DNA of 64,000 nt from Martensiomyces pterosporus (taxonomy: Eukaryota > Kickxellomycota > Kickxellomycetes > Kickxellales > Kickxellaceae): positions 187,981 through 251,980 of the forward strand of contig MU603929.1 in the NCBI GenBank assembly GCA_025201845.1, given 5' to 3'. The notes beneath the pieces are model-generated. The model had not been told where the DNA came from and ran no database searches. It saw only the letters and a program-made list of their open reading frames with translations. Each line of letters opens with the position of its first letter. Position 1 is the stretch's first letter. The position numbers and the translations under genes were made by a program. This document shows positions 1-64,000 of the stretch, in pieces.

Positions 1-428
1 CTTTCTTCCTTTCTTCCTTCCCCCCATGTCTTCCACCGCCGCTTCAGGCGAACAATGCGGCTTCTACTGCCGGTGAATATGTGCTTTTTAATGCCATCGC
101 AAATCAATGAAGGCCGCGTTGACTATTTTTAAAACGCCCAGCGCACACATTCCGCGTGCTGCTGCTGTTGTTTTTTTTTGTTGCTGCTGTTTGACACGAG
201 GAACAATAGTCGCCATTCGCTCACCTGTTTCTTTTCCATCTACAAGCTTACTTTGCGATGCTTGGGTCACAGCGTGCGCTGTGTTCGCCGCACAGGTAGC
301 AGGCAAAACACAAAGCAAGGTGCGGCTGTATCTCCCATTCTCCTCTTCTCGTGCAGCCCTCCTTCACGCCGACCCCGGCCTGCGCACCTTGCATCCTAGT
401 CCGTTTCTACCCTCCTTCCCGGATCCAG
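1..428. other. Leading intergenic DNA, no gene seen
   Basis: Pyrimidine-rich start, then mixed sequence with short poly-T and CTG-rich runs. The open frames here are short and do not resemble any protein I know. It contains the upstream region of the first small-family gene. Confidence 0.5.
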
Positions 429-435
429 TATAAAA
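429..435 (+). promoter_or_regulatory. TATA box of small-family gene 1
   Basis: A perfect TATAAAA lies 124 nt before the ATG at 559. Most other small-family genes in the window have a TATA-like box 120-155 nt before their ATG, which supports both this box and the chosen start. Confidence 0.6.
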
Positions 436-558
436 CCAGCAACGGGGGAGTTCGGCGGGTGCCTCGTCCATGCACTCCACTCAGCCCGCCACCCCTTCTC
501 CCACTTGCTTCTTCGGAATACACCTACACCCTCTTTACTGCTTTGCCGATACACACTG

Positions 559-909
559 ATGATGCTGACTGTGGCTGCAACGACAACAACAACAGCCCCG
601 GCTCCAGCAGCGACAGGCGAGTCATTCCCCGAATTTCTCCTTTCTCAGGGGCTGCGTGCACAGTCAGATCGGCAGTGCCGAAACACCAGTGTAGTTCACC
701 GGCGCCGTGCGATTGCCCCTTTCCTCTCAAGCAAGCGCAGGACACTGGACCACCCAGCTGACACAGCCTTCGACACTCCGTCGGCCGCACATCGTCGTCG
801 CTCGACAACAAGAGCAGTAGACCAGCAAGCTGGCGACAACATGGCTGCCGTTTCGCCGCTGGATGATGTCATAGATGAGCTTTTGCGCATTCTCAAAGGA
901 GCTGCTTAA
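559..909 (+). CDS. Small GxxAQxxR-family protein 1 (tail-less variant)
   Basis: 116 residues, single exon. I chose the ATG at 559 because it sits downstream of the TATA box and puts the shared motif near the N-terminus. Residues 23-38 carry the family motif (FPEFLLSQGLRAQ, then R38), with the invariant G31, A34-Q35 and R38. Basic stretches follow (RRR at 48-50 and 79-81). Unlike the other five members it lacks the [ST]PPxSP site, the acidic patch and the PRL[VI] C-terminus; it ends instead in a short predicted amphipathic helix (DDVIDELLRILKG). It may be a diverged member or one that has lost its C-terminal half. Function unknown. It is followed 1.7 kb downstream by family gene 2 on the same strand. 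Confidence 0.6.
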   Translation: MMLTVAATTTTTAPAPAATGESFPEFLLSQGLRAQSDRQCRNTSVVHRRRAIAPFLSSKRRTLDHPADTAFDTPSAAHRRRSTTRAVDQQAGDNMAAVSPLDDVIDELLRILKGAA

Positions 910-2477
910 TAATATAACAATATAGCCTATGCCCATGTGCAATGGACGCCGCAGCGTAGAGTGGACGATCTGCTTGTGCCACCTGGGTGCGGTGTGCGCA
1001 GCAGATCACTCAAAGCAGCAGTGCTCCACACCACGCACTTTTCAGCGAGCACAGGCAAAGAGTGGAGCCAGCCCAGGGGGGCAGGTGTAGAGGCGCTGTC
1101 CAGCCCCTTTGCAGCACACCAACTCCGCCGCACCGCTGCAGAACGTGCAACCCATCCAGAGTGGGGAAACAAGGCCCCAAATTCCCCTCAACAGAAGAGG
1201 GGACGGTGCCCTTGCGATGGCCAGTGTTGGGGCCGATTCTGCAAGAAGGAGTGAACTTTATTTTCTCGAAGCAGCACAAGGATCCTCGCTAGATGGCGTA
1301 TGCAAAAGCAAAAAAAGTTGGGAAGGCAAAGCGTTGAGCAGTGTGCGCATCCTTCACAGCTGTGCAACTCAACGCTTTGTACACGACGGGCATAAATTCA
1401 AATGCAGCTGATATTGAAATCATAGTTTTCTTTTGATAGCCCAGATGCATGCAAACAATCGGTGATCGACGTGAAGAGCAGCATCAAAAAAATGCAGCAG
1501 CTTTGCAGCCAGCAGGTGCAAATCCAGGCTGTGCGACATGCAACCTGATTGCTACTGCTCCGTTCAGAGGAATCTGAGAAAGCGCGGTGCAAGGGGATGC
1601 AGCAACATCGGAGGAAAGCATGCCTAAAAGCCAAGAAGAACACCCCGGCACGAGAAACAAGGCACGGCTACTGCACCTTGCCTGCGGTGGGAGACGACTA
1701 CTTCAATCCCCCACGCCGATAGACTAGCAGTAGAGATAGCGGAATGGGACAAGAGACGGCATGCCGAAAGGAGGGGCCCTACTGTCTCTCTCGGCATTCT
1801 AAAAGTAGGCAAAGTATGACACTCATATAGCGAAAGAGGCTTTGGCATTGTTTTGGCTCGGGACGAAGGCCGTGGGCCAGGCAAGGAGCCGATGCTGCTG
1901 CGCAGCACTCTCCCCACAGCAGGGCGGCGGCCCACCCGCCGTGAATTCCGCGTGTCTAGACTCCGGGGAGTTATGCCTGGTAAGACTGGTCATGCTCGCT
2001 GAGGGCGGCGATGAGCGTAATAAATAACAATCCACACGATTGTGTGGCCTACACCCCGCTCTGCTTGCACAAAGTGCGTCTCATGTGGACTTGGCAAAAA
2101 TAAAGATCCACGGGGCCCGTTACCAGGTGACTAAGGTAAACAGCAGTTACAGCAAACCCCCGTTTCCCCCGGTCGCACACTGGGCCAGCCGAGTGCTCAG
2201 AGGGGAGGAAGGGGAGCAGAAAAATCCGAATCTACCTCCTCTCCGCCTCGTCCCCAAGCACAGCGATTGTTCAAACGCGGAGGGGGTGCAATGGAAAACG
2301 CAATTTACCCCCCCCCCGTAGTTGGTGCGTGGGTCCTACAAGACTGGTGGGCCGATGTTGCCCTTGTTCACGAGCCTGCGGCCGCCTATTTAAACACCCA
2401 CGCTCCCCCTCCTCTCCTTTTGTACTGCATGTAGAAAATATTGCCTCGGAACGAAAATTTTGCTCCCAACACACTCA
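910..2477. other. Intergenic, no gene seen
   Basis: No convincing coding region. It holds a 7-bp perfect inverted repeat (ATGCCGA about 1759-1765 against TCGGCAT about 1792-1798) and a run of ten C at 2308-2317, about 300 nt before family gene 2. Confidence 0.5.
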
Positions 2478-2487
2478 TATATTTATA
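2478..2487 (+). promoter_or_regulatory. TATA-like box of small-family gene 2
   Basis: TATATTTATA about 140 nt before the ATG at 2620. A second candidate, TATTTAAA, lies at 2387-2394. The nearer one fits the spacing seen at the other family genes. Confidence 0.45.
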
Positions 2488-2619
2488 TTTTGGCCTCTGC
2501 CGCTGCATCCACTGCTGCTCCCTTTACACACTGTATCCTGCGCGTGCCATCTTGTACATTTCATACTCCACGCTCCGTATTTTATTCAACAGCCGCACAC
2601 ACCGGTGGACATCTCTACG

Positions 2620-2955
2620 ATGATTGACACAATCCCTTCATACATCCTCACCTCGGGCGTCATGGCCCAGCAATCGCGCAGCCGCCGCCCCGTGTCGCGA
2701 GTAAACATCCTGGGCGGGGCTGCTCGGCGACTGAGCCTCACATCTGTCTCCTCAGCAGCGCACTCTTCGGCCTCCTCATCTCAAGCGGCATCTCCTCCCC
2801 CATCTCCCACTGCTGCCGTTGAGGCGGAGGAGGAGGAAGACGAGGATGATGCTATTCCGTCGGAAATCAAGACCGTTCTTGGATACATGCCCGCAGCTCA
2901 GCGCGGATGGCCGCAGGACTTGCAGTTCGATGTTCCACGGCTGGTCAACTTTTAA
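2620..2955 (+). CDS. Small GxxAQxxR-family protein 2
   Basis: 111 residues, single exon, ATG at 2620. Layout: residues 8-20 hold the family motif (YILTSGVMAQQSR; G13, A16-Q17, R20), followed by RRPVSR; a Ser-rich linker; SPPPSP at 58-63; an acidic run at 68-77; and a C-terminal block with IKTVLGYMP (83-91), W97 and a tail LQFDVPRLVNF ending the protein. The last 29 residues align without gaps to family gene 5 (29114), sharing IK-VL, a conserved Trp-Pro and LQFDVPRL. No signal peptide, membrane segment or known domain is visible; the protein is expected to be largely disordered. A nuclear or cytosolic regulator is inferred only from the basic patch and the proline-directed phosphosite. Confidence 0.75.
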   Translation: MIDTIPSYILTSGVMAQQSRSRRPVSRVNILGGAARRLSLTSVSSAAHSSASSSQAASPPPSPTAAVEAEEEEDEDDAIPSEIKTVLGYMPAAQRGWPQDLQFDVPRLVNF

Positions 2956-3615
2956 GGCCTCAAGGACACGGAGTGCCATTCAATAGTACTGGCTGGCACC
3001 CAATGTCCCCCACACCCCTCGCGCGCTTTATACATACTCCTTTTTGTACTTTATACTCGTTTGTTTACTATTTCCTCGCCTACGTGGTCTAGTCTACCCA
3101 CACACCACGTTGGCTGCATAATTATTTGAATGCATTTGACAGAAAATGTTACACTAGGCGCAAAGGTCATGGGAGGTTGCACCAGAAAAAAAAGCACAAG
3201 GGAGCTGCCAGGAACCGCCGCCTTTGCCTGTTTGTCTGTTTGTCTCGCTTGCAGGCAGGCAGGGTGTGCAGAGGACTCCTCCCCACTCGCCCAAACCACG
3301 TTTTCGCCCTCCCTTCCTGTTCTATTTTTAAGCGCCAATCCATTAGTGCTACTGCCACCAGTGAATTATCTGAGCCATGGAGCACTCGACTGGCGTCATT
3401 GAGTGGGGAGTGGCATATTGCACGACGAAAATAGGCCAGGCGCAGTGTGCTGCAGCCCGACAAGACCAAAAGCACCAAGGGAACGGGGTGGTCAAAGCAG
3501 TATGTGGCAGCCAATAAGGAAAGGAGGGAGAGTAATTTAATAAGTGTACAGATAATAAGTATATAACAAAAGGCAGAGCCAAACAAGAGCCATCCTCCAC
3601 AGAAGCACACCACGT

Positions 3616-4257
3616 TTATCTCGACTCCGGCAGCCTTGGAAAGCTAACGAGTCTCGGCGCAGCTCGCTGTGCAGCAAACTCAAGGGCAATGTCGACAGTC
3701 TGCACGCCATTATGAATCACGCAGTCCCTGCCAATATACTCGAAGCGGGCATCCGAGAACCTCGGGTTTATCGACGCTCTTGAAGACCTGTTCGCCTTGG
3801 CGATGGTAGGCGAATCCGGAGGGGTGGCCAGCATTGTTGCCAAGCCCTGCTGATGGTGCACTTTGGCCCCTCTGTATGACGATGCCGGCCGAGTGTTGCT
3901 GCCTGGCAGTAGGTGTTTGAGCGGGATGGGTGTGGACGCTGTTCGCTTTGCCACAGTTCTTGGCAAACGTTGTGCTGGCTGTGACGATCGCCACAGCCCG
4001 AGTGGCTCCTGTGTTGGCGTGGACATTCGACTTGGCAGCAGGCTCCCGCTTGCCGAAACCCACGATAGCTTCGCCGTCGGCGCATCTGTGGGCCCTGCGA
4101 TCCGTGGCTGCTCTGGAGCGGCTGCAGACTCGAACATTCGCTGCGTGAGCATCAGGCTGCGGCGCCGGCGCTTGATCCGCGTTACCTGGGCCGAGATCCC
4201 CTGCAGCAGCACCAGCTCCTTGTAGATATCGTCGGGCATATTGTCCACCAGCATCAT
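3616..4257 (-). CDS. Small GxxAQxxR-family protein 3
   Basis: 213 residues on the minus strand. I start at the ATG-ATG pair at 4257/4254; an upstream in-frame extension to 4365 is hydrophobic and unlike the other members. The family motif is at residues 15-27 (ELVLLQGISAQVTR; G20, A23-Q24, R27), followed by KRRRR. A long low-complexity middle follows. TPPDSP at 145-150, in the context LATPPDSP, fits a Cdc4-type phosphodegron. The C-terminus contains RDCVIHNGV (177-185), nearly identical to DDCVVIHNGV in family gene 4, and then APRLVSF, with a seven-residue extension not present elsewhere. It converges on gene 2 (660 nt apart). Function unknown. Confidence 0.72.
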   Translation of the reverse strand: MMLVDNMPDDIYKELVLLQGISAQVTRIKRRRRSLMLTQRMFESAAAPEQPRIAGPTDAPTAKLSWVSASGSLLPSRMSTPTQEPLGLWRSSQPAQRLPRTVAKRTASTPIPLKHLLPGSNTRPASSYRGAKVHHQQGLATMLATPPDSPTIAKANRSSRASINPRFSDARFEYIGRDCVIHNGVQTVDIALEFAAQRAAPRLVSFPRLPESR

Positions 4258-4461
4258 TAGGGTGTTTTCACAGCAGCTTTGGTTGTGGATTGGGTGTTCA
4301 TATGTGAAAATAAAGAGAAGCGCACTAGCAGTAGGTAGAAGTAGGCGGCAAAGAAGGAACAGCAAAATAACCAGAAAGTATAGCAGGGGTTAACAGATGG
4401 AGAAAAGCCAGGGCACAGGCACTATAGATGGGCTGGGCAGGAATAGAGCGGGCGGAGTAAG

Positions 4462-4468
4462 TATATAA
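4462..4468 (-). promoter_or_regulatory. TATA-like box of small-family gene 3
   Basis: TTATATA on the minus strand about 205 nt upstream of the chosen ATG. This is farther than at most other family genes. Confidence 0.4.
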
Positions 4469-4883
4469 GGGCATAACGAGCCCGGTTCGGCGAAGAAAGG
4501 AAAGCGAAGAAAGCGACCTGCAAAAGTTTTCGTGTTCAAGCGCCGCCAGCCAGACAGCATAGAAGCACACTGCGCACTCTTTTTGGGTGCTTTTTCGACA
4601 GAACGCAAACCACAGCGTCTTCTGCAGACAAAAGCGGCTGTCTGCTACTCAGAACGGTGCAAAAAAAAGTGCCCTGCTCCCAATGCGCGTCGTGCATGTG
4701 CCCTCCATAAACAGTCTGGCCCCCCAATGCTGATGCACCGTGTCCCCTCTCTTTTTCGGTCTACTGAAAATAGAAGACAAGCGGGTGAGACAATGCCCAG
4801 GCGTGGATGTGATCGCGTGCCGCGCAGTTGCCATTCCAGCCCCCAGCATCCCTCCAGCGGCGGCAGACAAAGGCGCCCAGGGG

Positions 4884-4929
4884 TCATTCATCTCACTCAT
4901 CTCATTCATCTCATCCATCCCATTCATCT
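4884..4929. repeat. CATCTCATT-type tandem repeat
   Basis: Four to five imperfect copies of a roughly 10-nt unit (TCATTCATCTCA, CTCATTCATC). Simple intergenic minisatellite; no function evident. Confidence 0.7.
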
Positions 4930-5574
4930 AGCTGAATCCGCCGCGGGCCCATGCAATATTTTCCGGCAATCGAAGGCTGGGCAAGCTACCCGTTTGGGCT
5001 GGAAACGGGGGATATTTGTCCTCTCCTATCAAAGAATGTGCAGGAAAAAGGGAGGCATTGAATTGCGGACGGAGATATAAAGGGACGCCTGCCCATGCGG
5101 CAACGCCACCCTGCTCTTGGAGGAAGCGAAGGGGATGCCAAAGGGAATTGGGGGGCGGGCTCCGCCTGCATCTGGAATGCGTTTGCTCAGAGCTGGGTGG
5201 CTTGGGCAAGGAGGAAATCGACGAGAACATGCATAGGATGTCTGAAACAAGCATTCCAAGTCCTGCTCGGAGACGGGGATTTGATGCCCCAGCAGCAGCC
5301 ACTAGCTGCCAGCAAACCAAACAGAAAGCACACCAGCCTCGGTATTATCCGTGCAGCCCTGAGGCGCTCAAGAAAGAACACACCTGCCAGAACTGCAAAA
5401 CCACCACCAGCTCTCTAGAGCAAACAAGTGTGTACAACAAGAAATGTCTCGTATAGGAAACATTGCATGAGCGCATGTGATTGCCATCATGCGTTGTTGT
5501 CAAAACGGAAAGAAAACAAAATGTATAGAAAAATAGAAATGCATGCTGCGCTTTGGAGGGGCGAGGTCTCAGCT

Positions 5575-8500
5575 TCACGTCACGATGATAATGTTCTGCC
5601 TTGGGTGCTTTTTCTTTTTGGGCTCCTGCACAGGCTCCTCATTCTTCGGTTTCTCGCTGCCTGCCTTGGGACCATCTTCAGCAACAGCCGCATCGTCACC
5701 TGCCGCTGCCACCTCATTATTGCCCAAATCACCGCCTTGGTCAGCTGATTCGGATGGTTCCGGTTTCTCCTGGCTCACGGCATCTGTCTCTTGTGCAGCC
5801 GGGCTGCCTTCAGCGGCCGCTGTTGTTGACGGGAACACATGCGCCTTCAGCTGCGGACTGACCTGGCTCAGCTGCTCCCACGACTGCCTCCACAGCTGAT
5901 TCGACTCTCTATCCGCTTCACTGTCGCCATTGGCGACTCCAAAGATGCCCATGCTATCGAGCACCAGCATGCAGTTCTTGATGTTCTCTTCGGCCATCTC
6001 CGCCAACACACCCAGGTGTCCACGGCGCCCACCAGGCGCCTCCTCTCCTTGCTCGGCAGAGGAAAGGCGGCGCTCAGCAGCCTCCGACGATTGCACGCCA
6101 GTGAACCCGGACGAACGCGATGTAGCTGCAAGGTTGCCCGTGTGGATGTACACGGAGAACACGCCAATCAGCCTGAGCCAAATCTGGTTCAGCGGCAACA
6201 CAGCCTCCTCAGCTGCGTCCCTTTCGCCGCCCTCAAAAGCAGCAGCAGCAGGAGGTGTTGGCGAGTACGCACGATGGCGGGCCTTCAATTTGGGTGACAT
6301 GGGCACAGCTACCGACTCGGTGGCATTTTGCAGGTCACCGACGTTATGGAGGAAGAACATCGCCAGCATCGAGATGCATCTTGCATGAGTGTCTTCCATC
6401 GCACGGTCCGCCAGCAAATCCGCACGCAGCAACGTGTCCATCAGCGGGAACAACACGCGGTGGAATGCAGACACCACCCAATCGATACTGCCGCCCAGGC
6501 TGGTGGAAATGGCTCTCTGCACCTTGGAGCATGCGAGCTGGCGGACTTCCCTATGTGCCGTGCACGAGTACGCTGCCAGCGCATTCATGGATCCCAGCCA
6601 CATTGACAGGGGCGTGGTCGCCTTGGCTTGGCGCGCAGTCGAGTGAGGTGTGGATGCGAATGATGCAATCGAGGGCTCGCGGTGCTGCTGCTGAGCATTC
6701 GCTGCTGCTGTCATTGGAGACACGGATGGCGGCGACATGTTGACTGCATACCCATTGCCGCTGCTCAAGGCAGCGCTGGTCCATTGTGCTGCGTCGTCGG
6801 CCATACGGGACTTGGCCATCTCCTGCATGTCGTACAGGAGCGTAACGAGCTTTGAGGCAACCTCGACTGCAGACACCTGCTTCACACCCCCATCCTCGGC
6901 CTTGGCCACAGCTGCGCTGCTGCTGCATGCAAGTAGCTCGCGGTCGCTCGGCATAAACGCTGCAAGGACGTCCAGCACGTCCGCGAAATACACAGCCGGG
7001 TCCACTGCGCCACACTTGAGCAATATCGCAATCTCCACCACGATCATCAGCGAGCGGTGAGCGATATCCGCCGAGCTCGTCTGCAGCGTCGCCGAATCAC
7101 GCGTGTGGGCCAGGCGCTTGATCAACTGACGGAGGATCTCCCAGTTGGACGGCACCGACACAAGCGCCTTGCCATCGGCGTCGATCAGACGGCCAATTCC
7201 CACAGCAAGCTCCAGCGCTACCACATCGAACGTCGCGTCGGTCGAGTCGCGCAAAAGACCCAAGCAGCGCAAGACCCGCTCAACAGCATCCAGCAAGGGT
7301 GCTGTGTCATCAGCTGCATCGTCGCCAGAGCACTTCTCCAAGGTGGTTACAGCAATGCGGAGCAACCCGCTGACCACACGCTTCAGGGAGAAGTGGTACA
7401 AGGTGTCAGCGTGTTCCAGAATGTGATGCACGGATTGCTCGATGGACAGCCAGATGGCAGGCGCGCGTACCGGCGAGCTCTCGACAAGGGAGACTGCAAG
7501 CTCAAAGAAATAGATCGATGCAGGCGAGTAGTTGATCGTCGGCTCTGCACCACCCAACGCCGACTCGCTCTGCGGCAACAGCGATGTTGACACCGAAGGT
7601 CCTTGCCCAGCAGGTCCATCGCCATCTGCCTTGCCACTCTCCTCTCCAGGCGAGTTGGGCTGCGATGGAGGTGGGCGAGGGAAATGCTCGGCGAGCACTG
7701 CAAGGAATGCAGGCAGCGAGGCGCCCAAAAGATCGACCAGACGCCCCAAGCTATCGATGCTACTCGCTTGCACGGCCAGCTTGCCCCGGCCAACAAGGTT
7801 GGCCAAAAGCTCGGGAGACTCGCGCCAGCGCCAGCGCAGCTCGCGCCTGCTGCTTGCTGCTGCAGTTTGCTCTGGAGCGCTGCCGCCCCAAAATGACGAG
7901 ATAGCAGAGAATAGCCCGCCTCCTTGCTGCGGTCCTTGCCGGCTGCTACCTGCCTCCAGTCTCCTGGCCTTGATGCGCTCTTGCGCTGCGTCCATCGCCT
8001 GGAGCGTTGAAATGCGCGGCACCCACATGTTGTCCACCAGCAGATCGCTGGTTGCTAGCAGCTTGTGCGGCAAGAGGTCGGCATCAACCACAACGCGCAC
8101 GGCATCCAAAATGTCCAGCCATCCTTGCTTGCTAATATCGCTAGGCCACTGAGACGCAAATTCAAACAGCGCAATAAACGCAATTTGCCCACGATAGTCT
8201 TTGCCAAATTCTAGCGCGGCGCGTGTCAGCTGAATGCTCTTGTCCTCTTGCTCCTGCAGCTTCTCAAGTTGGTCAGAACCAGCGAACCCTTCGGCAATCA
8301 CGCCCAAGGGCGACGTGGGCGACTCTGGGTCAAGCAGCGAGTAGCGGTTATATGACTTGACAAGCACCTGAGGCGACAGCAGATCGCTGTGCAGCGAGCT
8401 GTCAGCGAGCCCGGTCATCTGAACAAGCAGCCTCAGAGACTCGTCCACACAGGCGTGCAGCCCATAGTGGGCGGCGCTGGCCACAAGGGCATGCAAACCC

Positions 8501-11500
8501 GAAAGTGCCAGACGGAGCGTGTGGTCGCTGGTAAAGTAAGTCAGTATGCGGACCAGTGCACGCAGAAGCCGTGGCCAGGTGGCTGCAAGAAGTCCACGGT
8601 CATATTCGGTGGTGCGGCCGCGCGTCGATGCCCAAGCCCCAGCTGACGAGTCGCTGGCACAGACCTCGCGCCATGCATAGTCAAACCCAGCCTCTCCTTC
8701 GTGCTCCTCGGGGAACACAATCTCGCGGTCTCTGATGGCATTGTAAATGTCCATGAGGAAGCCCTGGCGGAAGTCCTCTCCATCATTGACGCCGCGCAGG
8801 TTTCTGGCAAAGTCTTCAAACTTCATCCTGTTCTTCACCTGCGGCGAGTGCTGGTCAGTGTTGAGCATGATGATCGCATAGGCCAGGATAAACGCCGAAT
8901 CCTTGTTGGCCACATCCGCGGGGTCGCTGGCAAAGTAAGCGGCCGAAAACGTCTCCATGATGCGCTCGATCTGCTGCGACTCGCCCGGCAGACGGAACGT
9001 GCCCAAAAGGCTGCGCATCGCCTCGTCGAGTCTGCGTCCTGAAAAGTCAAACAGCTGGATGTACGTCTGCAGCACCTCCAAGTTGGATGGCTTGGCCAAG
9101 AACTCGCCCAAAAGCTTTTTGTTGATCGTTGGCGTCTCGTACAGAAAGCGCGCAAGCTGCTGTGTGAGCTCGGTGCTGTTCTCTGGGGGCAAAGCCCCGA
9201 CCTTTTGCAAGTAAGCAATCCCGTCCTTGGGCTTCTCATTGAACAGCTGCGCAGCGCGTGACATGGTCTCCTTGTGCTTCTTGCGGTCCTGCAGCTGAGC
9301 AAGCGTTAGCGGCATATCAGCCAGCGCCTCCTTCGAGATGGAGGGGCTTTGCTGCTGCCGGCCATCTGCAGCTTGGTCATCGCGAGCTGCTTTCGACTGC
9401 AGGGTTGGCGGCAATCCGAGCAGCTGCGCCCACTTGCCCTGAGGGGGCGCAACGCCGGCGCGGTTAGCGATTCGGGTCAGGTAGAACAAAAGCATGTCCA
9501 GAAATGCCTCGCTCTCCGAGTCGTCAGGCACCTCGGGCCAGGGGACGGCACGCTGAGTGATGAACGAGATCAAAAAGTCGTACATGTTTCCGCGCTGCAT
9601 ATCGCAGTCGTAGTTGACCCACAGGTCCGTGATCAGGGACTCGTCGCCGATTATCAAATGGTGCAGGCCCTCGAGCAGCTGCCGGCGCGTCTCGTGGGTA
9701 GCAACCCTGCCGCGCACACCTTTCCTCAATGATGCCTCGTTGTACAGCTCGATCTCCTGAGCATAGGTCAGCGAGCTCTCTGCCTCAAGCAACGGAGACA
9801 TGTGGGGAACCGCTGATTGCTGTACGGTTAAGTCGCCTGGAGCCGTCAGCGACGCAGTGCTTCTGCGGCGCCTACCACCCTGAAGCCCTGCGCCTTGACC
9901 ATGCAAAGACGAGCCTGATGCAGGCTTTCCCTTTTCGTGCAGCTCCGATATTCCCAATCCGACGTCTGAAGCCGCCTTTCCATGCTCCTTGCTGTCAGCC
10001 AAGGTGCGCGATTTAGCAGGCGCCCTTGGGGCGCCGATCTTGGGTGTGGAATGACCAGATCCATGTGCACTGGACAGGCGCAGCGACGATCTGCTACCTT
10101 GGTGCTCAAGCACTGGTGGTGCCATGACCCTTCCAAGCGTCTGGCAAAGGAACAGCTCCAGATGGCCCTTAGTATCTCGGCGGTGCGATGCAAACAGAAG
10201 GTACAGCACACGCAGAGCTGGGGAGATCAGGCTGGGCTGGTCGCGCTGGAGAATGAGCAGCAGGTAGTGGCTGAGGTCGCCCAGAGTAAGTTCACGAAGA
10301 GTCGCAAAACCAGCCATTGCTGAGCCTGCCGTCTGGAATGCTACCTGCAGCGTGTTTAGCGCAAGAAGGCGCATTGAGTCAGTGTACTGGAGGTCGCGCG
10401 GGTTAGTCAAGGTGACGAGAACGCGGTAGAGTTCACGGATTGCAGGCAGAGAGAAGCTTGCATGTGCCTCTCCAGCGTCAGCTACTGCCTGCGCGCTGGA
10501 GACAGACTCAGCAGTGTCTGGCATGTCCTCAGCTGCATTATCGACAGGTGCATCGGTGTCTTCAGGCGATTCTGTCGTCTCAGCGTCAGCTGCTCTCTCG
10601 TCAACCACCTCGACCTTTACGCTGTCGCCAGTCTCGCTTCCAGCAAGATCCGCTGCGCTTCCGGGTGTTGATGCAGAGCGAGAGGTTCCAGGCGTGTGCG
10701 CGAGGTTTGCTGCACGGTGCTTGCTTCGGTCCATGTTCACGAGCAGCTTGGATGCCGAGGGCATGATCATCGACACCTCTCCGCTCTCTGCTGCTGAGCC
10801 CTGGCCAGCATCGGCAGCTGGCTTGGACTCGGGGTCCATTGACGCATCTCCATCAAGATCCCTGCTGCGTCTCGCCGCATTGCGGTGCATATCATTGAGC
10901 TTGCCAAACACAAAAGTGACAAGGGTAAACAGCGTAGACTCTGCAGTCTTCCTCAGCATCTCGCTCAGTCTCATCTGGCAGCTCATGCTGAGAACAGTCT
11001 CCATTATCTCGCACACGACCTCGTCGGTCAAATAAGGGCCGCCGTTGCTCAAAACAATCGATCCAAGGACATTAAGGATCTGCATCAGCACTGCCTCATC
11101 CGACGCTGCGTCAGTAGCCTCAAATCTGCAGTGGGTGGCAGCACGAGCCAGCTCCAGCAGCGCAGGCACCGCCGAGCGCTGCGAAAAGTCAATGATTCCG
11201 TGGTTGATGAACCTCTGCACGCTGACAAGTGTGCACCGGGTAATCGGGCCAGTGGTTTCTGCGTCTCTAATAACGAGCAGGAATGGGTCAAGCAGTGTTT
11301 GCGCGTCCACCAGGCGCGGGTCAGCAACGCCGTTGATTATCTCGCGAAGAAGCAAGAACGACTCAAGCATCATGATACGACCAACTGCATACTCGTCGTC
11401 GTCTCCCTCGTCGTCCCTATCGGCAAACGAGGCCAGGCCAATGCCCACACCGGCCCTTCCAAACGTTCTTCTGCTGGCAAACTCGTCCATGTAGTGCTTG

Positions 11501-11874
11501 ATCTTTGACGCGCTCCATGGCGGACGGCCAGGCGCTGCCGACTGGCCATCGTTGGCCCCGCTGCTCTCACTAGCTGCTGCACCAGATGTAGGTTGGGGCT
11601 GCTGCAGTACTGGGGTGGCTGAAGCGTCTCGGGCCGAAGCAGCGCTGGTTGACGCCTGAATACCAGGCCATCGACTGCCACCGACCCACAGTGCACCTAT
11701 GCCGTCGCGTTCAACAACCTCGGCCCAGAGTGCGTTCTTGCGCAGCTCCCGCACCACAGTATCTATCTCGGCCTCGACTAGCAATCGCCAAGCATCTGTT
11801 GACAATGATGCCTGTTGCAGCCTTGCATTCGGCGCTGCCGACCCCTGCCTAGAGACCGGTGTAGCCGTTGCCAT
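5575..11874 (-). CDS. Large Arf guanine-nucleotide exchange factor (Gea/GBF1 type, Sec7 domain)
   Basis: 2099 residues in one uninterrupted exon; the first ATG is at 11874 (a preceding in-frame TTG was ignored). The N-terminal half corresponds to the DCB/HUS region, with the HUS box NYDCD at about 754-758. The Sec7 domain spans about 860-1055 and contains FRLPGESQQIERIM with the catalytic 'glutamic finger' at about E965, and MLNTDQHSPQVKNRM. C-terminal HDS-type helical regions follow, then a lysine-rich, acidic tail. Family knowledge: such proteins load GTP on Arf at the cis-Golgi/ER interface to recruit COPI. The HUS box form and the long HDS region point to the Gea1/2-GBF1 branch rather than Sec7/BIG, but I cannot exclude the latter without a tree. 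It is longer than yeast Gea proteins, mainly through disordered Ser/Ala-rich insertions (about residues 350-480 and 620-700). It is divergent to the eL18 gene, sharing about 460 nt of upstream DNA. Confidence 0.95.
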   Translation of the reverse strand: MATATPVSRQGSAAPNARLQQASLSTDAWRLLVEAEIDTVVRELRKNALWAEVVERDGIGALWVGGSRWPGIQASTSAASARDASATPVLQQPQPTSGAAASESSGANDGQSAAPGRPPWSASKIKHYMDEFASRRTFGRAGVGIGLASFADRDDEGDDDEYAVGRIMMLESFLLLREIINGVADPRLVDAQTLLDPFLLVIRDAETTGPITRCTLVSVQRFINHGIIDFSQRSAVPALLELARAATHCRFEATDAASDEAVLMQILNVLGSIVLSNGGPYLTDEVVCEIMETVLSMSCQMRLSEMLRKTAESTLFTLVTFVFGKLNDMHRNAARRSRDLDGDASMDPESKPAADAGQGSAAESGEVSMIMPSASKLLVNMDRSKHRAANLAHTPGTSRSASTPGSAADLAGSETGDSVKVEVVDERAADAETTESPEDTDAPVDNAAEDMPDTAESVSSAQAVADAGEAHASFSLPAIRELYRVLVTLTNPRDLQYTDSMRLLALNTLQVAFQTAGSAMAGFATLRELTLGDLSHYLLLILQRDQPSLISPALRVLYLLFASHRRDTKGHLELFLCQTLGRVMAPPVLEHQGSRSSLRLSSAHGSGHSTPKIGAPRAPAKSRTLADSKEHGKAASDVGLGISELHEKGKPASGSSLHGQGAGLQGGRRRRSTASLTAPGDLTVQQSAVPHMSPLLEAESSLTYAQEIELYNEASLRKGVRGRVATHETRRQLLEGLHHLIIGDESLITDLWVNYDCDMQRGNMYDFLISFITQRAVPWPEVPDDSESEAFLDMLLFYLTRIANRAGVAPPQGKWAQLLGLPPTLQSKAARDDQAADGRQQQSPSISKEALADMPLTLAQLQDRKKHKETMSRAAQLFNEKPKDGIAYLQKVGALPPENSTELTQQLARFLYETPTINKKLLGEFLAKPSNLEVLQTYIQLFDFSGRRLDEAMRSLLGTFRLPGESQQIERIMETFSAAYFASDPADVANKDSAFILAYAIIMLNTDQHSPQVKNRMKFEDFARNLRGVNDGEDFRQGFLMDIYNAIRDREIVFPEEHEGEAGFDYAWREVCASDSSAGAWASTRGRTTEYDRGLLAATWPRLLRALVRILTYFTSDHTLRLALSGLHALVASAAHYGLHACVDESLRLLVQMTGLADSSLHSDLLSPQVLVKSYNRYSLLDPESPTSPLGVIAEGFAGSDQLEKLQEQEDKSIQLTRAALEFGKDYRGQIAFIALFEFASQWPSDISKQGWLDILDAVRVVVDADLLPHKLLATSDLLVDNMWVPRISTLQAMDAAQERIKARRLEAGSSRQGPQQGGGLFSAISSFWGGSAPEQTAAASSRRELRWRWRESPELLANLVGRGKLAVQASSIDSLGRLVDLLGASLPAFLAVLAEHFPRPPPSQPNSPGEESGKADGDGPAGQGPSVSTSLLPQSESALGGAEPTINYSPASIYFFELAVSLVESSPVRAPAIWLSIEQSVHHILEHADTLYHFSLKRVVSGLLRIAVTTLEKCSGDDAADDTAPLLDAVERVLRCLGLLRDSTDATFDVVALELAVGIGRLIDADGKALVSVPSNWEILRQLIKRLAHTRDSATLQTSSADIAHRSLMIVVEIAILLKCGAVDPAVYFADVLDVLAAFMPSDRELLACSSSAAVAKAEDGGVKQVSAVEVASKLVTLLYDMQEMAKSRMADDAAQWTSAALSSGNGYAVNMSPPSVSPMTAAANAQQQHREPSIASFASTPHSTARQAKATTPLSMWLGSMNALAAYSCTAHREVRQLACSKVQRAISTSLGGSIDWVVSAFHRVLFPLMDTLLRADLLADRAMEDTHARCISMLAMFFLHNVGDLQNATESVAVPMSPKLKARHRAYSPTPPAAAAFEGGERDAAEEAVLPLNQIWLRLIGVFSVYIHTGNLAATSRSSGFTGVQSSEAAERRLSSAEQGEEAPGGRRGHLGVLAEMAEENIKNCMLVLDSMGIFGVANGDSEADRESNQLWRQSWEQLSQVSPQLKAHVFPSTTAAAEGSPAAQETDAVSQEKPEPSESADQGGDLGNNEVAAAGDDAAVAEDGPKAGSEKPKNEEPVQEPKKKKHPRQNIIIVT

Positions 11875-12336
11875 CAAAGCGTCTTCTAGGTATCACAACA
11901 ATGAGCTGGTGCAAGTACAGGAAAACGAATAGGAATAAGAGTGCTGAATGTATATGCGCTTCTGTCGGAGGCTGTATTCTGTATGCTGTATGAAGCAAAG
12001 AGTTAAAGGAAAGCTGTGTCTGAGTTGTTCCTAGTACCTACGACACAACACCAGCGCCCGCTGCAACAGCCCAATGCAGCAAGAATGCTCTAGTGCCATG
12101 ATGCGTGGCCCAATAAAAACCGCACGATCAGGAGATCAGGAGATCTAGCCATTGGGCTATTCCCGCTCTACCAACTTTCGCCTGGCGGCATGGCTTTTCC
12201 AGGTGTTGCGCCCTGTTCAGCCAGCAGGAGGCGCAAGCGGGCAAAGCTACAAGCGAGCCAGCTAGTGGTGGTTGATTCCTTCTCTTCAAAATAATTGCTG
12301 ACATTGCCTCGTTGCAGTAATAGTCAAAAATTCGAA
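11875..12336. other. Divergent promoter region, Sec7 GEF / eL18
   Basis: 462 nt between two divergently read genes. A pyrimidine stretch (CCTTCTCTTC near 12278-12287) upstream of the eL18 start could be a transcription start zone. I see no clear TATA box. Confidence 0.4.
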
Positions 12337-13728
12337 ATGGTAAATAGACCCCGCATCCATCGTCTGCGAGTGCGATGGTGCGTGTATGCTGTCGAGAGCG
12401 GATGTGCGGACGTATCTACGGCTAGACAGCAACAGCAGCGGAGGGGAATACGCGAAGGATGCGCGCGCATCCATCACATGGAAGATATCGAATCTGTGGT
12501 GCGACACGAGGTGCGCTGGGAACCCGCGGTCAACAGCGCAGCAGAGAGCTACAATGCGTGGAATTTAAGCGCAATTCGTGGCGGCGCTGCGAGGGTGAAT
12601 TCGCATGTGCCACACTTGCTAAATTGGCATGGCGGGGCGGCAGCTGGCAGGTTGCCTTCAGTTGGGCCGCAGCTTGGTCAATTTGATGGTCAAATCCTTG
12701 ACCCTGTTCGATGAGGCGCACTCGGACTGAGAGTGTTTTGGCGTGAGGCTGTGATTCGAATCTGCACGCAGTGCTGGCCGCTCGGTACAGCAGTTTGAAA
12801 TTTACGCGAAAGTCGCTTTCAGAGCCTCGGTCGTCCGAGAGAGCTGGCGCTCGACAGCCGGCACTACACCCTCACAGCGGCAACCGCGAACAGCATACAC
12901 GCACAAACTCGCGATGCAAACAGCTTGCTTGCTGCCTGCTCTGTTTTCGGGCAACAGAATATTCCCTGAGCGTAGAAGCTTTGGCACACAAGCTAACTAC
13001 ATGTGATGCATATGCTGTATGTACTATCGCCTCTCCTCATAGGGTATCGACATCGCCAACAAGCACGTCAAGAGCAAGAACCGCTCCGCTCCCACCAGCG
13101 AGAACGTCTACCTGCTGCTCCTGGTTAAGGTAAGAGACGCCAGCTTGCATAATGCGCCAAACAGCAGCGTGTGGTATTAGCACGAGGCGCTGAGCAGAAC
13201 CACACCGGATGTCGCACATACTAAACCTGTCCAACGTCATGTTCCTTGACTCTTTAGCTTTACCGCTTCCTTGCTCGCCGCACCAACTCCAACTTCAACA
13301 AGGTTGTCCTCAAGCGTCTCTACATGTCGCGCGTCAACCGCCCCCCTGTCTCCCTCTCCCGTCTCGTTTCTCTCTCCAAGAACGCCACGGCCAAGACTGT
13401 TGTTGTTGTCGGCACCATCACTGATGATGAGCGTCTCGATGTTGTCCCCAAGCTCTCGGTTGCTGCTCTCCGCGTGACCAAGACCGCTCGTGCCCGCATC
13501 CTTAACGCCGGCGGTGAGGTTCTTACCCTCGACCAGCTTGCCCTCCGTGCCCCCACTGGCTCGAACTGCCTGCTCCTCCGTGGTGAGCGCAACGCCCGTG
13601 AGGCCGTCAAGCACTTCGGCAAGGCCCCCGGTACCCCCGGATCCAGCACCAAGCCCTACGTCCGCTCCAAGGGCCGCAAGTTCGAGCGTGCCCGTGGTCG
13701 TCGTGCCAGCCGCGGCTACAAGAACTAA
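12337..13728 (+). CDS. RPL18: 60S ribosomal protein eL18
   Basis: Cytosolic large-subunit ribosomal protein of about 186 residues. Exons: ATG-only exon 12337-12339 (least certain), 13043-13129 and 13258-13728. Exon 2 begins [17 protein letters not shown] and exon 3 begins [20 protein letters not shown]; the rest follows the eL18 family to the end (ITLDQLA-type segment, [15 protein letters not shown]). The intron-2 donor is GTAAGA, its branch site TACTAAAC (13219-13226) and its acceptor CTTTAG. Intron 1 would be 703 nt with branch CTAAC (12993-12997) and acceptor CATAG. The family starts with M-G-I-D, so the first exon must supply only the Met. ATG-GTAAAT at 12337 is the first ATG; ATG-GTGCGT at 12375 is the alternative. 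Codon use is strongly biased to C-ending codons, as expected for a highly expressed gene. Confidence 0.93.
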
Positions 13729-14031
13729 ATATATTTTCTCTCTCTTGCTCGATCCACAATATCTTTCGGCGACTTTTTGTATCTTGCAACTTTCATCGAA
13801 GGAATGTCGTGCCTTTTTGTTTAAACGGGTCGTTTTAGTTTGGAAGGGAACTCAAAGCCGAATCCTGTTTGCAGCTCTACAAGGACATGTGCGCATGTGG
13901 ATATCGCATGTTGCACAGCTGCGCACACTTGCATGTAGCTGCTTGCTGGCGGGAGGTTGAAATGCAGTTGATTATGTTGGAAAGGCAGAAGAAAGCAAAT
14001 GAGCCATTTTAGATGCGCTTCTTGTCATGTC
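13729..14031. other. Short convergent intergenic gap
   Basis: 3' ends of eL18 (+) and the Ser-rich protein gene (-). Nothing further recognised. Confidence 0.5.
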
Positions 14032-16272
14032 TTATGCATTGGGATGCTGCTGTAGCTGTTGCTGCTGCTTCATCTGTGCATAGCTGCCATAGGGCAGTGT
14101 CGTGAACGGCGAACTGAAAGGCACCGTGCGCACCCTAGCATGAATCGGGACAATATCGCTGTCGCCCACTTGAGAAAGGTTGGACGACGCACGCAGCGAC
14201 GAAGGGTAGCTGCCCGCAAACACGTTGTGCTCATCCACACCGACACTCATATCGCCGCCGCTGCCACGCTCAGCAGCAGCAGCAGCACTGCCACGGCGCA
14301 GCCCGAGGAAAGGCGGTCTTTTAGGCAGGAAGTACCTCGAGGAGTTGTCCTCAGCAGCAGCATACTCATTTCCGGCATCCTCATTCGCGAGGTGCACGGA
14401 AGAAGCAAACGTCTCTCGGCTGCTGGCACCTGAGTTGGCCGGCACAGGCATGACTGGCGAATGCAAGATCGACGATGGCTCGTCCCAATCTCCACTGTCT
14501 TGGTGCAAGGTATCGGCGTGGTATGTGGTATTGGCGGCAGCACGAGGAGTGTGCTTGCTGTCCACTGCAAGGTGTCCCCAGCTCCTACCGCCGCTGGCAC
14601 CGAGCATCAGTGATCCCTTGATCGCCTGCCCTGCCTGGCGCACAGCAGTGGCCAGACGACGCCCCCTCGGCTGTTTCTTTCCTGGTGCTGCACTCCTTGG
14701 CCGCTCGGATATCAAGCTGCCGCACGGCGACGACTCAGCTGTAGGGACACCGGCGGGCGAACGCGGGCCAGACATTGACTTGCAGAAGCTGACTGAGCGA
14801 CGAAGCAGCTTGAGCCCTGCGCGCTTAACGATTAGGTGGACCCCCTGCTTAGTAGAACCTGGTCTGCGTGCTGACTGGCGCCGCATATCGCCAAGCGAAG
14901 CCTCGGTGTCGGTGTCGCTGTAGTCAGAGCTGGAAAACAGGCTCGAGCACTCCCAGTCAGTGTCCTTGCGGCGCGGCACTGAATGTGGTTTCAGGCTTTT
15001 GATCAGACGCCAGGGCGATCTGGGCGACTTGCCAATGCACAGGGATCCAAAGCCCGGGATCCCGCCATTGTTGGTGCTTGCACTTGATTCACGATTGACG
15101 GCAGCACTGCCATCGTCAGCCGCCATATGTGCAATTGGTTCCTCATCTGCAACGTTGGCTGGCTCCATGTTTGGCGTGGTAGAGTACGATGTAGTGTGGG
15201 TCGTGTGCCAGATAGACTCCTCATAGATGTCGTAGATCTTGTGCTGGTCAAACAGCGACTTGCTTATTCTGTTTATCCGGCGCGGGGCACTCTGGCTGAT
15301 GCGCTGCGACCAGGAAAAGCCGCTGCCCCTGCTGTGCTGGCTGGGAGAGCTCGATCCGGGGATACTCGTAGGGACGTCATAGAGGTAGCGCGATGCTCGG
15401 TACGTGCTTTTTTCAAGCTGCACATCAAGGTGCGCTTGGTCACGCTTTTGCTGGGGTCGGCTATGACTCGGGTGTCTCTGCGATGATCCAGCGGGCTGCC
15501 CAGTTGCTGCAGACAGAGCCGATGGTGAAATGAGCATGGAGTTGCGACGGTATCCATCATTGCTGCCACCACTTGCTGCCGCTGCTGCTGGCTCTATGTT
15601 GGAAAGCTTGTGTGGATGCGGTGTAGGGAACGACTTGGGGTTGCCTTCAGGGTCTGGCGTCTCGTACGGCAGAGATGCCTTCTTCTCCTTCTGTGCCAGG
15701 CTGGATGAGGTGGATGGACCGTGGGTATGAGAGACTAGTGTGATGGTGCCGGATGACTTTCCCGCATCGGATTCATACGACCCAGTATCTGTCGGGGACG
15801 GGATGTCGGCTGCGTCGGGCAGCGGCTCGCCACGAGTATCGAGAGCGAAGATGGACTGGAAGAAGGACTTGCTGCCTTCGTCTCGTTTGAGTAGATTGTG
15901 GTGAGATTTAGCAGCTCTGACGTGCGTCGCGCGCTTGCCACTCTTGGGGGCTGGCTCGTCGGGCATCGGGAATTCGCTCAGCTGGAGTGGGGCACCAAAC
16001 TGGCTTGAGAATTTGGGGAGAGAGGTCGTGGACTTTGATACCCGCACATAGGCGCTTGACCCAAGGCCACAGTCGGGCTGAACAGGACACAAGGACAGAG
16101 CTGGGCTGGTGCTCATTGATTTGTGGTACCTGAATGTCTGAGCAGCGGTTTCGTTAGGCGATCTGGAGGGGAGGAGGGTGGGTTCGTGGTGCTTGGAGGG
16201 AGGGGAGGGGAAATTGTAGAGGTCTGGTGCCTGTGTGTACTGCGTTGGTTTGCTGGTCTCCGCTGCGAGCAT
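14032..16272 (-). CDS. Ser-rich, largely disordered protein of unknown function
   Basis: 746 residues if the ATG at 16272 is used. Just upstream the minus strand reads TATTTTTTGCAG, a plausible 3' splice site, so a leader intron or an upstream exon is possible. No catalytic domain or membrane segment is seen. The protein has serine-rich low-complexity sequence, a basic/helical stretch in the N-terminal third (RAAKSHHNLLKRDEGSKSFF then QSIFALD), an acidic-Ser cluster (SSDYSDTDTEASLGD) that looks like CK2 sites, two basic segments (KRAGLKLLRRSVSF and KKQPRGRRLATAVRQ) and a C-terminal Gln-rich end. I do not recognise the family. A cytoskeletal, polarity or signalling scaffold would be a guess only. 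Confidence 0.75.
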   Translation of the reverse strand: MLAAETSKPTQYTQAPDLYNFPSPPSKHHEPTLLPSRSPNETAAQTFRYHKSMSTSPALSLCPVQPDCGLGSSAYVRVSKSTTSLPKFSSQFGAPLQLSEFPMPDEPAPKSGKRATHVRAAKSHHNLLKRDEGSKSFFQSIFALDTRGEPLPDAADIPSPTDTGSYESDAGKSSGTITLVSHTHGPSTSSSLAQKEKKASLPYETPDPEGNPKSFPTPHPHKLSNIEPAAAAASGGSNDGYRRNSMLISPSALSAATGQPAGSSQRHPSHSRPQQKRDQAHLDVQLEKSTYRASRYLYDVPTSIPGSSSPSQHSRGSGFSWSQRISQSAPRRINRISKSLFDQHKIYDIYEESIWHTTHTTSYSTTPNMEPANVADEEPIAHMAADDGSAAVNRESSASTNNGGIPGFGSLCIGKSPRSPWRLIKSLKPHSVPRRKDTDWECSSLFSSSDYSDTDTEASLGDMRRQSARRPGSTKQGVHLIVKRAGLKLLRRSVSFCKSMSGPRSPAGVPTAESSPCGSLISERPRSAAPGKKQPRGRRLATAVRQAGQAIKGSLMLGASGGRSWGHLAVDSKHTPRAAANTTYHADTLHQDSGDWDEPSSILHSPVMPVPANSGASSRETFASSVHLANEDAGNEYAAAEDNSSRYFLPKRPPFLGLRRGSAAAAAERGSGGDMSVGVDEHNVFAGSYPSSLRASSNLSQVGDSDIVPIHARVRTVPFSSPFTTLPYGSYAQMKQQQQLQQHPNA

Positions 16273-17138
16273 TTGCTGCAAAAAATACAACTAAAAAGAG
16301 GTGGGTGTAGCAAGCGAGAGGAGTATGTTTTAGTGGATACTCGGGCAGAGAGATTTTGTGCGGAGAACTTGGAGGTTTTTATACTATGAGCGATGCTAGA
16401 ATATGTTGGTGTTTATGATGTGCGGCGACGTTTTTTGTTGTTGTATCTTTATATCGGCGTGAGCATTGGCAGCATGTAGAATAAGGAATCCGTGTGCGAC
16501 TTTAGCTATGGATCAGAAATATGAGAATGTGAGTTCATATGCTGTGAGCTGTAAGCTTTATATGACAGAAGATGGAGGTGGTTCATGCGAGAAGATGGCA
16601 AAGCGGAGGAGAGGAAGGAGAGTGGATATGTGATGCCGGAAAGTGAGCAGGGGAGCAGGCATCCAGCCAGATGGGAATGACGGCTAAGCGGCAGAATATG
16701 TGGATATCCATGAAGCTGCAAAGAACGAAAGGAATTTCTTGGGTTTGTCCCAGAATCTGGTAACAAAGAAGCCACGATGGAGAAAACAGAGATATAGCAG
16801 CTGCAACGTTGCCATTATATCATCCATGTTATGCAGCAAAACAACAACAGCGTGCAACGATCAACGTTGGCAAAGCAGTAGCGTTTTACGACGATGGCGA
16901 CAGTCATTACACAGAAAGCCGCAAAAATGCATCGCGAGTAGTCAGTGATAATTTGTGTAAAATTGGGAATATATGAGAATGTGAGCCATGGCTCGCAACA
17001 AGAAGAAAAGGGGTGGGCGATAAAGTATAGGAGAGCAGAGGTGGTTGGAGTGACACTATGGATATTGCTCAGAGTGTGTGGGTAGTCGCGCTACAGCAAG
17101 AGTAATAGGGGAAAAGAACTAGCGCTTCCTTTCTCAAG
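16273..17138. other. Intergenic, no gene seen
   Basis: About 0.87 kb, relatively AT-rich. It holds the upstream region of the Ser-rich protein gene and the 3' end of Rae1. No open frame of interest. Confidence 0.5.
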
Positions 17139-18384
17139 CTACTTTGCTCGAGGCTTCACGTCGTCCTCAGCCACTGCGTGGAGCAGAATGGTGTTTTTAA
17201 CGCTGTCCGTGTTGTGCTGGTATCCCTTGGACCAGTCATAGCCGATGGCATAGGCGAGTATCTTTCCATCGCCATTGAAGGCTGTTGACAAAATGGGGCC
17301 GCCAACACCTGTGTAGCTCTTGAGCTTTTGCCTAGCATCCTTGTCCCAGAACACAAACGAGCCATCCGACCCCGCAGTAACAAAGGTGCCAAACCCTTGG
17401 TGGTGGGATATCGAGTTGACAGCATACACGCTATTCTGCGAAGGGATTGTGGTGTCTCGGTGGCATTTGAACGAAAAGTTCTTATCCCTCTGCTTGTCGT
17501 CGATGTACTGAACGCCGACTCTTCCCTCGATCGACCCAACAGCAAAGCCGTCCTTCTTGGTAAAGCACGAGACCGTCCTGGTCTGCCACTTGAGCATCGA
17601 GTCAATGGTCTTGAATGGCGTGGTTGGGTTGTTCACATCAAAGACAACCAGCTTGCGATCTGCCGTAGCCACAACCATCAGCGGGTGGTTACAGTCCATC
17701 GCATAGACACGCTCAGGGAGGTTGACCACTGCAAGAGGGCTCTGCTGCCGCAGGTCCCAGTATTTTAACGTCTTGTCCCAGCTGCCAGTGGCAATAATCG
17801 GCGAGCTGTTCTCCGCCTCGATGAACTTGATACAGCGGATTGCATCGTCGTGCTGTGCGATCTGAACAGACTGCCCTGTAGCCGTGTCTAGCATCCGCCC
17901 GGCCTTGTCAGCTCCCCCTGACACGAGCTTTGTTCCGTCCTAATAAGGGCAATAGACAGGTGAGCAGGGACCGCTTAGCAAACTGCTGCAAAGGATGCAG
18001 TGCGCTGGTTGCGCTTCATGCTCGCAAGCCATGTAATGCTTACCCTACTCCATGCACAGCAGAGCGCCGGTCCCTCGTGCGCATACATGGCCTTTCCGGC
18101 TGATGTACCGTCGTTCTGAATGTCCCAGATCCGCACCTACACGATATGTCAAGTGGAGTGCAAGCAGAAAGCGCTGGCATCACACAAACGCATTTTAGAA
18201 AGCCAGTTGCCACGCCTATCGCAAGCAACACCGGCATCAAAGAACACCACATTGTCGCGCTACGCACCTGGTTGTCCCACGAGGAGGCTGCTAGCAGGTT
18301 TGCCACAGGGCTGAACGCCAAATCACTGACGGAATCGGTAGGCGGCTGGTTGATTTCCGCATCCTTGGGAGGCTGTCTGAACAT
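17139..18384 (-). CDS. RAE1: Rae1/Gle2 mRNA export factor (WD40 protein)
   Basis: Three exons on the minus strand: 18384-18268, 18136-18044 and 17939-17139, giving 336 residues. Introns are 131 nt (donor GTGCGT) and 104 nt (donor GTAAGC, acceptor TATTAG); both junctions are phase 0. The product reads DSVSDLAFSPVANLLAASSW, VRIWDIQN, then DGTKLVSGGADKAGRML, ATGSWDKTLKYWDLR, FAVGSIEGRVGVQYI and FVTAGSDGSFVFWDKDAR, which is the Rae1/Gle2 repeat series in order. Family role: a seven-bladed propeller that binds the GLEBS motif of Nup98-type nucleoporins at the pore and supports mRNA export; in animals it also acts in mitosis. The start ATG at 18384 gives a slightly shorter N-terminus than the roughly 350-370 residues usual for the family; an extra upstream exon is possible but not needed. 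Confidence 0.93.
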
Positions 18385-19260
18385 TGTTGCAAATTCGCCT
18401 CTCTCCTGTAGCTGCTATAGCCTGCTGTGTGTTCCTTCCTTGTTTTGTTTAGCCCAGGGCGCGCGCGCGCTTAGTTTTCTCGCCGAGCCTCCGCAGTGTT
18501 TGGTTTAAAGGACTGCAACAACAAAGACCTCCGTCGAATGACTGCAGAAGGGCAGCGTTTTGCGGATAATAAAGGAGAGCAGAGAAGCTGTGCAGCCTAG
18601 ATTTGAGGCGTGACGGAATGAAGCAAGCAAAGGTGGAAGAGAAATGAGAGCTTGCAAAATTTCGCAACCAGGAAAACGGCACAAACAGCTGCAAAAAAGT
18701 CGCGGTGGCTAAGCAAAAGCCCTGTAGAGCAGTGTTTTTCGGGAAGCGCGACACGCAAGAACCGAGCCGGCTTGCTTCCACTTGGGCCATTCAAATATTT
18801 TCTCATACACAAAGCCCGGCTCGACTCGACGTGATGGTGTTATGTATCAGCCTTGGCACACTTGTCGTGCATCTCGGGCTCCACGACATACTCCACCACT
18901 AGTGCCTGAGACTGAAAGCTGGCATGCTTTCAGAATAGCCTTTTGTAAGGTCGAACTGCTGAGACTCAGGTCAGATGTTCAACAACACTCAATGCTAATG
19001 GTTGTGATGGATGCCACAGGCGAAAAGCGAATGTTGAGACATGAGAAGATGAAGAATATAACCTCAAAAATGCTAGGAAAGGCATGTAGTTGTTAGATAT
19101 GTATATATAAGTGTGGAGGTTGCTTTTTTTGTTGTACATGGGTTATTAGTTGGTGGTTTTACATTTTTTTTTTGGATGTTTGGTATTTTTACGGCATGCG
19201 CGTGTGGCTGTGGCTCCACTTGGTTCCATTCGCTTGTGTTTGGTGCTCAGCCAGCATGTG
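18385..19260. other. Intergenic, no gene seen
   Basis: 0.88 kb between Rae1 (start side) and the 3' end of the next minus-strand gene. No coding signal recognised. Confidence 0.5.
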
Positions 19261-20202
19261 TCAGAGAGCAACACCCACTGGAATATCAGCAGCACGGAGT
19301 TCCTTGACGGCGGGCTTGCCCTCGTCGATGCCCTCGTATCCGCCAGCATCCTCGAATCTTGCAAATTCCTCATCCTCCCACAGATACTCGTCATCATCCA
19401 GCTCATGACCAAACGACATCCCATCTTGCAGCTCCCAGATAAAGTTGCTGGCCATAACCCAGTACTGGTCCAGTGATCCGGTATACAAGCGACGAGCCTC
19501 GTGAAGCGTCTGCGTGGTGCCCAGGTTCCTCTGAAGGCAGTCGACGATGCAGCGTAGAGTAGCTAGGTACAGCTCCCCATCACCAGGCAGTGCATTGCGG
19601 AGCACAGCAAATGGCTCCAGCCCAACACCAAACTCCTGGCCGATGTTAGTTTCGAGCATCGCACAGTTGGTGTAGAGCTTGATTCCTGGGTATTTGGTCT
19701 CAAGCCTGCCCAGACACGCATTGAGCGAGTCGAGGGCATCCTTGTGGGTAGCGGAAGCCTGCTCGACCTGCTCCCCGGATTGGTCGAGTCTCAGGGCATC
19801 AGTAAGCCCACCAAGACTAGTGTCATCCAGCTCGAATACATCCAGGCGGCGGAGGAAGTAGTAAATGCCACAGAGGCTGGCCAGCCCGCCTGCATAGGCC
19901 TCGTTGCTTGAGGCCAGCAATACTGCTTTCTCAAGCGTTTGGCGGCTGCTACTGCCGGGCGCTCTGGTTTTGCGGCTGGCTGACTCCGCATCGCTGAGCA
20001 GGTGGAGGGCGACCGACTGGTGCTCTGGGGCGCTGCTTCTGTCATACGAAATGCTGCTGCAAGAGGCTAGGAGTTTAGCAAAGGCATCTGGGTGGCCGGT
20101 GGAGCACCACAGCATGGACTCTGCCCAGCCAAGCGACTTGAACACTCTGTGCAGACGCAGATTCGGCGCATCGGCTAGAGCTCTCGAAAGAGACGACGAC
20201 AT
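19261..20202 (-). CDS. Orphan alpha-helical protein with acidic C-terminus
   Basis: 313 residues, single exon. I chose the ATG at 20202 (MSSSLSRALADAPNLRL) rather than an upstream non-ATG extension. The protein appears built of helices throughout (for example LTDALRLDQSGEQVEQ, LDSLNACLGRLETKYP, LYLATLRCIVDCLQRN), possibly a helical-repeat fold. It ends with an acidic, Trp-containing segment (HELDDDEYLWEDEEFARFED) that could be a docking tail. No signal peptide or membrane span. I do not recognise it. It is divergent to the NELF-C/D gene with 1.1 kb between the two starts. Confidence 0.75.
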   Translation of the reverse strand: MSSSLSRALADAPNLRLHRVFKSLGWAESMLWCSTGHPDAFAKLLASCSSISYDRSSAPEHQSVALHLLSDAESASRKTRAPGSSSRQTLEKAVLLASSNEAYAGGLASLCGIYYFLRRLDVFELDDTSLGGLTDALRLDQSGEQVEQASATHKDALDSLNACLGRLETKYPGIKLYTNCAMLETNIGQEFGVGLEPFAVLRNALPGDGELYLATLRCIVDCLQRNLGTTQTLHEARRLYTGSLDQYWVMASNFIWELQDGMSFGHELDDDEYLWEDEEFARFEDAGGYEGIDEGKPAVKELRAADIPVGVAL

Positions 20203-21343
20203 GGTGGCAGCAAAAAACGGGTGGAAGATGTGCACCGATATTCACGTAAATGTAGTGGCTGTTGGTGGTAGAATATACGTGTTAGCGCTGAGAGAGGCAA
20301 GATGTAGAGGCAGCTCCCCCACTCCTTGCTCAGAGTTATATACTTGACACGTCCTCCTGCAACTCTGCAGACTAAGCCTTCCCCCTCACCCTGGCCTGGC
20401 AGTAGCGTACAAGCGCCAAGTCACGCCTTTTCGCCTTTTCGCCGCTGCTGCTTCTTTGTGCCGCCTAAATTGGAGTGCAGGCACACTGGTCACGAGACGA
20501 ACAGCGAAATGCGGTTTTGCTGCATTGTAGTGCTGTGTGCGGCACTGCGGCTGCATAAAGAGCCAGCGCAGCCGACAATGGCCGGGGGTGGCTCTGATCA
20601 GCGAGCCGAGCTGCGCGATTAACGAGCCGCGCATGCACAATTTTTCAGTCTATCAAAGGGCCAGGAGAAAAAGTTTGGTGGCTAGCCAATGACGTGTTGC
20701 GGTGCCTGGGTGGACGGGCAAGGCTTTGAGCCTCTTCTCTGCGTCCACTCTGCTGGCTTTCATTCAGATCGTTCATTTCTACTTATTTACCTTTTCCCTG
20801 CATTCTAAGCGGCACATATTTAGTCGGCATTCAAAGACACGGAGCAAAGCCGGCTGACAACCTCGCCGTTTGAAGCCGAGTGTTGTTTATTGGAAGAGAC
20901 TTGCTGCCACAAAGCATCAAATATACTCTCCGACGACCGCCACCAAAGGTCAACTGAGTGAAAGAGAAGCTATTGGAAGCTGGAGCTTAACGGATACTAC
21001 CCGCGAACAACGCCCTGCAGCCACCCCTTTTGTTCTTTTTGGCTCCCGATACTCGTGTGACGGACTGGCTGGCTCTGCTACTCTGCGTTCGCTTTTCTTT
21101 CTAAAATTGTATAATAAACACCGAACACACCAACGTCTTTTCCTTTTTTTTCATCCCCCTTTGCCAAGGAGCAGGAGAATAGCATAAACAGGAAGGCACG
21201 GCGTCTCCTCTATCTTTGCTCTTCTCGGGTTTGGCATCAAAAGACAAAGAGCGGATACTTGGCGTTGCCAATTCTCCATACCTTCTCCTTACCTCGCCTC
21301 AGTTCCTGCCAAAGATTAGCGATTGCCTTGGGTGGTTAGCATA
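20203..21343. other. Divergent promoter region, orphan helical gene / NELF-C/D
   Basis: 1.1 kb without a gene. It contains a CCAAT element fused to a CRE-like core (listed separately) and a pyrimidine-rich stretch upstream of the NELF-C/D start. Confidence 0.45.
20686..20696 (+). promoter_or_regulatory. CCAAT box overlapping a TGACGT (CRE-like) core
   Basis: CCAATGACGTG: a CCAAT pentamer whose last T begins TGACGT. CCAAT is the known HAP/NF-Y site and TGACGT the ATF/CREB-type core. It sits between two divergent genes, about 480 nt from the minus-strand ATG and 650 nt from the plus-strand ATG. Function inferred from the sequence match only. Confidence 0.35.
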
Positions 21344-23310
21344 ATGGCATCAAATACAATGGATATCGGCACGGCTAGCACCAGCGACAGTGGCCCTGTC
21401 TTGTCAGAAGCCGAGAGAAAAAGGCTCGCTCAAGAAGAATCCAAGAACGAGTTCAGCAAGCTGGGTAAATATCTGCATTGGCTCCTCATTGCTTCGTTGT
21501 TGTGTCCATGGTACCGCTGCTGTTTCCAGGTTTGCAGGTTGGCAAGCATATGCGCTGGATTCCCTACTAAAATGCCGCTTTTGCTCTCCTTTTGCTTTCT
21601 GCTGCTAATACTCTCCTAGACTCGATCATGGAGCCGACGACAGTTGCATTTGTGGAGCAGTATTTGAGCGCCGGAGGAGCACCGTTCAATATCATGAACC
21701 TGCTGATGTCCAGCTACGAGGGGCTTGCGGCGATGGCAAACATGGTGGCAGCAGATGTCCTGGGTGCTTACGGCGCCGACGAGAAGGCAGCGGTGCTGGA
21801 CACAGTCAACCTCAAAATCGTCGAGAGCTTTGATGCCAAGGCGGCCGATTTGGAATTTATCAAAACACAGCAGCTGCCGGAATACATCGAATCGATGCTG
21901 CCACACCAGGTCTGGCGCAGGACCATCTATATGCTAAGCGAGCGGTATCCGAGAAGTGCGATGATCAGCGCAGCAATCCAGCGCATTGCAGACCAGGGGT
22001 TCCAGGCGGAGATGACATCGTTAAACTCGGCGTCTTTACACACGCACGTCTTCTACAGCTTATTGGCTGAGTGCTTCGAGAAAATCGCGCCTGCAGACGA
22101 TGGAAACATCAAGGAACGTATGCGAGAGCTAGTGAGGACTGTGTGCCGGCGAGAACAGACGTATTTTGTCGCACAGTATGTGTTTAGGAATGTGCAGCAA
22201 AAGGTGGGTGTCGGTGCTGCAGCGCTGCAGAGGATCGAAGACGAGCTGGAGACGTACATGTTCGATACGTATGATCGGCCGCAGCTGGCAATCAACATGC
22301 GCCTGGTGCTGGAGGGGTTTTCTGTTGGCGGCAACGACTCTGTGGCGAACGCTGTGGGGTCCATCATTCAGAGCGCGCACGCTGCACCAGGAGACGTAGT
22401 GTCTCTGTACAAGCAGTACCATGGAGCACTGGCAAGTGGACAGCCGATGCCTCCGGCGCGCATCGTGCGGAACGACCGCGTTATGCTGCCTATTATTGAG
22501 CAAGTGTTTGGGCATTTGTGGGGGAGCACGTCACAGAACCAGCGCGCTGAGCTCATGGACAAGTACATTTGGCTCATCGCGTACGGGACGCTGTGCTCTG
22601 ACGATCAGAATGGGGGAGTTGATGAGAGCAAAATGAAGCAGCTGATCGAGCAGATGAGGGAGATTCGCGAGGAGCTGCCGTTCCGGCCGACGCAGACCGG
22701 ATTCCACAAGGTTGTTCGGAGGATCCTTGACTGGATCAGCACACCGATCCTGGCTCGCGTCGTGCTGCTGTGGGTGCGAGACGTGCTTTGCTACGGCAAC
22801 TTCACATACTACGAGATGTATTTCCGGAGCTCCGAGGTGCCAGTGCCGCTGCTGCTACTCGAGGAGATTGCGTACCGACAGCCGTTGCAGAAACCATTGG
22901 TGTTCGCTGCATACCAAGATAGCTTTGAGTCAAAGGTGCCCAGCTTCCCGGCGGAGAAGCAAATTCGGCTGCAAAAGGCGGTAATCAACAGGATGGCGGT
23001 GCTTGTGCAACTCAGCTATTCTGCGCCGGTACTCCGCTATTTCATTGACAATGCGCAGTACATGGACGAGAGCATCATCGTGTACTTTATTCACCGGTCG
23101 CTGGCGCAGTTCGAGGCGCCTTACCCCAAGGAGTTTTACGACCCGATGCTCACGCTGATTGAGTTTGCAATCAACGGCGTCAAGATTGCTGAAGAAAAGG
23201 ACCTTGCCAACGTCCGGGGTTTCCTTGACAGCATCGATGAGGATTTGGCCAGAAAGCTCTATTATCAGCTGCCTGAAGAGCCCATGGCTACGTCGCCAGC
23301 CGTGAAGTGA
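21344..23310 (+). CDS. NELF-C/D (TH1) negative elongation factor subunit
   Basis: Two exons, 21344-21464 and 21620-23310, give 603 residues, close to the roughly 590 of animal NELF-C/D. The 155-nt intron has donor GTAAAT, branch GCTAATAC and acceptor CCTAG, and splits a GAC codon. After a short acidic N-terminus the exon-2 product starts DSIMEPTTVAFVEQYLSAGG, which follows the family's 'IMEP ... AGG' opening. The family pattern continues through PEYIESMLPHQVWRRTIYML, RIADQGFQAEMTSLN, KYIWLIAYGTLC, VVLLWVRDVL and the C-terminal AVINRMAVLVQLSYSAPVLR block. Family role: an essential helical-repeat subunit of NELF, which with DSIF holds RNA polymerase II in promoter-proximal pausing. NELF is missing from budding and fission yeast, so its presence here is informative about lineage. 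NELF-A, -B and -E are not in this window. Confidence 0.93.
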
Positions 23311-24587
23311 AGTGCTGTGGCACGTGGAAAGAGATGTGTCACTTCTTTCGTTCTATTGTTTTCTACTTATTTACAACTCCAACCTGTTTTGTGCCTGATG
23401 TCCAGTATCTTAATGGCGAGCTGATATGGATTTTTACACTGGACAGTGCTGTTGCTGCTGGTGGCCTTGCTGGTCACGCTTGCAGGAAAACAGGCTATGC
23501 TCCATTGCAAGGCCTGGGTTCTGACACAGCCGCGACTGCGCTCGTGTCAAGTGACAACAACAAAGACGCAATGTATAGGCGGCAATGGCGAAGTCGGCGC
23601 ACTTGGCATGGCGCATCGCTGCATGGGCTGGCACAATTGCAGGATTTGCAAAGCTCTCGTGAGCACAGATCCAAAGGGCTTGACATACATTTCGTTTTTT
23701 TAAAAATAAAAAATACATTTTTGGCAATATTCTTGAGCAGGGCGCGGTGGTCTCATCATGGCACGGGCTCTGCAAGAGCAGCAGCGCCCTATGATGATTT
23801 CTTCGTCATGCGCATGTGAGTCCCAAGGCTTGTTCAGAGACCCAGTGGAGTTGGAGATGGGTTGTTCAAGCTTTCGTGTTCATCTTTCAGAGGCTCTTTC
23901 TGCGGCATACAGGGTTGAGCCAAGAAGCCAGACTGCGGCTTACCAAGGAACGACAGCGGCCATGAAGCCTGCTACTTTCTCTTCGCCAAGCCTGTATTTT
24001 ACACGGAGAATCTTGTTTTGTCTTCGGCGTGTAGTGCTGGGTGTGCGCATATAAGTGGAAAAGCAATGGCCTGGTCCGCGAGCGTGGGCAGAGAGGAAGC
24101 GCGCGGGGAGCATGACAAATAGTCACTCTGTATCCCCCGCCCACTATGCGCAGATTACTAATAAGCAGTGGCCGAAGTGGCCGACAAGCCCGAGACTGGG
24201 ATAGACAGAAGATTGGACGTGGCCCGAATGCCGCAACGAAAGAACTGTTTCTTTGCAGGGCAGAGCATCCCGCTCTGCCGGACCAGTTGGTGTCGATTTC
24301 CGTTATCCCCCAATGCGCCCTATTGAACCAGCCAGTGCAGATTCACTCCCTCTCGTGCAACGCCAGACTAAGTGTGCAGTGGTTCGCTTTCGGCAGGTGC
24401 AGCAGGTGAGGCAGGTGAGCAATGCACATGTGTGCCCTCTTTCTCCTCTTCCTGCCTGCCTTGCATTGCATGGCAGCGCTTGCAGTCTGCCAAATTTCGA
24501 CATGCCTCTGCGGTGCAAGCATGCGGTGAGAAAGGAGAGAGCTCTAGCACAGCTCTTGCCGCGCTAGCTGTTCTAGGTCGCCTGCGG
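23311..24587. other. Intergenic, no gene seen
   Basis: 1.28 kb between NELF-C/D and family gene 4. No coding signal. A run of ten C lies just beyond it, at 24657-24666, in the leader of family gene 4. Confidence 0.5.
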
Positions 24588-24595
24588 AATAAATA
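24588..24595 (+). promoter_or_regulatory. TATA-like box of small-family gene 4
   Basis: AATAAATA 118 nt before the ATG at 24713, a spacing close to that of family gene 1. Confidence 0.4.
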
Positions 24596-24712
24596 GAGCC
24601 CCAGTGTCTACCAGCTGGCCCCTGTCGCAAGCTTTTTCTTTTCATTCCTCGTTATTCCCCCCCCCCTTATTCTGCAGGCCCATTTCTGCTAGCATCGTGT
24701 ACCCAGGCCAAT

Positions 24713-25225
24713 ATGGACTCGTTCTTTCCTCCGTCAGAGAGCACCACCATGCTTCTAGCCCGCCAAGGGTTCAACGCACAATACCGCCGCCAGTCCATCC
24801 CCCGCATTGCCCTCACCACATCACACGCTGTCGACACATCATCAGGAGCAGAAAACAGCCACCTTCCTTTGCACGTACGCCGGAGCATAGGCAGCAGTGG
24901 TCGGTTGCGATCGGCGTCCGACGGATACGTCAAGCAGATTAGCATTCCGCCCAGACATGCAACACGCACAGATGCACTCAATTCGGGCGACCCACATCAT
25001 TTGGTCCACTCCGCCAGAGCCTTGAGCTCCAACCCTTCGGTGTCGCCGCCTTACTCGCCTTCGTCAAAGAGCCTGCATGAGAGGTACTCGGCACAGTTCT
25101 TGAATGCGTCGATTGAGGAGGAGGATGGCGACGATTGCGTTGTTATCCATAATGGCGTCAAGAGGCTCAGTTTGAGCGAGGAGGGCATTGTGTTGCAGGG
25201 GCGGCCAAAGCTGGTTATCATCTAA
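24713..25225 (+). CDS. Small GxxAQxxR-family protein 4
   Basis: 170 residues, single exon, ATG at 24713. The family motif is at residues 13-25 (MLLARQGFNAQYR; G19, A22-Q23, R25-R26). The rest is a polar, Ser/Arg-rich linker, then SPPYSP at 111-116, an acidic patch EEEDGDD at 135-141, the block CVVIHNGVKRLSL (142-154) and a C-terminus ending GRPKLVII. The HNGV block is shared with family gene 3. The tail is the family's P-[RK]-L-V form with Lys in place of Arg. No signal peptide, membrane span or known domain. Function unknown; likely a disordered regulatory protein with short interaction motifs. Confidence 0.75.
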   Translation: MDSFFPPSESTTMLLARQGFNAQYRRQSIPRIALTTSHAVDTSSGAENSHLPLHVRRSIGSSGRLRSASDGYVKQISIPPRHATRTDALNSGDPHHLVHSARALSSNPSVSPPYSPSSKSLHERYSAQFLNASIEEEDGDDCVVIHNGVKRLSLSEEGIVLQGRPKLVII

Positions 25226-26724
25226 TGACATTTCTCTTTCTGCTGTTATGCTTCGTGTGCTAGTTCTTCTTCGGCCCTTTATTGCCTTGTAAATATATTC
25301 TGCTGCTACACCACCATATCCTTTTCAGAGATGGCGCAATACCCTCGCCCTCCCCCAGAAATGTGCAGCAACCAAAGCGACACGCCTGTGCAGTGCAGAA
25401 AACAAGCCGCATGTTGGAATGGGGACATGGGCAAAGTAGTATATATCGTGAAGGACGGGGGACATATGGCGTAGAGCGAGAGGAAATATGCACATGTATT
25501 ACGGGTATATTGTCTAATCGCATGTATAAACCGTAAAAGGGAACGTACACAGAGCCCCTCTATGCACGATGCCTGCACAGAACCTCCCTCGGTAAAAAAA
25601 ATATGCCTCCAACCTTCCGTTGCCGTTTAGAGTGCATTTGACTCTGCCTGGTCGTGTCCAAAACGGGGTTGTTACAGCAGCTAGTTTCTCCCCTATGTAG
25701 CGTCTTTTCTTGGCTGTGGCCAGCGTTGCTGCTCCCCGAGCAATTGGATGCTTTATGTTATTGCCTGCGAACGACACAAGCAGACTATGCATCCTCATAG
25801 ACATGGCATACATGGAATGAAGCTGTGTTGCGTTTCTAGGTGGAGACCGCAAGGGCATCGCGCACTTCAGCTTGCACAGAGAGAGCGCCTCCCCCAACTC
25901 TACCAACAATGCACGCATGACAGAGTGTAATATACGGCCTCTCAAGCGGACACAATTCAATTAATATCAGTCATGAGGTTCAGCCAAAAGCCAAACAAGA
26001 AGCAAGCATGTAATGCAATGTTCCACAACCACCATCCTCGCTGCTTGTTATATTGCTCCTCAGCGGAGCGAGCAGCGCAGCTGCCGTAAGGAGATGCCTT
26101 GCTCCGAGTACAGCATGTATTTTCACCAAGCCTTGATTTGATGTGTGTAGAGACAAGACATGATACAGCAGGACCACCAAACAGGCAAAGGCACTTGTGT
26201 ATATTGCACTGGGATATATTAAAACCAAAGCACGAGTCTATGAGAAAGAGAGAAAAGATACAGAATGTGCTGTCTTGTGTTTTTTGCGGCAACCACAGAC
26301 GGCTTGCCACCTCTCCATTTTTGAGCTGTTTAAGCATAAGTTTGCTGGAAAGTGCTAAAACAACGCAGGTATATTTGGACCGAGCTCTCTTGCAGGCTCA
26401 GCAATAATAGCACATATGCATAGGCGATTGGATGACAGCAATGTCGGAAAGAGAATGTGGGCTTCCTTTGTGTTGTCTACCTCCATACCATGATTTTTAT
26501 ACACCCGCCCCCTTGTCGACTTGCAGCACGCAGCCGAAGAACACGGTTTTAAATAGTAGCCACCATTCCTCCTCACTTCTTTTCCTGACAGCTAGCAGTA
26601 TCCCCAGTTTGCAATTCCTCATTTAAACTCCGCTTAGCAGCAGACGCTTTAGTGTTTTTGTCGCTTTCTACTCCTTTAGCATATAATTCGACGCCAAGTC
26701 TGCCTACACGAACAGCTTGCATAA
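25226..26724. other. Intergenic, no gene seen
   Basis: 1.5 kb. No coding signal recognised. A TATA-like TTTAAATA (about 26548-26555) may serve the downstream orphan ORF. Confidence 0.45.
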
Positions 26725-27747
26725 ATGGGCCGCAGCAATAGATACGGTCCGCCAACTATAGTTGCGCTGACACCCGCACCACATCCACACAGGAAGCTGT
26801 ATCGCCGACAAAGCACAGGTTCTAGCACTGACAGCAGCAACACCCTAGTGCCTCCCGCTCCTCCACCGGAGAATAAGGCGTTCAGCTTCATCCCGCCCCA
26901 GCACCAATCCCCATCACAAAACACCGAGCGTTTCCCGCTCCGCATCCAACCTCCACCTCCGCCCCAGAACCATGGCCGGTACAGCAGCAGACCGCAGAGC
27001 GCGCTGGCCCATATCGCAGATAGCACTACTGAGAGAGCCGCGGAGTACTACCTTCACAACCAAGCAAGGAGTCCGTCTCTGCTGCAATCACGGGAAACCA
27101 CGAAGGTGGAGAGGAGGAGCAGCTTGGACAGCCCATTGCTTAATGCCGCTGATGCACGTAGTAGTCACGTTCGACGCACAGCATGCATTAAGGTAAAACT
27201 GCACCACCATCAGCAGCAGAAGCAATCCCCGCCTGTGCATGAGGTGGCAGCCATGGGCAGCAGCCCCGCAGGCAGGCATGGAGCCCGCACAGCAACGCCA
27301 ACGTGCGACAATCGGGCGAGGGCTGCACTAGGAGGGGAGGTAGTGGGCCATGCTGGCTTTACAGGCGGACGTGATGCCACCCGAAGATACCAGAAACCAC
27401 ACAACCACCGCAAGAGCAGCACAGGCCAAGACCACCAAGAGCAAAAGGTGATGTCGGCTGTCGTACAGCACCCCAGACGGGAGACCCCTGCAACTGCTGG
27501 CAGACAGTATCACCGTCATCGTCGGCCACTGCAACCCCCGCCCGGTAGCACCAGCCTGCTAGCAGCTCCATCGACAAACACAAGCAATGCAGACAGAAGC
27601 AAGGCCAGCGGCGCTGAGAAAGACTCAAAGATGCACGGGATACTGGGTGTCAGGGGCGTGGTGAGGCTGGCACAGTGTATGCCTCGAACGGTGACGATTC
27701 AACGTGCAAACAACATGTATCACATTCAAGGAGTTCTTGGTGCCTAA
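26725..27747 (+). CDS. Pro/Arg/His-rich orphan ORF
   Basis: 340 residues, ATG at 26725, single open frame. Composition is extreme: proline, arginine, histidine and serine throughout, with PPAPPPENKAF (about 50-60), a Pro-rich region near residues 70-88 and basic runs later. The C-terminus is more ordered (MHGILGVRGVVRLAQ, then VTIQRANNMYHIQGVLGA). No known domain. It lies between two small-family genes on the same strand but does not contain the GxxAQxxR motif. Length and the upstream TATA-like box favour a real gene, while the low-complexity composition weakens the case. Confidence 0.45.
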   Translation: MGRSNRYGPPTIVALTPAPHPHRKLYRRQSTGSSTDSSNTLVPPAPPPENKAFSFIPPQHQSPSQNTERFPLRIQPPPPPQNHGRYSSRPQSALAHIADSTTERAAEYYLHNQARSPSLLQSRETTKVERRSSLDSPLLNAADARSSHVRRTACIKVKLHHHQQQKQSPPVHEVAAMGSSPAGRHGARTATPTCDNRARAALGGEVVGHAGFTGGRDATRRYQKPHNHRKSSTGQDHQEQKVMSAVVQHPRRETPATAGRQYHRHRRPLQPPPGSTSLLAAPSTNTSNADRSKASGAEKDSKMHGILGVRGVVRLAQCMPRTVTIQRANNMYHIQGVLGA

Positions 27748-28959
27748 GCGTTTCCTGTTTCCTTTTTTCTTCTATAGCCTTTCTGCGTTCTTGTAGATAT
27801 CACTGCTGATTTTTTTGTGTGTGGCAGTAGAAAGGCTGCGCCCAAAAGCGCGTTTCTGGTTCCTTTGTGGCCTATTTTTGTGATTAATTGTCGTAGACAT
27901 ACAGGAGACCTGTACCAAGCACGTTTTCAGTTTGGCTGCAAGTGGGCGTATCTACAGTGTTCATCTGCTTGATGTCGCTGCACAAGGCACCGTGGCTCTG
28001 AAACCGCAGACCGCTTTCTGGCTGCCGCTGCCAGCCTGGGCGTTGGGAGCAAAGCCAGCAGCCCTGATTTCTGAATAGAGGCTGGATGCGCGTAAATCGC
28101 GCAACCCCTTCGCCTGGGCACATTTCCTTGCATCCTGGCAGCCTTGTCTTGCAAGCACCTGAGGCGCAAAGGAAGCCGCGGTTGCTTGCTGAGCTTTTTC
28201 AACCCAGCCTGCACTTTTGCTGCCTGTGGCTGTGACCCGGAGTCTGCAGATAGCCCATCCACCCCTTGAGGAGCATTGCTTTCCTGATTTGGGGGCGGGG
28301 CTGGATATATATACAAATCGGGCCCTGGTTGGGTGGGTGGGCTGCTGATCTGGCCCAGCAGCCAGACCGATCCCCCTGCCATGCCCAAGGCCAGCGAAGA
28401 GAAAGCAGCGCTGGGAAGCAGGAGGGCTGGCCACAGCAGCAAGGGAGGCATCTGCCACACAGAAGAGCTAGGCTGCAGATATTGCCGTGCTGGCAAACAG
28501 CAAGCCACACAAAAAGACAACATGTGTGTCATGGCTTGGCAGTGGCACGCAAAAACCTGAGAGCAGAGAAAAATCAAGGACCGCAAGAGGCGATGGAAGG
28601 AAAAAAATTAGCCAGGTGCTGCGCAATCATTCTCTGCTGAGAAATCAAACGGGCTGGGCAGCAGGCCAGGCCGCACTCATGACAAATTGGTGGACATCTC
28701 ACCCAAACAGATGCCCCAAAAATAGAACCGATCAGGATGCATTCTGATGACAGCGCGGGTTTTATTCCCCCTTCCCCTTTTGGCGCATGTGGAAATGCGC
28801 AGCTTGGCGGTATTTCAGCATCAGCTCCCTATCGGTTTCATGCCTTCACAGGCCCGTGGGCCGCAAATCTACAGCGGCCCAGCCCCTTACAGCAAACCAA
28901 TTTTTCTTGTGCTGCCAAGCAGAGCGTTTCAAGGCGCTGGTGGTCCACAGGGTGACACG
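27748..28959. other. Intergenic, no gene seen
   Basis: 1.2 kb. A minus-strand open frame here (about 27927-28586) looks fortuitous. Confidence 0.45.
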
Positions 28960-28966
28960 TATAAAT
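28960..28966 (+). promoter_or_regulatory. TATA box of small-family gene 5
   Basis: TATAAAT 148 nt after the box's end to the ATG at 29114; consistent with the spacing at the other family genes. Confidence 0.6.
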
Positions 28967-29113
28967 CTTCATTGCGCCTCCTCTGTGCTCTGGCGTGTCC
29001 CAACAGCCTTTTACTCCCTGTGCTTTTGTAATTCCTTTTTATCTATCTGCTACCACTGGCATTGGCCTTTCTGTAAACAAATACTGCTGCGAATATAATT
29101 TTTTTCCTTGACT

Positions 29114-29452
29114 ATGAGCGACGCTACTGTCCCAGAGTACATTTTCTCGTCGGGCTTGAGGGCCCAGCAGGTGCGCACCAGCCGCCCCGCCTCGCGGCCA
29201 TCCAGCGCGCGCAGCACACAGCGGTCCAGCATTGAATCTGCCGTCTCTCTCCAGATTGTCAACCAGCTGCTCTGCAGCGAGCCACCCACACCGGCCACTG
29301 CCAGTATCCAGGATGACGCGGATGAGGATGAGGATGAGGACGACGAGGACTCCAGGTTGGCGATCAAGGCAGTGCTTTGCCACGTCTCGTCTGCCCGGCG
29401 TGCCTGGCCTGAACGGCTGCAGTTCGATGTCCCTCGCCTGATCAGGCTATGA
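29114..29452 (+). CDS. Small GxxAQxxR-family protein 5
   Basis: 112 residues, single exon, ATG at 29114 (an in-frame TTG two codons earlier was ignored). The family motif is at residues 9-21 (YIFSSGLRAQQVR; G14, A17-Q18, R21), followed by a Ser/Arg linker. The proline-directed site is reduced to EPPTP (56-60). A long acidic run (67-79, almost all D/E) precedes IKAVLCHVSS, a Trp-Pro pair (W98-P99) and the end LQFDVPRLIRL. It is the closest relative of family gene 2, sharing length, motif order and the C-terminal third, which suggests a dispersed duplication. Function unknown. Confidence 0.75.
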   Translation: MSDATVPEYIFSSGLRAQQVRTSRPASRPSSARSTQRSSIESAVSLQIVNQLLCSEPPTPATASIQDDADEDEDEDDEDSRLAIKAVLCHVSSARRAWPERLQFDVPRLIRL

Positions 29453-30422
29453 GCCTTCCCAAGCGCTATGATAAACAAACAAGCATCAGCAGCGTCCCAA
29501 CCAAAAACACCTGTACTTCATACCTCTTGCCCAAGGAACGCTCGCTTGGTTACACTTCACTCAGCAGCCCGCTCCTCCTGTCTCTGTAATGCGGCCCGCG
29601 AACCCCCTTTCGTTTGGTTTGTTTACTTTATTCCACGCCCACTCTGCGTGTGGGAGGAGACTATCGCCGGGCTGCGGCATATATACATACGCAATTAATT
29701 ATGTTATTATCTTGATAGCTTATTTCACATAGACCACTTTAATTAATAATACGCTGCCACTGCTGCTTCATGCACTGAACTGAACACAGGCCCACGGGCT
29801 ATCTGTATAGCACATGAGAGAAAACACGTGCTTCCAGGTTTCCATCCTCAGTGGCAGAGCCACAAAGCAGCCAATTCCAGCCAACGCCCCCATTGAATAC
29901 TGGCGAGAAGAGGCTGGCGCATCAGAAGTTATCCATTTCTCTTTCTCTTGCCACTGCTGCGTTTGTAGCTCCACTATTTGTTTTCTTTCTCGGATCCTGC
30001 ATCGCCCCTACCTCTGCGCTGTACGCCACAGGTGCTGAATGCCAATAGCCAGCGAGCAAGGAAGGTTGGCATGGCAGAAATGAGAGGCAGCCAGTTTGCC
30101 ACATTACAGATTTAGTCTCAAATTCAGCGACCTTCTGCAGCAGTCGACTTTCTTGTGCAGTTGTGCACACGAATCCATACCGAATTGTCGCTGTTATGCG
30201 GCCTTACAGTTCTTGTATTGACCTCGCAAGAGTCGGTGCTAGCGGGGGAACACGCATTCTTGACCTGGTGCTAATGGGCGTTTTATGGCGTGTATTTTCG
30301 GGAGGAAACAGCACATGTCTAGGCTATGTGCTGCTGCGCTAGCTGTCGCGCTGCAGGATCCAAATGCAAGCGCGACACCTCATCTCAGCGCCCATCGCTG
30401 CCCATGCCACAGATCTTTGGGT
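29453..30422. other. Intergenic, no gene seen
   Basis: About 1 kb with an AT-rich patch near 29690-29750. No coding signal recognised. Confidence 0.5.
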
Positions 30423-30640
30423 CCAATGCTGCTCATTTGTTGATACCGACTTCACGGACGATGGTGAAGCGTTTCTGTCCGGGGCCAGCCTTGAGAGTGC
30501 CGCACAGCTCAATGTTGAACTGCTCAGGAGCAAGGAGGCTTCCTCCTGTTACCCTGGAATCTACCAGCGGTGCTGTCCTACAAGCAGTGTGTGCTGGAGG
30601 AACTGCCCCCAAATTTCACCAGTGACCTATGGACGAGCGA
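30423..30640 (-). pseudogene. Decayed coding-like fragment, minus strand
   Basis: Read on the minus strand this segment gives a protein-like stretch, EEASLLAPEQFNIELCGTLK followed by AGPGQKRFTIVREVGINK, then a stop. Upstream the same frame reads EIWGQFLQHTLLVGQHRW but is broken by stops. It looks like the end of a gene that has lost its reading frame. Identity unknown. Confidence 0.3.
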
Positions 30641-31742
30641 ATCCTTGTTTCGCAGCGAAAACCAGCACTCCGATGTCCACGCGTTGGAATCCTGCAAGCA
30701 CCATTATCGGGAGCTCATACAGGCTACTGGGTGCGGATTTCAAAGGCGTAGCTGCTTGAGTAGCCGTGCTTACAGAAACATGAAACACGCGCTCTCGTCC
30801 TTCATGGCTCTTTTCAGCATGGTATTGCCGGCAAGAAGCATATATGTGGTGCAGCAGATGCTGTGGAACTGAGTGTTTTAGAATTTGCAGGCGGTCAATG
30901 CCCGATTCCATGCTGGCTAGCGGCGAGGGACCTATGGCACCTTAAAGCAGGCACTCACTGTTCCAAAAGAGCTCATAAGCACGATATTCCCGTTCGTCAG
31001 CAGGCTGCCAAAGTACGAACTTTACAACAGGGACAGTATAGGAAGGATTGGTGCGATTCTGTGCCAAGTACAGGGCCCTCACCACCAGCAGAGCTCGTTG
31101 TGATTGCAGCACTCTCCTGTCGGCTGCCTTTCGCGTGGATTTAGCGATTTGGCAGTGAAGAGACAGCGCACCGATGGCTAGACTGAAGATCTTGGATTCC
31201 GCAGCGCTTGGTGGATACGAGTAGTATCCGTCTTGACAATACTACGAGCAGGAGGGAGAGCGATAGGGGGCTGTTCACAGCTGAGAATGCCCTTGACAAT
31301 GAGAATGGGTCAGAGTGGCCAAATGCACAAGGCACAAAGAACAGCAGCACGCTGGCAGTTGCACCGAGCAACAGGGGGCTGTACAAAGAGCCGGTGCACA
31401 TGGCCGATTTAGGTGCCAGTTGGCAAGAAGTTTGGACAAACTCGTCAGTCGCTGGACAAGGCTGAAGGACTGGGGTGGCTGCTGGAGATGACTTTATCTG
31501 GCACTGGGGTGGCAACCATGAGGAGGGCGATAGCTGTGAATGGATCTACACACACTCAGGCTGAGAACAAGTAGAAGAACCAGTTTGGCTTTACGTCAAA
31601 TACTACTGCGAAGGCCAAGGATGTGGTGGCGGATGGCAGTGCTGGTATAGTCCAGATGGCGGACGGTGCTAGTCGCATTTTGGCGGCCGTCAAGATTGCT
31701 CTTGGCAAGCCTGAGTGCTCTTCCACGAGTTGCCAAAAGTAG
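30560..31742 (+). pseudogene. Decayed gene relic with several frame breaks, plus strand
   Basis: Protein-like segments appear in changing frames: LPPNFTSDLWTSESLFRSEN with HALESCKHHYRELIQATG (about 30590-30730); LKQALTVPKELISTIFPFVS and RLPKYELYNRDSIGRIGAIL (30942-31080); GLFTAENALDNENGSEWPNA (about 31260-31330); and KKFGQTRQSLDKAEGLGWLL followed by EMTLSGTGVATMRRAIAVNG (from about 31420). The last then passes an in-frame TAG at 31572 and continues FGFTSNTTAKAKDVVADGSA to 31742. Together they suggest one gene of roughly 350-400 codons broken by at least two frameshifts and several stops. I do not recognise the protein. Confidence 0.4.
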
Positions 31743-34700
31743 TGGGTTTTGTGAACGCCATGATTGTTTCCTGTTTGTCTGTTTATTCTTTTTTTACTCA
31801 CAATCAAAAGGAAGATGACATGGAAAGCAGTGTCCTCTGCTGTCATTCAAAAGGTTACTCGAAGCAGCAGCAGCAGTACTGAGTGACGGTGCTGAGCGGT
31901 TTGGAATGTGGCTAGAACAAGGGGGTAGCCAGAGAGGCGTCTCTTATTCAATCGTGGTGTGCAGCAGGCAGAGTAAGCGCTGATTAGCTCATGCAAGCTA
32001 GCGGCAAACAATAGAACAAACTCGGGCTAGATGGAGATGTGTTAGTGCACAGCTTAGCTAAATTTACACGAGACGCCGCTGCCCCTCCCTTCCTTGCCCG
32101 TTCCTGACCAGTTTGGCATCCCACATACACACAAGCACTCCTCCTGATTGGGCATGCAAAGCTGGCAAAGCATGAGGCTGCGGTTGCTGCTAATGGTTCT
32201 GATAGTGATAAGGCAGAGGGGGGCATATTTTTTCTGGTTGCAGACACTGCAGCAACAAAAGCCGCTTTTTGTCTGTTTACTAACGATACACGGACAAAAT
32301 CAGCAAAACGTTTGCTGTGTCTTGTCCAGCATATCTTGCAGATAGTGGCCAGGCAGCGTAGGGGAAATCAGCAGCAAATAATTTAAATGCCGATGGCAGG
32401 GGTGTAAAGAGAGGCTCTTTGTGCATATGAACAGGCAGAGTGCAGCATGGAGATAGGTGCATAGCAGCAAAAGAAAAATACCGCCTTTGCCCGCTCCGCC
32501 CATTTGAGGCTATTGGGATGGCTCATGAACATGGAAGGCATGAGTGTGGGGTGAGGGACGTGGGGAGGAGGGAATCGGGTAATTATTTGGCACTGCTGAG
32601 ACGGCCACTTGATAGACCTGATGTCTGTTCCCTGTTCCTCAGGCTATTTTCGCGTTCTCTTTTGTTGTCTACCGCATCAGCATTGTATGAACAGGAGCAA
32701 CAAGGCATATTATGCCGCTGTGCATTGATGAAGAGGAAAACACAAAGACGCCCAGCTGAAGGACAGGTGACCGCTGGCTATTTATAATCCATAGTGCCTT
32801 TTTGCTTGCAGAGCGCAGCCATCTTTTTGTGCCAGAGCAGCGCATGAGAGCGAAACATAGCTGCATACGCTACACTGGTAGTGCAGCAGGCAAAGGTGCA
32901 CGGCTGTTCATATCTAGTCTATATGGCAGCATCCACACAGCAAGCACGTGCATGATGGCTACTTGCTAGCACCGGATGACGGAAGAAGCGTCACGGCCAT
33001 TCACCAATGCCACATGTTGTGATGTGTAATCGATTGCATATATTTGCTTTTTTTTGTGCACACATATCAAAGACGGATGGAGGTATAGTGCGTTTTCCTT
33101 TGACATCAGTGATTCTGGACCTGCAAGACACAGCACGACCATTACCATGTAACATGCAGAGTGGCACCTTGTCTTTTGCATTGCGCGCAAGCCCTGGAAC
33201 AGCATTGTTCGTTTAGCTATGCAGCCTATATTTAGGCTGCCAAAGCACGCTGGGCTGCTGAGTGAATATCGCCTAAACAAAATGCACTTGAAGAGTAGCA
33301 GGCTGAAGGTGGACTATGAGCCATAGCCGACACAGGGGATATCTGGTATTTTGCAGTAGCACAGTTTTCGTTAGAAAACGGAAAGGGCATGCCACAGTAT
33401 CTTGAAACTTTCAGCGCCATGCATTCGATTCGCAGCAAGTGTCTCGTTTTCTTGCGGATATAAACAAATTTATGAATTTCTCTAGACTGCACACACTGTG
33501 CCTCAAGGTGATCTGGAGGTTGGAGTCCGTGTGGAGCTAGCGACGAGTGCCGAGAATTTGCCCCTAGTGGCGGCCTGAATCCAAAAAAAAAAAAAAATTG
33601 TTGCGGTCTTGGAGAAGATCAGACGACTGCTTTACTCAGGTACACTCTCTTTTAGAAAAGAGCGACAAGTGAGACGTGTTGCGGAATTCCATTAGCCCCC
33701 TTTTTCGATTGTTTAGATGTGGTAACTGGCATTAGTGTAATGGAAGAGAGCAGTTATTCTTTTAGTCCTACAGCTAGCACACAGCAAAGAGCCTTTCGGG
33801 GACCGTGCTCTGTGCAAGCTGCTGCTGTCTCTGGCAGCAAACGCCGCAGGCACATGCAAATGAAGAGGCGGCCAGGAGGCATTGGCTTTCTAGTGCAGCA
33901 GGTGCAAGGCTAGAGAAGCGCACAGCACGCCCTCCTCGTATGTCGCTGAGTAGCGGCAGGCATGTGCGTGCCATGCGCAGTGCGGAGCAGCAGGCTGTTC
34001 TTTTCCATGGGGCAAGAAAGATGGGCTGGCGGTGTCACGCACTGCACCATCAGGCGATACCAAGAGCCCAAGCCTGGCAGTTGGGCTGGCTGGAGCGGCT
34101 GACACCAAAACGGCCAAGCACAGGGCGGGGCAAGCCAGCACAGAAAAACAAGCAGCCCGTCATTCCTTTTTCTGCCACAAAGCGGCGAGCTCCCAATTGT
34201 AGCAGCTAATGTCTGCTCGCACGGCAAATAATGAACGGGTTCTGCTTTCTCTTCGTCCTACGCGCCAAGGGGGCAGCAGCATAAATGAAATGGCATGGCC
34301 GCGTTTTGAACAAGGCAAAGGAGACGGCGAAGGAGTGGAGGGAGAGGCCGGAGGGGGTGGCTGCCTGCACCCCCGCTCTGCGTCTGGCAAGGGCTGGACT
34401 GAGTAAAGGGAAAATAGAGGGAGGGGGTGTTCAGGCCAGGGAGAGGGAAAAAAGGACGTGAATTCTATTCCAGCCTTTATTTTTAGCAGATCTGAACGAA
34501 GCAGCCAAAACACTTTGCTTCTGACAGACACACACACTCATAGCTACAGGGTCCAGCGCCCGGTAGAGGGGGTGGGTCGGAGGGGTGGGTTGGGCGGACC
34601 TCGCTAGTGACGCCAGCCAGATTTTCTGGTGGAAAAATAACGGCAAGCGCGTATGAGAGGAGGGCATAGAAAATGAATGTGACCGATTAAGATTCGCCAC

Positions 34701-35287
34701 CCGCCCTCTGTCCCCCTTGGCCTGCGTTCTTGCTTTCATGCTATCTCTGTGGGCTTGGGCATGCAATAAATAGGAGGACTCTTGGGCCCGGCTCTAGTGG
34801 CTGTATAGCAACTCTGGTATTTAGAACAGCTTCCCTTACCCTAAACAAATTTGCCGCCATCAGTCCCAGCTATACATGCAATCCACTTTTCTCCTATTTC
34901 TATAATCCCTACCATACACCCTATATTGCTCTTTATTACAGCCCGCCCTGTTGTAATTGCATCTGCTATTTCATGCCATACAACAACGGCAACTGCAGGC
35001 AATAATAATAGAAGCAGCAAATACTTTTTGGCTTGTTCGCTTCTGAACGAGCTTGATGATTAATCGTAGCTTATTTCTCAAAGCCACCTTTTTCAACCCC
35101 CGCCCTCCATACCGAGACCTCACACACCCCCACCGCCAGCACCTTTGGGCAGCAGCTGCAAGAGCCTAATCAATCAACCACGGCTTTTTTTTGCCTGCAC
35201 ATCTGGCTAGCACGCTGCATCTAGCACACAGCAGCTTCTTTTTGCTCATTAGCCATCGCCCTGTTTTTCATATACCAGCAGCCAGAA
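31743..35287. other. Gene-poor region
   Basis: 3.5 kb without an intact gene. It includes an uninterrupted run of 15 A at 33583-33597 and short protein-like scraps (for example GDLEVGVRVELATSAENLPL near 33510-33570) that may be further relics. No terminal repeats or transposase were recognised. Confidence 0.45.
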
Positions 35288-35296
35288 TATATATAA
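35288..35296 (+). promoter_or_regulatory. TATA box of the Ndc10-domain gene
   Basis: TATATATAA followed by a long pyrimidine-rich leader (35320-35400) and the proposed ATG at 35616. Confidence 0.45.
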
Positions 35297-35615
35297 CAAG
35301 AGCGGCTGCTTCCTTCTGGCCCTCTCTTACATTCCTCCTTCCTTCATTCCTTGATATTCCGCCATTCCTTATTTTCTTCTCTCTGTGCACACTCTTGCTC
35401 TTGCGCACGAACGCCAGAGATCGCTCCATTCCTTTGTCCGTCTGCCTCTGCTACTTGTACTCACACCCTGCCATCTTGCTGTCGTTCTATTCATTGAGCA
35501 CAGCACATAAGTACCAAAGAAAGAAAGATCTGTCGGCTAGTGGCGCTTAGAGACCGAGAGGAACGCGCGAGCAAGCCCCTCCACTTCACACATTTATTAA
35601 TTTTGGACGTATAGC

Positions 35616-38600
35616 ATGGCGTTATATACTAAGCAAGGTACGAAGGCAGTTTCAGAAATATTTAGTGTTGCAAACATTCAGAGGCACAACGGGCAAGTTA
35701 GTGCTTTTTGCTTCATATAGCATTATTTGCTACCCCCTCCCCTCCCTGCTCTTCAGCTTGTCTACGCCACAGCGCTGCGTACTCTTGCTGAATCCAGAGC
35801 AAAGCACTCGCCATTGTCCACCGCTGCCTCTCCCGTCACCCCGCCCTCCTCGGGACTCCCTTCCTGCGACATTTCATTCCAGACAGGCAATTCTAGCAAA
35901 TGATCTTTTTTGCCAAGAGCTACCTGTCCATTATACCCAGTGGCCATTGTCTGTTGCCCGCTTATTTTAATGATCGCGCAAAAAAGCAAAGGACGTCGAA
36001 TGACAACCCGCAGGAAAAGGCAATGCACTGAACCATATGTGCACTCCATTCACTGGGCCAAAACTATTTTTAACCCTGGCACTTTGTAGACCTGAAGGAT
36101 TCGCAAGAGCTGTATCAGGACTGCGAGTTCATTTCGAAAAAGACCCGATCTATCTACGCGTGGCGTGCTGCTCTTTGGGTTCGATATTGCAAGGAGCAGG
36201 ACACTGACTTTATCGTCACGGAGGACAGGCTCATTCGGTATCTGGACTGGCTGTTTGAGATCGACCTTGTCCACAAAATCAACACAAAGAAGAGCTATGT
36301 GCCCGACATTTTGCGCGACCATATAGGCAGTATCATCTGCCTGTGGAGGATTCAGACCGGGAACGACCCCGATTTGGTCTCGCCGAAAGAGGGAACCCGA
36401 TATCAGGCCAAATGGGACGAGATCCTGCGCAACTATCCAAGGCGCGAGCGGTTCCAGCCCCGCAGCTACTTGCCCGATGGCATCAGGGGCATTGATTCGG
36501 GTGTTGGCACCCCCGGAATGGGCTCCGCTGTGTCGCCGCACATGCACTCTGCCTTTCCGCATGGGTTTGGCAGCGATGCGCCCAGCTACCACTACCACCA
36601 CCACCACCCGTACCAAAAGCCCCAGCCCCAACCTCAGCAGCCACAGCAGCCAGTGCTGCCGCCGCTCCAAAAGCAGCAGCACCAGCGGCAGTTTCCAGTA
36701 GGCTTGAGCGAGCCTGCTGAGCTTGGCTGGCAGCTTGGCTGGATGCAGAACTGCAACTGGGCACCGACCACTGCTCGCGTCCTTTTTACCATTGCCGTCT
36801 CGGCCTGGGTTGACGCAGTCGATGTTGTTGGGATGCGCCTGTCAGATATCCACTTTGCGTCGAGCACCATGGCACCCAGACTGCCGTCGTCGGTACTGAG
36901 GCTATCGCTGGTCACCAACACTGCCTCGGGCGTTCGCACTGGAGGACAAGGCCTGAGCCCGGCCAATGCTGGCACGCGTCAACAGGTAAGTCGTCTGCTG
37001 CTTCCGTAGCAGCTACTGAAGCGCCTCCTTCCAAAAGCTTGCAATTGCATGCATCGCTGTTATCACCATGCCGCCCCCTTCAACCCCCATTAGGTAGGAT
37101 GCCCTGTTTGGACAGAGGGCAATTGAAACATCTGGACATATTTGCCGGGATGGTTGAGAGAGGGAGGCGGGTTGCTGTTTGTCTTGCCGTCGCCTCCAGC
37201 AGTTTCATGTCTTGCCCAAAGCCTACTGCGCCTGCTTTCTTGCCATCTGGTCCTGTTATCTGCAGCTGCAGCAGCAGCAGCTCTGCCTTGCCCATGGCCA
37301 CCACAATCCAACCCCACCATTTTCCCTCCCCACACGATGCGAGTGCATACATCGCTACTTGGCATATGCACTGCATTGTTCAGCCTGCGTGCATCCATCT
37401 TCTTACACACCCACTCGCTAAAACCACGGTGTGCTGGCTAGATTTCTCGAATGCTGCTGGATGCGTGGATGTGCCCACCCAGCTTGTTCCGAATTTGCTG
37501 CACTTTGCGCTCCATTGCGCTGCTGCCTCCCCCACACTTGCGCGCTTGTGCTTCAGTCATGCTATGGGCATGTGGCTTCTGCATCAAGTCTGTTATAGTG
37601 TCTCTATCCCTTCTCGTTTCCACAGTGCGGCCAAAAGAAGCAGGCAGCAGCCTGTTTTGCTCTAGGCGGCAGGGGTGTTGTTTCTCTGGCCCTCCCCCGT
37701 CCCTCTTGCCTCGCTGTTTTGGCCTCTGCCTTGGCCTCTGCCTTGGCTTTTGCCTTGGCTTTTGCCTTTTGGCATGCGCACACTGCATAGTCCGCTGCTT
37801 TTTGCCGCCATCCGCTCCGCTATGCCTGCACGGAGGCGTTTGCGAGTCATGTCGTGTCCGCAGCAGCCGAAGGCCAGAAACAGCGCCCTGGGGCCTTTTC
37901 CTCTATTTCTCCATCGCCAGCTGGCCGCTTGCAGTTGGGCTCCAAGTGTGCGAGCCGTGGAAATCCTTCTAAATGCGTTGTATACACAAACACCGCTACT
38001 CCCATGTGTTTTCCCACACTTCCACCCAGAAAAAACGCGCGCGCCTTCACCGGCTCTAACATGGGATGATTTGTGCTTTTGGGGAGACATCTTTCCACGC
38101 CATAAAAATCTGCGGAGTTCCTTTGCCTGCCCACTTCGTGTCCCCTGGAAGGTTCGAATTCTCGCCTCCTCAGCTCACCGATCACTTGCCGTGGCTTGGT
38201 GTAGTGGTCTGCTCGCTCCCAGGCAAGCAGGCTATCGCTGCCGCTCCATTCCCAGATCACCACGCACTTCCTCCTCCACCGCGTGAAATATTAGAAAAAC
38301 TCGCCGCCAGAGCTGCGCAGGAAGCCTGCGTCCGCACTGCCCCCCATTTCACATGCAAAACATGGTGGTGGCAGAGGCAGCCCCAGCGGCTCAGCGCAAA
38401 GCCTGCACTGGCGTCGTTACACGCATATCCAACTCGGTGACATATCCCGCTTACACGCGCAAACGCTGTTCCATCTCCAATATGCTATGGCTGTCTGTAG
38501 TTCAGCGTGATCCGCTCGCGAAACCCGCTTCTCTGCTCGTGGAATGCGCTGGCAGCCGTGCTCTTCTACCGCTGGCACGTCGCCGGGTCGCCGCCACCGA

Positions 38601-41600
38601 CGTTTGCCGACACGTCGTGGCACAGCACGCTGGTCATATCCGGGCGCTCCAGCGACTCGGCGTCCCCGCTGACCAGCGGCAGCAGACGTGGCAGCGGCCT
38701 GTCAGACGCGGCCATGGAGAGCGGGTACGTGTCAGTCTTCGAGCGCCTGAACTTGGTGCGCGACCTGCTGCCGGACGAAAGGCTCCCCATGGAAAGGTAA
38801 GTTCCGCCCACAGCCGACGGCAAAGATAAGCCACAGCTATCTCCGCCTGCCCGTTTACGCAGGGAAAGGGCGGAAGGGATCGAAGCTTCCTATAGCCTTT
38901 CCTGCTCTTCCCAAATTGGGCTGTTTTACCCCCCTTTTCTACCCGATCGGAAAGAGGTGGCCACCGCGCCTTGATGCATGCGTACGACCCGCTGGCGCGC
39001 GCCGCGCAGTTACACTAACCGCGGCCCGGCGCCGGGCCGCCGCCTCAATAACGGCGAGGGCGTGGTATTCACGGGCTGCATCAGTGCCTGTGCTGACTCA
39101 CAATGTTATTTCTGTTGCGGGGTTCTCCGCCCAATCGAGGGTGCTCGCCCGCACGGATCGCACTCCCTTCTCTGTGCCTGTCTTCTGCACTGAGTAAAAA
39201 CGTGCTGCTTCTAGAACGCCTTGCCTTCTGGCGATGCTCGGGCTGCGCGAATCACGCGGGTATGCCATTTCACCCCCGTCCCCCCTGCCCAAGGCCAGGC
39301 TCTCCACAGGCAGCTCTTACTCAGAGAACAAACAACAATCCGATCGCCTCTTGCCGTCGTCTCATTGGCATGGCGTCATATGGGAGGGCATGCATCTTGC
39401 CTTTGGCTGCCCCGGATTCTCATGGCTTGCTGTCTTGGGAATGGGCATATTGGCACCCTGTTTGGCCAGGAGCAGCGCTGCCGATCCACAGGTGATCGAC
39501 GCTCCTCTGCTCTCTATGGGGTCGCTTCGCTTTATGCACTCGCGCGTTGCCAAAGTCAAGCCGAGTTTTGCAGTAAAAGATGCGGCGTGTTCATCTCTGC
39601 GTGACCCACCTCTTTCCGAGCGCCCGTCTCCCTCTGCAGCCGGAATGTTCGCTGTGCTGATGTGCTGTTGTGCTGTTGTGCTGTTGTGCTGTTGCACTGA
39701 TGCGCTGCAAGTGCCTCGTACGATTTGCCCAGCTACCTCCCCCTATGCTCAACCCACCCTCCTGACCTGGCGCCACTGCAACTTGCTTCAACGCTGTAGG
39801 ATTGTTCGCATGCGCAGCCTCCATCGTGCCCGGCAATCGAGTTTACACGGAGCTGGCAGCGGAGGCGCGCAGCGCGATTCGCGGTTCGCGCGCGGTGGCT
39901 ATGGCTTTGGCGCCACGGACTGCTCGCTGGCGCCGCTGGCAGACAGCGAGTCACCAGATCGCCTCTACGCGCTGTCGATTGCCAACAGCGGGTACTACGA
40001 GCCCCACCACAGCATCCAGCGACATAAGGTTATACCGCCAGAGTCGCTGCAGCACACGGTATGTATATTGTGTACCTCGGCTACGTATATTGTGTCTCGG
40101 CGGCGCGCTTCCCCGCCCCCGCGTCTTATTGGAGCAAATGCTCCCGCTGCGTGTGCCCAAGCCCAGGCGACGGGTGTGTATGACCCTTGGGCATGCTGTG
40201 TATTTAGACCACCCTGTGTGGATATTGATGCCGCTCCCCCATGCAAACAAACAAACATGCACAGCTGCAAAGACGGCAGCGGGACAGGCTTGCTGCTTCG
40301 CCTTTTACGGAGTTGCCGCGATGTCTCTTTGTGCTTTGCGATTTCGTTGCAGTGGTGATGCAACAGAGACGCGCCTGCCCATCTCCATGTCGCCGTGCCC
40401 ACATTCTGCGGTGGCTAAGAATAGCACTGGATGTCTCTGGGGAGGGATGGATTACATAAAGGAACGCCTGATTTGCATGTAGATTGTTGCATGTGTGGTT
40501 CAGCCGCCATGTTGGATATGTATGGAGCCCAGCCCAGCCCAGCCAACCCGCCCCTCCCTCCTCCGCACCCGCTTTTTCTCCAAGCCGCTTGCGCCGTTTG
40601 CTGTGTGGCTACTTCCAGGGACGCTTGGGAGGATCTCCGTGCACGCCGAGCCATGCCGGCGCAAAACAGGGGCACTTGGAGGTTGAGTAGTGGTTGACAG
40701 CCCACTTGGCCAAGACGCACCTTGCACTCCCCGTCCCTCCCCTTCTTGCCAAGGCAGAGCTCCTGTGTGCATGGTGATCCTGATGTGCACCAAACCGCCA
40801 TTGCAATTTGTCAGCAGCTGCATTGCGCCCCTTTGTGGTCTCTCCTCATGCACTGCTCTTCCAGCTCCGTGCCCTGCCCCGGCTGTCAGCCTGCCATGTT
40901 CTCTTCATGTGCGTGCTGGACGCAGACGGATACACACATCGAAAGGGGGTGGCCGCAGCCGGCCTGCCTCCCACATGCATGGTTGCTCCACGGAAAACAG
41001 GAAGTGCGTGCTGGGCAGGGAAGGGGGATCTGCAATAATGGCTCATCTGTTGCAAGGCAGGTCAGCCCACTGCCCTGGCTAGCGAATTTAGTTGGCCATG
41101 GACCTACACACTCGCCCGCTGCATACTTTTTTCTCCAATGCCGCTCTGCCATTGACACTACCGTTTAGCAGCCGGCTACTTTAGCACAGCTGGCGACACT
41201 AGACCTGCCCATGTGTGCCTCATGCATGCTGGACCCGGCTTTTTCATTAAGCACAATTGCAGCGGAGAACAGCGGAATGCACACTGCACATTCTGTTCTC
41301 CGTTCCCCCATATCTCTTCCGCAGCCATTGTTTTCCTGCTGCCGCTGCATCCCGATGCACTGAGAATGTGCGCCTATCGTCGTCCCCCTTGCTCGCTGCT
41401 GCTTCTGCCGCCTCTGCCGCCTCTGATGCTTCTGCTGCCTGTGCTTCCGACGTGCACATGTGTTCAACGTGCACTAGGGATGGGGCTAGGGCTTTAGCAG
41501 GTCTTTGTGCTAAAAGCGGACCCGTAGACGTGTGCATGTGCTGTGGTAATGATACACTAACGCGTCTCCCGTTCTCAACCAAAAAAATAAACAACCACTG

Positions 41601-43877
41601 TCGCTTGTAGATCTTCCCTTGGGCGTCGACAATGATGAACACAGTTCCAAGCAATGTTTCTGTCGACGAGCGCAGGAATATCAGTCGCTTTCTAGACTTT
41701 CTGCTTGATTTGCGGATTGTTCTGTTGCAGGTACGTTGTCGAAATTCTGGCACACATATGCAGCCTGCGATTGGGTGTGGGCGTTTTGCACAGCTTGTTA
41801 TCATCACCTCCCCCACCTCCCTCCGTCGTCCCGTCAGGTGCGGGACAGCCCCCCTCGTCACTGCAAAAGGGCGTCCCCACTTTGTGCAACTTCCCAAGCA
41901 CACACCGCGCATATACATGTGTGCTGTTTATGTACATGTGTGTGTGAGCAGTGGGTGTTAGTGTTATTTTTAGACTAGGAGTCGCATAATTAAACTGTCA
42001 CCTCTTCAGACTGACATCCTTGGCGCAGCAGACATCCTCCTCCCCCGTGTCCGCACCTGCAGCGCTGTGTCCCACGCCCTCCTTTGCTGCTGTTCCTTTG
42101 CTGTTGTTCCTGTTTTCCACCTCCACTACGCGCCTGCTACCGCCATTGCCGCCATCCTTTTCGTTAAATGAGCCGACGCAAGGAGGACATATGGTCTGGG
42201 CATCAGGCATGTCGTCATCCATCTACATGCCCGTTCCAAATGCGCGCTTTTTGTTTTTTTTCCTGTGCAAGACATGTCTGCTGCTCATTCCTGTCGGCTG
42301 ATTTTCCAAAAGGAAAAGACCCGGGTCCCAGCAGTGAACAATCCTTCCCTCTCCGCACCACGTGGCAGGAGAGCGATGTTCGTGGATGCGGATGTGTTAT
42401 CGAGCTCTGTGCGGAAGACTTGCAGCACACTGCCTCACCATGTAGTCATGCTCGTCTTGCACTCTCCGTCCCTTTCATTGCGCCAGCATGAATTGCCGCT
42501 TTTGCGGGAAATGGTGGCGAAAATATTGCGCTGACTGCTGCACACAGCTGTTTGCGCCAATTCGCTGATGCCCGATAATCCATCATCTTTTGTCTAATCT
42601 CCAATGCGCAACCGCTGGCTTTTGTGTAGGATATGGCGATACTGAAGTGCTGCGCCGGCCAGTTGCCTAGAGAGTTCGAACCCAACAGCATTCTTTGCAA
42701 TCAGCTCTTTAGCACGCCAGAGTTTTCCAAATTCTGCAATGTCATGCGTAGCGAAGCAGCCGAAGAAATCCGGGTGCTGCAGCAAGACCTGGAGGCTGCT
42801 CTGAGCGGAGCCGAATCCCACAGAAACAGCAATCCCGGCACCAGCGACAGCAGAGGTGCTGCCGCAGCATACTGCAACAGCCACCAGAGGTCGCCCGGCT
42901 CCATGTCTGATAGCCAGGGCGTGATGCTTCCGCCAATCTCGTCGCTTGGCCAAAGGGACGACAGCACTATGATGGGGTCGCCCGGCGAGCCGTTCTCGCC
43001 TACAATTTCGCCATCGCCACCGATTCCGCCACAGCAGAGGGACAAGGCACGCAACTCGATGCCGTTCTTGGACAGCCCACGCAGCTCTGATAGCCAAATG
43101 CAGCAGCCAGCGACGCAGAGCATGTCCCAGCAACATGCCACAGCGCGTCAGGCGCCTTTGTCACATAGCATGCCAAATCGGCTCCTGGACAATTGGCCGT
43201 GTGATAGCGGCAGCGGGTTTGGCGCTGGCCCTACAACAGCCATGCTGTCTTCGGCCAGGCGGAGGCGGCCAGATTATGGTGGCGGCATTCTCCCGCCGCC
43301 GCCAGCATTGGCCATGGGGCCAGGGAGCCCACGCACCAGGTCGTCGCCGCAGGGCCTAATGACATTCCACCACCCGCAGCGTATGCAAAAGTCGCCTAAC
43401 ATGCAAAACTCGCCCACTATCAGCATCATCGGCGGCATGACCAGCACCAAGTATGGAGCGGGGTTTGCTTCTGGTGCTCCCCAGTCGGCTACGCAGTTTG
43501 CTCAGTCGCCAGTTGTGACAGCGTCACCCATGCAAGTCAGCACCCCGCCTATAGCGGGCGGAATTGGCAGCCAACAGAGGTCTGGGCCACCAAGTGGAGG
43601 AATGAGAGGAGGGCCTGACGCGTATCCGCCGCTGAGTGCACGCAGAGGAGACGAGCAGATCAATGGCGATAGCACAATGAACGTGCTGGACTACAAGGAC
43701 GAGTTCCCGCGGACAGAATCCGAGCAGATCAGCTATCTGCGCGAGGAGAATGCGTATCTGAGAAGCCGCCTGCAGAGACTGGAGGCTACTGTGCAGCAGA
43801 AGCAAGCAGAGGTTCAAAGCTGGATGGATCGCATAGAAAGGTACGTTTCGCGAAATAATGAGCGTCCACCATTATAG
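35616..43877 (+). CDS. Ndc10/Crypton-type DNA-binding transcription factor, six exons with long introns
   Basis: I assemble six exons: 35616-35637, 36090-36985, 38501-38796, 39800-40058, 41611-41730 and 42630-43877. All junctions keep phase and give 946 residues. Donors are GTACGA, GTAAGT, GTAAGT, GTATGT and GTACGT. The N-terminal part (about 15-60) contains SKKTRSIYAWRAALWVRYCK and VTEDRLIRYLDWLF, like the SAM-like arm of tyrosine-recombinase/Ndc10 proteins. DVVGMRLSDIHF (about 269-280) and IRSRNPLLCSWNALAAVLFY followed by RWH (from about 310) match the Ndc10 core. GYYEPHHSIQRHKVIPPESL leads into IFPWAS (492-497), the conserved end of the domain. Exon 6 is a long Ser/Pro/Gln-rich tail with a final coiled coil (LREENAYLRSRLQRLEATVQ). 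The family includes domesticated Crypton recombinases acting as fungal centromere or transcription factors. Exon 1 is the least certain part. A donor-like GTACGT at 43841 leaves room for an alternative C-terminus. Confidence 0.75.
37731..37782. repeat. 12-nt tandem repeat in intron 2
   Basis: Four to five copies of GGC[CT]T[CT]TGCCTT within the second intron of the Ndc10-domain gene. Confidence 0.7.
39021..39040. repeat. Perfect 20-bp GC palindrome in intron 3
   Basis: GCGGCCCGGC followed directly by its reverse complement GCCGGGCCGC, 100% G+C, flanked by further GC-rich sequence. It could extrude a hairpin or be a dyad binding site. Confidence 0.85.
39663..39694. repeat. TGCTGTTG tandem repeat in intron 3
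   Basis: Four consecutive copies of the 8-nt unit, just upstream of exon 4 of the Ndc10-domain gene. Confidence 0.8.
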
Positions 43878-44491
43878 CTCCTAATATTTTACGATTTTCG
43901 AACTATAATCACATCGCTAATATATCGGCACTTGAAATTCAGTCCAGAGCTGGGCTCTTTCCACACTGATGCGTGTGTTCGAGGTGGTTGGGCAATATTA
44001 GATTTGGAATGAACACAGGGCAGCAATGGATTATAGATTAAGAGCATGCGCTCTACATGCGTTCTATGTGCGTGCGCTCTACATGTTAGCAAACATGGCC
44101 ACAACAGCAAGCCCAAGCATGGCAAAAGAGCTGGTTGCGAGTGTCTTGCTCCCAAGCGAGGATTGGCCTATTGTTGTCGGAAGATCCAAGGGGTGCAAAG
44201 TAAAACACGGCTGGCGGTTGAGTGCTGTGCAGCGGCATGCGTCAAGAGAGAAGGCTGTACATTGCGGTGGCACTTACCCTGATCAAGTCTACTGTTTTCC
44301 AGATGCAAGGAGTGGGAGGCGGAGGACCTACATGTGCATGGATATTTCGCTTGAACCCAAGCGTTCCTCCCCCAGAGCGAGAGAGAAATGAAGAGCCAAA
44401 GCCAAGTCCCCGTTTGCGGTCAATAGCAGCAAGAGCGATCTGAGTATCCCACATAGCATGCAGCATTGCAGTCAAGTGTATCGTCCGAAGC
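43878..44491. other. Convergent intergenic gap
   Basis: 0.6 kb between the Ndc10-domain gene and the trypsin gene. A 3' splice-like TGTTTTCCAG at about 44293-44302 precedes a short open frame that could be an alternative last exon, but nothing in its product supports that. Confidence 0.4.
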
Positions 44492-45349
44492 TTACCCGTC
44501 GCCATTGGATGAGGGGCTGCCCGACTCGATGCCTGAGGGGAGCCCGCCAGTGGCCGATTGGATGAATGACGTGAATGAGTTGACATGTGTGAAGAGGCTA
44601 ATCATTCCGCTGCCTCCGCAGTTCACAGTGATTTGCTGGCCAGGACCTGCTGTGCCAAAGCTCGTGATCCCTAGCAGCTTGTTCCTGCCGTTGACCTTGC
44701 GAATCAATGGGCCGCCCGAGTCGCCGGGACAGGTGTCCGTACCCCTGTCCGCCGCAACGCAAATGCGGGGGCCGTTGTTGCCGGTGAACTTGGTGTCCTT
44801 CTGCTGGCACTGTGCGGTGGATAGGGTTGTTAGATCGCCCTGCTTGAGATCCTGGGACGCCGTTTTGCCTGTGGGCGATGTGAATCCCCAGCCAAGGGCC
44901 GTCACGGTGATGCCGTCACCCACAGACCCTGTGTCGATCTCGATGGGGCTGGCGTTGGAGGAGATTGGCTTGGACAGGCGCAGGAGAGCAATGTCATTGA
45001 CCATCGATGCGTCGTTGTACTGTGGATGGACATGCATCTCAACAAGCCCGGTGGCTTTGGAGGTATCTAGGTTGTAGTTGTATTGGCCCACGTAGACGTC
45101 GATGTCGGAGATCTTGGCGGTCTTGATGCAGTGTGCTGCCGTCACCACCCATTGGGAGGAAAGTATGGAGCCGCCACAGAAGGTGTGCTCGGCATTGTTG
45201 TGCAGGTACACAATGAATGGGTACGCGCCCTTGGACGCTGTGGAGCCGCCCATGATGCGCGGCGCCAAGTGGTGGTCTCGGCGCGGCAGGGCGTCAGTCG
45301 ATGAGGTGAGGCTTAGGACTAGCCAGGCGAGGGTGCTTGGCACTTTCAT
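44492..45349 (-). CDS. Secreted trypsin-like serine protease (S1 family)
   Basis: 285 residues, start ATG at 45349 giving MKVPSTLAWLVLSLTSSTDA, a signal peptide; a longer non-ATG extension was rejected. A short propeptide ends at R31, and the mature enzyme begins IMGGSTASKG, like the IVGG of activated trypsins. The triad is complete: H73 (VVTAAHC), D119 (NDIALL) and S211 (GDSGGPL). D205, six residues before the Ser, is the trypsin S1 aspartate, so cleavage after Arg/Lys is expected. Cys58/Cys74 can form the active-site disulfide. The C-terminus carries a Gly/Ser-rich tail (GLPSGIESGSPSSNGDG). Extracellular digestion of protein is the likely role. A minus-strand TATA-like element lies at 45491-45498. 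Confidence 0.95.
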   Translation of the reverse strand: MKVPSTLAWLVLSLTSSTDALPRRDHHLAPRIMGGSTASKGAYPFIVYLHNNAEHTFCGGSILSSQWVVTAAHCIKTAKISDIDVYVGQYNYNLDTSKATGLVEMHVHPQYNDASMVNDIALLRLSKPISSNASPIEIDTGSVGDGITVTALGWGFTSPTGKTASQDLKQGDLTTLSTAQCQQKDTKFTGNNGPRICVAADRGTDTCPGDSGGPLIRKVNGRNKLLGITSFGTAGPGQQITVNCGGSGMISLFTHVNSFTSFIQSATGGLPSGIESGSPSSNGDG

Positions 45350-45490
45350 AGTAGGATTGCACCTGTTCTTGGGAGTGGTGTGGGGGTGATGTCTTGTAGA
45401 AGGAGCAGAAAGGAAAGGAGAATGGGGGGTTAGAATACGCCTGTTGAGCCGGTTTGCGTGCAAGAGGGGGTCCGTCGGTGCTGGCACTGC

Positions 45491-45498
45491 TTATTTAA
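45491..45498 (-). promoter_or_regulatory. TATA-like box of the trypsin gene
   Basis: TTAAATAA on the minus strand about 142 nt upstream of the ATG at 45349. Confidence 0.4.
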
Positions 45499-45797
45499 GC
45501 ACATAGCCTCGGGAGCGCAGCATCCCCATAGACCGCCGTTGCGGACGGATTTCACTGTGGGTCTTGTCCTCCAACGCCTTTCTCTCACTGACACACGCAC
45601 TCCTCTCGCATACCCGCCTCTGGGCATCCAATAAACACAAACACAGCATCTGTATATATAGGCCTTGCCAAATGTGGCGTGAGAAGGGGGTCGGTGAGAT
45701 AGACTTTTTTTAGAGCATCCCCACACTCATCGCAGTGCTTTTGGCCGGGTAACCCACCCAAACTGTACCACCTCAATCGGCGGTTTCGCTTGCCATT

Positions 45798-45821
45798 TCT
45801 CTCTCTCTCTCTCTCTCTTTC
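45798..45821. repeat. TC dinucleotide repeat
   Basis: About eleven consecutive TC units in the intergenic region upstream of the trypsin gene. Confidence 0.85.
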
Positions 45822-46543
45822 CAGCGAAGGCGGGCGAACGTACGGGCTCTGCTTTACATACCCTCCTCCCACAGCTGTGAGGCGTGCTGATCATCCCTGC
45901 ATTGCTGCTTGGGCGGATGTGCGCTTGCCAAACACAAAGCGGGTATGGAGTGAATAATCCATGGGTTTATGCCTAACCCGCTCCCTGGCTATGCCATTGA
46001 TTGCTGTCGGGCTGCTGACGACCAATCGTTCGGGCCGCTCGGGGCTGCTTCCTTCTCTTTCTCTTTCTCTTTCACTCCTTGGTGAGGAATCACCCAGGGG
46101 TTTTTGTTGCCATTAGTCATGCGTTACCAGCGATAGGCCAGCAGGGTGGAGATTGCCTTGTTTATTTTTAGCTCTTTCTCTTCTTCGCCTTTCTTGGCAA
46201 GGTGAGCCGCTTTTTTCTGAGAACACCTCTCCTTGGTGTGTGTGTGCGGAGGGGTGGCTTGGCAGAGACAAATAGGCATGCGCAATTCGCTGAAGGGGGG
46301 AGGGCTTTAGATCGCGGTTATCGCTGCAGCCATCAATGCAAGGCTCGTAAATAAATAAACAAGCAACAATCTGCGCATTAGCTCATCAAATGCAATTGTT
46401 TGCAAGCTGGCAATGACGTATTATGCCACTGTGCGAAAGCGTGGCGGGGGGCACATTGTGCAATGAGCTGCTTTCCCAGGAACAAAGGATAAAAGAATAC
46501 ATTAACAAAAAAGGCTAGATGCAATAGCGATATAGATTACCCA

Positions 46544-48766
46544 TCAAGCGTTGTTGGCGACCTTGAATGTCTGCGACCGCTTAGGCCGAGGCAGCGCACC
46601 CTCATCCTCCTCTCCTTCCTCCCTAACCATATACAGCTCGGCACCACTCGGTGCACTACTGCCATTAGTCTCAGCCTGGCTCACAGCATCGCGCAGCCAA
46701 GCGGGGATGGGCTGGCCAGAGAGAAGGATCTGGTTGATAGCCTCGGCCTGCCTATACTCGTTCTCCAGCCGCTGGTGATCCGGTCCATACATATTCACCG
46801 CGGTCTGTCTATCAATGATGGTGGGCTCACGACGGTGCTCCGACGACCTTCCGCCAGCGGTCGCCGTGTGGTGCGACCTGACTGTGGTGCCGCCACCATC
46901 ACTAAACGTCGCCGAGCTTCTGGCCGACGACGCTATCCTGGTGCTGAGCGACCGCGCATGTGTGCGCATGCTATTCAGCAGCCCAGTTCCGCGGCCGCCA
47001 GAGCTGGTCTGGTTGGTCCTCTTGGGCAGGTCGCCCAGCAGCCCGCTTTCGGTGGTGATGCTCCCGCACGTGGTCATTGGAGTAGGCGTGCCCGGCGTTG
47101 TCTCTGCCCGTTCACCAGACGTATTCTCGGCGCTACTGTCTTTCTCGCCGCACATAAGGGGTCCGTCTGACGAGGCGGAGGTGGGCGGGAGGAGCGACGA
47201 GATGCTACCATCCAGAGCTGCATTGGTGTGCGGAGGCGGGAGGTAGGTGTGTGCGGCAGTGTCTTGTGGCGACGCCTGGTGGTACTCCTCCCGGAGATCC
47301 GGGGCAGCTTCCTTGTACAGCGGCGAGTAATCAGTAGTCTTCTCTGCTGAAGCACCGCCATTTGCCTCGTTGCTGCCCCGCTCTTGGTAAGCAAGATCAC
47401 CGCTACTCCGCTCGCTGCTCGAGTCGCTCTGCGCATCAGCATTCCTGCGCTCACCTCTCTTCAAGAACCCAGCACGCAGCTGCCGGCGTCTGTTCAGCCT
47501 GAAGATGACCGTGGCTGCAATGCCAATTGTGATCACTCCCAGGACAGACGATATGACAGCGGCAATAAGCACGGCCGTGGACGTATTCCCGCTACTCTTG
47601 CCTTTGGCCTCGACTCCATCTGCTGTGATCCGCGACCACTCCCAGCTGCTTAGATCCAGCTTGTACATTGTGCCGTCCTGCGTGCTGCTTCCTATGCCGC
47701 CATACACATACATGCTGTTATTATACAGCGCTGCAGCATGACCGGCCCGTGGCGCCGGGCCCAAGGTATGGTTTGATGCGGAAATGGGCGCCTTGGACCA
47801 CGTGAAGTCGGTGGCGCTTTTCGCCGTGAGCATCCAGACAACGCTGTCCGACGGCACATTGTTGATACCGTTGAGGCCGCCAAACACGTACATGGTGTCT
47901 TCTGTGCACACGGCCGAGTGCAGCAGGCGTTCCGCTGGCGGTGGGCCAGTAGGAACCACATGGATGTTCCACGCGTTATTCTTGACCGCGTATACCGTAA
48001 TGTCGTTATAGCTCTCCTTGTTCTGGTCGGAGCCGCCAAACGCCACCAGCGAATCGATTGAGCTCAGATAGCACAGCGTGTGGTATTTGCGCCCAAGCCC
48101 ATTACTCGCGTAGTCCCACGACAGGGTCGAGGGCGACAGGACATCCAGGTTGTTGGCAATCCCAGGCGGGCTGCCAGCTGTATTCGAGTCTCCGTTCAGC
48201 GGGATGCCGCCGTGCATGTAGACCTTTTGCGTGCTCGAGGCATACGCAAACGCGGCGCCGAATCTGGTTACCGGCAGCTGGCCCTGCTGCGACGGCGTGC
48301 TCCAGCTCCCGTACACGCTGTCCAGGAGGCTAATTGTGGTCGACGACTTGTCGGGTTGGCCGTACTGCGGGTCGTACGCCCAGATGCTTCCTGGTGAGGC
48401 GCCGCAGCCCGGGAGAATGGGTCCCCTGGAGGGCGCGTTGGACGTGTTGGGGGTATGCCATTGGTTAGTGTTGATGTCGAAGATGCTTATGCCTGTGATA
48501 CCGCTGCTGGACTTGACCACAGCGAGGGGGTCTTTGGCCTTGGTGTCGTTTGTGCCGCCGTAGAGCATAAGGAGGGGGCCGGAGTTGGGTGGGGTGAACG
48601 GGACCATGCAGGAAAAGGTGCGCCACGCAGAAGAGGTGTCGGATATGGCCTGGGTGCCGTCCAGATTGCCCTCGCGAACAACAAAGGCTGCTGAGGCTTG
48701 CAGGCCGCTTGCGCTGAGGAGCAGCGCTGTGGCAGCGAACGACCGGCGCCGCTGTGCATCCGACAT
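46544..48766 (-). CDS. Kelch-repeat single-pass membrane protein
   Basis: 740 residues from the ATG at 48766 (an upstream non-ATG extension was rejected). The N-terminus (about 8-28, RSFAATALLLSASGLQASAA) is a signal peptide. Residues about 50-380 form a Kelch-type propeller, with repeats marked by YGG/HGG/FGG/FGG/YGG (about 69, 185, 243, 295, 356) and Trp at the blade ends (NQWHTP, LSWDYA, NAWNIH, WEWSRI). Several N-x-S/T sites are present. A transmembrane helix lies at about 398-422, followed by RLNRRRQLR as a cytoplasmic stop-transfer sequence. The 310-residue tail is disordered and Ser/Thr-rich. The layout (extracellular Kelch, one TM, long tail) resembles fungal surface Kelch proteins, possibly wall or adhesion sensors, but no ortholog can be named. 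Confidence 0.88.
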   Translation of the reverse strand: MSDAQRRRSFAATALLLSASGLQASAAFVVREGNLDGTQAISDTSSAWRTFSCMVPFTPPNSGPLLMLYGGTNDTKAKDPLAVVKSSSGITGISIFDINTNQWHTPNTSNAPSRGPILPGCGASPGSIWAYDPQYGQPDKSSTTISLLDSVYGSWSTPSQQGQLPVTRFGAAFAYASSTQKVYMHGGIPLNGDSNTAGSPPGIANNLDVLSPSTLSWDYASNGLGRKYHTLCYLSSIDSLVAFGGSDQNKESYNDITVYAVKNNAWNIHVVPTGPPPAERLLHSAVCTEDTMYVFGGLNGINNVPSDSVVWMLTAKSATDFTWSKAPISASNHTLGPAPRAGHAAALYNNSMYVYGGIGSSTQDGTMYKLDLSSWEWSRITADGVEAKGKSSGNTSTAVLIAAVISSVLGVITIGIAATVIFRLNRRRQLRAGFLKRGERRNADAQSDSSSERSSGDLAYQERGSNEANGGASAEKTTDYSPLYKEAAPDLREEYHQASPQDTAAHTYLPPPHTNAALDGSISSLLPPTSASSDGPLMCGEKDSSAENTSGERAETTPGTPTPMTTCGSITTESGLLGDLPKRTNQTSSGGRGTGLLNSMRTHARSLSTRIASSARSSATFSDGGGTTVRSHHTATAGGRSSEHRREPTIIDRQTAVNMYGPDHQRLENEYRQAEAINQILLSGQPIPAWLRDAVSQAETNGSSAPSGAELYMVREEGEEDEGALPRPKRSQTFKVANNA

Positions 48767-49440
48767 GTGTAACGTGCGAGTCCCAGGTGTGCGGTAGTAC
48801 TGGCGGGGCTGCCAAGGTTCGCGAGCGAAGAGTGGAAGGTGGAGGGGGAGCAATACGGGTATTAGTGTGCAAATACGCTAGCAGCAGAAAGAGGGGGACG
48901 GGAATAGTACAAAATGAATAGCAGGATGAAAAGAGAAGGAAGAAAGCGAACAAATGCGGTGCTCCTTGTCGACAACAAACAATGGCCGATGAATATACCT
49001 GGCCTCGCTTCTTGGGCGGAGATTTGCTCCGCTGAAAACACCACGCCCATTCTATCTTTGGTGCAGATGGGGTGATCTCCCCACCTCGCCTCCAGGCCAG
49101 CGAACCTCACTTGCACAGTATCTACACAGATGCACCTGGGTGGGCATATGCTTCGTGGTCATTAATGTATCTACGCGTTTGTTTGAGCCGACCTCAAACC
49201 CCGTATGGGGGCTTGATCACGCATGCACACTTTCTGCCTGCGAGCCAAAGCGGGATAGATGAATAAATGGGGAAAAAAAACGGATCACCCCAGGAAGTAA
49301 GAATAAATGAGATGGGAGCCTAAGAATAGAAGCGCCAGCAGCAGTGCCTGCAGTGCACCCCGCTGTCTCCCATGAACAAAAAAAAAGCGAGAGCGTATGC
49401 TGCTGTCACATGGCGAGGCCCAAGCGACGGGCACTGCAGC
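48767..49440. other. Intergenic, no gene seen
   Basis: 0.67 kb between the start of the Kelch gene and the end of COQ5. No coding signal. Confidence 0.5.
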
Positions 49441-50391
49441 CTAGAACTTGTACCCGGTGTGGATGGCAACGGTTCCAAAGGTCAGGTTCTCGTATCCCTG
49501 GCCAATCGTCGTGAACCCCGCGTCTCTGATGATCTGGGCAAACTCCCTCTGTGCCGGGAACTTCCTAATGCTCTCCACCAGGTACTCGTACGACTTCCTG
49601 TCGTTGGCAATAAGCTCGCCCAGCTTGGGGATCACATAGAACGAGTGCAAGTCGTACACCTGCGCCAGCACCGGGTTTTCCACCCTGGAGAACTCCAGGC
49701 ACATGAACCGGCCGCCGGGCTTCAGAACCCTGTACGCCTCCTTCACCACCCTGTCGGGGTGCGTGCAGTTTCTGATTCCAAACGCAATCGAGTACACATC
49801 AAACGACTCATCCTCGACAAAATCCAGCTTCTCCGCATTCCCCACAGTAAACCCAATCCTGCCATCCTGGGTCCACCTGCTCCCCGCAAACCTCTTCTCT
49901 CCCTCGGCCAGCATCTCCGGGTTAATGTCGACCATGTGCACCGACGACTCCTTCGTGTCGCTGTTAATGGTGTCCTGGTACTCGAGGAACCGCTGGGCAA
50001 TGTCGCCCGTGCCGCCGGCTACGTCGAGGAGCTTGGCGTTGGGGGCGGGGGCCATCTTGCGGATAAAGTGGTCTTTCCACAGACGATGGATGCCCATGCT
50101 CATGGCGTCGTTCATCACGTCGTAGTTCGACGCCACGTTGGAAAAGACGCTGCGGACCAGCGACTCCTTCATCTCCTCGGGCACCGTCTTGAAGCCAAAG
50201 TGCGTGGTGGCTGAGGAGGGGCTGTCCTCGGCCTTGCTCTTAAGAGCCGGCTCATTGGTCTCGGGTTGGCGCAAGACTGATGTGTAGCTGAGGCTGCGAA
50301 CAAGCTGCTGCTGCTGCTGGGAAAGAGCCACGCGGCGGGTCGACCCGGCGGCGGCTGCTGCTGCCTTGCCAAAACGCAGTACGCTATTCAT
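49441..50391 (-). CDS. COQ5: Coq5, ubiquinone C-methyltransferase
   Basis: 316 residues, ATG at 50391. The N-terminus is rich in Arg, Ala, Ser and Gln without acids for about 40 residues, a mitochondrial targeting signal. The UbiE/COQ5 signature 1 is present (YDVMNDAMSMGIHRLWKD, from 90), SAM motif I is LLDVAGGTGDIAQRF (121-135), and signature 2 is RVLKPGGRFMCLEFS. The C-terminal part (FAQIIRDAGFTTIGQGYENL) is also typical. The enzyme adds a methyl group from S-adenosylmethionine to the polyprenyl-benzoquinol ring on the matrix side of the inner membrane, as part of the CoQ synthome. Length is normal for the family. It lies downstream of the Prs gene on the same strand, 0.4 kb apart, with no sign that they share a transcript. 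Confidence 0.97.
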   Translation of the reverse strand: MNSVLRFGKAAAAAAGSTRRVALSQQQQQLVRSLSYTSVLRQPETNEPALKSKAEDSPSSATTHFGFKTVPEEMKESLVRSVFSNVASNYDVMNDAMSMGIHRLWKDHFIRKMAPAPNAKLLDVAGGTGDIAQRFLEYQDTINSDTKESSVHMVDINPEMLAEGEKRFAGSRWTQDGRIGFTVGNAEKLDFVEDESFDVYSIAFGIRNCTHPDRVVKEAYRVLKPGGRFMCLEFSRVENPVLAQVYDLHSFYVIPKLGELIANDRKSYEYLVESIRKFPAQREFAQIIRDAGFTTIGQGYENLTFGTVAIHTGYKF

Positions 50392-50807
50392 GCTTCTTTT
50401 TCTTCGGTTTGTTACAAAGGCGGCGAAAACAGGACGGCTTTCCAGAGTGAATCAGAAACTTGGCGGCGGTTGCGAGCGTGAATCTGAAATTAAAACACAG
50501 AGTATAAGACACAAAGCGTAGATAAAGGCATGCACAAAACAGGAAAGAAAAAGGTACACATGCATGAGGGCGGAGCAGCGTGGTTCTAGAGACCGAGCGA
50601 GACCGAGCGAGAGCGCGCTTCTGGACAACGGCCGCAGCCCACCGCATTATCAATATACATTGATCCACTGATCATGCAATCACGCCGCCGCCAGAAGCAA
50701 GCTGCAGATGGCAGCTGGCAGGTGGTGCGGCAGGCGACAGTGTGCTGTTAGTTATAAAGAGGGCAAAGAGAAAAAAAGGAAGCCAAATAAAGTAATAGAG
50801 GGGCAGT
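50392..50807. other. Short intergenic gap
   Basis: COQ5 upstream region and 3' end of the Prs gene. A tandem GACCGAGCGA duplication lies at about 50591-50610. Confidence 0.5.
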
Positions 50808-52580
50808 TCACCACGGGTTGCGGTCAAACAGATACGAGATGGACTCTCCGTTATGATTGCGACGAATAGCCTCGGCCAGCACAGGCGCCACGTCGATCTG
50901 GATAAGCTTCGTCGACGCCGACGTAAGCTCCTCTGGGATCGGGAACGTGTTGGTGACGATGACCTTCTGCACATATGGGCAGATCTCGACCTCGCCCAGC
51001 GACGATCCACTAAACAGGCCATGCGCGGCCACAATATACACGGCACGGGCCCCGCAGTGGACCATCAGGTGCTCAGCAGCGGTGAGGAACGACGACGGCT
51101 GGTCGATCATGTCATCCAGCAGGAGGACAAGCTTGTTCCTTACGTCACCAACAAGCGTGATGCGGGCGTTGCGTTTCTTGTGCCACGAGGTCACAGCCAC
51201 AGGGGGTCTTGTGGGCGGATCGGCCTGCAGGTGGGTGCCTGAGGTGATCCGCTGGATGGCAGACATGCTGCTGCTGCCGGTGCCGCGTCTTGAGGCCAGG
51301 TGGGGCTGGGAGTACTCGACGGGCACTGCCGCGGGGCGTCCAGGCGTCGACATAAAGTGGCTGACTGAAGCCGGAATGCGCGCCTTTTTCTGCTCCGCGA
51401 TGCCCGCCGACGCCTGCGCAATGGCCTGCGCGTTGTGGGCCACAGAGGCATCCGTGGGGCTGGTGAGCTCGTCCAGGGGCGTGTTGACCATCTCCATCAG
51501 GTTCCCCTCGTCGATGTCGTCGTCGTCGTCGTCGTCCGAGCGGTTCAGCACCTCGGTGATCTCGAGGCCCGACGGCGGCGTGGCGACGCCCTCAATGAGA
51601 AGCTCCTCCGGATCCGGGTGCTGCTCGGCTGCGAGGATGGGGCTGACCTGGAACGCAGCTCTCTTCATTGCCTCGGTAACCGCCGCAGTGCCATCCTTGC
51701 TGTCCTTGTTGTCCTCCTCCTTCTCTTCCTTCTCCTCCGCAGAATCGGGGATGGTCTTGAGATCCAGGCCGACCTGAGAGCCCTCTCGATCGTGGGCCCT
51801 TTGCAGCGGCGACGGCGACGGCGACTGTGCGCGGGGCGAGTTGATCGGGATCGCGTTAACTGCATCCGCAAACATGCCAGGGCCACGGGGGGTCTGTGGG
51901 AGCGTATGCAGGGCGACCGTCGAGGGCGTGCGCGAGAACGGTCTCGTAGTGGGTGCATTGTCCGTATGGATCAGGGCGAACGACGTTCCCAGGCGGTCTG
52001 CCAGCGCGGTAACCCTCTTCGCGCCTCCTGCATTCTTCGCCACGACCACAATGTCCTTGGGCCCACCCGCCAGCCCACTCTCCTTCTGCCCGCTGCCCTT
52101 GGCGATGTTCTCGATGATCCACCTCCCAATCGTCGGCTCCGAGAAGAGGTTGTCCACAGGGATCGTAAAGAACCCGGACATCTGGCTGGCGTGCAGATCC
52201 ATGGTGATAATGTGGTCGGCTCCCGCCACCGTCACCATGTTGGCCACGAGCTTGCCCGAGATGGCTCCGCGTCTCTTCTTCTTCTTGCTCTGCTTCGAAT
52301 ACGGGAAGTAGGGCACCACAACCGTGATCTTGCGCGCACTGGCCAGCTTCGCCGCACTCACCATTATGAGGACCTCCATCAGGTGGTCGTTCGTGGTGGT
52401 GGACCCGCTCTGCAGGATGTAGACGTCCTTTTCGCGCACCGAGCAGCCCAGGTCAACCGTGGTCTCGCGGTTGGTGTACCGGCGCAGGTTGACGGGTGCA
52501 AGCTCAACGCCCAGGTGCGCGGCCACGCGCTGGGCGAGGGCAAGGTGCGAGGTTCCCGCGAAGAGTTTGGCGTTGCGCAT
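50808..52580 (-). CDS. PRPP synthetase homologue with large insertion (Prs1/Prs5 type, probably regulatory)
   Basis: 590 residues from the ATG at 52580 (MRNAKLFAGTSHLALAQ); a TTG seven codons upstream was ignored. N-terminal half: RRYTNRETTVDLGCSVREKD, VYILQSGSTTTNDHLME, the loop YSKQSKKKKRRGAISGKLVA and MDLHASQMSGFF (H130). Residues about 212-460 are an extra low-complexity segment with acidic runs, comparable in position to the non-homologous regions of yeast Prs1/Prs5. The C-terminal domain resumes at LVGDVRNKLVLLLDDM. The PRPP-binding loop, normally DD-x-x-DT-x-GT, reads DDMIDQPSSF here (from about 489), so the T, G and T are lost. The YSKQSK loop and this loss both match PRPP-synthetase-associated or Prs1-type subunits, which form hetero-complexes with catalytic subunits and, in yeast, connect to cell-wall signalling. 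Catalytic competence is doubtful. Confidence 0.9.
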   Translation of the reverse strand: MRNAKLFAGTSHLALAQRVAAHLGVELAPVNLRRYTNRETTVDLGCSVREKDVYILQSGSTTTNDHLMEVLIMVSAAKLASARKITVVVPYFPYSKQSKKKKRRGAISGKLVANMVTVAGADHIITMDLHASQMSGFFTIPVDNLFSEPTIGRWIIENIAKGSGQKESGLAGGPKDIVVVAKNAGGAKRVTALADRLGTSFALIHTDNAPTTRPFSRTPSTVALHTLPQTPRGPGMFADAVNAIPINSPRAQSPSPSPLQRAHDREGSQVGLDLKTIPDSAEEKEEKEEDNKDSKDGTAAVTEAMKRAAFQVSPILAAEQHPDPEELLIEGVATPPSGLEITEVLNRSDDDDDDDIDEGNLMEMVNTPLDELTSPTDASVAHNAQAIAQASAGIAEQKKARIPASVSHFMSTPGRPAAVPVEYSQPHLASRRGTGSSSMSAIQRITSGTHLQADPPTRPPVAVTSWHKKRNARITLVGDVRNKLVLLLDDMIDQPSSFLTAAEHLMVHCGARAVYIVAAHGLFSGSSLGEVEICPYVQKVIVTNTFPIPEELTSASTKLIQIDVAPVLAEAIRRNHNGESISYLFDRNPW

Positions 52581-53419
52581 TTGCTCTGAAACCTTCTCCA
52601 ACTTTGAAACTGGACTACACGGAAAGACAAGCAGGCCGGGTTTAGCAGGCTGGGGGGGGGTGCAATTTGGCAGGGCGGGGAAGCTGCAATTCTGTAAGGG
52701 CTATGTACCTTTCTGCAAATCTGCGAGTGGTGCTTAAATAGCCTTTCCTTCAAACCCAAATCTCCGGACTGCAAGTAGGAAGCAGGCGTGTTTGCTGGAA
52801 GAGCAATAGAGTATAAGGAATAAAAAGTGGGAGAGCTCGGCGAGGGAGAGAGGGGGAAGAAAAGAGCGCCAGCCTATCAAGCCCTAGTGTCTGATCTCCT
52901 TTGCTCCCAGGCCTTTCGCAGTCTACCCGGGGTCACGTCACAGCAGCAAGTGAAAAAATTTTGCACTGGACAATCCCCTTGGGAAAGCGGCGAAAGTGCC
53001 CTCGCACTCTACATAGAGGAGATGTCAACACATGTAGGAATGCAACGTGTGTCTGGGACCCAAACAAGCTGTACACGCACATGTGGAGGCAAAGGCACAA
53101 TCGCAGCTGTGTCTGGGCTCATTTTCCTCCACCCGATCGAGCACTTGGTCCCGCCGTTGGGTGCAATGCGAGATGCTGGGCCAAAAGACAAAGGCAGACA
53201 TCAGCTTGTTTCTGGGCTTCCACGCAGCCACAACATACGCCAAGGGATACGACACCATCCGCACTTGCACCTGGGCTTATCAGCAGTGCTCCGCTTTGCT
53301 GCTCTGGGTCCCACACACCTGAAACTCTCTTTCCCCTCCCCAGCTCAGTGCGGCGGGATCGGCGACTCATTTGCCATTGTCAAAACTAAGGAAGCGAGTC
53401 AACGAGAGAAGCAGCTATT
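52581..53419. other. Intergenic, no gene seen
   Basis: 0.84 kb containing the Prs promoter. A plus-strand open frame through here is not protein-like. Confidence 0.5.
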
Positions 53420-54262
53420 TCAGATTTTCTTCTCGATCCGCTTCGACAGCGCATACTGTCCAACCATGTACGTCGGCAGCGCCAGGACCAGCGCATAGGT
53501 AAGCGTCGGGAACAGCTTGAGTCCGACCCAGTACGCAACAGCCAGTGCTGCATACGCAGCGACGAGACCCAGGAAAAGCGGCGACGCAACCGGCTCCCTC
53601 TTCAGGCTCTTCGAGTTCACGCCCAGCTTGCCCCATGTGGCGAAGAGCACAAGGAGTGGAGCAACCACCAGCGCCGTAAACGCCAGCGACACGCCGACAT
53701 TGGGCATCCTCTGCGGGCTGGCAAACTGGTGGCGGATCTCCTCCCTCGGCCCATACCCCATGGCGTTCTCCTCCGATTTCCCTCCTGGAGCAGCCATACT
53801 GACGTCACCCAGCTTGTAGTACAGCCCGCCCTCCTCAAACGACCCCAGGACAAGCGCAATGCTGTAGGTTCCAGCAGCACCGTTGAAGTGGTGGCGATAG
53901 AGCTTGCGCGACAAATCCATCTTGTACGAGCCCTCCTTCGACATCTTGGCAGGGAACGCTATTTCGTTGCCCGACTGGGTGTGCTGGAAGCTGACGAACG
54001 CCTGGTCCAAATTGAGCGGCTTGCTGTCGCCGGTCAGGGCGTCGAAGGTGATGGTTAGAGGGGTGGTTGGCTTCACCTTGGGGCCGTCGGTGAAGGCCTT
54101 GGGGTACTGCAGGGACTTTTCAAACAGCTTGTCGCCCGTGCGCTCCATCACCTTCACCTTGACATTCTTGGTGACAACCTCGCCCACGGCGGTGCTGACG
54201 AGAAGAGCGCTGGCAAGAAGGCCGAGTCCGACGGCTGACCAGCTACGACCGCAGATTCTCAT
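53420..54262 (-). CDS. SWP1: Oligosaccharyltransferase subunit, Swp1/ribophorin II family
   Basis: 280 residues; the first ATG is at 54262 (an upstream TTG was ignored). Signal peptide about 1-26 (RSWSAVGLGLLASALLVSTA). A beta-rich lumenal domain follows (KNVKVKVMERTG, LTITFDALTGDSKPLNLDQA, FVSFQHTQSGNEIAF). Then GYGPREEIRHQFASPQRMPN, a family hallmark before the membrane region, and three hydrophobic helices (VSLAFTALVVAPLLVLFATW; FLGLVAAYAALAVAYWVGLK; YALVLALPTYMVGQYAL). It ends RIEKKI, a possible KKxx-like ER-retention end. The size matches fungal Swp1 (about 280-290) rather than the roughly 630-residue animal ribophorin II. Role: accessory subunit of the ER complex that transfers glycans to Asn. 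It shares a 378-nt divergent promoter with a p24 gene. Confidence 0.93.
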   Translation of the reverse strand: MRICGRSWSAVGLGLLASALLVSTAVGEVVTKNVKVKVMERTGDKLFEKSLQYPKAFTDGPKVKPTTPLTITFDALTGDSKPLNLDQAFVSFQHTQSGNEIAFPAKMSKEGSYKMDLSRKLYRHHFNGAAGTYSIALVLGSFEEGGLYYKLGDVSMAAPGGKSEENAMGYGPREEIRHQFASPQRMPNVGVSLAFTALVVAPLLVLFATWGKLGVNSKSLKREPVASPLFLGLVAAYAALAVAYWVGLKLFPTLTYALVLALPTYMVGQYALSKRIEKKI

Positions 54263-54640
54263 CTTGGAAGGCAAAGCAATATGTGCGAATTTGTATAGCT
54301 AAATTGAAATGGAGAGCCGTGCTGGAAGAGGTGTGCAGGAAACGCAGGCAGTGCGCGGGTGGCTAGGGCGCGCACAGCAAGCACGCTAATCTATCAAAGC
54401 GTGTTTATCGGGAGCCAATCACAGCAGCCGTCGTGGCATAGCAGGGCTCCTCAAGCACTGAAAGCTCGCTCATGTGGGCGTGTGCTGGGTTTGTAAATAA
54501 ATCCAGCCTTCTCTGCTTCACATTGCGCACCACCCTCATTTTCCAATTCCACTCCCTGTCTTCGCCGCATCCTTCGCTTCAGTACATCTGCTTGCTTTCC
54601 CCAGTTGATAGACGGAGAACAGAAAGCCCCCGATTTAAAG
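54263..54640. promoter_or_regulatory. Divergent promoter shared by SWP1 and a p24 gene, with CCAAT box
   Basis: 378 nt separate the two ATGs. A CCAAT element lies at 54415-54419 near the middle. Both genes act in the early secretory pathway, so shared regulation is plausible. Confidence 0.45.
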
Positions 54641-55343
54641 ATGCTGAGAAAGCTCGTTCTGCTGTTCGCCATGCTGGCGATGGCCAATGCCGTTACTCTG
54701 CGCAAGTGGATTGCCTCGCACGAAAAGACCTGCTATTTCGCATGGGCCGACACCCCCGGCAAGAAGATTTCCTTCTACTACGCCGTACGTACCAAAAGCC
54801 ACCGCTAATTGACCGGAGAGTTCAGCGGGAATGAGGCATGCACTGAATTGCGCCTTGCATTTTGCTTTCTGTGTGTAGGTCCAGCTCGGCGGCAACTTTG
54901 ACATCGACTACGAGGTCGAGGGCCCCAACAACCGGCAGCTCTTCAAGGGCGAGGCCGAGCGCCAGGGCGACTTTGTGTTCACAGCCACGCAGGTGGGCGA
55001 GTACGCCTTCTGCTTCAAGAACGGATTGGCGTCCTTTGCCGACAAGCTGGTGGAGTTTGACATCACTGTGGAAGACGAGGTTCGCCCTGACGACATTACC
55101 AAGAGGGAAAAGAGAAACGAGGTCATCTCGAGTGTTGTTACTATTGCGAGCGACCTGCAGCAGATCACCAAGTTCATGAAGTACTTCCGCACGAGGGAGA
55201 ACAGGAACTTTGCGACTGTGGCATCGACCGAGTCCCGTGTCTGGTGGTTCTCGGCCCTGGAGAGCCTGTGCGTCGTGCTTGTGGCGGTGGTGCAGGTGTA
55301 TGCCATCCAGGCGCTGTTCACGGCGAAGAGGTCGCGGCTGTAA
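54641..55343 (+). CDS. p24-family (emp24/TMED) cargo receptor
   Basis: Two exons, 54641-54784 and 54879-55343, give 202 residues. The 94-nt intron runs from GTACGT to GTGTAG in phase 0. Signal peptide 1-17 (MLRKLVLLFAMLAMANA). A GOLD domain holds the paired cysteines (KTCYFAW and YAFCFKN). A coiled-coil stretch leads into YFRTRENRNFATVASTESRV and WWFSALESLCVVLVAVVQVY, the family's membrane segment with the conserved Arg-Val and Gln-Val. The short tail (FTAKRSRL) lacks the usual FF/KKxx pair, so its sorting may depend on partners. p24 proteins cycle between ER and Golgi and help load GPI-anchored and other cargo into COPII vesicles. I cannot assign the subfamily. Confidence 0.93.
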
Positions 55344-56288
55344 GCCATGCCAATGTCTATTCTGCTTTTGCTTTCCATTTGGTTTCCTTGCGTTTCTGGG
55401 GTTTTGTCCAGACGATATTACAACACGCCCAACTCTCATCCAGCTCTGCCTCGCCTGCTGTGGTGCTGATTAGACTATATTCGGATAGCTGCATTGCCGC
55501 CCGCATTCGCAAATGCATATATTGCCGATGCTGGTTGGGACTCGAGGCTCCCAGCACCACAGGCGCCTGCTGCATCGCATGGTGGGAGGAGGGGACAGCG
55601 ATTTGCGAGGAGGCTTATGACGGTGGTTTTTATTTGTTGACTCTGTGCGCGCGTGTTAGGCGTTCCAGCACTCAAAATTTTCCCCTGCCGCCGCAGACAC
55701 CAAAACAGCAGCGACCTTGCAAGCGACCCTGCGCCCGCTCTTCTTCCCTCCTTCCTTCCATGTTTGGCAGCACTCCCGCCCTTCTGTGTGCCCTCATATA
55801 TACCCGCCAGAGCTGCCTGTCGCTCGTGTTAACAGCTCCAAAGCAACACCCCCAAACGCCACGCTTTCTTTCTTTCTCCCGGCTCCTTCCCAGACAGTGC
55901 TTGCTACTCCTCCTTGCATTCAGTCCAATTCAATTCGCTCGACGCCTATACTGTCCACCCACCTCCTCGAGTGGTGCTCGCACTTGGCAGCAGCTACACA
56001 TAGAAAAGCCGTATTTACATTATCTGTGTGGACCCTTTCTCAGAAAAGGTCACAGACCGCCTCCCTTTATACCGCATATATAGCCCGCCACCTATGTATA
56101 CGGCGGTTTATACGTCACAAGCACAGCCTGCTGCCTTGAGATATACTTATTTGAAATAAGCGCTGCAGCGCACTCCTACCGTGTTTGTATACACCAGAAC
56201 ACAAGTCACCAGGGCAGCAGCTCTCCATTGTAGTTCCACATATCCACCTATCAGAGAGAAAAAAAAAACAAAGGAAATATAGTCCACA
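55344..56288. other. Intergenic, promoter side of the Cds1/Chk2 kinase gene
   Basis: 0.95 kb. A TATATAG at 56077-56083 is a candidate TATA box about 205 nt before the kinase ATG. No coding signal. Confidence 0.45.
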
Positions 56289-58529
56289 ATGCACAACGGC
56301 TACGGGGATGCCCTGGAGCAGCAGCAGCAGAGCGCACAGTGCGAAGCGGTCGACATGGATGCCCTGAACCAGCTCTTCCAGGACCAGCTTCTTGTCAGCC
56401 AGGTGCCTCAGAGTGTCTGGGGTGTCCTGCTCTCACTAAGCCCCGACGACTACAAGACAGTTCACTTGGAACGCACAAAGCCCACGCGCCGTCAGTCCTC
56501 CACTGACTCGTCACCCAGCGGCGGTTCGGCAGCGCCGAAATTCGGATACCATATTGGGCGCCACAAATCGTGCGATATCCGGATTCAGAACCCGCACATT
56601 AGCAACCACCACTGCCTGATATACCGCGTTGAGAGCGAGCCAATGCTGGACGAGGAAGACGAAGACAGCAACCGCCGTATGGGGGCGGGTAGCCGCGTGT
56701 ACCTGGAGGACACAAGCACAAATGGCACGTTTGTCAACGGCAAACGCGTGGAGAAGAACGCGTCGGTGGAGCTGCATGATGGCGATGAGATCCAGCTCGT
56801 CAGGTACCAGCCGTCGAAGGGAATGTCGTATTTTAGCGACCGCTTCTACATGTTCCAGAACCTCGAACTGCACAGACAGGAGCCGTGCCTGTTCAAGCAG
56901 AGCTACCTGCTGTCGGGCCACCTGGGCAAAGGCGCATTTGCCGAGGTCAAGGTGGCCATTAATCGAGTGACGGGCCAGCGGTATGCGGCAAAGATCATTG
57001 ACCGCAACAAAATCACGCGCATCGACAAGCGCAAGAAGCTCGACGAGAATTTCCGCATTGAGACGTCGATTCTCTCGCGTGTGCGTCACCCCTCCATCGT
57101 CCAGGTCCATGGCGTGTTCAAGGAAAGAGACCGCCTGTACTTGGTGCTCGATCTGGCGGCCGACGGCGAGCTGTTCGATGAGATTGTGCGCAGAGAGTTT
57201 CTCTCCGAAGATGAGACCAGAAAGGTGCTCCTACAGCTCTTGCTGGCCATCAGACACCTTAACCGGCTGGGCATCGTGCATAGGGACATCAAGCTGGAGA
57301 ATATCCTGCTAGCAGACAAGGAGCAGCTGCGGGTCAAGCTGGCTGACTTTGGGCTGGCAAAGATTGTTGGCGAGCAGATGTTCATGAAGACCGTGTGCGG
57401 CACACCCATGTATGTTGCGCCCGAGGTGCTGACGGTTCGACAGCTCGGCATGTACGATAACCAGGTGGACATGTGGAGCCTTGGCGTTGTCCTGTATATC
57501 TGCCTGTGCGGGTTCCCGCCGTTCTCGGAGGAGCTGTCGCCGCCGCCCATGCGCGACCAGATTATCTCGGGCATGTACAACTTCCCGTCGCCGCATTGGG
57601 ACGGGGTTTCGGCCACCGCTATTGATCTCGTGTGCGCCATGCTGAGGGTTGATCCCAAGCTGAGGATTACGGTGGATGGCGCCTTGGCGCACCCATGGCT
57701 AAGGGCTAAAAGGGTGGGTGCGCTGTGGTCGATTGAGGGCGTCGAGGGGTTTGCGGTTTCAGATCCCGACTCGGTCGACGACAGCCAGATGACGCAGAGC
57801 CTCACGGTGGAGTCGTCCCAGCAGCAGCTGTCGCAGGCGTGGTCGAGAGCTAACTCGGAGGCACAGTTTGCTCATCTGCAGCAGCCCTTGGGCAGTGGCG
57901 AGCTCCCCCCGTCGTCGCCGCCACTGGGTGTGGGGCCAGCAAGAGACTCGGAGGTGGTCATCATGGCAAGTGCGTCGGGCAGCGAAGGATACATGAATGT
58001 AAGCAAAGCAGATGACGAGGACGAAACCAGGGTTGCCGGCCGCAAGCGCAAGGAGAGGTCGTTCCTGAGGTCGCACTCGGACATGGTGCAGATGCTGACG
58101 CCCAAGAGGTCGATGCACCTTCGTCACAACCAGAACCACTTGCCGCAACAGGCTCCGCCGCCCTCTGCACCCCTAGCGGCATTTGCTGCTAATTCTCCGG
58201 CCGCGGCGGATAGCGACATCATGGTGCCGTTTGAGATGTCGCCGGAGATGAGCCGGAGACCCAGCTGTGACCAGGACACGCCGTCGTGCGCTGCAACCGG
58301 GAATCTTGGCAGCGCCTGTCCGCCACTGATCTATCCGAAACCCCTGCCGAGGCCTGGCGCGCAGACGGAGATGGTCAAGCCGCGGAGTGGAGCAGCAGCA
58401 GCAGCAGCAGCTAAGGCATGCTCGCTGGAGGCTGTGGGCATGGAGGAGGAGTGTAGAGCGAGTGGCCAGCAGGCGAGTGGCGGAGGCAAGACGCTGGCCA
58501 CGGGCTTTGATTTCACCAAGCGTTGCTGA
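56289..58529 (+). CDS. FHA-domain checkpoint kinase (Cds1/Rad53/Chk2 family)
   Basis: 746 residues, single exon, ATG at 56289. FHA domain about 86-175, with GRHKSCDIRIQNPHISNHH (90-108) and the phosphothreonine-binding TSTNGTFVNGKR (142-153). Kinase domain about 207-471: glycine loop GKGAFAEV, catalytic K235, HRDIKLEN (331-338), DFGLAK (353-358), CGTPMYVAPEV (370-380). One FHA followed by one kinase domain is the Cds1/Chk2 layout; Rad53 has a second FHA, not seen here. Four S/TQ sites cluster just after the kinase (499, 502, 510, 515), whereas the N-terminus has a single SQ. The C-terminal 230 residues are disordered, with KRKER (a possible NLS). Role: relays ATM/ATR-type DNA damage and replication stress signals. 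It converges on small-family gene 6. Confidence 0.94.
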   Translation: MHNGYGDALEQQQQSAQCEAVDMDALNQLFQDQLLVSQVPQSVWGVLLSLSPDDYKTVHLERTKPTRRQSSTDSSPSGGSAAPKFGYHIGRHKSCDIRIQNPHISNHHCLIYRVESEPMLDEEDEDSNRRMGAGSRVYLEDTSTNGTFVNGKRVEKNASVELHDGDEIQLVRYQPSKGMSYFSDRFYMFQNLELHRQEPCLFKQSYLLSGHLGKGAFAEVKVAINRVTGQRYAAKIIDRNKITRIDKRKKLDENFRIETSILSRVRHPSIVQVHGVFKERDRLYLVLDLAADGELFDEIVRREFLSEDETRKVLLQLLLAIRHLNRLGIVHRDIKLENILLADKEQLRVKLADFGLAKIVGEQMFMKTVCGTPMYVAPEVLTVRQLGMYDNQVDMWSLGVVLYICLCGFPPFSEELSPPPMRDQIISGMYNFPSPHWDGVSATAIDLVCAMLRVDPKLRITVDGALAHPWLRAKRVGALWSIEGVEGFAVSDPDSVDDSQMTQSLTVESSQQQLSQAWSRANSEAQFAHLQQPLGSGELPPSSPPLGVGPARDSEVVIMASASGSEGYMNVSKADDEDETRVAGRKRKERSFLRSHSDMVQMLTPKRSMHLRHNQNHLPQQAPPPSAPLAAFAANSPAAADSDIMVPFEMSPEMSRRPSCDQDTPSCAATGNLGSACPPLIYPKPLPRPGAQTEMVKPRSGAAAAAAAKACSLEAVGMEEECRASGQQASGGGKTLATGFDFTKRC

Positions 58530-58938
58530 TGTCGCCTATTTTATTTTATTTTATTTTATTGTTTGCTCAAGGTGACCATTGTTCTTTTTTTTTGCAGTAA
58601 GCAGATATACACACTGTGATTTCTGCCTGAGCAAGCAGATGCGTGGTGGCCTGTTGCTTTTTGGCATGCTGTCTGCGCAGGGGGTGTCTATGCAGAAGGG
58701 AATCTGCGGGTGGTCTCCGAATGCGCAGGAACCAGCTCCATTCTCGCTATTTGTTGGCACCACCAGGTCCACGACACATGCCAAGGGCACCCTGCACCAA
58801 CGCGGGCCCCACCAGAGCGATGACATAGGTACATTGTGTGTATTAAAAATGAGGAATAATGAAAAGTGGCGAAATGATACATATGAAACAGGCTCACAGG
58901 GAGAAAACAATAGGCTGGCTTTTAAGTGGTGGTTATGT
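58530..58938. other. Convergent intergenic gap
   Basis: 0.41 kb between the kinase gene and small-family gene 6. It holds an ATTTT repeat right after the kinase stop codon. Confidence 0.5.
58537..58560. repeat. TTTTA pentanucleotide repeat
   Basis: About five TTTTA units in the presumed 3' UTR of the Cds1/Chk2 gene. Confidence 0.85.
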
Positions 58939-59577
58939 CTACAGGTTAATTAGCCGCGGTCTTTCCAGGCGAATCTTCTTGGACCCCAGCACTGCATAAT
59001 TGAACAGCACGCCATCGTCCTCCGTATCGCACAAATCGTCCGCGTGCTGCTCAGGGACAAACAGATTCTCCGCCTCCGAGTCTGTGTCACCAATCTCTGT
59101 GATCGAGTTTAGCGAAAACACAGGCGGCTGGAGCACATGGTCGCTCTGGCATCTCTGATATGTTGTCGGGCGGGAAGGCGAGTGGGGCGGGGTCAAAAGG
59201 GTGGCAAAGCAGCTTCCCTCCGCTTGCTTGTGCAGCGTGTGTGCCGCAGGGTGGCTCCTGCATGGTGAAGTTTGCATCTCCTCTGCCTCCTCAACCTGCG
59301 TCAGCGAGGAGCACGAGGAGAGGGGTGGGCTGACTGGGCGCTGCTGTTTGTAGGAGAAGGCGCTGGTGAGGAAGGAGATGACCGCGGGTCTGCGGACGTG
59401 GCCCAATGTGTTTCGCCGTCTCTCCACCGCGGACCCGTCGCTCTGCTGCTGTGGGAGGTGGGTGGACATGGAAGAGGGCAGGCAGGCATCGCTCTTTCTG
59501 CGGCGCCTGGTGTTCTGGGCCATTAGACCCTGGGTTAGGACAAAGTCGGAGTCGGTGGGCATTGGAAACAGCGCCAT
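58939..59577 (-). CDS. Small GxxAQxxR-family protein 6
   Basis: 212 residues on the minus strand, ATG at 59577. The family motif is at 12-24 (FVLTQGLMAQNTR; G17, A20-Q21, R24), continuing RRRK. A second Ser-Pro site (VSPPLSS, 82-88) precedes LLTPPHSP at 127-134, which fits the Cdc4/Fbw7 phosphodegron pattern. An acidic stretch (about 161-189) and DDGVLFNYAVLGSKKIRL lead to the end ERPRLINL. The gene has a TATATAT box 145 nt upstream and lies 3'-to-3' with the Cds1/Chk2 kinase gene. No known domain; function unknown. This member shows the family's parts in the clearest order. Confidence 0.78.
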   Translation of the reverse strand: MALFPMPTDSDFVLTQGLMAQNTRRRRKSDACLPSSMSTHLPQQQSDGSAVERRRNTLGHVRRPAVISFLTSAFSYKQQRPVSPPLSSCSSLTQVEEAEEMQTSPCRSHPAAHTLHKQAEGSCFATLLTPPHSPSRPTTYQRCQSDHVLQPPVFSLNSITEIGDTDSEAENLFVPEQHADDLCDTEDDGVLFNYAVLGSKKIRLERPRLINL

Positions 59578-62543
59578 CCTTTCAAGCGGTCTTCGTGCGA
59601 GGCAAAGTGAGTGTGCAAAAGTCTGCGCAATAGCAAAGAGGGGCGGGGCAGGCGGTGGCTATTGAAGAAAAAGGAAAGGGAGGATAATGCCGAGCAAGAG
59701 TCCTTTCTGGGATGCACGCACTATATATGGCACTCGTCCCCAGCGCGGTCGGAGAAAAGGTGGGGTGGGTAAGCGGGGGAGGGGCCAGATGGCACAGCAG
59801 TAATTTTTAAAATGTATTTTTGGACCCCCTTGCAATATGCACCTCTATCAGCAAAAGAAAGAGACACGAACAGCGGGTGTTATTTTAAAAATGTCTTGGC
59901 TCTGAACTACATGCATGATGTCGTGTTTTTTGTGGACAATACCAGCCGCTGACGCCAGCTCAACGTCGTCTGGCCGCAGACAACAAGCGCTCGGCTGGCA
60001 CCAGCACACAAGAGAGAGGGGAAATCAACCTGAGCCAGCCCATTTCACTGCTCATTTCATGTCTCACGGGGCTCACAGCCTGTTGCCTGTTTACAATGGC
60101 CGACGTGCTCACGTGCACGCCCTCCTCAAATGTGTAACTGCCCCATGTCTCCGCGCACGCCCACCATTTGGTGCTACTGCCAAATATGCTAAATGGCCCT
60201 TCCGTGCCCCACCTGTGTGCAACAACAATCGGACTCGGTTTCCTCTGCTCGCCCACTCCTCCTGCTGCCGCTATCCAGTCGCTCGCACGCCAAGGAGGCG
60301 CCAACAATAAGCATAAAAAATCAGTAAATGACAGATCATCTGGGCCGTTGCAACACCAGCAGACGGAGGCGGGGGAGGCGGTGATGAGCACAAACGCCAT
60401 GTTCCCTGAGCCAGGAGAGACCGTCGTGCTGAGCAAAAGCACTCCTATCAATGGCTAATAAGTCCCATGCGTGGCCTGACCTTTGTGGAAGACAAAGCTG
60501 GCTGGTAGCAGTAGCACAGCACAAAGCGAGTCCTAATTGGAACGGCAGAGCGTCTGGCGTGCGGCCCCTCGCAGGCAGCACGTCTTCCTCCAAGACAGGC
60601 GGTTTCTTTGGTTGGCGACCGTATATAGGCATATATTGTATGCCCATGCACCCCTCTCTCTATCGATGCTGTATCTCCGAGAGCTGGCAGGCGTGTTTTT
60701 GTGCGTCTAGCTGGGATTTACATTCGTGCCTCCGATGCATGGAATGGGGCTTCTATTTGCATGCACTTGGGCGGAGAGGGGTAGGCTCTGCACACAATTG
60801 CCATTGCGTGTAACTATTGTATGTGTGTGACGCATAATATTGCATGGAATCGAGCGAGTGGGGCCAGCTCCCTCAGGTGTTGCCGACTACAAATAACAGT
60901 GGCTTAGAAGCTGGTTCCGCCGCCGTGCTTGTTGCATGGATGGTTCTTGCCAACAAAGCCAACGACGAGCGTAGCCACCCATTAGCTCTCGTAGCCAGGG
61001 CTGCGGCCGACAGCCAAGCACGCATGAGGTGGGGCAGATAGCGCAAGCACTGGGGCCCAACCCCAAGGGCCGACTACTGCTTTCGCCTCCACCTCCTGAC
61101 CGCAAACTACTGCTTTCTCCTCTGCACACAAATAGCAGGAAGTGGTGGGGCTGCAAAACAAGGGACTTGCATCTCGCCCCACCCTTCTTCAGTCGTGCTT
61201 ACACAGACTGCAGTAGACATAGTCGTGCCAATTTGGATATCCGGATGCTGGACCCCACATGCTCTCAATTTATGCAGCGAGTGCTCGCTGGTGCCCCCGT
61301 ATTGGAGATGATTAAAAAGGCTGCCCAACGGTTTCCTGCCTGTGTGCAGGATTCCCTAGATGCACGCGGAGTGTGCAGACATAACAATCGCTTGCGACTC
61401 TTGGGGAAGTGCGTGACCTGTGACAGCGGCAGCTCCCTTGCTCGCGCACTGCCTATGTCTCGGCCACGTTGGCACCCACCCGCAGCAGGCTTGCATGCAA
61501 CGGATTATCCGTTAGCTGCTGCATTTCATGCCACAATCTGGCACAGCGCCTCCGTTAATCTCGCTGAGCGATTAAGCTGTGCCAGCACTTTAAGGGTAAT
61601 ATCACGAGAAACAGTAAAGCCGCTTGCAGCAGCCACGAACACTTGGGTCCCCTATCGTGCTACACACCAGCTCAGGTGTGGTGTATGTAGTATCCCTCAA
61701 AGCAATGTTTGCGTTTTCTCTTTGAATATTACATGCACAGCAAAATAGGGTGTAGAGCATAGCTGCCAACAAGGGGCGATTTAATCATGCCTAAGTCAGC
61801 CGCTAAACCGCTGATCATGCAACCAGCTGTCTCGCAACAGCTACGAAAGGCACATGGTAGTCCATCCTCCATCCATATATCCTCGCTGTACTGGCTCTGT
61901 TCTTTCTCAAACTCAGCAACGACAGAAATCAGGGCGACATTTGTAGAATTGCCATAAAAAAGATTGTCGGCGCAACCATCCATCAATGCAGGATGTAAAT
62001 GAACTGCCGCACTGTAGACACTCTGCAATAGCGCAATCTGAGAAGTGCTCTTTGAAGTGACCGCTCTTTCTGGCAATTTCTCTTCTTCCTCTTGCTCGTG
62101 AACTGCAATGTGGGCATGCAATTCCATGCTTGGCTGTGCATGCCGTTTTCAGCCCAAAAAAATCAGTTCTATATAAATCACTTACCACGGGCTACGTTTG
62201 CCCACTAGTGCCTGATGATTGACAGGTTGGTATGATGGCTGGCTTCTGTGTCTGCCAGAAAGAGCAACAATGTCTTTCGAATGTGTGGCTGCGGCTAGAT
62301 TTCAATGTAGGGACCACTCCCATCAGCAGGGCGTTGCCCTCTCGGTCCCATGGGCTATTTCACACATTTTCTCTCCTTGCAGGTTACATAAATACACAGG
62401 AAGCATGCTTTCTTTGTCTGGGCAAACTACTGTCGCCAACACCACCGTTTAGCTTCCTCCTTTTCTTGAATTTCCCTATTCTCAACTTTCTCCTTCTCTC
62501 CCTGTTTTGCATATACACACATCCCAGCCAGCAGACAAAAAAA
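59578..62543. other. Gene-poor intergenic region
   Basis: 3.0 kb. It begins with the promoter of family gene 6. A plus-strand open frame near 61029-61748 is long, but its product is not protein-like. No repeats or RNA genes recognised. Confidence 0.45.
59722..59728 (-). promoter_or_regulatory. TATA box of small-family gene 6
   Basis: TATATAT about 145 nt upstream of the ATG at 59577 on the minus strand. Confidence 0.5.
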
Positions 62544-63173
62544 ATGGCATACGGCACCAACGCTGCTCCAAATATTGTCACAGTGCCCGTGGGTCCTCCC
62601 GCACCAGTCACACCTGAAGACGTTGAAAATGCGCGCAGGGCCCGGCTTAGCGAAACCAAATCTAGTTTTACTCTAAAAAGTGTCATCTGCTGGCTTATTG
62701 GCTTGGTCTGTGCCGGTTTGTGTGCATACTACGTAAGCATGCTGGTTCAGAACAGAAACAAAGTATTCAACAATGGCACTTACCTCTACACGATCAACGA
62801 TTCGTACTACATTTGGCGTGCAACAATATGCGGCATCTTCGCGTTCATCTTTTTGGTCGCGGCGCTGTGCATACTAGTCAACTACAGAAGGTCCATGAAG
62901 TGGCTCAAGGACCCAAACACTCCTGGCCATCTTATTGTTTACGGCAAAAACCCTAATAGCTCTGAAAGCGCGAACGGCTACGATACCGGCGATATGACTA
63001 CCACCACGATTATCGTTACAAACCCTCCTGCTTATCAGCAGCAGCAGCCATACTACCAAGGCAACGGCGTTGTGGGCTCTCCACTGCCTATGTACACTCC
63101 TGCTAGCGCACCCCCTCGCCCTGAAACGAACGGAGCCTCACACGCTCAAAGTGCGAGAATGCCAGCGCCATGA
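62544..63173 (+). CDS. Two-span membrane protein with PPxY tail
   Basis: 209 residues. I chose the ATG at 62544 in the context AAAAAAAATGG because it heads the segment shared with the next gene; upstream sequence in the same frame looks like leader. A cytoplasmic N-terminus (about 45 residues) is followed by TM1 (about 47-67, VICWLIGLVCAGLCAYYVSM), a loop of about 25 residues with N-glycosylation sequons (NGT, NDS), TM2 (about 93-115, ICGIFAFIFLVAALCILVNY) and a cytoplasmic tail of about 95 residues. The tail contains NPPAYQQQQPYY, where PPAY is a WW-domain-binding PPxY motif, and is rich in Pro, Thr and Gln. PPxY tails on small membrane proteins can recruit Rsp5/Nedd4 ubiquitin ligases, an inference here. 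Family not recognised. The following gene is a tandem paralogue. Confidence 0.82.
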   Translation: MAYGTNAAPNIVTVPVGPPAPVTPEDVENARRARLSETKSSFTLKSVICWLIGLVCAGLCAYYVSMLVQNRNKVFNNGTYLYTINDSYYIWRATICGIFAFIFLVAALCILVNYRRSMKWLKDPNTPGHLIVYGKNPNSSESANGYDTGDMTTTTIIVTNPPAYQQQQPYYQGNGVVGSPLPMYTPASAPPRPETNGASHAQSARMPAP

Positions 63174-63828
63174 ATGAGGCAATAGCGATATGTAGATGTC
63201 TGTAATAAATGACGATGAAGCACATGCATCACAAAAAAGCCCCCCAGCTCGATATATTCTCACAAGCGTGTGGTGACACCAGTCTATAGGTACATGGACT
63301 GCTCTAGGTGCATGGAATAGGCAGGTGAGGCACAAAAAAAACAAGAACTTCGCAAACCCAGCCGCAGAAAGCAGGTGTTTGTCGAAAAAGAAGCAGCCAG
63401 GGGCTGCTAGAGTAGCAACAACGCAGCTGTGGTTACAGATGGATGTATGGGCTTTTTAGCTGGCTGTGTACCCAATAGACTCAGACATGTTTGTCGGTAT
63501 GGACCTGCGACTTTTCCCCAAGATCGTTTGGCTCGCTAACCCCTTCAGTCTGTGCATTGATGATCTGCAGATGTAATGGAAAGTTCGGTTTGCACGTCTT
63601 CCACAAATGGCTGTGGTGCAATCCTTTGCGTTGGCAGTTGCACCTTGTTCGGTCTGGCTTACAGAGGTTTCCTGTTTTGCTTCCGTTCTGTAGTCTGATA
63701 TTCGGGTAAAGCTGGTAAACAGCCCCTGCTCCCCCTGTTCTGTCTTGCATCTCTTCCCTCTCCCTCCCTCTCTTTACGCGCTCCCCTGGTGTTACTCCTG
63801 CCCTTGCTTCCGTTTATTCCATCGCAAA
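63174..63828. other. Intergenic between tandem paralogues
   Basis: 0.65 kb. No coding signal. A pyrimidine-rich leader precedes the ATG at 63829. Confidence 0.5.
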
Positions 63829-64000
63829 ATGGCGCACGAAACCAACCTTGGCTCGGCCATCGCCGCTGTTCCTGCCGGCGAACAAGTATCTGGTGCAGCA
63901 CTGAATGCGGAGGACATCCGCAAGGCGCATATTAGAAAAACGAAAACTCGCTTTATACCGCTGATTGTCTTTTGCAGTCTCGTTGCGGTTGTCTGCGGAG
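63829..64000 (+). CDS. Partial gene: paralogue of the preceding two-span membrane protein
   Basis: 57 codons are visible before the window ends. The start MAHETNLGSAIAAVPAG and the run into the first hydrophobic segment (KTKTRFIPLIVFCSLVAVVC) follow the preceding gene position by position: M-A-x-x-T-N at the start, V-P-x-G near residue 16, E-D near 29, then a basic stretch ending [ST]-K-[ST]-x-F just before the membrane span. This indicates tandem duplication. The 3' part is outside the window, so completeness is unknown. Confidence 0.7.
   Translation, partial: MAHETNLGSAIAAVPAGEQVSGAALNAEDIRKAHIRKTKTRFIPLIVFCSLVAVVCG

Follow-up and report, generated by a model that had tools for sequence, protein, structure and literature searches.

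An apparently undescribed, Kickxellales-restricted family of short genes with conserved ends, clustered in Martensiomyces pterosporus

Six short genes in the window, that is, the 64-kb stretch of DNA analysed here (C1:187981-251980 of a source genome of 17.4 Mb in 216 contigs), look like members of a real, clustered and order-restricted protein family, undescribed as far as we have searched. On our preferred reading, to which we give an even chance, they form a local paralog cluster of a Kickxellales-restricted, mostly disordered family whose products would act as two-ended docking proteins. Nothing known is overturned by such a family; it brings a gain in annotation, where databases now say 'hypothetical protein'. 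Conserved short genes confined to one order offer a tractable entry to what sets Kickxellales apart, and the combination of conserved ends with free linkers singles out residues for testing. The cluster itself would be a clean example of local duplication retained across genera.

Six short genes and their two boxes

All six open reading frames that had been proposed were found at their proposed starts, and they encode proteins of 111-213 aa (Table 1). The N-terminal motif G-[LVIF]-x-A-Q-x-x-R (N-box) lies within the first 40 residues of all six, with G, A, Q and R invariant. A one-residue shift of the Arg, previously read in g4, proved to be wrong, since the sequence GFNAQYRR puts this Arg in register. 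For the 12-residue core, a regular expression tuned on the six genes themselves gave exactly six matches over the six frames of the 64 kb, and these are the six genes. The N-terminal motif is half of the family's signature: a second element, P-[RK]-L-[VI]-x-[FLI] (C-box), which the preliminary description had missed, stands at or near the C-terminal end of g2, g3, g4, g5 and g6. Alone among the six window genes, g1 lacks it.

Table 1. Position and boxes of the six genes; the short names g1 to g6 stand for the genes starting at the positions in brackets
Feature	Position	Strand	Length	N-box	Other elements
g1 (559)	559..909	+	116 aa	LLSQGLRAQSDR at 637-672	C-box absent
g2 (2620)	2620..2955	+	111 aa	ILTSGVMAQQSR at 2644-2679	C-terminal LQFDVPRLVNF; PRLVNF at 2935-2952
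g3 (4257)	3616..4257	-	213 aa	VLLQGISAQVTR at 4212-4177	IPLKHLLP; TPPDSP
g3 C-box	to 3640	-			INPRFSDA...DCVIHNG...APRLVSF; stop seven residues further on
g4 (24713)	24713..25225	+	170 aa	LARQGFNAQYRR at 24755-24790	SPPYSP
g4 C-box	to 25222	+			LHERYSAQ...EEEDGDDCVVIHNGVKRLSLSE...GRPKLVII
g5 (29114)	29114..29452	+	112 aa	IFSSGLRAQQVR at 29141-29176	C-terminal LQFDVPRLIRL; PRLIRL at 29432-29449
g6 (59577)	58939..59577	-	212 aa	VLTQGLMAQNTR at 59541-59506	TPPHSP; C-terminal RPRLINL; PRLINL at 58959-58942

Relatives and probable shared ancestry

Relatives came from profile searches, run three times against a set of about 5.8 billion proteins. The search with the six window proteins gave 5 hits, the proteins scored being the 8000 candidates with the most shared words; the search with g5, the relative P0005 and g2 gave 5 hits among 68 candidates; and the search with g4, the relatives P0003 and P0004, g3 and g6 gave 42 hits among 498 candidates, the linkers being masked by X in these last two. 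Once four window proteins were removed, 43 relatives were counted, all of them from Kickxellales and, where a genus is named, from Coemansia, Dipsacomyces or Linderina. They divide into a g3 group of 19, a g4 group of 21 and a g5 group of 3, the g5 orthologs coming from Dipsacomyces and two Coemansia. The expectation that related fungi would yield further hits retaining the motif is thus confirmed by these 43 proteins. No orthologs of g1 and g6 were recovered, which is weak evidence of absence in a search that depends on shared five-residue words, and g1 was queried solely in the six-protein search. As far as these searches reach, and with the same five-residue-word caveat, the family looks restricted to Kickxellales.

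Both boxes are kept in nearly all of these proteins. The N-box, written as G-[hydrophobic]-x-A-Q-x-x-R, is present in 41 of the 43 relatives, or in 42 if T is allowed after G (P0042); P0044 is without it, and its gene model begins at AQ. The C-box, written as P-[RK]-[LIVM]-[VIL]-x-[FLIMV] and located at most 30 residues from the end, occurs in five of the six window genes and likewise in 41 of the 43 relatives, the two that lack it (P0015 and P0036) being partial records broken off inside the box. Coemansia sp. RSA 2703 LPJ73_007512 (P0003), Linderina pennispora EC988_008075 (P0037) and Dipsacomyces acuminosporus GGI12_000205 (P0025) and GGI12_000213 (P0005) resemble the window genes in carrying both boxes at a similar length. 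Unlike the members of a named family, the Kickxellales relatives are recorded just as hypothetical or uncharacterised, with no domain or function given.

The view that no named family has this layout is borne out by negative results from Pfam, the PDB and the open-licence literature. At the Pfam cut-off none of the six window ORFs had a match, the best E for two group alignments, 42 members in all, was 0.0075 to an unrelated model, and the precomputed Pfam field is empty for P0005, P0007 and P0008. Against the PDB, where the g5-group profile was left out, the best E was 0.068. No description of the family was found in the open-licence literature, a scope that takes in few subscription papers and no bioRxiv preprints; nor did passages of the review PMC10386755 bring anything on it.

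The relatives also appear to keep some of their genes close together. In genomes with two groups, the tags of all five pairs sharing a locus-tag prefix lie 3-8 numbers apart: GGI12_000205/000213 (g3, g5), GGI20_000722/000725 (g4, g5), LPJ53_001549/001556 (g3, g4), IWW36_001153/001159 (g4, g3) and GGI07_001631/001638 (g4, g3). The two records of every pair also give one and the same length for the longest contig. The step is six or seven between g3 and g4, eight between g3 and g5 (Dipsacomyces) and three between g4 and g5 (Coemansia sp. BCRC 34301); in the window, on a rough count by eye, the same steps are 7, 8 and 1 or 2. Read from locus tags, these distances suggest that the cluster is kept in five relatives.

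Conservation is concentrated in the boxes, whose boundaries for this comparison were chosen by us. Overall, the boxes have a mean pairwise identity of 0.63-0.83 and the linkers one of 0.24-0.29; by group, the N-box, C-box and linker values are 0.71, 0.78 and 0.29 for g3, 0.83, 0.66 and 0.29 for g4, and 0.75, 0.63 and 0.24 for g5/g2. A measure of selection on the boxes comes from one paralog pair with few codons: over the 51 box codons of g2 and g5 (NG86), dN is 0.30 and dS 1.09, with 0.29 and 0.62 in the N-box and 0.31 and 2.02 in the C part.

Are the groups one family or several? In profile comparison with hhalign, the N-box joined the g3 group to the g4 group (probability 87.5%, E 3.6e-6), and no confident link emerged between the g5/g2 group and the others (probabilities 2.9% and 2.0%); of these two runs, the one at 2.0% aligns exactly the N-box and the one at 2.9% merely an acidic stretch. 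When an N-box HMM (N-HMM) is built from one group, it mostly fails to reach the others. That of the g4 group finds g4 alone, and that of the g5 group finds g5 and g2, followed in third place by a piece that is not a member (E 0.052). The g3-group one matches g6 (E 0.0066), and this match, the TPPxSP box and the C-end make up the support for g6. At the other end of the protein, a g3-group C-box HMM built from relatives matches g3 at E 3.2e-29 and, second after it, the C-end of g4 at E 0.0079; the reverse comparison is weak, the g4-group C-box HMM reaching g3 at E 1.6 and rank four. The tie of g2 and g5 to the rest is weaker, as is that of g1 to any member. All that speaks for g1 is its N-box, its position within the cluster and a coding signal that is weak; it is the least secure of the six and may have decayed or diverged, or match by chance.

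Alternatively, the six genes could belong to two or three unrelated small-protein families with a convergent N-terminal docking motif, g3 and g4 (with g6) forming one and g2 and g5 another, and g1 being a chance or decayed match. Such an arrangement would accommodate the non-significant comparison of the g5/g2 profile with the others, the g5/g2 C-terminal half (IK.V....R.WP..QFD.PRL), which resembles the others in its last six residues alone, and the missing C-box of g1. We nevertheless consider it unlikely: both ends agree in kind and in position (a box in the first 40 residues, with PRL[VI]x[FLI] closing the protein or nearly so), exact-box scans found one cluster and nothing similar elsewhere in the genome, and duplication is likelier than convergence inside a single 59-kb cluster. 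Agreement at both ends and in location makes common descent of the groups likely in our judgement, though it is not proved.

Predicted structure and possible role

AlphaFold2 models were obtained for two groups. The g3-group model has a helix at residues 9-45 over the N-box, with a mean pLDDT of 57.7 and a pTM of 0.26; the g4-group model has a helix at residues 9-27 over the N-box, with a mean pLDDT of 54.1 and a pTM of 0.22. Most of the rest is below a pLDDT of 70 in both, and the C-box is a weak hairpin in the g3 model and takes no such form in the g4 model. According to these low-confidence models, the N-box lies within a predicted helix and the protein is largely disordered. Families of disordered regulators that bear short linear motifs and occur in a narrow range of taxa are a known general kind. 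The window family is like them in its short proteins, low-complexity linkers, conserved ends and narrow distribution, and unlike them in forming one local paralog cluster in which five of six members have motifs at both ends.

In a docking protein with two working ends, one face of the helix would present G0, A3, Q4 and R7 of the N-box as a docking surface for a partner. The C-box may contribute a strand or a tail to a second site, or to a second partner, and the linker would set the distance between the two ends. TPPxSP-like sites in the linker might further serve as control points for proline-directed kinases. Searched for with a loose pattern, a TPPxSP-like box turns up in 17 of 19 g3-group and 18 of 21 g4-group relatives. 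In the 43 relatives, which are mutually non-independent, there are 160 SP/TP sites versus 108 in shuffled sequences, the maximum of 500 shuffles being 134. Control by phosphorylation is a guess, since the six window proteins show no excess of SP/TP sites (15 versus 14.3 shuffled) and the TPPxSP-like pattern is absent from the g5 group (0 of 3). A more ambitious proposal is that the family is an order-specific set of sister regulators, all docking by the G-A-Q-R helix face and a C-terminal strand to one conserved Kickxellales hub, from a syntenic cluster that would predate the split of Coemansia, Dipsacomyces and Linderina; we find this rather unlikely in its full extent.

The RVxF motif is the docking motif of protein phosphatase 1 regulators, and the PRLVSF and PRLVNF ends of window genes fit a loose form of it. 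The family could be a fast-evolving Kickxellales form of a known pan-fungal regulator, such as a protein phosphatase 1 regulator with RVxF, that has become unrecognisable by sequence. A regular expression for RVxF matches within the last 25 residues of 12 of the 19 g3-group relatives, and of g3 and g2. It matches in none of the 21 g4-group and none of the 3 g5-group relatives, however, and RVxF was dropped as a family-defining feature. The remaining architecture matches none that we can name, and no credible relative was found in Pfam or the PDB. A disguised pan-fungal regulator seems to us unlikely beside the two-ended docking family.

Chance matches and extent in the genome

To weigh the N-box by itself, an N-HMM was built on 40 distinct N-blocks from the relatives, window proteins excluded, and run against the 1063 stop-to-stop pieces of at least 40 aa in the window. 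In this ranking g3, g5, g6, g2 and g1 took the first to fifth places and g4 the seventh. E-values ranged from 5.8e-9 to 0.018 (the latter for g1), g4 having a full-sequence E of 2.8 and a best domain of 0.012; the corresponding scores were 31.2 bits for g3, 14.8 for g5, 13.6 for g6, 11.7 for g2, 10.7 for g1 and 3.3 for g4 (best domain 11.2). The control consisted of 86 other loci from the same genome, which add up to 264,899 bases with some overlap and were mostly fetched for carrying the pattern. Its best piece reached 15.2 bits, above all genes except g3, and the next piece 9.9 bits. The best piece is an out-of-frame stretch within a 507-aa ORF, which we take to be a carboxypeptidase gene. 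Since it outscores five of the genes, the N-box score alone is no proof of membership for the weaker ones. For four of these weaker genes, membership is shown by orthologs and C-ends: the orthologs of g4 and g5 match along both ends, and an N-HMM of the three g5-group relatives matches g2 at E 4.8e-7. Judged on sequence, g2 is a paralog of g5.

The codon score is highest in the proposed frame for all six genes; it is lowest for g1, and the margin is narrow for g5 (0.154 versus 0.101 in one antisense frame). That these are short ORFs bearing an accidental motif is very improbable: a loose N-box DNA pattern does have 233 matches in the genome versus 129 for its reversed control, and one chance piece does score 15.2 bits, but 43 relatives keep the conserved ends, codon usage is in frame and dN is below dS for g2 and g5, and the reading is refuted for g2-g5 by orthologs or a paralog, while possible for g1 and less so for g6.

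The six genes stand among ordinary fungal genes, which encode a Sec7-domain GEF, ribosomal protein L18, a TH1 protein, a trypsin, a kelch protein, COQ5, a ribose-phosphate pyrophosphokinase, ribophorin II, a p24 protein, an FHA kinase and a WD40 protein that is Rae1-like on our reading. A TATA-like box, which had been claimed before each gene, was found in strict form (TATA[AT]A[AGT], at most 160 bp upstream) before three of them and was missing before the other three. By chance it is expected in about 5% of such stretches, and it precedes one of ten other window genes; the three boxes would fit regulated expression, no more. Within the 500 bp before the six genes, no common upstream words rose above random.

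The preliminary description had also spoken of a dispersed, sizeable genome-wide family, and here the outcome was different: exact-box scans gave no convincing member outside the window. The six genes appear to be a local cluster, not spread genome-wide; as far as intact boxes in unspliced frames can show, the family seems confined to the window cluster, and diverged or split boxes would escape such scans. Among the first 100 listed of the 233 loose-pattern matches (contigs C1-C24), 52 were read, the first 30 as 3-kb loci (6 being the window genes) and a further 22 within 20 regions, each of 5-10 kb, chosen by eye; the 46 outside the window included no member. The N-box with Q or S before G occurs at 32 places, of which six are the window genes. 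The other 26 were judged by eye, 23 on translated flanks and 3 on a stop codon inside the match, and no member was found among them. The 23 were read in 3-kb loci (8) or in 126-130 bp (15, one of these also in about 550 bp). A full-length g6 search of its own genome returned g6 itself and two weak linker matches (E 0.26 and 0.64); it misses the other five genes because the paralogs are too diverged.

Shorter pieces of the boxes were scanned as well, and the extra matches whose flanks were read gave no member. VIHNG belongs to the g3/g4 C-box and occurs at 8 places: in g3, in g4 and in six non-members read over 181 bp each. FD[VIM]PR[LF] has 5 matches (12 for the reversed control), namely g2, g5 and three non-members read over 76-91 bp each. 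QGYxAQ occurs at eight places, of which five, read over 81-91 bp, held no member and the other three have Pro at x (C2, C4 and C81). The outside place hardest to dismiss is C6:253170 (L068, 130 bp). PRFxDA occurs at 18 places, one of them being g3 and another lying at position 54628 of the window.

Paired segments on another contig

Two ORF segments read elsewhere in the source genome while checking N-box pattern matches are almost the same in sequence, lie in inverted relative orientation about 33 kb apart and are perhaps a repeated element. The ORFs around GLMAQQN do not belong to the small-protein family.

Other genes in the window

Pfam at E 0.01 returned no match for two long ORFs, which carry stretches rich in Ser or in His/Gln/Pro. 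This fungal window also encodes a trypsin-family serine protease and, in a member of the Kickxellales, a TH1-family protein; NELF-C/D belongs to the same family. A search of an open-licence paper library on NELF and early-diverging fungi returned nothing. In the ribose-phosphate pyrophosphokinase, a lengthy region with much low-complexity sequence lies between the N-terminal domain (12-127) and the synthetase-associated domain (468-592).

Location and evidence for each feature
Feature	Location	Strand	Evidence
Trypsin-family serine protease	window 44492-45487	-	Pfam, E 1.3e-45
Near-identical ORF segment pair	G000 C12:1-5000 (L042), C12:30000-38000 (L043)	opposite orientation	ORF around GLMAQQN
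Long ORF without Pfam match	window 14032-16290	-	Pfam search at E 0.01
Long ORF without Pfam match	window 36299-37009	+	Pfam search at E 0.01
Ribose-phosphate pyrophosphokinase ORF, 597 aa	window 50808-52601	-	ORF and domain matches
TH1-family protein	window 21592-23310	+	Pfam PF04858, E 2.3e-73
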